From IMG/VR virus record IMGVR_UViG_3300031658_000082, positions 1-27,846 of that record: DNA of 27,846 bases. One strand, written 5' to 3'. This DNA comes from a virus. Shown here in pieces: positions 1 through 27,846 of this stretch. The position numbers and the translations under genes were made by a program. A model generated the notes under the pieces. That model saw nothing but the letters and a program-made list of their open reading frames with translations, was not told where the DNA came from and searched no databases. How positions within the stretch are numbered: position 1 is the stretch's first letter; each line of letters opens with the position of its first letter.

Positions 1-11
1 ATTTAAAGTCT

Positions 12-407
12 ATGGAAGATTTAGATAAGAAGAAAAAGGCTGCCCGAACATTTGTGAATATGTTTGGGGGGTCTTTTGTTGCACTTAGTATTTCCGATAC
101 AGACTTCAAAATTTTTGACTCAAAAAAGAAACTAATAGCTTACGCTGAGGTTGTAACTGTAAACGATGTTTACGACAGCTCAACGGATTTAATTATAAAG
201 ATTCAAAGCCTACTAAGGTTATCAAACAAAAGATTAAACCCTGTGGTTATATGGGCTTTTAATGACGGAATAGTATACTCAAAGGTTACAAAGATAGAGG
301 GTTTAATAAAATGGGGAAGCCCTAACGGTAAACCATCTCTTCCTAGCACGATGGAATTAATAGCTGACTATAAGCAAAATAAAAACTTCAAGTATGAAAG
401 ATATTAA
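12..407 (+). CDS. Small PD-(D/E)XK nuclease-like protein, probably inactive
   Basis: This 131-aa basic protein begins with a lysine-rich stretch (residues 6-9). Residues 31-48 run from an Asp through a hydrophobic strand to 'AYAEVV', then a helix (55-72) and a strand ending 'VVIWAFNDGIVY' (78-89). This layout resembles small PD-(D/E)XK-fold proteins of phages, in which an Asp is followed about 10-20 residues later by E-x-K. Here E46 is present but the lysine position holds V48, so catalysis is doubtful. The fold assignment is inference from pattern memory. It is transcribed toward the late genes, so it belongs to a different transcription unit whose start lies outside the window. Its last 14 bases overlap the next small gene. 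It could equally be an unrelated conserved phage protein. Confidence 0.6.
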   Translation: MEDLDKKKKAARTFVNMFGGSFVALSISDTDFKIFDSKKKLIAYAEVVTVNDVYDSSTDLIIKIQSLLRLSNKRLNPVVIWAFNDGIVYSKVTKIEGLIKWGSPNGKPSLPSTMELIADYKQNKNFKYERY

Positions 408-492
408 AAAATTAAAAGGAAAGGTAGTAGAACTAGTTATTGTTGTATGTATAAACATAGCAATAATCTACTACCTATTATCTTTGATTTAG
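394..492 (+). CDS. 32-aa single-span membrane microprotein
   Basis: A short reading frame starts with ATG at 394, inside the end of the upstream 131-aa gene and in another frame, and ends with TAG at 490-492. The 32 residues have a basic N-terminus (KDIKKLKGK) followed by about 20 hydrophobic residues (VVELVIVVCINIAIIYYLL), as in a single-pass membrane protein with N-in topology by the positive-inside rule. The overlapping start suggests translational coupling to the upstream gene. Its stop codon shares two bases (490-491) with the stop of the convergent giant gene, so the two strands are packed with no spacer. Small phage membrane proteins can be holin-like, spanin-like or inhibitors of host membrane proteins, but nothing here decides between these. 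It was found by eye and its translation is unproven. Confidence 0.5.
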   Translation: MKDIKKLKGKVVELVIVVCINIAIIYYLLSLI

Positions 493-3400
493 TCTATATC
501 TATCTTTGATATTTTTTTCATTTCTTTCATTTCTTCGTAAACATCTGGAGCATATTTTTTTAGAGACTCCATAGACATTGATTTTCTTTTTCTTCTAGTT
601 TTCTTCTTTCCCTCTATAACGTATTCTGAATAATTTAACAACCTTAAAATATCTTTTTCTAAGCTTCCGTCTGTTCCTACGTTACTATAATTTTCAAACA
701 TTTTATTAAGAGTTGGAGCAGGTAGCCCTGTTATTGTGGCAGCCTCCATCCAAAAGTCCATAAGAGCTTCCTCTTTCTTTTTATTATCCTTTGTTTTATC
801 AAACTTAATTCTTTTTTCTACTAATCCAGAGAATATCTGTAGCATACCTAAAGACCTTGAAAGGCTTCCAGCCCAAGGCTTTCCTGTAACATAATCTGAA
901 AACATATTAAATACATCTCCTATAACAAATAAAGCATTTAGGTTTCCTAATATAGCTGCCCTCATTAAGTCTGTCTCATCTTCTTCTTCCCAGTCAGCAA
1001 GTAGTCCCGGAAATCCTGCCGCAACGTATTGAAATAGAACTGGCATAAAAACATGATAAGTTAAAAATGTTCTTATGTTTTCCTTTATAGTACCTTTACC
1101 TGCGTTCTTATCCCATTGACTTACCTTTCTAGACAAAGCCCTCACAGCTTGTATCTCTTTTCTTAGATACTGCTTCTGACTTGTCTGGAACATATTTAAA
1201 GATTTCCATATTGCTCCTTTTTTTTGGTAGTAATCCCTGTCCTGTAAGTCTGAGGATTGCTGTGTTCTTTTTGTGTCCTTCTCAAATTTTATTATCGCAT
1301 AATCGATAGCTTGTTGTTCTGTAGCCTTTGGGTTCTTCTTTTTAAACTCAGACTTATAGTAAGAGTAGTTAGGTAGACCTCCAAGCATAATAGCTCCGAT
1401 ATCACCTTTTTTTGTATTCCACATTAAAAAATTAACAGCCCACTGCTTAGCAGGATGAGGTATAAAACTCTTTGTATCTGTTTCATTGTACACCTCAATG
1501 GTATTTAGTATGCTATCGTACTTTCTGTCTTTAAGGTAAACAGAGTTGTCTCTCACCTCTTTCCATACCTTAGCTTGTTCCATTTTGTTTTTAGCAGCAT
1601 ACTTTACCCAGTTTCTGTATCCTATATCATTAGCATAAGTAAACAAAGAGGTTAACTGCTTTATCATTATAACAGGACTTAATGCTATTCTAGATGTTAT
1701 GAACACAGTATTCGCTGCATTGAAAAACTTATCACCTCCTCCTTCAGTCCTTCCTTTATTAGCTATTTTTTTTATAGAATCTGTGATAAGATTCATAACT
1801 TGATTACCGTGTATATCGGTAATTGCTGATTGTATATACTCGTTTTTAAATAACTTATCTATATCACGTATATTCTCTGCATAGGCAGCAAAGTATTCCA
1901 TTTCGTTTACATAAGACGCAAGTGCATCTGTAATATCCAAAGGAATAATAGCTTTATTATTTTTTGTTCTAGCCTTTGTCGATGCAGCTCCTACAGATGT
2001 GTTGTATACTCCATTTCCTGATAGCAAATCTAAAGGTTCTACATCTACTCCTTCTTTCTTTATCTTTCCTGCATAGAATTGATTCCAAGGCATATTAGCT
2101 CTATAAATTTTCTTATACACATCGTTGTAGTGCTCATAAACTTCAGGAAAAAATTCATTTACCTGCCAGTCTGCAAACTTTTTTAAATTAGAGTCTAGTT
2201 TATTCTCCATCTCTTTCATTATACGAGCGTAATCCTTTCCGTAAGTCGTCTCAAAAGATGGGTGGTTAGCAGGGTCTTTGTATTGGTTATACATATAAGC
2301 CATCTCATTAGGAGTCATTCTTATTTCGTTTCCAAAACCATCTACAATACCTGTATTTATTTCAACTCTGTTATTTCTTGATTTTTTACCCCATCTCTTT
2401 CCATATATATCTTGAAGCTTTGTTTTAATCATAGCCTCAACAATCATCTTTCTTTCCTTGAATTTTCTAGAAGATTCGTCTGTCTTTTCTGTGACTAACT
2501 CTTGACTTTTTCCTCCAAAAAGCTCTCCAGGTAGCTTGGATATTTTGTCCATCAATCCATCAAGTGCTTCTGCAGTACCAAACACACCATTATTTATAAA
2601 ATCAAATATTTTAGATATAGCAGTCCTTGCTCTGTTTTTTACTTTTTCAGCTTTAGCATCGCTTTTTCTTTTCCTTTTAGCTGTATCAAGAGTTTCTGAA
2701 GCGTCTTTAGCATCCATATCTACTCTCTCTCCTGTTATGTCTTCGTACAAGTCCGCCCTTTGGTCTCTGTATTTTTGAGCAGCCTCTTGAAGCTCTTGCT
2801 TTAATGCCGACCTACCTTTTGTTATTATATCTGATAGCTCGTTATTTACAAAATCTAAAGATGCGGTTTTATTCATATCCCTGTTATCCATAAGTAATGA
2901 GTTGTTATACTCTATTACTATCTGCATATCCACCATACTGTTTAGCTCTGCATCAGTAGGGTTTGGATTCTTTTGCATCTCGTTCATCTTAGCATTTAGC
3001 TTTTCATTTTCTGCCATTATATCTTCAGCAGTCATAGATTCGTTAGCTAAATTACTTTTTATAGACTCTATTCTTTCTTTAGTCTCTAAGTCTACCTTTA
3101 CACCCTTTAATCTTCCGCTTTCTACCTTATCATACTTTCCTCCAAGTATGTTAAAAATAGCTTTCTCTAAAGCTGCGTTATTCTTTTCAGTAACAAACTC
3201 GGTAACCTCTTGAAACAGGTTATCAATGTTGTCTTGAGTAGCCAAAGAAACCTTTTTCAATAAATCCAATACTTCTTTCTTAGTATAAATATACTTAGGA
3301 AGAGATTTTCTCATAAAGTTTCTAAGCTCTGTTATAACTGAACTAACATCTCTTGCTCCTTTCTTTCTCTGAGAGAGCATGAGTCTAGCTTTTCTTATTT

Positions 3401-6400
3401 TTTCAGACACATTTTTAGTTGGTCTAACACCGGCTCTACCCTCAACGGTAGTTGCCACAGATTGCTGTAGGTCACTAAGCATTTCTATTTGTTGACTTGA
3501 AGGGGATTTTTTTGTTTTTGTAACCTGAGTTCCTTTCTTCTTGCTTCCAACAGTATATGTGTCACCTTCAGCAATAAACTCTGGCTGTGCCTCCATAAAC
3601 TCTATGGTTTTATCTACAATTTCTTGTTCAGATATTTTGTTTTTTCTTTTCTTATTGTTTCTTACCTCTTTTGCTCTAAACTTTGATATCTTATCGAAAA
3701 GTGCCTGCCCTGCTTTTATACCACCTTTCATGTTTTTAAAGCTATCAGGTAGCTCTATAAAAAAGTCAGCCTTAGCTTTCATTTCTTCGTTGACTTCTTT
3801 TAGTGGAAACTTCCTTACTCTTGTCAGGTAATCTTTAATTGCAGCGTCTGTAAAGTTGTTTTCTCTAGCTTCATTAATGATGGTCTGCATTGTCTTATAA
3901 TCATTTGTAAATGTCATAAGCTGCAATGCATCCTCTAATTTCTTAACCTCTGAGTCTTTAAATAATTTTTTCTCAGACATTATATCTACAACTACGGCTT
4001 GAGTAAACTCATCAAGATTCATGTCCTGTATCTGTTCGTTAGTTAACCCTGATATCCCTGTAAGCTTTTTTACAAACTCAAATAAATCACTAAGCCAGTT
4101 TTTGAAATTTCTTTCTGCCGCTGCTGTAGCGAAAGATTCTCCCTTGTCACCTATAGCTGTAGCAAGAGCCTCTTCCAAGATGTACTGATTAATCTCTGCA
4201 TCAGTAGCTCCCTCTTTCTTCATTTTATCCGTAACCCTCTTGTAGTCTTTATTGTTTTTTACTCTATCAACATACTCTGAGTTTTTAATTAAATCAATAC
4301 CTTTTTCGTAAGCATTGTTTTTCATCTCCTTAGCTGTATTAAGCCATATATGACCAAACTCATGAACAGGTGTATTGAAATTTTCTAGTTCAGGGTTTAA
4401 GTATAGTTTTCCATTGTATACCGCACCATATATGGTTTGGTTCTTGGTGGATAATGCTTTTGCACTTAAGTTATCAAGCAAAGAGTTAAACTCTTCTTTA
4501 GTGGCAACAACCTCTACGGAAGGGAAGGACTTAGATAGTCTTTCTACAAACTTAGAGTAACTACTTTTTACATTTTTAGAAACTTTTTCAGCTCTTTTAG
4601 CTCCTTTCATAGCACTAGCGTAAGCACCTGCTCTAGCCTTTTTAGAAGAAGCTTGAGCTCCTTCCTTGTATTTTGAAACTGCTCCTATATTTTTTTCTAT
4701 GAATTTTTTAGTAGATATTTTATCTGATTTTTTTAAATTAAAAGATTCTTTACTTTTAAAATCTTTCCCAGTTTTTACTTGAAGCTCTAAATCTCTACTT
4801 CCGTCTTCATTTATTTTTTCTAAAACCTTAGCTTCTTTTCCTTCGTATTTTGTTGAGAATACATTTCTTGCTTTGATTATTCCTAATACTTTTTTCTCAA
4901 CTATCTCCTTGTAAGAAGGTAATACATCCCAAAATGGAACTGTCTCCTTAAGAACACCAACAACCCTACCTCTTATATATATAGGATAATTAGGATGGCT
5001 TTCCATTCCTTCTTCAGCTTGTTGTTCTCTAGATATTATAGCTTCATTTTTTGTTTTACTTGTAATCTTATTTCCTTTTTTATCTGTAACCTCTAGTACA
5101 ACAGTCATAGCTCCTAATGGCAAATCTCTTACGAGTTCATCAGATAGTTTATTTGATAAATTCTCTAAGTTTAAACCATTATCCTGCATAAACCCTAAAA
5201 CTCCTGATGTAGAATTTACAGTCTTTGATGGTATTATTTTTGAAAAGAAATTTATTTTTTGGTCAACATTAAAATCATTCATATTTTCAAATAACTCAGA
5301 AAGAGTTTTTGATTCATCTATTGCTTTTTTTTCTTTTTCAGATTTTTTAGTCTCACTTTCTTTTATAAGACCAAACAGTTCTTGTTGCTTTTCATTGCTT
5401 AAGCTATCTAAAATCTCTTTCCTAAAAGCTTTGTTAGAGTAGACAGCTTTTGGAGACATATTAAATACAACGCTATAGTCAGAATCTATAGCTCCATTTA
5501 CTATCGAACTTGCTGCTCCTTTCTTCATTGAAGCCCAAGCTACTCTTCCAAATAAGCTATCTATAAATGGGAACATAGGTCCTCCCATGTACTTTCCGTT
5601 GGCAACTAATTGGTCTGCCATAACTAGGTTTATCTTCTTTCCAACCAAGTCTTTTAGTTCCACAGCTCCTAGCTTAGTTTTTTTAAGCATTTCATGAAGT
5701 CTGCTGCCTTCTTTTATCTCAATAGGTATTGATACTGCTTGAGTCTCTTCTACGGTCTTAGACTCGCTATTTATCTTTGGCATTAATTTATTCATCAATG
5801 CCTTTGCTTTCTTTACTAAAGTTTTCTTGTTTGCTGCAGGTTCTTTTGATGCTAATTGAAATTGAACATCTCCATCTGTGTCTTCTTTAAAGAAAGCTTC
5901 TATGTCTCTTACTTCTTGCTCTGAAGATTTATCACTCTCAACTTCTGCTTCAACCTCACTAGTTTTTTGTGTTGCTGGTTTTAAAGCAGCTTCAGGTTTT
6001 GTTTTTGTTTCATTTGCTTGTTTTTTAGCTGTTTCGTATGCTTGATTGTAGTTTTCTATTCTTACACCATCTCCTGCCTTGTAGTCTCCGTTAGGGTCGT
6101 ATGCAAAGAATACATTATCTGGTCTGCTCTTTAATCCTGATTTTTCCCATCCTTCCGGAGCTATCTCTGGGTCAAAAGTCATACGAGCAACAGGTCTAAA
6201 TCCACTTTTTATGTATATATCTTCTAACGTAGTACCCTCTCCTGTTTCTTGGTTTATACCAAAAGCCTCTAGAAATTTACCTCCATTTTCTCTTGCTGCT
6301 TCAATCATTACCTTTGCAGCTCCTCTTTTGCCTGACTTTGGCTGCTTAAATATACCACCTATATATCCATCCTTGGTAACATACCCTCCTGATTTTCCAT

Positions 6401-9400
6401 CCGAAGTCATGAATATTTTACCTCCGTCAGCCTTTATCTTTCTAACTTCCTTTACTGTTAGTGGTGTATCCTGAAGTGCGTCATCAGTTCTCTGAGCCTT
6501 AGCTTCAGCCTGTGACGCAACAAACTCCTCTATCCTGTCTTCTCCAATTTCAATAACCTCATCTGTGGCATAAGCCTCAGCTTTATTGTTAGCTTCTGTT
6601 TGTACAGGTGCTTCTTCTGTGCTGGATTTTCTTGTAAAGAATCCCTTTGCCTTCTCCATTAAAGTTTTAGGTTTCTCTAATCTTTTTTTAGTCTCAGTAA
6701 TTTCACTATCTATAGCTTGCTCTAGAGTAACCTCACTCCCTTTTTTAATTGGCATTTTTAACTGCTCTGGGTTGTTTTCTAAAATCTCTGCTTTATTAGC
6801 CTCTAGTCTTTGTATTTTTTCAGCAGCATATTCTACATCAGTCTTTGAAGATATAGCCTTCATTTTTTCTGTAATCCCAGCTAATTCTTCTTTTTTTGAT
6901 ATAACTAAGTCTGGAGGTATACCCTCTATACTTTTTTCTATTGATTTTTTATCCTTAATTAAACCTATAGCCTCTTTTTTCTGGTCGTTAGTATAGTCTT
7001 TAGGTATCTCTTTCATCACAGACCCTAGCTCACGATAATCGTCTAACTGTTTCTGAGCCTCTGACTTTGTTATTTCCTTGTTAGCTATTTTACTTTTTAG
7101 AGAGGATACAAATAAAGAATTAAAGTTATCATCCTTTGATACCTTATCAAACATCTCAAAAATTCCGTTAGGTAAATCCATTCCCTTACCCGTGTTAAAA
7201 GCACTCACGACAGCTCCTGGAGCAGTCATAGCAAAACCACCTATAGCTTCCTGACCACCAGCTTCTAATACCTGAATACCACCCTCCACCAAACTTTCTG
7301 GTGTCTGAAACATAGCAACCTCACTATTTTTAATTGTGTTATATAGACCTTTTATAGTTATATCAGAAACTTCTTGCGAAGCACCAGTTAAAAATTCTCC
7401 TGCTGCTGCTTTACCAGTTTTCTTACCAAATTCTTTTACAGCTTCTAAGGCTGTTCTTTCCAGTGTTTGTTTGATTAGTAATGCATCTGCATTTTTAGGT
7501 ATTTTATTAAAAGCATCCAAAAGAACCTTGTTCATAAATCCTGTGTTTTTAAACATAGACTCAAAACCAACCTTTTCTAATGCTGCACCAATTATTGCTG
7601 CAGGTAATTTAACTGCTAACTTTTCTGCTTCAGTTAAATCTGCATACCCCTCCATTCCTCTAAACTCTTCTTCTATAGCTGAAAAAGTCATAGCCCCTTG
7701 AGCTATACCAACCCTCATAGATGCACTCATAACCCCAGCAGAACCAATTCCTAAAGCCATAGATGGTAAACTCTTTACCATACCTATTAAAGCTCCTCCT
7801 ATAAAAGAATCTTGTTCAAGGGCACTTATAGCTGCCTCCGTACTCCCAAACCACTCTAGGTCTTTTGTTATAGCAGCCTTACCCTCATACAGTGCGTCTC
7901 TAGCATCAGCAATACCTGTACCCTCAAACCCTGCGTAATACCCTGCAACACCTGCCACTGAAAGTCCAAAATCAGCAACACCTGTCCCTATATCTACAAC
8001 TCCCTTAATAAGACTCTGAGCTACAATAGATTTAACATCCCACTTCTCTTTTTCCCATTCTAAATATTCCCCTGTAAGTTTGTTTAAATCGGATTGAGTT
8101 TCTTTTATGCTTTTTTTCGATTCTTTTACTTTTGATAATAAACTTAAAAGCTCAATACTTTTTTCATTATACCCTTGGTCTGAAAAATTCATCTCTTTAA
8201 GTTCAGCAGCCAAGTTTACTGTTTTAGAGTAGTCGTCTTTAAACTGCTCAAGTTCATTGTTTAGACCATTCTGTCTTTTTAGTAAATCTTTTTCATCAAT
8301 AATTGTTTGAACCTTTTCATTTGATTTTTGATAAAATTTGTTTTCTTTTTCTAGTATTACTTCATTTTCAATCCTGTTATCCTCTAAAAATGATTTTAGA
8401 TTTTTAGCCTCACCCTTATCACTAAACCATGTATCTATATCTACATATACTTCCTTTCCGTTTTTAGAATATCCTTTTAAAGACTCTCCAACACTAGTTT
8501 CTTCAAAAGAAAATCCATATTGATTAAATAGCTTATTAAGTTGAGCTACAGTTGCCTCTTCTGATTTTTCGTCAATCATTTCTGGAGTTATTGTAATAAT
8601 AGCTCTCTCGAAAGGGTCTTTTGATGTTTTTTGTTTAAATTCTAGAGACATTTGACCTTCATAGCCTTCAGGAATTTTAGCTTTTAAAGCGTCAATTTCA
8701 AACTGCTTAGCTTCTCTCTCTTCATCGGTAACTGTGTAAATCTTTTTGTTTATTTCACTAATCAATTCCTGTTTTTTGGCAGCATCTTCAGGAAGTTCTA
8801 AAGTTTCTTTAAGATTGATGTCAATAGCAGCCTCTCTAGGTAAAAGATTTTCATCTAAATTATACTCTCCACCGTACTCTCTTAACTCTTGAACTTGCTC
8901 TCTAGTTACAGGTTTTTCTCCGTTTTGAATCCATTGAGGTGTATCTGATTTCCAAATAGCTATTCTGTCGTTTGAAAATTCATCTTCAGGGTTATATTCT
9001 GGAGCTTTAGGAAACATTATGTCCAAGTAATCCTTTTCATCTCTAGGGACAAACTCCTTTACGTTTGCTCTTAATAAATCGTCTTTATTTTTCCTTTCCG
9101 TCTCTAATTTACCCGTAGCTTCTATCTGCTTATCACGAGTATCAATTTGACCAGGAGTAAAACCTAAATTACTTTCATCAATGGTTTTCTGAATTTCCTC
9201 CGTATTAATTCCACCTTCAGGTAGATTGTATACTTCGGGTTGACTACTTACTGGAACAGAAGATTCCGCAGAGGTAGGTTCTTCCACCACTTGTTCTGTA
9301 GGTGAAACCGTACCTTCCCTTGGAGAAGTAACCTCTGAATTTTCTTTTTTTTTTACTTCAGAAAAAGTTGATTCAAATTCTTCCTTACTCGAAAACATAC

Positions 9401-9527
9401 CTTGAGGTATTACCGAATAAAGAACACCGACACCTTCTGATTCTATCAAATCCTTTAATTCTTTTTCGTTAGAGAACATTCCTTGAGGAATTGTTCTAAA
9501 TAATGCTTTTAAATCTTTTTCGTCCAT
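489..9527 (-). CDS. Giant multidomain virion (polyvalent/ejection-type) protein with zinc-peptidase motif
   Basis: This 3012-aa protein takes up about a third of the window. Visible parts in order: two IPQGMFS repeats (13-19, 40-46); a low-complexity Ser/Thr/Glu linker (about 60-105); charged helical stretches (230-500); glycine-rich membrane-prone segments (about 507-532, 575-604, 757-780); a GNAT-like domain (about 1021-1145, with 'YIKSGFRPVARMTFD' and 'APEGW'); a region with 'MADQ...GGPMFPF' (about 1290-1560) typical of large polyvalent phage proteins; a zincin with H1722-E-F-G-H1726 and a candidate third ligand at EE1785-1786; long helices (1800-2500); and a conserved C-terminus with hydrophobic stretches near 2600-2640 and 2820-2880. 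It follows the 574-aa gene by two bases and closes the late operon. By position and size it is likely co-injected or internal to the virion, like T7 gp16. Alternatives are a capsid cargo protein or a maturation protease. Confidence 0.8.
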   Translation of the reverse strand: MDEKDLKALFRTIPQGMFSNEKELKDLIESEGVGVLYSVIPQGMFSSKEEFESTFSEVKKKENSEVTSPREGTVSPTEQVVEEPTSAESSVPVSSQPEVYNLPEGGINTEEIQKTIDESNLGFTPGQIDTRDKQIEATGKLETERKNKDDLLRANVKEFVPRDEKDYLDIMFPKAPEYNPEDEFSNDRIAIWKSDTPQWIQNGEKPVTREQVQELREYGGEYNLDENLLPREAAIDINLKETLELPEDAAKKQELISEINKKIYTVTDEEREAKQFEIDALKAKIPEGYEGQMSLEFKQKTSKDPFERAIITITPEMIDEKSEEATVAQLNKLFNQYGFSFEETSVGESLKGYSKNGKEVYVDIDTWFSDKGEAKNLKSFLEDNRIENEVILEKENKFYQKSNEKVQTIIDEKDLLKRQNGLNNELEQFKDDYSKTVNLAAELKEMNFSDQGYNEKSIELLSLLSKVKESKKSIKETQSDLNKLTGEYLEWEKEKWDVKSIVAQSLIKGVVDIGTGVADFGLSVAGVAGYYAGFEGTGIADARDALYEGKAAITKDLEWFGSTEAAISALEQDSFIGGALIGMVKSLPSMALGIGSAGVMSASMRVGIAQGAMTFSAIEEEFRGMEGYADLTEAEKLAVKLPAAIIGAALEKVGFESMFKNTGFMNKVLLDAFNKIPKNADALLIKQTLERTALEAVKEFGKKTGKAAAGEFLTGASQEVSDITIKGLYNTIKNSEVAMFQTPESLVEGGIQVLEAGGQEAIGGFAMTAPGAVVSAFNTGKGMDLPNGIFEMFDKVSKDDNFNSLFVSSLKSKIANKEITKSEAQKQLDDYRELGSVMKEIPKDYTNDQKKEAIGLIKDKKSIEKSIEGIPPDLVISKKEELAGITEKMKAISSKTDVEYAAEKIQRLEANKAEILENNPEQLKMPIKKGSEVTLEQAIDSEITETKKRLEKPKTLMEKAKGFFTRKSSTEEAPVQTEANNKAEAYATDEVIEIGEDRIEEFVASQAEAKAQRTDDALQDTPLTVKEVRKIKADGGKIFMTSDGKSGGYVTKDGYIGGIFKQPKSGKRGAAKVMIEAARENGGKFLEAFGINQETGEGTTLEDIYIKSGFRPVARMTFDPEIAPEGWEKSGLKSRPDNVFFAYDPNGDYKAGDGVRIENYNQAYETAKKQANETKTKPEAALKPATQKTSEVEAEVESDKSSEQEVRDIEAFFKEDTDGDVQFQLASKEPAANKKTLVKKAKALMNKLMPKINSESKTVEETQAVSIPIEIKEGSRLHEMLKKTKLGAVELKDLVGKKINLVMADQLVANGKYMGGPMFPFIDSLFGRVAWASMKKGAASSIVNGAIDSDYSVVFNMSPKAVYSNKAFRKEILDSLSNEKQQELFGLIKESETKKSEKEKKAIDESKTLSELFENMNDFNVDQKINFFSKIIPSKTVNSTSGVLGFMQDNGLNLENLSNKLSDELVRDLPLGAMTVVLEVTDKKGNKITSKTKNEAIISREQQAEEGMESHPNYPIYIRGRVVGVLKETVPFWDVLPSYKEIVEKKVLGIIKARNVFSTKYEGKEAKVLEKINEDGSRDLELQVKTGKDFKSKESFNLKKSDKISTKKFIEKNIGAVSKYKEGAQASSKKARAGAYASAMKGAKRAEKVSKNVKSSYSKFVERLSKSFPSVEVVATKEEFNSLLDNLSAKALSTKNQTIYGAVYNGKLYLNPELENFNTPVHEFGHIWLNTAKEMKNNAYEKGIDLIKNSEYVDRVKNNKDYKRVTDKMKKEGATDAEINQYILEEALATAIGDKGESFATAAAERNFKNWLSDLFEFVKKLTGISGLTNEQIQDMNLDEFTQAVVVDIMSEKKLFKDSEVKKLEDALQLMTFTNDYKTMQTIINEARENNFTDAAIKDYLTRVRKFPLKEVNEEMKAKADFFIELPDSFKNMKGGIKAGQALFDKISKFRAKEVRNNKKRKNKISEQEIVDKTIEFMEAQPEFIAEGDTYTVGSKKKGTQVTKTKKSPSSQQIEMLSDLQQSVATTVEGRAGVRPTKNVSEKIRKARLMLSQRKKGARDVSSVITELRNFMRKSLPKYIYTKKEVLDLLKKVSLATQDNIDNLFQEVTEFVTEKNNAALEKAIFNILGGKYDKVESGRLKGVKVDLETKERIESIKSNLANESMTAEDIMAENEKLNAKMNEMQKNPNPTDAELNSMVDMQIVIEYNNSLLMDNRDMNKTASLDFVNNELSDIITKGRSALKQELQEAAQKYRDQRADLYEDITGERVDMDAKDASETLDTAKRKRKSDAKAEKVKNRARTAISKIFDFINNGVFGTAEALDGLMDKISKLPGELFGGKSQELVTEKTDESSRKFKERKMIVEAMIKTKLQDIYGKRWGKKSRNNRVEINTGIVDGFGNEIRMTPNEMAYMYNQYKDPANHPSFETTYGKDYARIMKEMENKLDSNLKKFADWQVNEFFPEVYEHYNDVYKKIYRANMPWNQFYAGKIKKEGVDVEPLDLLSGNGVYNTSVGAASTKARTKNNKAIIPLDITDALASYVNEMEYFAAYAENIRDIDKLFKNEYIQSAITDIHGNQVMNLITDSIKKIANKGRTEGGGDKFFNAANTVFITSRIALSPVIMIKQLTSLFTYANDIGYRNWVKYAAKNKMEQAKVWKEVRDNSVYLKDRKYDSILNTIEVYNETDTKSFIPHPAKQWAVNFLMWNTKKGDIGAIMLGGLPNYSYYKSEFKKKNPKATEQQAIDYAIIKFEKDTKRTQQSSDLQDRDYYQKKGAIWKSLNMFQTSQKQYLRKEIQAVRALSRKVSQWDKNAGKGTIKENIRTFLTYHVFMPVLFQYVAAGFPGLLADWEEEDETDLMRAAILGNLNALFVIGDVFNMFSDYVTGKPWAGSLSRSLGMLQIFSGLVEKRIKFDKTKDNKKKEEALMDFWMEAATITGLPAPTLNKMFENYSNVGTDGSLEKDILRLLNYSEYVIEGKKKTRRKRKSMSMESLKKYAPDVYEEMKEMKKISKIDID
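9390..9491 (-). repeat. Tandem IPQGMFS peptide repeat at the N-terminus of the giant protein
   Basis: Two copies of the heptapeptide IPQGMFS lie 27 residues apart (residues 13-19 and 40-46). Each is followed by a charged helix containing KE[LF] or EE[F]. The DNA copies differ at third positions, so the peptide is what is conserved, not a recent duplication. Confidence 0.75.
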
Positions 9528-9529
9528 AT

Positions 9530-11254
9530 TTAATTATTAAAGTAATTTGCATATTCTGCATAACTTGTTTTACCTGTAGATTTTTTCCATTCATTAAAGC
9601 TCATTTTCTGAGAGTCTTTAGTTCCGTATCTTTGAGCTCTTCTTTCTTTAGATTTTTTGTCTCCTTCTTCTTTTGAAAGTCTTTTTTCTGATACTTGAAA
9701 CACCACCTGGTCTTTATTAGCATAAGTTGAAGATATATCATATATGTCATACATATATTTTTCTGCGGTGCTTGCGTCTATATCATCTAAGTCAAAAGAC
9801 TTAACAAGCTCGTTTTTAGAATCCCTAACCTCCACCACATCACTACCTGGAATTGCAGTAGTTACTGAGAACCCTTCTAGATTTAACTGAGTATTTAATA
9901 CGTTTCTTAGATTTAGTGCTGTAGCATCTTCATCATCTAAAAATATATTTACACCTTCACTGATAGGTAGTATTTCATCTTTTAATATTCTCACATAAGC
10001 ATCCTCTACATTTTCTAACTCCGCTTCAGGGTCTTTGGAATTGTTTCCTCTGTTCCAATATCTCGAATCATAGTGAGCAGGCATAGCATTCCAATCTTTA
10101 TATGTTTTGATATCTTTTGTTTCCCCAACCTTAGTTCTAATAGCGTACTTCATGTACTGTCTAATTTCTTCCTTTTGTCTTGCTGCGTTAGGGTTTATAC
10201 TTTCATCAAACACAGGAATTGGAGTTCCTCCTGCATCCCTCTTCATTAGAATGAGGTTTGGATTCTTTTTCGCCTCCTCTTGGTTAAAGGTAAAACTAAC
10301 TTCTTTATCATCCAAATTATTTACATAGTCAGTCATTATCGATGTCATGTTGTAAGGATTTGATAGCTGACCGTCAATCCATGAATCTTCAGCCTCTATG
10401 TAGGCATTAAGAGCTCCAATAGCCTCCTTATCTAAATCATAATCTTCAGCCATTTCAGGAGAAATCTTATTCATTATCCTATTTCCTGTTTTATCATACT
10501 GAGCAGGTATCTTTGAAACAATAGTTAAAATCTCTCCTGCTTTTTTTCTAGTACCAGTAGTTCTTGTTACATCGGTCATTAAAGCTAAATTCGCAGTCCA
10601 TTGCTTAGTGTTCTTCTCCACGTCATACTTGTTGAACTTGCTTATTATGTTGTTCTTTAACGCACTAACTGGCACTAAATCGTTAGGGTCTTTTGATATC
10701 TCCATTAACCCAGTTTCTTCATTCAAAATCTTCTTTGCCGCCATAACCTTACCTGTTGCAGGGTCAACTATTAACTGAGTCTTGTTGAAGTTTCCAAATC
10801 CCTCCACGTTCTCCATAACCCAAGATTCTAATCTCTGAGAAGCATTGGCAGGGTCTTCGCTCTGAAGCCTTTCCATCTTTACAGCGTACTCCTTTTGGTA
10901 GTCATCCATCAATGAAAAAGCCTCCTCAGTTCCGTCTACTAGGTTCTGTTTGTTTTTGGTGTAGTCAGATACACTCATCTGACCACTCTTCAGCAATGTT
11001 GTAAGCATAGCCATCTGCTCCTGAGCTTCTCCAGCGTAGTTTAATCCCCACTCTCTGATTGACGTACTCTCTCCAGGAACTCCCTTAGCTAGTTCTTTCT
11101 GGTATTGCCTAGTAGCTTCGTCAATAGCAGCCTTCTTCTCGGTTCTTACTCTAGCCTCTTCCTTAAATACATTGCCTAAATTAGAGGTAGCCTCTGCCCA
11201 ATTTATTTGTGCTTGAGGGTCTCTTGGTTGGTAGTTAAAACTGGTATTTTCCAT
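9530..11254 (-). CDS. Probable internal virion (ejection) protein, T7 gp15-like position
   Basis: This 574-aa hydrophilic protein lacks a signal peptide or membrane span. Its N-terminus ('NYQPRDPQAQINWAEAT', residues 7-23) leads into a long helical region rich in Lys, Glu and Gln (25-160). The C-terminal 40 residues are charged and end with an aromatic stretch. I recognise no enzymatic motif. It lies between a small hydrophobic Gly/Ala/Gln-rich protein and the giant protein, two bases from the latter, so the three are surely co-expressed. This small-medium-giant triplet after a nozzle gene is how T7 places gp14, gp15 and gp16, the proteins ejected to build the DNA conduit. The role is inferred from order, size and helical character. 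It could also be a capsid cargo or tail-lumen protein. Confidence 0.7.
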   Translation of the reverse strand: MENTSFNYQPRDPQAQINWAEATSNLGNVFKEEARVRTEKKAAIDEATRQYQKELAKGVPGESTSIREWGLNYAGEAQEQMAMLTTLLKSGQMSVSDYTKNKQNLVDGTEEAFSLMDDYQKEYAVKMERLQSEDPANASQRLESWVMENVEGFGNFNKTQLIVDPATGKVMAAKKILNEETGLMEISKDPNDLVPVSALKNNIISKFNKYDVEKNTKQWTANLALMTDVTRTTGTRKKAGEILTIVSKIPAQYDKTGNRIMNKISPEMAEDYDLDKEAIGALNAYIEAEDSWIDGQLSNPYNMTSIMTDYVNNLDDKEVSFTFNQEEAKKNPNLILMKRDAGGTPIPVFDESINPNAARQKEEIRQYMKYAIRTKVGETKDIKTYKDWNAMPAHYDSRYWNRGNNSKDPEAELENVEDAYVRILKDEILPISEGVNIFLDDEDATALNLRNVLNTQLNLEGFSVTTAIPGSDVVEVRDSKNELVKSFDLDDIDASTAEKYMYDIYDISSTYANKDQVVFQVSEKRLSKEEGDKKSKERRAQRYGTKDSQKMSFNEWKKSTGKTSYAEYANYFNN

Positions 11255-11270
11255 AAATGTTTATCTAAAT

Positions 11271-12077
11271 TTATTGATAAGGAGAAAAAACTCCAATATT
11301 AAAAGGGTCGTTCTGTAGCATTTGATTGGGATTTTTTCTGTTAGGCATTCCTAGTGTACCATAAAATTGATTAGGATAACTTAATTGGTCTCTACCTATA
11401 TCATTATATGAATACCCTCCTGTTATCGGAGTAAAGTCTTGCCTATTTTCTAGTCCTTTACTTTCTGCTTTAGAAAGAGTAGGTCCAGACATCGTTCTTG
11501 CGTTTTTGTCTTTTTTATACAAACCAGGAAGTGCTATAGCTCCTTCTATAGTGTTTACAGCTCCCTGTATACCTTGTTGGATTGCTTGCTGTCTAGCCGC
11601 AGAAGCTTGAGCAGATTGCTGCTGAGCACCTGATATTTCACCCATATCTAACTGAGCGTTTATGTCTCTAAGCCTTGAATCTTCCTCGGCACTTGCTGCT
11701 TCTAGGTTGAACAAGTCTCTATTCATCTGGTCTCTTATGACTCCCTGAGCCTGCTGTTGAGCTGCTAATATTCTTCCCGTATTAGCTGCTGCACCTCTTT
11801 CAGAACCCTCAACCGAAGTCTGCTGTGCCTGTGCCCCTGCAGCCAACATAGCCTCCCTTTCTCTTTGGTAAGGTTCTTTATTGATAGCCAACTCATCCAT
11901 GTAATTTACCTCAAGTCTTTTTCTTGCGTCAGCCATATACTGAGCCGCCTTTGCGTCAGCCTTCTTCATTGCCTTCTTTTGAGAACTAGCCTGAGCGAAA
12001 GACATTCCTGTTCCTACTGCTGCGCTTGCTACACCTGCTATTGCTGCTACTGTTGCTACTGTTGTTGCTGCTGCCAT
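11271..12077 (-). CDS. Small membrane-active internal virion protein, T7 gp14-like position
   Basis: A 268-aa protein. Residues 1-32 are an Ala/Val/Gly/Thr-rich hydrophobic segment with small-residue spacing (AIAGVASAAVGTGMSFAQAS), like a glycine-zipper membrane helix. It continues into an amphipathic Ala/Gln/Arg-rich coiled-coil region (32-180) with many Gln runs, then a polar Asn/Tyr/Pro-rich tail (190-268). T7 gp14 and related ejection proteins have this plan: a short hydrophobic N-terminal part and a Gln/Ala-rich helix that enters the outer membrane. No lysine/arginine-flanked signal peptide or cleavage site is clear. It starts one base after the stop of the GNAT gene, within the ejection cassette. 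The A-rich spacer (taat) precedes the ATG. Function is inferred from composition and synteny. Confidence 0.72.
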   Translation of the reverse strand: MAAATTVATVAAIAGVASAAVGTGMSFAQASSQKKAMKKADAKAAQYMADARKRLEVNYMDELAINKEPYQREREAMLAAGAQAQQTSVEGSERGAAANTGRILAAQQQAQGVIRDQMNRDLFNLEAASAEEDSRLRDINAQLDMGEISGAQQQSAQASAARQQAIQQGIQGAVNTIEGAIALPGLYKKDKNARTMSGPTLSKAESKGLENRQDFTPITGGYSYNDIGRDQLSYPNQFYGTLGMPNRKNPNQMLQNDPFNIGVFSPYQ

Positions 12078-12078
12078 A

Positions 12079-12492
12079 TTATATTATTTTAATCATTTCT
12101 TTAGTATAAGAATCACCTTCTGTATACCCTAATTTCTTGTAAGTCTCAATAAGACCATTGTGCTTTATTAAAGCGTAAACAAATTTTGCTTGTAGTTTAT
12201 TTTCACAAATACTAGTTAGCTCTTCTATTAAAAAACTTATAGCTTCTTTTCTGTTAGGTTTTTTGTTATATGTTTTACTTGATATTATCCAATCAACCCA
12301 AGCCACTTTTGAATTTGTGCTGTACAAATATCCTGCACAAACTGGAGTATCTCCATCATAAACTATTAAGCCTCCAGTGCCATTCTCAGGAAGAAAATCT
12401 CTAGGTGGAGCTGTCCATCCCCAGTCTTCCCACCATTTTACGAGTATTTCATTGTAATCTTTTTCTTCTAATATTCTAATTTGAAATTTCAT
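12079..12492 (-). CDS. GNAT-fold acyltransferase-like virion assembly protein, T7 gp13-like position
   Basis: This 137-aa protein has the order of GNAT elements: 'IRILEEKDYNEIL' (5-17), a strand pair 'GGLIVYDGDTPVCAGYLY' (40-57), 'VAWVDWIIS' (63-71), the acyl-CoA loop region 'KKPNRKEAI' (77-85), and 'ETYKKLGY' near the end (116-123). The usual Q/R-x-x-G-x-G/A acyl-CoA loop is not seen, so activity is uncertain. The ATG at 12492 is preferred to an in-frame TTG at 12501 because a -7 promoter box overlaps that region and ATG is the usual start. It sits between the tail genes and the gp14-like gene, as T7 gp13 does. From memory, the gp13 family is itself placed among GNAT-like folds. A host- or virion-modifying acetyltransferase remains possible. 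Confidence 0.75.
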   Translation of the reverse strand: MKFQIRILEEKDYNEILVKWWEDWGWTAPPRDFLPENGTGGLIVYDGDTPVCAGYLYSTNSKVAWVDWIISSKTYNKKPNRKEAISFLIEELTSICENKLQAKFVYALIKHNGLIETYKKLGYTEGDSYTKEMIKII

Positions 12493-12498
12493 ATAATG

Positions 12499-12506
12499 CA
12501 AATATA
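12499..12506 (-). promoter_or_regulatory. Possible Bacteroidota -7 box before the GNAT gene
   Basis: The minus strand reads TATATTTG, matching TAnnTTTG, only six bases before the ATG at 12492. If used, transcription would begin at or next to the start codon and give a nearly leaderless mRNA. No convincing -33 TTG lies at the right distance, so chance in AT-rich DNA is a real alternative. Confidence 0.3.
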
Positions 12507-12513
12507 CAAAAAT

Positions 12514-13326
12514 TTATGGATAACTCTTCATTATCTCACTCTCAATAGCAAACAAACTAATCTTATCTGTTTCATTACTTGTCATATCAAATAAACAATA
12601 GTGTCCTAGAACCCCGTGAGATTCAGCGACAGAATCCTTTAACGACATAAAGTACTCTGTTGTGCTTGGTATAAGGGTAGTACCTGGAACTGTAGTGTCA
12701 ATAATAACCTGATTAATTCCTGCAGGTAAATCTATGTTTACAGCAGTTACTTTTCCTGCATACGCTGGTGTTCCTGGAACTGTTGGCGAAGCCCCTGTTA
12801 CGAAGTAAAAGAAATCTCCAACACTTAGTGTTCCTCCTATTGATATTAATGGAGATATTGAAAAGTCTATTACGGTAGCTAACGCAGTACCTGAAACATT
12901 TGATGAAGTACCGATACCATTCAATGAACGTAAAGAGTATTGGTCTAGTGTAGCAGGATTTCCTCCTGAGTTTCTAACGAAAGCATACCAAGAAGATTCC
13001 TTTTTTTCAAACCAAGGCGACTCAATAAAACCTGAGTTTTGTAAGTCTGTTGATAGAGTAACACCCCAAGACGTATCTCCCTCTAAGTTTATAGTTTTAA
13101 ATAACTTATTTTCTAAAGGAGATTTGTTAAACACACTCTTCATCGTAGTGGTGTATTGTATCCCGTAGAAGTTATTCCTAACAGGATTTACATTATGCCT
13201 GTAAAGGTTTCCACCCTTAAAAGTATAGAAGTAGTTATTCATACCAATCATCCAGTCTGGAGAAAAGGAATAAAATGAAGGAAATCCTTGTACGCTATCA
13301 GCGTATGTTAATGTGTAATTTGGCAT
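12514..13326 (-). CDS. Conserved tail/nozzle-associated structural protein
   Basis: A 270-aa protein recognised from flavophage and crAss-like structural modules by its N-terminal pattern 'SFYSFSPDWMIGMNNYFYTF' (17-36) followed by 'GGNLYRHN' (38-45), then 'SVFN..PLENKLFKTINLE' (64-82), and by its end 'KDSVAESHGVLGHYC' (230-244) and 'MKSYP' (266-270). A beta-rich module with 'VGDFFYF' and 'AGKVTAV' (about 150-225) is inserted between them. No enzyme motif is seen. It is in the same reading frame as the 59-aa gene just upstream, with one TAA and three codons between. An A-rich leader precedes the ATG. Its role is probably tail tip or nozzle decoration; the precise role is unknown. Confidence 0.72.
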   Translation of the reverse strand: MPNYTLTYADSVQGFPSFYSFSPDWMIGMNNYFYTFKGGNLYRHNVNPVRNNFYGIQYTTTMKSVFNKSPLENKLFKTINLEGDTSWGVTLSTDLQNSGFIESPWFEKKESSWYAFVRNSGGNPATLDQYSLRSLNGIGTSSNVSGTALATVIDFSISPLISIGGTLSVGDFFYFVTGASPTVPGTPAYAGKVTAVNIDLPAGINQVIIDTTVPGTTLIPSTTEYFMSLKDSVAESHGVLGHYCLFDMTSNETDKISLFAIESEIMKSYP

Positions 13327-13335
13327 ATATTTTTG

Positions 13336-13515
13336 TTAAGAACAGGTTTGACATTCTAGAGCTGGTAACAATACACCATTTAATTGCTCTCTTGAGACAT
13401 TACTGTCTGAGTAAAATCCATCAGCAGCTAATACTGTTAGCTCTGAATCGGTAAAAATAGCCGAGGCTTCAGTAAAAGTCTCAGCGTTTATGTAGTATGT
13501 TGCGTTTGTTGACAT
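13336..13515 (-). CDS. 59-aa free-standing tail-associated module with CxxC end
   Basis: ATG at 13515 and TAA at 13336-13338 define a 59-aa frame that exactly fills the gap between the 1535-aa and 270-aa genes (10- and 9-base spacers). The protein reads 'TYYINAETFTEASAIFTDSE' (6-25), then 'ADGFYSDSNVSREQLNGVLL' (31-50), and ends PALECQTCS. The FYSD...REQ...LLP...CxxC pattern is one I recall as a short repeat or C-terminal module on Bacteroidota phage tail proteins. Here it stands alone. The two Cys of CQTC echo the CSDC (1194-1197) and C-terminal Cys pairs of the upstream 1535-aa protein, so metal binding or disulfides with that protein are possible. Translation and function are inferred from fit, spacing and pattern. 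Confidence 0.68.
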   Translation of the reverse strand: MSTNATYYINAETFTEASAIFTDSELTVLAADGFYSDSNVSREQLNGVLLPALECQTCS

Positions 13516-13525
13516 GTTTATTTTT

Positions 13526-16500
13526 TTATGATGAGCATCCGCATCTTGTGTAAGTAATATTCACTCCCTCTATAACCTCTTCAGTGTAAGGTAATACCCT
13601 TGAGCATACAGTCTTAATTTCTCCAGTTGCAATAGTTTCTTCTACCGTTACTCCTGTATCGCAGTCTTGGTAGCTGTAAAACACTATGTTTAAAGTGGTA
13701 TTTACTATCTGATACTCAGAGCAAACTTCATCACACAAGTATCCGCAACAAGCGTCAGCAGCATCAACCGTAGAGTAAGATAAAAACAATGGAGTCTTCT
13801 CTCTTAAATCCCATATTAGGTAGACATTGTTTGCTTCATTCTGTGGCATTCCAAATGTAACCGAAACACCATCCGTTGTCTCAACAGGGTTTAGAGCTTC
13901 CGTAGCATTCGTCAAAAGATAGTTTATATCAGTCGGATTGTTTTCGTACACATTAGGGCTTCTGAAATACATAAACCTATTCGTGTTTACATCGAAATTA
14001 AAAGAAGTGTTATTCGTGTTCTGTACAAACATAGTAACCTCTGAATCATCCGTTGGTATAGAAGGACTCCCTTGAGGTCCTGAGAACGTATCAAATAAAC
14101 TTGCACCTGGAATACCATCCGAAACAATAAAAGGCACATCTGTTGAGGTTAGTGGTGACTGAAAAGTTCCGTCAACATAGCCAACTCCAATATTTGCTAA
14201 AGTACCTGCCTGATTATGACTAGTGATAATAGCCCAAGTTATACTCACGTTGTTAGGGTCTGGACACCCTACAAAAACCTCTAGCCCAAGTACTGAACCT
14301 GTAGTGCTTATAGTTATATCAAATTGAGTTTGCCCAGCAAGACTTTTAGGTATACTTATACTTCCTGGTACAGTAACAGCACCTGATGTGTAAGTTACCG
14401 AGTTGTAAACAACATCAATAGTAACATCTTCAATTAACCCAGGAATATTCCACCTAACTTCAGTGAATCCAACTATATTACCTACGTCTACGCAGTATGT
14501 ATAATCATTATTTGACTGAACATTAATAACTCTAAAATCATTACAATCAGAGCATCCTACCTCAGCAGGCAATAATATATCGTTTGAAGACAATACATAC
14601 TCATTCATATAAGGGTCAAACCCTCCTAGCTTTTGAGTATTAAATTCATTGATAAACAAGTCTCTAAACCAAGAACGCATACCTTGTTCAGATATTACTT
14701 TTAGTTGGTCTCCAGCAGTCTCGTCTACACCTTTCATTTGTAGTACAGCTCCTCTTTTTGCGTCAGTAAAGAACTTATCTAATCCCCACTTCACGTAGCT
14801 CTCAGGGTTATTGCTTATACCATAATCCTCAGTCTTTGTGACTTGTTGCCCTAATACCTGTGGAACAGAAGTTAAAGCACTTCCACCGCCTGCATCAGAA
14901 AGAATATTCTTCCCTGCTAGTACATAGGAGATTTTATCTTCTTGTAATACCAAGACATTAGTTTTCTTACCATCAAGAATTTGAATTTCTCCAAAAGAAT
15001 CCTCTAATGGTTTAAAGTTAAGAAGACCTAAGTTAAATTCGTTTAGTTTATTGACGTTAGTTTCATCGTTATAAACCCCACTATAAGTAAGGTCAGAAAA
15101 TCTATCAGCCTCCTTATAATCTTCTGCAGAAACAGACAGTACTCTATTTCCTAAACTAAAAGTTCTACCTGTTATAGAATCTAAAATCTTATAACTCTCA
15201 GCTCCGTTACCGAAAGTGTAGCAGTTAAAAAAATCTGTATTTATAATTGCAGATTGTATATTGCTTTGATTTTGCAAATTACCCTCATGAAAACCTCCTG
15301 TGATTGGAAACGATTGACTTGATTCGTAAAAAACATCTGGTAAAGCGTCTAAAGGCTGAGTTTCAAATATTATTCCACTATTAGCTTGATATATAGTAAT
15401 CTCTCCACTTGCGTTTACTTGATTTTTTGAATTGCTTCCGCAAGCTGTAGTGGTTGTAATAATAAGGTGTAAAATTCCTCCAACTACGTCAAAATACCAG
15501 TAGTTAGCACAAAGATTAGGAAATCTACCAACAGATGAGTACACATTATTTGGTGGACAATTAGAACCAGCACCTCCAGATGCAGGAACTCCTGTTCCAT
15601 TATTAATACTAGACTGAATCCCATCACCAATAAACCATGCCTGAACATCCGCATAGTTAGCACTTGATGTAAAAGTTTCGTCAAATGTGTAAGACCTTGC
15701 TTCGCAACTTTTATTCCCTAAGCCTTCTCCTATTCTAGTATATTCAAACTTAATTTTTATCTTAGTGTTTACAGGAATGGCTAAGTTATTGGTAGATAAT
15801 GAAATAAGAGTTCCTGAATACTTTGATGTTGCTTGCTTGGTATCTTTATCTTGCCAAACAGCACTTGAGGAATTTATAGTGCTTAAATCTGATGAATTTA
15901 TTTTCATGTAAACCCCTGAAGGAGGGTCGATTCCTGACCTTGTAGTTATAAAACCTTCTTGCTGTGCTTTTTTTTCTAATACAGTTGCACTACCACATGA
16001 ATCTAAAGGTCCTCCTGCGTCAGTTTTTATAGTGTACGTGTCTCCTTCCTCTACTTTTCTAGCGTTCTCTCCTTCTAATAAAAAATAAGTAAATGCAGTT
16101 CCTGACTCATTAAAATACATCTGAGTGTATACAGTTTCGTATCCTTTTTTATCAGGCTTTATTAAAAACTTATATCTAGTAGCCCACCCTGGCGGTTTTT
16201 GGCTTGGTGGTATATTAACTTGTATACTGTTTTTTAAATCTGAAGCAGAGCAAGGAACGTGTTCTGTATTTCTATTACTTACTAACGCTGTAGTTGACCT
16301 ATTAAAATCATCCATGTAAGCGATACCTATCTCGTATCCCCTGTCACTATGTAAGCTTCTGTTAGCACTAAATTTAAAAAATGTAGAAGATGCTGAATAA
16401 ACATAAAAATAATTCCAAAAATAATCTACTGTTGGATTAAATGGGTCTTGAACATAATTCATAGCAGGAAACTTCATTCCTATTACATTAGTAGAAGGTA

Positions 16501-18133
16501 TAGATATTTCTATAGGGTCTCCTGGTGTGTTTACTCCACTTTGATATTTTGTATATACTACACTATTGTGAAGCATATTAGGTACGGCACAGTTGTATGC
16601 ATCTGTAAAGGTGTTTCCTGAACATGACGTAGGATTAACAAGGTCATATACAGGCAGTATATTTAAACTAGTTCCTACTCTATCTAAAAACTCTGTGCTT
16701 GTAGCTAAATCAATAACGGAAGTATAATTCCTGTTTAAGTTAAATAAAAAACTGACAGAAAAAGAGTTTCTTGTGGTAGGTAGAACAGGAGTTCCTGCAT
16801 AAGTGGAATTTAAAAAATCAATATTAAAATTGATTGAAGACCCTGATACCAACTTAGTATTTCCTGTCAAGGGGTCTATAGCTGCTAAAGATGTTAAATC
16901 AAAGTTAACTACTCCGTCTGCTACAGTAACTGTTGGTAATGCAGAAGGTATGTTATACGTAGTAGAAGTTTTTGTGACAGGCATACCATCAGAAACCACA
17001 TCTTCAGAAAGTAACTTGGTAGAATACTTTAGGTTCAAATCTTGACCATTAACATCTTTTAAGTCGTAACCATCTATGTAATTTCCGTAAATAAGTCTAT
17101 TACTCATTCTAGTTTGAGCTTTCGCAAACCTAGGTACGTTGTCGTATAACCTTAGTATTTCTGAATCAGGAAGTATTGTGTAAATCTTACTGTTATCAAA
17201 AGTATAAGTTTTTGATTGATTATTTCCCCACCCTTTTTGCCTCTTGTCTATTTTCTCTATAACTCTAATAATAGGGTCATCAGCATCTTTAAATAACAAG
17301 TCTATTCCAACAACTAAAGGTCCTCCTGTATCAATCGTTATTATAGCTGCATTATACCTATTCTCCATACCTTCATTAAGATAGTTCTCGTTACTTAAAA
17401 GAAAGTTTTTCGGAAAAAATGCAGGTCCTGAAAACTGTGATGTTGCAGAGTATTCGTTGTTAGCATATCTATACCTGTACGCAAAGCAAACAAACCTGTC
17501 TTCCATATAGTTTACATCCTTAACTATATCTAACATCTGAATAGTAGGAGAAGTAACTGGAGGTTTTCTTATTACAAGGATAGACTCAGCAAAAACAAGA
17601 GAATCAGTATCAATGTTTACGGTAGGGAATGCATAGCTAATATCTACATCAATCTTTCTAGGAGCGTTATAGTCATCAGTAAAAAACAATAAGTTTTCAA
17701 TCAAATCAATACCTGTTATTAAATACTCAGGATTAAAATTTAATGTGGTATCTACACCACCTCCATCATCAATACTTATAACATGATAATTTAAAAAATT
17801 AGTCTTGGTATCAAATGATAGTATTAAATCAAGCTTTCCAGTAGCTCCAACCGTAAATGATGGGTCGTGAACAAACCAAAATAATCTCTCGTTTGAACCA
17901 TCCTCAAAAGCTCCAATACATCTAGCATCAACACTTAATGGAGTTCCGTCAGTATAAGTTAAATTGGTTAGTGATAGGTTTCCTAATGAGTTTTCTATAG
18001 AACCGACATTGTTTCCCTCCGTAGAGTTAACCCTTACGTTTAATGCATCAATATATTCACCGTCTTGCATAAGACGAACATCGGTAGACTTATTCATCCT
18101 ACCCTTGGTAAAACTTCTAGTTATATTTGCCAT
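13526..18133 (-). CDS. Large nozzle/muzzle-type tail protein with Cys-rich C-terminus
   Basis: A 1535-aa beta-rich protein. The start 'SFTKGRMNKSTDVRLMQDGE' (7-26), then 'YIDALNVRVNSTEG' (27-40), and later 'FFTDDYNAPRKIDV' match the opening of nozzle proteins (T7 gp12-like beta-propellers) and their larger crAss-like counterparts. Central regions are Asn/Ser/Thr-rich. 'CSDC' at 1194-1197 opens an Ig-like beta segment. The last 75 residues are cysteine-rich: CC at 1462-1463, then Cys pairs in 'GYLCDEVCSEY', 'SYQDCDTG' and the final 'TRCGCSS'. It starts one base after the stop of the adaptor gene. At almost twice the length of T7 gp12 it is likely to carry extra outward-facing, receptor- or fibre-contacting domains. 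The assignment rests on N-terminal pattern and synteny. Confidence 0.78.
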   Translation of the reverse strand: MANITRSFTKGRMNKSTDVRLMQDGEYIDALNVRVNSTEGNNVGSIENSLGNLSLTNLTYTDGTPLSVDARCIGAFEDGSNERLFWFVHDPSFTVGATGKLDLILSFDTKTNFLNYHVISIDDGGGVDTTLNFNPEYLITGIDLIENLLFFTDDYNAPRKIDVDISYAFPTVNIDTDSLVFAESILVIRKPPVTSPTIQMLDIVKDVNYMEDRFVCFAYRYRYANNEYSATSQFSGPAFFPKNFLLSNENYLNEGMENRYNAAIITIDTGGPLVVGIDLLFKDADDPIIRVIEKIDKRQKGWGNNQSKTYTFDNSKIYTILPDSEILRLYDNVPRFAKAQTRMSNRLIYGNYIDGYDLKDVNGQDLNLKYSTKLLSEDVVSDGMPVTKTSTTYNIPSALPTVTVADGVVNFDLTSLAAIDPLTGNTKLVSGSSINFNIDFLNSTYAGTPVLPTTRNSFSVSFLFNLNRNYTSVIDLATSTEFLDRVGTSLNILPVYDLVNPTSCSGNTFTDAYNCAVPNMLHNSVVYTKYQSGVNTPGDPIEISIPSTNVIGMKFPAMNYVQDPFNPTVDYFWNYFYVYSASSTFFKFSANRSLHSDRGYEIGIAYMDDFNRSTTALVSNRNTEHVPCSASDLKNSIQVNIPPSQKPPGWATRYKFLIKPDKKGYETVYTQMYFNESGTAFTYFLLEGENARKVEEGDTYTIKTDAGGPLDSCGSATVLEKKAQQEGFITTRSGIDPPSGVYMKINSSDLSTINSSSAVWQDKDTKQATSKYSGTLISLSTNNLAIPVNTKIKIKFEYTRIGEGLGNKSCEARSYTFDETFTSSANYADVQAWFIGDGIQSSINNGTGVPASGGAGSNCPPNNVYSSVGRFPNLCANYWYFDVVGGILHLIITTTTACGSNSKNQVNASGEITIYQANSGIIFETQPLDALPDVFYESSQSFPITGGFHEGNLQNQSNIQSAIINTDFFNCYTFGNGAESYKILDSITGRTFSLGNRVLSVSAEDYKEADRFSDLTYSGVYNDETNVNKLNEFNLGLLNFKPLEDSFGEIQILDGKKTNVLVLQEDKISYVLAGKNILSDAGGGSALTSVPQVLGQQVTKTEDYGISNNPESYVKWGLDKFFTDAKRGAVLQMKGVDETAGDQLKVISEQGMRSWFRDLFINEFNTQKLGGFDPYMNEYVLSSNDILLPAEVGCSDCNDFRVINVQSNNDYTYCVDVGNIVGFTEVRWNIPGLIEDVTIDVVYNSVTYTSGAVTVPGSISIPKSLAGQTQFDITISTTGSVLGLEVFVGCPDPNNVSITWAIITSHNQAGTLANIGVGYVDGTFQSPLTSTDVPFIVSDGIPGASLFDTFSGPQGSPSIPTDDSEVTMFVQNTNNTSFNFDVNTNRFMYFRSPNVYENNPTDINYLLTNATEALNPVETTDGVSVTFGMPQNEANNVYLIWDLREKTPLFLSYSTVDAADACCGYLCDEVCSEYQIVNTTLNIVFYSYQDCDTGVTVEETIATGEIKTVCSRVLPYTEEVIEGVNITYTRCGCSS

Positions 18134-18134
18134 A

Positions 18135-19055
18135 TTATTTTATAATCTTATTCTGACCTCTCATGTTCATTAAAAGTCTCCCTGGGTGTATATTACTGAT
18201 TCTAATCTTTGCGTTCCTTAGAAGTGATGATTTGTCCTTCTTAGCTCTATTTACAACATACTCTTGAACTCCCAGTTTAGAATTAAGTATAGAGTACCTG
18301 ATATACGCATAAATAAACTCCTCAAACATCTTATTTACACTAATGCTTGATTCGTCTCCGTTCTCCATACCATCCGACACGTATTCCAATACACATAATT
18401 CACCTGCCATGCTAGAGCTAAAGTTTATTACTCCAGACTTTTTATCTATCCTAAATGTAGGGTTTGAATTCGCAGTCTCAGTATTTAAACCATATCTAGC
18501 ACCTATGCTGTAATCAAAATACCAAGCACCGTCAATATTGTAACCATCTTTTCCGTTATAAGCTCCGTCACCCAAGTAAATACTTTTTTTAGTTCCTGCT
18601 ATTCTATCTGTATCTAAGAAAGAAAACTCTGGCTTTAAAACATTTCCGTCAATGTCAAAAAGTATTCTGTAGCTGTTATCCTGAAGATAAGCGTCAGAAG
18701 ATGTTGCTTGAATATTTTCTGTAAGTGGTCTCAATACGCCATCCTTATACAAAGAAATTCTTACCCAGTTAACGTAATCAGGTGGCAAAACAAATCTAAG
18801 TAAGTCAGACACATTAAGCTCTAACGCTTTTATTTCCTTAAACGCATCGTAATTCAGCTCTTGCACACCCCTTTTAGCGTGAAACAAAACCTTATACCTC
18901 TCTTCATTATTTATTAATGAATGGTTTCCTGCGTACATCAGCATGAAGTTGTTTACTATGTCCTTAAGTGTAACGTACTGATAAGAACCCCAGTTTTCAT
19001 TTTCTGGGTTTGCCCCTCCGTTCTCGTAGTATTCATATTGCGATATATATGCCAT
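18135..19055 (-). CDS. Head-tail adaptor / ring protein (T7 gp11-like position)
   Basis: A 306-aa protein with a strongly recognisable crAss-like and flavophage core: 'YVTLKDIVNNFMLMYAG' (27-43), 'RYKVLFHAKRGVQELNYDAF' (53-72), 'IKALEL', and 'LPPDYVNWVRISLYKDG' (91-107). The C-terminal part is helical and basic ('AKKDKSSLLRNAKIRIS' near 275-291). These are hallmarks of the adaptor ring that binds below the portal and joins it to the nozzle. Its ATG overlaps the stop of the upstream gene (TAATG), a translational-coupling arrangement, and its stop is one base before the nozzle gene, consistent with stoichiometric co-production of connector parts. Which ring of the connector it forms cannot be read from sequence. 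Confidence 0.8.
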   Translation of the reverse strand: MAYISQYEYYENGGANPENENWGSYQYVTLKDIVNNFMLMYAGNHSLINNEERYKVLFHAKRGVQELNYDAFKEIKALELNVSDLLRFVLPPDYVNWVRISLYKDGVLRPLTENIQATSSDAYLQDNSYRILFDIDGNVLKPEFSFLDTDRIAGTKKSIYLGDGAYNGKDGYNIDGAWYFDYSIGARYGLNTETANSNPTFRIDKKSGVINFSSSMAGELCVLEYVSDGMENGDESSISVNKMFEEFIYAYIRYSILNSKLGVQEYVVNRAKKDKSSLLRNAKIRISNIHPGRLLMNMRGQNKIIK

Positions 19056-19993
19056 TATGCTTGTGTTTGATTTTCTTTTTGTTCTTCTCCATTTGCGAAT
19101 TGTGATACGCTTGCTTCTCTTATTGAAATACCTGCATACTGCAATATCTTAGTCACCAGTGTAACCTCGTCATCCAACGGAAGCTCGAAGTCTTGATAAT
19201 CAGATTGACTTGCATCAAACGCAGGCTCACCATTTGCTAAAACAATATAAGTCCACTTTGGTTCTTTTGGATACCTAATGTACTGAGCTAATACCTGCCC
19301 ATCGTTTTTCATTTTCTTAGGAAATATTGAAGCTGCTCCTGACTCCTCTGTGTAAACAGGGAATATTTCAGATGGTGCTGTAAACGGACTACTATTAAGC
19401 ATTGTTATTTTGCTATGACCTACCCTCTCTGCTTCGTTCTGAACCGATGAGAATATAGAATAATCTCCTGGTAAAGATGTAAATATATCACCATCTAAGG
19501 ATAGAACCGTGTCGCTCACTATTGCAGTTACTTCTGCTGAGGAATAAGTGGTCGTGTTAACCACAACATCTCCAATAGCTACAGTAGCCGTAAAAGTAGC
19601 TGTTAAGTCTACTAATTGATTTGCAGAAACTGATGTGATAGTTCCGTTAACTCTAAACGTCTGGTAGGCTAATATTTTATTAATTAAATAGTAATCCTCT
19701 CCCGTTGTCGTTGCCGATGGTAAGAAAAATTTATTAGCGTTACTATATCTAAGGTAGTCTGTTTTACTAAACTCATCAATTACCTCCTCTAATCCTTTTG
19801 TAATATCCGCATAGCCTGTTCCTGAAGAGCGTTTATTTTCCTTGTTTATCTGGTAGTTATACTGATAAAAATAACTTTCAAATATATCCATCTGAGCTTG
19901 CTTTGAAAACAAGTTAAAATCTGATGGAGATAAATATCCGTAGTTATTTTTATTTAGTACAGACAGTACCGTATTTCTAACTGTGTTTATCAT
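19055..19993 (-). CDS. Conserved virion protein, probable connector component
   Basis: A 312-aa protein when read from ATG at 19993. An in-frame TTG at 20020 is rejected because a promoter -7 box (20008-20015) lies inside that extension. It opens 'MINTVRNTVLSVLNKNNYGY' (1-20), then 'LSPSDFNLFSKQAQMDIFES' (21-40) and 'GTGYADITKGLEEVID' (58-73), a helical block I recall from flavophage structural clusters. A beta module (about 114-183, with 'AIGDVVVN' and 'AEVTAIVSDT') follows. The C-terminal half contains 'KWTYIVLANGEPAFD' and ends Gln/Glu-rich. It is the first gene after the strong terminator and promoter, and is coupled to the adaptor gene by a TAATG overlap, so a connector or head-completion role is likely. 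The exact role is unknown. Confidence 0.7.
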   Translation of the reverse strand: MINTVRNTVLSVLNKNNYGYLSPSDFNLFSKQAQMDIFESYFYQYNYQINKENKRSSGTGYADITKGLEEVIDEFSKTDYLRYSNANKFFLPSATTTGEDYYLINKILAYQTFRVNGTITSVSANQLVDLTATFTATVAIGDVVVNTTTYSSAEVTAIVSDTVLSLDGDIFTSLPGDYSIFSSVQNEAERVGHSKITMLNSSPFTAPSEIFPVYTEESGAASIFPKKMKNDGQVLAQYIRYPKEPKWTYIVLANGEPAFDASQSDYQDFELPLDDEVTLVTKILQYAGISIREASVSQFANGEEQKENQTQA

Positions 19994-20007
19994 CCTTTGC
20001 TTTTTTA

Positions 20008-20015
20008 CAAAGATA
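20008..20015 (-). promoter_or_regulatory. Bacteroidota -7 box driving the connector-tail-ejection operon
   Basis: The minus strand reads TATCTTTG, a full match to TAnnTTTG, 14 bases before the ATG at 19993. It directly follows the U-tract of the terminator at 20019-20049, so it is placed to restart transcription for everything downstream. A -33 TTG is not obvious; a T-run occupies part of that position. Support is the box, its position and the start choice it implies. Confidence 0.6.
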
Positions 20016-20018
20016 AGC

Positions 20019-20049
20019 AAAAAAAAAGAGGAGCATAAAAATGCTCCTC
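20019..20049 (-). terminator. Strong rho-independent terminator
   Basis: On the minus strand a perfect 9-bp stem (GAGGAGCAT / ATGCTCCTC) closes a TTTT loop and is followed at once by nine T residues. It lies 31 bases past the stop of the 248-aa gene (20081) and separates the head genes from the connector-tail-ejection genes. Confidence 0.9.
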
Positions 20050-20080
20050 CCTCTACTGTGTATATTTTTAATTATTATTC

Positions 20081-20827
20081 TTATAATAAATTTTCAAGCA
20101 TTTTCAATGATTCTAGACCATCGTCACTTGATAAGTAAGAAGCTACCGTCTCCTTGGAATCATTTCCGTAAGGAACTGTTAGCATTCTTGTTTTATTTGA
20201 GGATGTGTTGTACCAAACCTCTGTATTATTTTTTCTGAAAGATATTAAACCTTTATCAAAAAATAACTGAACATTACCCTGTAACTGTAGATTAGGGTCT
20301 GTTAGTGTGTCTAAAAAGTATTCAGGTTCTCTTTTTGCAAAAACCAATATATCACGCCTTACTTCGGCAGTAGACATCTTTGATGTGTCTCTTCCAAATA
20401 GTACTCTGCTTATATTTTCAAGCATATTAACGTCAAGTTCTTTTGCAGCTATAAGTGCATCAATTTCTAGGTTGAGTATTTCAACATCTATTGAGGCATC
20501 TTTTTCATTGTCAATCTCTACGAACTTAACCCCATTAAGTGGGTGGTAGTGTAAAAACTCTTGAAGTACTGGATTTGTTCTTGGAACGCTTAACATTCCG
20601 TCTTCAAATACCACAGGCTGTAATATTGCATTATCATCCTGTTCATCTTCAAATGGTGTCTTTTGGTTTGATGAGTAACGAAGTACTCTGTTAGAGTTGG
20701 TGTCTTCGTCAAAATACATTAAAGGAAACTTTCTTGAGTTCCTTGTAGGCAGCATGTAAGAAAGAGGAGCTGCGTCTCTTGTTAGTTTGTAGAACTTATC
20801 TACACTTTTTGTTTTTTTCTTTGTCAT
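20081..20827 (-). CDS. Conserved head-module protein of unknown function
   Basis: A 248-aa soluble protein with a basic start (MTKKKTKSVDKFYKLTRDAA). It then has 'FPLMYFDEDTNSNRVLRYS' (34-52), 'NQKTPFEDEQDDNAIL' (54-69) and 'NPVLQEFLHYHPLNGVKF' (85-102), which I recall as a conserved core next to the capsid gene in marine Bacteroidota phages. 'VRRDILVFAKREPEYFLDTL' (156-175) is helical. No enzyme motif is seen. The gene sits between two terminators and has no visible promoter of its own, so it is probably made by readthrough from the capsid gene at lower level. It could be a minor head, head-completion or DNA-binding protein; sequence alone does not decide. Confidence 0.7.
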   Translation of the reverse strand: MTKKKTKSVDKFYKLTRDAAPLSYMLPTRNSRKFPLMYFDEDTNSNRVLRYSSNQKTPFEDEQDDNAILQPVVFEDGMLSVPRTNPVLQEFLHYHPLNGVKFVEIDNEKDASIDVEILNLEIDALIAAKELDVNMLENISRVLFGRDTSKMSTAEVRRDILVFAKREPEYFLDTLTDPNLQLQGNVQLFFDKGLISFRKNNTEVWYNTSSNKTRMLTVPYGNDSKETVASYLSSDDGLESLKMLENLL

Positions 20828-20855
20828 TTGATATAATTTTTATTTGATTTATATT

Positions 20856-20887
20856 AAAAAAAATAGAGGTCGCAATTTGCGACCCCT
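20856..20887 (-). terminator. Rho-independent terminator after the capsid gene
   Basis: On the minus strand a hairpin (GGTCGC, loop AAATT, GCGACC; up to 8 bp if the loop A/T bases pair) starts about 20 bases after the capsid stop and is followed by TCTA and eight T residues. The four-base gap before the T-run makes it weaker than the one at 20019-20049, so partial readthrough is likely. Confidence 0.75.
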
Positions 20888-20904
20888 ACCTTTAGTTTTT
20901 ATAC

Positions 20905-22317
20905 TTAGTCTTGGAATAAGAAGAAGTTGTTTGCACCTAAAGTACATACAGCTCTCTCAGACAAGAAGTTCACTTCCATAGCATCTAAATCGCTAGTCTG
21001 TGCACCACCTGCTGAACCTGTAATCCATGTCTTGTAACGTCTGTCTTCAGTTTCAGAAGCTCTGTATCTAACGTGTAAGAATGGTCTCTTAGCGTTTTTC
21101 CCCATAACTTGGTCATAAACAGATGTAGAACCTGCTGGAACTAATAGTCCGCTTACAGCTCCTGTTGCTAATCCACCTCTCATTGTTGGGTCGTTTAAGT
21201 ACTTCCAATCTGACTTGTAGAAATCGTATCCTCTTCTGAATCCTGTGAATCCTAAGTTAAGAGCCATCTCTTTGTCATTATCGAAAAGACCGTAAGATGT
21301 ACCTCCTGAACCGTAAGAGTTCTGACTAGCTAACATATCGTCAATACCGAAACCAAAGTCTCTGTCTACAAACAATACATTTTCTTCGATAGCACCCTGC
21401 TTGTCTAATCTAGATACAACACTATCCCACTCTAATAAAGAAACTGGAAAACCACCTCCCCATACGTTTCCTCTGTTTTCAACAGAATAGAAGATACCTT
21501 CAGAACCTTTAGCTGCTGCTGCGTTTACAGCATTTGTGTTAGCCATTGGTACAGCCTCAATCATTGAAGTTTCCAAGTAGTCATCGAATCTCAAACGAGT
21601 TTCGTGCTCAGACTTCAAGTACCATAAGTATCCGTTAGCTCCGTTTTCAGTAGTAACCTCAACCCATCCAATTTGAGCCATATCAGAACCTGATACTGCA
21701 TACTTATCTTTTAAGATAATTGGAGAGTTTTCAAAGATTGAACTATCAGCCTCTAAAGAACCTTGCATTCCATTTGTTCCTTTTTTGAATTCAGAACCGT
21801 AAATGAATACGCTTAAAACCTCTGCTGCTGCAAAAGCCTGTCCTGCTGCTTCATAGTAAGCTACTGTAAAAGTACTTCCTGTTGGTACTGCAGTAACGAT
21901 AGCCTTATTAGAACCTGTCGCTCCTGAAACCATTACAGTCTGTCCTACTCTGATTGCGATAGAAACATCAGCGTTAGCAACTAAAGGATTAGTTCCTGGT
22001 ACGCCTGCGTCTGCTACTGTAAATGTAGCCACGTCATCTCCTACTAATGCAGTTGTAGTTACGTTAGTGTATTTTGTGTGTAGTCTTCCTTGCTCTGACC
22101 ACTTGATAAGGTCTGAGTTAGAAGGCATTTCAGCTCCTACCATTCTTAAGAATGAAGATACTGTTCTGTTACCATATCTTTCGAATTCTTTCTCGTAAGT
22201 ATCTGGAAGATACTGATTCAAGAAATCAAAGTTGGTAATGTAGTTTGTTGCCGTAGGGACTTGTTGAGCACTTGGCTGTAAATCAAATCCTGGCGTTGCA
22301 TTTACTTGTCCTGCCAT
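20905..22317 (-). CDS. Major capsid protein (HK97-fold expected)
   Basis: A 470-aa protein placed after a scaffold-like gene and before a terminator, as phage major capsid genes usually are. The N-terminus ('TNYITNFDFLNQYLPDTYEK', 24-43, then 'EFERYGNRTVSSFLRMVGAE') is helical. Residues about 85-175 form a beta-rich insertion ('RVGQTVMVSGATGSNKAIVT', 123-142). The rest has 'GYLWYLKSEHETRLRFDDYLE' near 225-245 and a C-terminus ending 'VCTLGANNFFLFQD'. Gene order, length and Ala/Gly/Thr-rich codon-regular composition match crAss-like capsid proteins; the HK97 fold is inferred from family. An A-run leader precedes the ATG, as expected for strong translation in Bacteroidota. There is no sign of a cleaved prodomain. 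Confidence 0.82.
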   Translation of the reverse strand: MAGQVNATPGFDLQPSAQQVPTATNYITNFDFLNQYLPDTYEKEFERYGNRTVSSFLRMVGAEMPSNSDLIKWSEQGRLHTKYTNVTTTALVGDDVATFTVADAGVPGTNPLVANADVSIAIRVGQTVMVSGATGSNKAIVTAVPTGSTFTVAYYEAAGQAFAAAEVLSVFIYGSEFKKGTNGMQGSLEADSSIFENSPIILKDKYAVSGSDMAQIGWVEVTTENGANGYLWYLKSEHETRLRFDDYLETSMIEAVPMANTNAVNAAAAKGSEGIFYSVENRGNVWGGGFPVSLLEWDSVVSRLDKQGAIEENVLFVDRDFGFGIDDMLASQNSYGSGGTSYGLFDNDKEMALNLGFTGFRRGYDFYKSDWKYLNDPTMRGGLATGAVSGLLVPAGSTSVYDQVMGKNAKRPFLHVRYRASETEDRRYKTWITGSAGGAQTSDLDAMEVNFLSERAVCTLGANNFFLFQD

Positions 22318-22336
22318 TTTTTTTGTTTTTTAATGT

Positions 22337-23449
22337 TTATTTTTTACTTCTTATTTTTAAGCCTTTCCCAGCTCCTGGGTTTAAAGCTTTAAATTGAGTC
22401 CCCCCTTTAGAGTTGAAGTTAGGCGTTGAACGCTCAGACATATTCACGTTCTTAGTCTTTCGCATTACATCATCTACTGCCTCCGATTTACCTTGCTCGT
22501 AAAAGAACTTAGCAAATTTTTCAGGGTTCATCGCTACGGCTAATGACTTGTGGTATCCGACAGCGTCTTTAAGTAACCCATCATCATCCAAGAACTTCTT
22601 AATGAAATTCTGTGGAGTCTCTTGAATTGACTTTAATTCTGCTGCATCACCAGGAGAGAATGAAACCTTCTTGTTATCATCAAGGGAAAACTCAAAACCT
22701 TTGAACTCTCCTCCGAAAACTTCGTCAGTCTTCTTCATAAACCATTCAGATTTACGATTTGCTTCCTCCTCATAAGTGGTCGCCTGTTGAACATACTGCT
22801 TATACTCCTCTAAACCCCTTGCGTCTTCTTCAGAAATAGAACTCCCACTTGACTCAAGAGGAATCCTGTATTTTTCTTTTTCAGACTCAAAGTATTCTTT
22901 AGCCTTGGCAATAGTTTTCTTTTTATTTATTTTAATCTTCTTAATATCTGACTCCTCATCGTAGTCTTCATCGTAATTGTAGTCCTCCATTAAAGCATCA
23001 ATATCTTCGCTATCTAGCCCTTTCTCTGTAGCTGCCAAGTAATCCCTTAACAAATTGTCAGGGTCTTGCGAATCAATATCTCTATTTAACTTAACAAAGT
23101 CATTAATATCTCTACCTGTTTCTTGTTTGTACTTATAATAAGCAGCAACATCTTCGGGTAAATTAACTTCAGAACTTTCTTTTTCAGCAGTAATCTCTTC
23201 TAATGAAGATAACTCCCTTCCGTATTTATTCTTAATAAATGAAAGGATATCCTCCTCCCTTAATTCAGTATCTGTAACTATATTTTCTTCGGCTACATCT
23301 TCTTCTAAAGGAGCGTTAACATTTTCTGTTACACTTGTAACCTCTGGCTCACCGTTAAACTTCTCTTCGTGTTTAACTAAAAGGTCTCTTTCAATTTCTT
23401 GAGTAGACTTCTCTTCTCCTTGTACGACTTCTCTTACTTTAATTTCCAT
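22337..23449 (-). CDS. Capsid scaffold-like protein
   Basis: A 370-aa, very charged protein. The N-terminal half is Glu/Asp-rich ('TELREEDILSFIKNKYGREL' is typical; acidic cluster 'EDYNYDEDYDEESDIKK' near 158-174). A Lys-rich helix follows ('KINKKKTIAKAKEYFESEK', about 173-191), then a helical region and a basic tail (ending 'GKGLKIRSKK'). An acidic helical body with a basic C-terminus that could bind capsid subunits, and a position between portal and capsid genes, are the usual features of phage scaffolds (T7 gp9). A 19-base gap separates it from the capsid gene, so the two share the promoter at 23469-23476. No protease motif is present. Scaffold is inferred from composition and position. 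Confidence 0.72.
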   Translation of the reverse strand: MEIKVREVVQGEEKSTQEIERDLLVKHEEKFNGEPEVTSVTENVNAPLEEDVAEENIVTDTELREEDILSFIKNKYGRELSSLEEITAEKESSEVNLPEDVAAYYKYKQETGRDINDFVKLNRDIDSQDPDNLLRDYLAATEKGLDSEDIDALMEDYNYDEDYDEESDIKKIKINKKKTIAKAKEYFESEKEKYRIPLESSGSSISEEDARGLEEYKQYVQQATTYEEEANRKSEWFMKKTDEVFGGEFKGFEFSLDDNKKVSFSPGDAAELKSIQETPQNFIKKFLDDDGLLKDAVGYHKSLAVAMNPEKFAKFFYEQGKSEAVDDVMRKTKNVNMSERSTPNFNSKGGTQFKALNPGAGKGLKIRSKK

Positions 23450-23468
23450 TGTTATTTGATTTTATTTG

Positions 23469-23476
23469 CAAAGATA
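23469..23476 (-). promoter_or_regulatory. Bacteroidota -7 box before the scaffold-capsid pair
   Basis: The minus strand reads TATCTTTG (TAnnTTTG) 19 bases before the ATG at 23449, in the only sizeable gap (44 bases) between portal and scaffold genes. It is identical to the box at 20008-20015. No clear -33 TTG is seen. It would let scaffold and capsid be expressed above the level of the terminase and portal. Confidence 0.55.
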
Positions 23477-23493
23477 CATAAATTTTATTATAA

Positions 23494-25929
23494 CTATCTA
23501 GGATTGAACTCAGCGAAGTCAAAACCATCAAGGCTATCTTCGTTAGATTCAAAATTGACAGGTGGTAAATTATTTTTTCTTTGCTCGATTAATTTTGATT
23601 GTTGTGTACTCTGCTGGCTTATTCTTTTGGATTTAGCATCCTCCTTCATAACCTCTTTATCTTTTACAGCATTAACCTCCACTCCCTTAAGCTGCATCTG
23701 TAAAGAAAATTCTTTATCCATTAGCTCTACTTTTAATTGAGCCTCTCTCTCCATCTTTATCATCAACCCATCTATCTCAGATTGATTAATCTGCATCTTA
23801 GATTGAGTCTCAGCCTGTATCTTCTGCATAGCTGTTTGAGCAGCAAGTTGTTGCGATTGCTGTTGCTGTTGTGCTTGCATAGCCTGATTCTGCATAGCCA
23901 TCTTTTCTTCTCTCTCTTGCTTATTAATACGCTTCATTTTTAGAAGCTGATTAGCTAACTTAAGATTCTTTATCTCTCTAATATCAATAGCATCTTCAAG
24001 GTTGATGTCTGCTTTAGATAAAGCAATTTGTATATTCTGCTCAAGCATTGCTTTTTGCTCTTCGTCTGGAGCTATTTCAATAAAAATACCAAAGTCATAA
24101 ATATATAAATCTGAAATCTCATTTAATATTCCTACATTGTACTTCCCTATCTTATTTATAAAGTCCTCCTTAAAATCAGAATACTGTAATATATCTGCAA
24201 CCCTATACGATATACCTTCAGATAGTGCTCTATAAATATAAAGACTTCCATCTAATATATGCCTAGTAGCAGTGTTAGAGTTTAATGCTGCTAACTTCTG
24301 AACGCCTACTAAAGCATTTGAGTCAGGTGTTGAACCATCTCTAGCTTCATTAAGACCAGTTACAGAACGAATCATGTTTAAGTAATGATTATAGTTACCT
24401 ATAAGCATCTGCATCTTGCTTGCACCAGAATTAGATGTAAGTTGCTGAATTGGAACTCTTGCGTTGTTAAATTCTCCATCTTGAGTATACGACCTACCAA
24501 TAACAGAACCTGTTTGGAAGTATAACTTTAAAGCATCCTCTGGATTGTATGCAGCACCTGTCCCCAGGTCTACCTCGTTTAACCCATCTGCATCAATAAA
24601 GACACCATCAGGGACAACCTTAGCAATTACCTGCTGTATTTTTAAATGAGTAATTTGTATTAAATCTGCAAAAGGAATCATCCTTCTAACTAAAGACTCA
24701 ATGTTACCCTTGTACATTCTTGGAGCACAAGCCACGTAGTTAGGAATAGCGTGCTGAGATGAAGACTTTGGTCTCACCATATTTTCAGCCATTTCCCACT
24801 TAAGAATGATATTTGTCCCCATAACCATAACGCCATCATACCAAACGTCAATAGTTTTTGAAACTTTTTCAAACTTAGCTTCTTCCATCATTTCATCAGG
24901 AGGATTAAACCCATCATCCTTTTCTATCATTTTTATGTTTCCGTTATCAGAAACCTTCTTCTTGTATACTATATTTTTAGTGGTCTTGTAGTTGAAGTAA
25001 AGAAGAGTAGCCGTGTCTTGACTAAAGATATCATTGTCATAATTCTGAGCCACGTTATAGTAATCGTACCAACTCTGACCACTTTTAGATATAGTCTCTA
25101 ACTGTTCGTTAGTTATCGTAGGGTCAATCTTTCTTATCTCATTAACGTGAACAGATTTAATCTCTCCCCAATAAAAACAATCCTTAAAGTGAGGGTCTTC
25201 TGTGTAACTATAAACCACATTTGCTGGGTCTACGTACTTAATCTCTACTCCTGAACCTGGTAAAAACTCGTGCTTTGCAATAGACACTCCTAATACGGTT
25301 AAATCGTAATCAAGCCTCTTTCTTAAGTCAATGTATTTGTTTTCCTCTAGTATAGTGTTAATAGCCTCTTCCTCTGCTATTTCAATAGCAGGCTTAAAAT
25401 TAAGCTGCATATAAAGAGATAGTTCTTCGTCTGTCTTAGGCAAAGTTTCTGGGTCTACAACAAAAGGATTAGCTCCAGTCTTCTCCTGAATAATATCAAG
25501 AATAGGCTTTGCAATCATTTGCTTTTCAAGAGTCTTCTGATACTTGTTCCTGTTAGATTGAGATAGTGCGTCCTGAGAGTAAGCCTTAACTTTAAATAAT
25601 CTGTCAGACATTCCGTTAACAACAATATCTACAAACTTAGGTAGTATTGGAACTGGTGTCCAGTCAAGGTTTAAGTAAGATAAGTCTCCATCAACCGAAA
25701 TCTCGTTCTTGTACTTACCCACAGACTGTTCCCCTCTAGCGTATAACCTTAACCTATTAAATTCTCTTGATTGCTCATAGAATCTACAGTTATTACTATC
25801 TTTTTTAAACCACTCATACTGAATAGCTTGACCAATCTGCAAACCAAATTCTTCTGTTTTTTTCTCTGCATCAGATGCAAATTGATTAGGAAAACTTGTT
25901 GACTTTATATTTACGTTTATTTCTTTCAT
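23494..25929 (-). CDS. Portal protein
   Basis: An 811-aa crAss-like portal: the dodecameric gate for DNA at one capsid vertex. Recognisable parts are 'LNLDWTPVPILPKFVDIVVN' (86-105) followed by 'GMSDRLF', 'CFYWGEIKSVH', and 'LNEARDGSTPDSNALVGVQK' in the core, which I recall from this portal group. The last 130 residues form a Gln/Lys/Glu-rich coiled coil with a CAA/CAG-encoded run (QAQQQQQSQQLAAQT, DNA about 23841-23880), and the C-terminus is 'FESNEDSLDGFDFAEFNPR'. Its ATG overlaps the terminase stop (ATGA), so the two are translationally coupled. The stop is TAG, an indication that TAG is not recoded in late genes. The length is usual for the group. Confidence 0.88.
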   Translation of the reverse strand: MKEINVNIKSTSFPNQFASDAEKKTEEFGLQIGQAIQYEWFKKDSNNCRFYEQSREFNRLRLYARGEQSVGKYKNEISVDGDLSYLNLDWTPVPILPKFVDIVVNGMSDRLFKVKAYSQDALSQSNRNKYQKTLEKQMIAKPILDIIQEKTGANPFVVDPETLPKTDEELSLYMQLNFKPAIEIAEEEAINTILEENKYIDLRKRLDYDLTVLGVSIAKHEFLPGSGVEIKYVDPANVVYSYTEDPHFKDCFYWGEIKSVHVNEIRKIDPTITNEQLETISKSGQSWYDYYNVAQNYDNDIFSQDTATLLYFNYKTTKNIVYKKKVSDNGNIKMIEKDDGFNPPDEMMEEAKFEKVSKTIDVWYDGVMVMGTNIILKWEMAENMVRPKSSSQHAIPNYVACAPRMYKGNIESLVRRMIPFADLIQITHLKIQQVIAKVVPDGVFIDADGLNEVDLGTGAAYNPEDALKLYFQTGSVIGRSYTQDGEFNNARVPIQQLTSNSGASKMQMLIGNYNHYLNMIRSVTGLNEARDGSTPDSNALVGVQKLAALNSNTATRHILDGSLYIYRALSEGISYRVADILQYSDFKEDFINKIGKYNVGILNEISDLYIYDFGIFIEIAPDEEQKAMLEQNIQIALSKADINLEDAIDIREIKNLKLANQLLKMKRINKQEREEKMAMQNQAMQAQQQQQSQQLAAQTAMQKIQAETQSKMQINQSEIDGLMIKMEREAQLKVELMDKEFSLQMQLKGVEVNAVKDKEVMKEDAKSKRISQQSTQQSKLIEQRKNNLPPVNFESNEDSLDGFDFAEFNPR

Positions 25930-27846
25930 CTAATTATTTGGCTACGATTTCCATCATTACTATACCTTGCAAAGGTAATACTTATTTTTGATTGTGTTTT
26001 TTCAGTCTGGTAAAGATTTTTTTGACAAGCCATTATTGCTAGTCCAGAGCTAATAGACGCATCGTGTTTAGTTCTGTTGTTAATGTCAAACCTTGCCCAA
26101 TCCTGCAGCGTTCTGTTGAATGCCATAGAACCTATGTCTTCAGAATTTCTAAAAGCTCCATCCGTATCAAATCCAACGTGTTTTTCTATGTAAGACTCAA
26201 TAGCTGCTGCGTGAGCTTGCTTTATGTCCTCAGATGAGTTAGGTATCCCACCAAGCTCCTTCTCTGTCTTAGAGAGCTTGTTATATACCTTATCTGGTCT
26301 GTTTACAGAAAATCCTCTGTAGCCTCTATTTTTTAAGTGATATAAAAGCCTCGGCTTATTGTTCTCCACAAGAATAGGCATACCATAAAAAACACAAGCC
26401 ATCAAAACATCCTCAAAGAATATTTCTGCCGTCTGAGGTCTAGCTATGTACTCTAAGAAAAATTCGTTGCTAGGTGCTTCATCCATGTTAAACTTCGTCA
26501 GTCCGTGAAGAGAACCGTTAGAACCTCCACCACCAACAGTACCCGATATGTCATAACTATCGCAACCAAACGCACCAATGTGTTCGTTACCAGGATACTT
26601 AATACCATTCTTTACTATTATATTGTTTTGTAAACCCTTATTAGGAGTCCATCCGACATAAAACCTTCCACTCGTATCAGGACTGAAGATAACCTTGCTA
26701 TCCTTAATACCATCCTTCCAATGAAAAGAACCCCTTGTTACGTGATGTTCTGATATTAAAGTGTCGTTATAGTCTATCTGCTGATATATCTTTGTAAGGT
26801 TAAATATTGATTGCTTACTCTCATCCCTAAACGCATGAGATTCCGTTCTTGGAAACTGTCTATAAAATTCATTCAATGCGTCAGCGTCACTCTTTAAGGA
26901 GTCTACCTCTGCCTGCCAATAGTCAATCGCTCCCTCTGTAATCATTTCACCGTCAATACCAAGGATAGGTTTTTCTGGAGTATCAAAAACAGGCATTCCA
27001 TGCATGTCAATAAACCCCTCCATGTTCCACTCCATTGGAATAAACAACGAATACATCCCACTCTTTGTCTGACCGTTCCTGTTCCTTTTAGTAATGTCTG
27101 AATCCTCGTATAATTTTTTGAAATTTCCACCCCCCTTGCTTAAAGCATTTGAAGTAGAACCCATCATGCACTTACCTATAATCTTACTACCCAAACGTAA
27201 ACAAGTTTTTGTTACACGCCAGTTGTTTAGTATATTATTTGGCTTAATCCATTTCCCACTTTCATCGTGAACCAATAAAAGTAATTTTTCTCCATCATAA
27301 CTGTTATCATCCGTGTTCTTCCAATCGACTGTCGTATCAAGACCTTGCATGTCGTCATTCAAAACAGTAAACATATTTTTCTTTGTAATCTTAGACGCAG
27401 GAACTCTAAATGCTAATTCAGTCTTAGGCTTATCCATACCATCCATAATTGGCTTAAAGAAGAAAGGAAGCCTACTGTTTATAGGAACTACCTTGTCTGT
27501 AAACATCTTCTTAGCATCACTACCAGTCTTGGATAGTATACCAACTCTTGAATCATTAGCCAGAGTACCTACGTTTACGCACTCAGAAGAACCCATAAAT
27601 GAAAATCCTGAACGTCTTATCTTTAAGTAGTCCATCCCAAAGCTTCTTTTATCAGCCCTGCATGCTTCCCAATAAATCCAAAAAATTCTATTAGCCTCTC
27701 TAAAGTCAGGATAACCAACATCAATAGATGCCCACTGGAGGTACATGTAATGAGAGCCTGTCACGTAAGACGGAACTCCGTTATTCTTAAAGAACATTCC
27801 ACTCTCCCTGTAATCAAACTCCTGCTCAATGTAATCAACCCACCTG
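25926..27846 (-). CDS. terL: Terminase large subunit, 5' end beyond the window
   Basis: The reading frame has no stop up to the window edge. An internal ATG at 27797 is not taken as the start because 16 codons upstream ('RWVDYIEQEFDYRESG') continue the family pattern. The ATPase has an adenine-side 'YLKIRRSGFSFMGSS' (RRSG at 27606-27617) in place of a standard Walker A, a Walker B 'LLLLVHDES' (Asp-Glu at 27261-27266) and a coupling motif 'CMMGSTSN'. The nuclease shows 'FGCDSYD' (Asp at 26559-26561), a glutamate in 'ILVENN' and a C-terminal 'KHDASISSGLAIMA'. This layout fits crAss-like terminases, which cut and pump DNA into the procapsid. The portal gene overlaps its stop by four bases. No small terminase gene is in the window. 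Confidence 0.88.
   Translation of the reverse strand, partial: RWVDYIEQEFDYRESGMFFKNNGVPSYVTGSHYMYLQWASIDVGYPDFREANRIFWIYWEACRADKRSFGMDYLKIRRSGFSFMGSSECVNVGTLANDSRVGILSKTGSDAKKMFTDKVVPINSRLPFFFKPIMDGMDKPKTELAFRVPASKITKKNMFTVLNDDMQGLDTTVDWKNTDDNSYDGEKLLLLVHDESGKWIKPNNILNNWRVTKTCLRLGSKIIGKCMMGSTSNALSKGGGNFKKLYEDSDITKRNRNGQTKSGMYSLFIPMEWNMEGFIDMHGMPVFDTPEKPILGIDGEMITEGAIDYWQAEVDSLKSDADALNEFYRQFPRTESHAFRDESKQSIFNLTKIYQQIDYNDTLISEHHVTRGSFHWKDGIKDSKVIFSPDTSGRFYVGWTPNKGLQNNIIVKNGIKYPGNEHIGAFGCDSYDISGTVGGGGSNGSLHGLTKFNMDEAPSNEFFLEYIARPQTAEIFFEDVLMACVFYGMPILVENNKPRLLYHLKNRGYRGFSVNRPDKVYNKLSKTEKELGGIPNSSEDIKQAHAAAIESYIEKHVGFDTDGAFRNSEDIGSMAFNRTLQDWARFDINNRTKHDASISSGLAIMACQKNLYQTEKTQSKISITFARYSNDGNRSQIIR

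Follow-up and report, generated by a model that had tools for sequence, protein, structure and literature searches.

A T7-like order of head, tail and putative ejection genes in an uncultured podovirus related to crassviruses

The window, a stretch of 27,846 nucleotides, covers one half of an uncultured phage genome, with its genes for packaging, head, tail and probable ejection proteins. We put at about 75% the joint probability that this phage is a podovirus of Bacteroidota from the Elemovirus/Pachyviridae/Pervagoviridae group, related to crassviruses, and that its three left-most proteins would be packed inside the virion and leave it before the DNA: a small protein (S268) first, a medium one (M574) as a conduit, and a giant one bound for the cytoplasm. 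Four results are direct: the gene order, its conservation, the predicted GNAT fold of a 137-aa protein, and virion presence in relatives, the last by record annotation.

Gene layout of the window

Every listed gene lies on the minus strand, from 27797 down to 489. PHROG labels agree for the terminase, the portal and the virion structural proteins. In order of transcription, the features are as follows:

25926..27797, minus: large terminase (TerL), open at the contig end; phrog_6681, 3.5e-158
23494..25929, minus: portal, 811 aa; phrog_6547, 8.6e-148
22337..23449, minus: 370-aa acidic protein (pI 4.68), possible scaffold judging from position; phrog_16786, 7e-11
20905..22317, minus: major capsid protein, 470 aa, named by position; phrog_13704 "virion structural protein", 4.2e-105
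20081..20827, minus: 248-aa homologue of crAss001 gp33; hhalign probability 100%, E 1e-46, 234 columns
19055..20020, minus: ring/adaptor-type protein 1, named by position; phrog_14543, 3.7e-35
18135..19055, minus: ring/adaptor-type protein 2, named by position; phrog_13977, 5.5e-56
13526..18133, minus: muzzle/nozzle, 1535 aa; phrog_14478, 2e-206
13336..13515, minus: 59-aa stub, N-terminal domain of a gene reaching 552 aa in relatives
12514..13326, minus: 270-aa protein with C-terminal muzzle domain; Pfam crAss_MUZ_C, 7.6e-17
12079..12492, minus: 137-aa GNAT-fold protein in the T7 gene 13 position, ATG at 12492; phrog_17252, 7.6e-36
11271..12077, minus: S268, small, N-terminally hydrophobic, 268 aa; phrog_13764 "virion structural protein", 3.4e-16
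9530..11254, minus: M574, medium, 574 aa, by position the counterpart of T7 gp15 and crAss gp46; AF2 pLDDT 75
489..9527, minus: giant protein, 3012 aa, in the gp16 position; HExxH and two clusters of hydrophobic segments

The preliminary description had read this leftward order as parallel to T7 genes 8 to 16, and the order itself was confirmed. Since it is annotated likewise, with some inserted genes, in ctfjg026, elemoE, phi38:1, phi18:3 and Panino, it is not a product of chance. The genes that are extra with respect to T7 encode the 248-aa protein, the second ring-position protein, the 59-aa ORF and the 270-aa protein. The succession of portal, scaffold, capsid, adaptor and nozzle is general to podoviruses, that of P22 being much alike, so only the GNAT-small-medium-large part of the comparison is informative.

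Conservation of the cassette and virion presence

The gene order is conserved in podoviruses that infect Flavobacteria (Elemovirus, Pachyviridae, Pervagoviridae), which are related to Crassvirales, and it is present in at least 598 IMG/VR stretches. These three groups hold the nearest relatives of the window phage, crassviruses being more distant. The named relatives are not listed in Crassvirales; a relatedness of the group to that order has been proposed (PMC9855967). The window TerL is 77% identical to that of ctfjg026 and 33-48% identical to those of isolates, and it has homologues in 87 phage records, each covering at least 80% of the query, with 33-77% identity among the matches listed.

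Among 86 related loci, 57 carry a complete S268. M574 comes next in all 57, and a giant ORF follows M574 in each of the 46 loci where this could be tested. The GNAT gene stands directly before S268 in 50/57, once (locus L046) as a short ORF of 78 aa; it lies three small genes away from S268 in L005 and is missing from the slot in the other six. The order muzzle-GNAT-small-medium-giant was thus found for the Elemovirus/Pachyviridae/Pervagoviridae-like clade. In Gundel, the GNAT gene adjoins the small gene on the opposite strand.

The proteins of Cellulophaga phage phi40:1 in the GNAT, small, medium and giant positions (gp098-gp101) are all annotated in its record as virion proteins from experimental MS/MS. 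The same annotation covers three of the four positions in phi18:3 (gp120, gp121 and gp123), the GNAT protein being the one without it. Presence in the virion is documented in relatives by record annotation, and the internal location in the particle is a putative one. Between M574 and the phi18:3, phi38:1 and elemo medium proteins no sequence similarity was detected, so for M574 itself virion presence is argued from position. That the four proteins might instead be fibre, lysis or replication proteins is very improbable: scans of Pfam, PHROG and PDB brought up none of these families above chance, the same-position proteins of relatives are in the virion (MS/MS), and we found nothing in favor of this reading.

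Head and tail genes

The portal, terminase and adaptor had been described as crAss-like. For the portal this view finds weak backing, with profile probabilities of 5-7% over about 250 collinear columns, which are yet the two best among 25 crAss proteins tried. That the adaptor looks like those of crAss phages was not confirmed: the best profile probabilities against crAss proteins were 4.1% for ring protein 1, 2.7% for ring protein 2 and 0.7% for the capsid, and since several crAss profiles held one to four sequences, these misses are weak. The muzzle aligns through its N-terminal part with that of phi14:2 (probability 73%), and the 270-aa protein with residues 1200-1282 of crAss001 gp44 (93%). 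Judged by these profile alignments and Pfam crAss_MUZ_C, a crAss muzzle protein is present and is split over two genes, the 270-aa one carrying the C-terminal muzzle domain. Of 71 distinct proteins, 67 are matched close to their N-terminus by the profile of the 59-aa stub. Both capsid-position proteins, phi18:3 gp104 and phi40:1 gp093, are MS/MS-annotated, as is phi40:1 gp092, in the position of the 370-aa acidic protein, which counts against the latter being a pure scaffold.

The GNAT-fold protein

The 137-aa protein had been called a GNAT protein from its sequence, and its confident predicted model agrees (AF2 pLDDT 92.9, PDB Z 15.8 to ArgA and Ard1). A fold so near the N-terminal acetyltransferases would suit an active enzyme with phage or host proteins as its acetylation targets, as would the RLSGKA motif kept in 9 of 11 T7 gp13 members and the acetyltransferase reported in the gene 13 position of a T7-like phage (PMC10142737). 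Such activity is nevertheless doubtful, given that the canonical acetyl-CoA motif [QR]xxGx[GA] was found in 0 of 50 window-family members. This motif is an imperfect test: of two Pfam-positive control GNATs, phiKMV ORF28 matches it and SP6 gp28 does not, so its absence is compatible with acetyltransferase activity. We favor a degenerate acetyltransferase that most likely aids loading or assembly of the ejection set and sometimes stays in the particle. Our literature search found no established role for a GNAT protein beside ejection genes.

The resemblance to T7 may reflect a general podovirus order only, the modules being linked by nothing beyond parallel selection, an explanation to which we give slightly less than even odds. 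It fits the absence of detectable homology between the modules and the orders of P22 and N4, which are related and not equal. It also fits crAss001 and phi14:2, where no GNAT is annotated between muzzle and cargo genes, and SP6 and phiKMV, where the GNAT lies upstream of the portal and none is annotated in the gene 13 position. Against it, separate lineages, published T7-like phages included, have a GNAT-type gene immediately ahead of the small ejection gene. The window GNAT family and T7 gp13 also align collinearly over 108 columns, above 40/40 column shuffles and all 16 decoy families that could be built, with an hhalign probability of only 1-3% and as the only one of ten pairs tried to exceed all 40 shuffles. 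The shuffle test has low power, for two GNATs, SP6 gp28 and phiKMV ORF28, were reached by 28/40 shuffles locally and 23/40 globally. Compared with the window family, P22 gp14 stayed at background locally (17/40 shuffles reached it); T7 gp13 and P22 gp14 matched each other locally over a short N-terminal segment (1/40) and not at all globally (13/40). Neither T7 gp13 nor P22 gp14 was recognizable among the 50 BFVD matches listed for the GNAT model, where unnamed entries are numerous. The Pfam acetyltransferase clan presumably includes DUF2824 or Phage_T7_Gp13.

A Bacteroidota-type promoter before the GNAT gene, comparable to the T7 promoter phi13, was considered and set aside: TATATTTG stands about 7 bases before the start, and with 20 occurrences of the pattern on the coding strand and 17 on the opposite one it does not count as evidence for a promoter.

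The small, medium and giant proteins

S268 shares the family phrog_13764 with the MS/MS-annotated phi18:3 gp120, and a profile link chained through elemo joins the two (3.6e-12). The profile of the window's own group alone misses gp120, with values of 1.9e-8 for elemo, 0.0022 for phi38:1 and 0.29 for Panino. The most hydrophobic stretch begins within residue 40 in 53/53 S268 members, compared with residues 1-19 in T7 gp14 and 190-208, not N-terminal, in P22 gp7. Among 1,440 distinct ORFs of at least 180 aa, 89 are rich in both Ala (16% or more) and Gln (9% or more), 88 of them being members of the S268, T7 gp14 or P22 gp7 families; the cut was chosen after the proteins had been seen and is passed by 28 of 53 S268 members. 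The counterparts in four isolates contain less Ala (9.7-15.5%), and in two of them Gln amounts to 6.0-7.6%. S268 is most likely ejected first, and its hydrophobic N-terminus would insert in the outer envelope, as proposed for T7 gp14.

The AF2 model of M574 (pLDDT 75) has three long N-terminal helices. Foldseek gave 16 unnamed matches at E <= 0.001, after which 5 of the next 11 were named crAss-like or cr-phage proteins; these matches are weak (probability 0.10-0.47), and their count is not set against the library's share of such proteins. One of them fits the gp46 homologue of cr128_1 by length and genome. Against the PDB no match reached a Z of 5 (top Z 4.9) and T7 gp15 was not among the matches listed, a limited test at this pLDDT. 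In sequence, M574 is similar to the medium protein of ctfjg026 (1.6e-38). It most likely makes or lines a conduit, as T7 gp15 does and crAss gp46 is proposed to do.

The giant protein has hydrophobic clusters at residues 510-655 and 2604-2872, with HExxH, a metallopeptidase-like motif, at residue 1722 in between. Its identity to Gundel gp074 is 25% over 1036 aa, and this protein links it to the giants of phi18:3, phi38:1 and elemo; a direct comparison does not reach phi18:3 gp123. HExxH recurs in the giants of ctfjg026, Gundel and two further loci (L012 and L077) and is missing from those of phi18:3 and phi38:1; the elemo giant carries DUF3293. No named domain was recognized in the window giant, and Pfam gave no match to a T7 gp16-type lytic transglycosylase domain, which is reported as missing in P22 too (PMC8954989).

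The giants differ greatly in parts and length (1691-3859 aa). Polyvalent injected proteins are reportedly giant, modular and host-delivered, with metallopeptidase and other domains, and HExxH together with modular exchange is what we see here. These features would also suit crAss-type cargo: the three proteins would then act as early effectors and not form a trans-envelope channel, the giant would be a polyvalent effector, and the tail would do the rest. The RNA-polymerase-related cargo described for crAss001 (PMC10172136) points the same way; within the window, which ends after the giant gene, we recognized no virion RNA-polymerase cargo gene. We consider this explanation unlikely, since the small hydrophobic and medium proteins stay together in 57 of 57 loci, as a core machine would predict, and a part for gp45 and gp46 in forming the channel is expected by the authors of the crAss001 work as well. 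In the ejection reading that we prefer, the giant would most likely extend to the inner membrane and the cytoplasm and carry an exchangeable enzymatic payload, like T7 gp16 or polyvalent proteins.

Comparison with known systems

A machine comparable to T7 gp14-16 had been suggested, and the functional part of that suggestion is well supported by virion annotation, the hydrophobic N-terminus of the small protein, gene order and sizes. Homology to gp14-16 gained no significant sequence support, and Pfam showed no transglycosylase domain. The proposed profile check against T7 gp13-16 and crAss001 cargo returned no significant similarity for any of the four proteins. With hhalign, the S268, M574 and GNAT profiles found nothing above background among T7, P22, N4, crAss001 and phi14:2 proteins (positive control, crAss gp45 against phi14:2 g069, 96.7%). 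The giant reached at best 0.8% against T7 gp15/gp16, P22 gp20/gp16, N4 gp50/51/53, crAss001 gp45/46/47 and phi14:2 g067. The N4 and phi14:2 profiles are single sequences and those of T7 hold 11-15 close relatives, so these misses are weak. PDB sequence searches with the three profiles and the giant gave 0 matches each.

T7 genes 8-16 share the order of the window, and gp13 (138 aa) and gp14 (196 aa) compare with 137 and 268 aa here. S268 resembles T7 gp14 in position, small size, N-terminal hydrophobic stretch and Ala/Gln-rich composition. The two systems differ in sequence, in the transglycosylase domain, which was not found here, and in the window's shorter medium and longer giant proteins. 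P22 has a 151-aa gene before its small-medium-large ejection genes (14, 7, 20, 16), and S268 resembles its Ala/Gln-rich gp7 in position and composition; P22 differs in the site of the gp7 hydrophobic stretch and in sequence, and the likeness of gp14 to the GNAT protein is one of position. It is a tentative idea that the GNAT-fold, small Ala/Gln-rich, medium and large proteins form one ancient podoviral ejection cassette of T7-like, P22-like and crAss-related phages, diverged beyond sequence recognition, in which an acetyltransferase may have turned loading factor for the ejection proteins and, in the crAss-related branch, may have shed its cofactor site.

crAss001, whose cargo proteins have been compared with T7 ejection proteins in print (PMC10172136), shares the gp33 homologue, a muzzle with the C-terminal muzzle domain, and cargo genes directly after it. 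It differs in its single muzzle gene, in having no GNAT before the cargo, in gp45/gp46, which do not align with S268/M574, and in its RNA-polymerase gene, none being recognized inside the window. The isolates phi40:1/phi38:1 (Pervagoviridae) and phi18:3 (Pachyviridae) share the TerL-to-giant order by position and have small and GNAT proteins in the window's PHROG families; their medium proteins are not alignable and their giants are shorter. In addition, phi18:3 contains gene insertions, including three genes that separate the GNAT gene from the small one, and phi38:1, like elemoE, lacks the separate muzzle C-terminal gene. The closest named records, Podoviridae sp. ctfjg026 (Manatee Spring) and Flavobacterium Elemovirus, have the same cassette as the window; in ctfjg026, S268 is 45% identical over 123 aa and M574 29% over 377 aa, a 183-aa gene replaces the 59-aa stub, and the giant has 3859 aa.

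The T7-like layout is mostly a fresh case of a system whose kind is already known. With it, the idea of ejection proteins reaches a further, widespread group of phages, and attention is drawn to a little-noticed GNAT protein beside the putative ejection genes. Because the group has isolates, whether crAss-type cargo and the T7-type ejectosome are one machine can be tested in a small, ordered cassette.

Gene order and structural module

The window, a virus fragment of 27,846 bases from IMG/VR, carries the gene order assigned to it in the preliminary description: from the terminase at the right end to the gene for the 3012-aa protein, all genes run leftward, and the sole exception in direction is one short ORF. 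PHROG matches give names to the terminase and the portal as well as to several virion structural proteins. The features discussed here are the following.

12-407, strand opposite to the structural genes: short ORF
489-9527 (-): gene for the 3012-aa giant protein
12079-12492 (-), ATG at 12492: gene for the 137-aa GNAT protein
12499-12506 (-): promoter-like word TATATTTG, about 7 bases upstream of the GNAT start
13336-13515 (-): 59-aa ORF

Words of the TATATTTG type showed no enrichment on the coding strand versus the other strand. With a pI of 4.68, the 370-aa protein is acidic, in keeping with a scaffold, and its position suggests that it has this function; its counterpart by position in phi40:1 is an annotated virion protein.

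The structural module is crAss-related, yet its named relatives sit outside Crassvirales. The 248-aa protein encoded after the capsid gene is clearly homologous to crAss001 gp33 (hhalign, 100%, 234 columns). The 270-aa protein carries the C-terminal muzzle domain (Pfam crAss_MUZ_C, 7.6e-17) and aligns with residues 1200-1282 of crAss001 gp44 (93%), while the alignment of the 1535-aa protein is to the N-terminal region of the muzzle of phi14:2 (73%); therefore, the muzzle of the window is divided between two genes. The crAss-like look previously ascribed to the portal and adaptor was retained only in part: the portal matched weakly (about 250 collinear columns at 5-7%), and no match came up for the capsid and ring proteins in the same profile test. 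The closest named record to the terminase is ctfjg026 (Manatee Spring, 77%), followed by Elemovirus (Flavobacterium), Maribacter phage Panino, and Cellulophaga and Tenacibaculum phages of the Pachyviridae and Pervagoviridae, two families tied to Crassvirales through predicted capsid and terminase structures (PMC9855967). The group is widespread, since a muzzle scan of IMG/VR returned at least 598 related stretches, and the best 80 of these were retained.

The 59-aa ORF corresponds to the conserved N-terminal domain of a gene of up to 552 aa that sits, in relatives, between the muzzle and the 270-aa gene; the window retains the stub alone. This domain lies within the first 20 residues in 67 of 71 distinct proteins, and the remaining 4 are muzzle proteins that carry it near residue 1470-1500. 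It may serve to dock a tail-tip body that is exchangeable. A GroES-type chaperonin is encoded in the annotated regions of the related loci L002, L003 (elemo), L004, L005 (phi18:3), and L006, and GroEL is also encoded in those of ctfjg026 and Panino; the GroES gene immediately precedes the terminase gene in elemoE, phi38:1, and Panino.

Conservation of the cassette

The last genes of the series encode the GNAT protein, a small protein of 268 aa (S268), a medium protein of 574 aa (M574), and the giant protein. Five annotated relatives have the same order, with inserted genes in some. We compared 86 loci (5 named and 81 from IMG/VR), of which 57 encode a complete small protein; these share kinship and do not represent 57 independent events. 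The medium protein comes next after the small one in 57/57 loci. An ORF of at least 600 aa, in many cases running off the contig, occupies the giant slot no more than 1.2 kb downstream in all 46 loci with enough contig, the other 11 being too short. The GNAT gene lies immediately upstream of the small gene in 50 of the 57 loci (the L046 copy is a 78-aa ORF), and phi18:3 has it with three small genes in between. It is missing from the slot in six loci (L032, L043, L045, L073, L076, and L080), two of which have an ORF of 171-172 aa in its place (L073, 9321-9836; L080, 16465-16983); these two ORFs begin differently from each other. In Tenacibaculum phage Gundel_1 (L205, 15381-15791), the GNAT-position gene gp071 adjoins the small gene on the opposite strand.

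Virion presence in relatives

According to MS/MS annotations in record notes, the expectation that the cassette proteins are found in virions holds for all four positions in phi40:1 (Pervagoviridae), namely, gp098 (GNAT position), gp099 (small), gp100 (medium), and gp101 (giant). It holds for three in phi18:3 (Pachyviridae; gp120, gp121, and gp123), where the GNAT protein gp116 has no such annotation. The GNAT proteins of the window, phi18:3, and phi38:1 share phrog_17252, and gp098 is identical in phi38:1 and phi40:1. S268 and phi18:3 gp120 have phrog_13764 in common; the small-protein profile of the window's own group matches elemo (1.9e-8) and misses phi18:3, which is matched once elemo is added (3.6e-12). 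The window giant aligns with Gundel_1 gp074 (25% over 1036 aa, 1.5e-38), other parts of which match the giants of phi18:3, phi38:1, and elemo (2e-12 to 9e-16); gp101 differs between phi40:1 and phi38:1. M574 gave no sequence alignment with the medium proteins of the isolates, and its position alone suggests that it is present in the virion.

Features of the four proteins

The predicted model of the 137-aa protein (pLDDT 92.9) best matches ArgA in the PDB (Z 15.8, 127 residues at 2.1 A), followed by Ard1 and RimI, so that its earlier designation as a GNAT is correct at the level of predicted fold. The cofactor motif [QR]xxGx[GA] occurs in 0/50 window-family members, 0/54 P22 gp14 members, and 9/11 T7 gp13 members (as RLSGKA), in a test that is imperfect, as of two Pfam-recognised GNATs, phiKMV ORF28 matches and SP6 gp28 fails. 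The window GNAT aligns end to end with T7 gp13 over 108 columns, beating 40/40 column shuffles and 16/16 decoy families, with a probability of only 1-3% and as one among ten pairs tried; the same shuffle test fails to lift SP6 gp28 versus phiKMV ORF28 above its own shuffles. We regard this alignment as a hint.

In the small family, the most hydrophobic 19 residues begin within residue 40 in 53/53 members (Kyte-Doolittle, at least 1.3 in 48 and at least 1.6 in 14). This N-terminal location is shared by T7 gp14 (1-19), unlike P22 gp7 (190-208). A content of 16% Ala and 9% Gln, a cut set after inspecting the proteins, is reached by 89 of 1,440 distinct ORFs of at least 180 aa in the loci sampled: 28/53 small proteins, 9/14 T7 gp14, 51/57 P22 gp7, and 1/1,316 others, members within families being related. 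Four isolate counterparts of S268 are poorer in Ala (9.7-15.5%).

The M574 model (pLDDT 75) has three long helices at its N terminus. Its first 16 Foldseek matches (E of 0.001 or less) are nameless, and 5 of the next 11 are named crAss-like or cr-phage proteins, each individually weak (probability 0.10-0.47). The cr128_1 match is 571 aa long, and in that genome the gp46 homologue is the sole gene annotated with this length.

The giant has hydrophobic segments at residues 510-655 and 2604-2872; those of T7 gp16 lie at 330-408 and 1133-1207. An HExxH motif at residue 1722 has similar surroundings in ctfjg026, Gundel_1, L012, and L077 and different ones in elemo, and is absent from the phi38:1 and phi18:3 giants. 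The enzymatic part is therefore exchangeable and cannot be a requirement for the core function. The giant showed no profile similarity to T7 gp16, N4 gp50, or crAss001 gp47. The elemo giant (L003, 18852-29936) contains DUF3293 (1e-12), and residues 1011-1115 of the window giant weakly match phrog_2563 (0.0019).

Comparison with known ejection systems

The preliminary description likened the small, medium, and giant proteins to T7 gp14-16; when homology was tested, their sequences did not show membership in these families. We consider it probable, at roughly 75%, that the parts in the window fit a machine sent out before the DNA, as in T7 and P22, both known to eject proteins ahead of their DNA (PMC8954989). 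Ejection before DNA has also been proposed for crAss001 gp45 and gp46 (PMC10172136).

Part of the likeness of gene order to T7 is general. The unusual feature is the recurrence of a GNAT-type gene immediately upstream of the small ejection gene; the portions of the open-licence literature covered yielded no paper tying this arrangement together across T7-like and crAss-related phages. Single cases are on record: in Pseudomonas phage G11, an acetyltransferase (ORF39) is encoded between the gp12-like and the gp14-like genes (PMC10142737), and in phage YA3 the entry immediately before "internal virion B" is a "putative acetyltransferase, DUF2833" (PMC7326022). In two T7-like phages, the gene-13-position protein is not listed among the nine proteins of the G11 virion proteome (PMC10142737) or the 11 rows of the phiPsa17 virion table (PMC4517105), whereas phi40:1 has its GNAT-position protein among the virion proteins.

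Follow-up and report, generated by a model that had tools for sequence, protein, structure and literature searches.

A giant cassette protein of a Bacteroidota-type podovirus that joins a predicted zinc peptidase to a GNAT-fold domain and may serve in DNA ejection

What does a phage do with a chain of 3012 residues, encoded as the final gene of its head-tail cassette, in which a zinc-peptidase motif and an acetyltransferase-like segment sit together? The window analyzed here covers the whole of a viral record of 27,846 bases that is probably part of a larger genome, and the giant protein occupies an uninterrupted, ATG-initiated frame at positions 489-9527. The size agrees with the original prediction, which left unsaid that the gene lies on the minus strand. 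Pfam and PHROG searches placed the terminase, portal, capsid, tail and muzzle-like proteins on the same strand. The terminase shares 77% identity with its counterpart in podovirus MW202828 (Manatee Spring) and 48% with those of the Flavobacterium elemo phages, with Cellulophaga and Tenacibaculum phages as further matches. Where genomes are named, the peptidase family of the giant occurs mostly in Bacteroidota. The virus is a podovirus related to the elemo phages and to the Pachyviridae/Pervagoviridae, with a Bacteroidota-type host.

Several other features of the window and its relatives were recorded along the way. The muzzle-like protein (12514-13326, minus strand) matches Pfam crAss_MUZ_C, the C-terminal domain of the crassvirus muzzle (E = 8e-17); judged from the terminase, whose relatives are elemo, Cellulophaga and Tenacibaculum phages, this occurrence of the domain lies outside the order Crassvirales. 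A 131-aa ORF convergent with the giant (12-407, plus strand) is conserved: its counterpart in MW202828 shares 41% identity, and 28 of 80 related loci contain it. CP070801.1 (L171, 31884-52525), titled as a Candidatus Aenigmatarchaeota archaeon chromosome (MAG), also encodes a protein closely related to the giant, with 56% identity in the peptidase domain and 38% over residues 1286-2974. The cassette neighbors seen in our window are absent from that stretch, and a misassembly or binning error is possible.

Direct searches of the giant against Pfam, PHROGs, NCBIfam and PDB sequences returned nothing usable except a weak match to PHROG 2563; tblastn was run with the protein as two halves. From its N-terminus, the giant comprises a variable and hydrophobic region (residues ~500-895, positions 6843-8030, minus strand like all features within the gene) found in about 11 relatives, a GNAT-fold domain (residues ~1003-1150, 6078-6521), a conserved middle domain of unknown function (residues ~1200-1635, 4623-5930) common to more than 40 relatives, a zincin-like metallopeptidase domain (residues 1640-1860, 3948-4610) and a C-terminal region (residues 2400-2990, 558-2330) with profile matches to the giants of Gundel_1 (E = 8e-202) and MW202828 (E = 3e-73). 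The order of GNAT, middle and peptidase domains recurs in four viral contigs (L041, L042, L044 and L045). The giants are only ~20-45% identical overall. A core spanning residues 1200-2100 is common to more than 40 sequences, while the N-terminal half differs among relatives. Other members of the family match the Pfam families ART-PolyVal, LPD23, DUF6782, Peptidase_M78, SprT-like and GNAT, and of these ART-PolyVal, LPD23, DUF6782 and the GNAT families sit in the variable N-terminal half. In this family, then, the peptidase core stays constant and the N-terminal half is swapped. Matches to SLT_beta (on the tail protein), Baculo_IE-1, DUF2239 and AICARFT fell below the cut-off and were taken as chance.

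The zinc-peptidase site was predicted from an HEFGH motif and a nearby pair of glutamates. HEFGH lies at exactly residues 1722-1726 (4350-4364) and EE at 1785-1786, in a protein that has only 9 histidines and for which composition alone predicts ~0.003 HExxH motifs. When the peptidase region served as the seed of a scan, 168 relatives came up and 80 of them were retained; HEFGH was itself part of one of the two search patterns, so its conservation among these loci proves little. E1786 (4170-4172) lay outside any search pattern and is invariant in 67/67 non-redundant homologues, thereby singling out the second glutamate of the pair as the predicted third zinc ligand. We also carried out an independent scan seeded only with the neighboring domain (residues 1195-1625), which yielded 46 loci. 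Of these, 41 extend far enough downstream, and every one contains both HExxH and the third-ligand motif (36 with HEFGH, five with HEFAH or HEYGH), so the motif is kept in relatives fetched without selection for it. In a model of residues 1195-1870 (676 residues, pLDDT 85), both histidines fall inside one predicted helix (model residues 524-541) and E1786 (model residue 592) inside a separate one (582-612), the arrangement of an HExxH helix followed by a helix with the glutamate ligand that characterizes zincin-like metallopeptidases. Neither of the two outcomes named beforehand as refuting the site, histidines placed apart in the predicted fold or HExxH lacking in relatives, was thus observed. 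The elemo-phage giant, whose motif reads HEIFH, aligns along the whole peptidase domain (E = 9e-8). A PDB fold search with the 676-residue model gave no significant match and none to a zincin, and profile searches of the peptidase and GNAT domains against PDB sequences gave no usable match. Assignment to the zincins consequently rests on the motif, the order of the helices and conservation, and on these grounds residues 1722-1726 (HEFGH) very probably form a true zinc site. The 3859-aa giant of MW202828 (L004, 741-12320, minus strand) has HEFGH twice, at residues 1615 and 2500.

A GNAT-like segment had been proposed at residues 1021-1145. The fold gained support over the somewhat wider span of ~1003-1150, while divergence of this copy weakens the idea that the domain is intact. 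Alignment rows from annotated phage records were left out of the structure modeling. In the AlphaFold2 model of residues 997-1172 (pLDDT 90.5), strands and helices follow one another as in a GNAT core, and the PDB fold matches listed are essentially all acetyltransferases (best E = 5.6e-4), with moderate TM-scores of ~0.3-0.5. PHROG 2563, listed as of unknown function, matches 35/35 members of this GNAT family and thereby gains a probable fold. Many phages have the same domain in their giants; it also stands alone as a protein of 191 aa and forms the C-terminal end of MuF-type minor capsid proteins. Among the 35 distinct carriers that reach 1500 aa or more, 29 also contain HExxH, against ~0.5 motifs expected in total, so that GNAT plus metallopeptidase is a recurrent architecture. 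In our giant, Tyr (Y1055) stands in place of the Asp that is near-invariant in the PDGDI motif, and there is no NG ahead of PD. Judged by eye, the G-x-A part of the acetyl-CoA loop [QR]xxGx[GA] is present as GAA at 1069-1071, without [QR], a loop that varies among family copies. The model thus points to a GNAT fold for residues ~1003-1150, whose acetyltransferase activity is uncertain because the copy is divergent. Limnohabitans phage DC33 (L007, 1732-11109, plus strand) encodes a giant of 3125 aa that combines LPD22 and ART-PolyVal with the same GNAT domain and HExxH; this phage is filed under Inoviridae despite a 39-kb genome, and the taxonomy line looks wrong.

Glycine-rich, membrane-prone segments had also been described. 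Such hydrophobic stretches do exist, including peaks in residues ~500-895 that rise weakly above shuffled sequence, but they hardly exceed chance: with Kyte-Doolittle values in 19-residue windows and a cut-off of 1.4, the giant has 6 windows against a mean of 2.5 and a maximum of 7 in shuffled sequence, which makes the argument for membrane segments weak.

The placement of the giant in a virion or ejection cassette was borne out. Three adjacent genes follow one another in a conserved order, coding for proteins of 268, 574 and 3012 aa, of which the giant is the largest. The 574-aa protein (9530-11254, minus strand) occupies a gp15-like position, and a homologue directly precedes the giant in 51/74 testable loci, with a gap within ~50 bases in all but three. 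The 268-aa protein (11271-12077, minus strand), in a gp14-like position, matches PHROG 13764, a virion structural protein, and is present in 50 of these 51 linked loci. In the Cellulophaga phage phi40:1, gp101 (1691 aa, same cassette slot) and the adjacent gp097-gp100, including gp100 in the slot of the 574-aa protein, are annotated from virion MS/MS proteomics, whereas the terminase and some neighbors are not. phi38:1 gp101 is 99.9% identical to phi40:1 gp101 and has neither HExxH nor GNAT; its N-terminal half matches the giants of Gundel_1 and the elemo phages, and the Gundel_1 giant in turn matches ours at the peptidase and C-terminal regions. phi40:1 gp101, linked to our giant only through Gundel_1, is the only relative with an MS/MS annotation, and none of the members that carry the peptidase was found to have MS evidence. 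By homology and position, the giant is probably located in the virion.

A small stand-alone protein of the same cassette (12079-12501, minus strand, probable start ATG at 12492) looks GNAT-like by eye, but neither Pfam nor PDB profile searches bore this out. It has homologues in the same cassette of MW202828 (45%), elemo (38%), Gundel_1 (35%) and phi38:1 (gp098, 22%), and its phi40:1 counterpart, gp098, is annotated from virion MS/MS. A link between this protein and the giant's GNAT domain was tested and not supported.

We propose, with confidence that is evenly balanced, that the giant is a DNA-ejection protein of a Bacteroidota podovirus with a swappable payload, and that its core zincin most likely cuts its own chain. 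In this scheme the giant would take the position of T7 gp16 or the N4 virion RNA polymerase, would probably be packaged in the virion together with its 574- and 268-aa partners, as homology suggests, and would be expelled with them ahead of the DNA, as expected of the polyvalent class. The N-terminal half would form the swappable payload region, holding the GNAT-fold domain in our giant, and the constant core would hold the zincin-like metallopeptidase, which by analogy with the class would most likely cut the giant's own chain, before packaging or after entry, and free the payload domains. The predicted zinc ligands, the GNAT fold, the domain order, the constant core, the linkage of the 268-aa, 574-aa and giant genes, the MS/MS annotation of phi40:1, the layout of N4 and the ejection role of the N4 and DEV giants all speak for this scheme, of which we infer the ejection, the self-processing and the enzymatic activities of both domains. 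Against it stand the lack of peptidase and GNAT in the MS/MS-annotated phi40:1 gp101, the missing zincin fold match and the fact that N4 virion RNA polymerase is packaged unprocessed despite its HExxH domain (PMC5512222).

Autoprocessing and host targeting were both proposed for polyvalent metallopeptidases by Iyer et al. (PMC5512222), and the latter makes room for a zincin that would cleave host proteins after injection, without processing the giant, alongside a GNAT domain that would, if active, modify host proteins. Since MuF capsid proteins devoid of a peptidase carry the GNAT domain too, its release needs no peptidase. However, the peptidase is fixed in the constant core while the payload varies, which suits processing of the chain better than a changing host target, and we regard a host-directed protease as rather improbable. 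Processing of P1 DdrB precedes packaging (PMC5512222), and the giant's gene sits in a structural cassette, as would suit a peptidase acting only in virion assembly, maturing the giant or neighboring structural proteins before packaging as proposed for DdrB; yet phi38:1 and phi40:1 assemble with the same cassette and a giant that lacks the peptidase, making such a role distinctly unlikely. Finally, HExxH and GNAT could both be structural relics without catalysis, given that our GNAT copy is divergent and that the HExxH domain of N4 virion RNA polymerase has no demonstrated activity (PMC12633501). Invariance of all predicted zinc ligands, among giants with so little overall identity, speaks against loss of function, which we consider very unlikely.

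Our reading places a predicted zinc protease, plus a GNAT-fold domain in some relatives, on the probable ejection protein of phages that include cultured members. Gundel_1, with a peptidase and a probable GNAT domain, and phi38:1/phi40:1, with neither, form a natural pair for testing whether polyvalent metallopeptidases process the injected chain. More speculatively, and with doubts that outweigh our confidence, Bacteroidota podoviruses may use one ejection-protein chassis as a general delivery vehicle, in which the zincin core frees a swappable payload (GNAT, ART or others) in each new host and the phi38:1 type represents the empty chassis.

Among known systems, the nearest relatives are the giants of Gundel_1 (gp74), MW202828, the elemo phages and phi38:1/phi40:1 (gp101), which occupy the same cassette slot and differ from one another in their N-terminal halves. 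HEFGH is kept in the Gundel_1 and MW202828 giants, and Gundel_1 gp74 has a weak Pfam GNAT match ahead of its peptidase. The MuF minor capsid proteins of Microbacterium phage Caron and Methanobrevibacter virus vir075 carry the same GNAT-fold domain at their C-terminus, with 34-38% identity, but are only ~525-550 aa long, lack HExxH and belong to unrelated cassettes.

Zincin-like metallopeptidases are the commonest domain of polyvalent proteins, with GNATs as a known partner (Iyer et al. 2017, PMC5512222). Like these, our giant is a large multidomain phage protein of a virion cassette, its relatives carry ART-PolyVal and LPD domains, and it joins predicted, unrelated biochemical activities in one chain encoded beside virion structural genes. 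Unlike them, it gave no match to any named polyvalent domain of Pfam, which has no model for either its peptidase or its GNAT family. Its sequence features make it a new example of the class described in 2017, with the class features that could be tested, and its delivery would be that of the class, whose members are presumably injected along with the phage DNA. The virion RNA polymerases of N4 and DEV (Schitoviridae), which are ejection proteins (PMC12633501, PMC10925440), share with the giant, whose own ejection we infer, a length of ~3,000-3,500 aa and a place adjoining two smaller ejection or structural genes. No RNA polymerase domain was found in the giant, nor any Pfam or PHROG match to T7 gp16 or N4 virion RNA polymerase. 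The strand-plus-motif segment of the N4 HExxH domain resembles that of our giant in a weak alignment of just 29 columns (probability 13%); because of this weak similarity, the giant is better said to work like these polymerases than to be a member of their family. In position and size they are its best counterpart.
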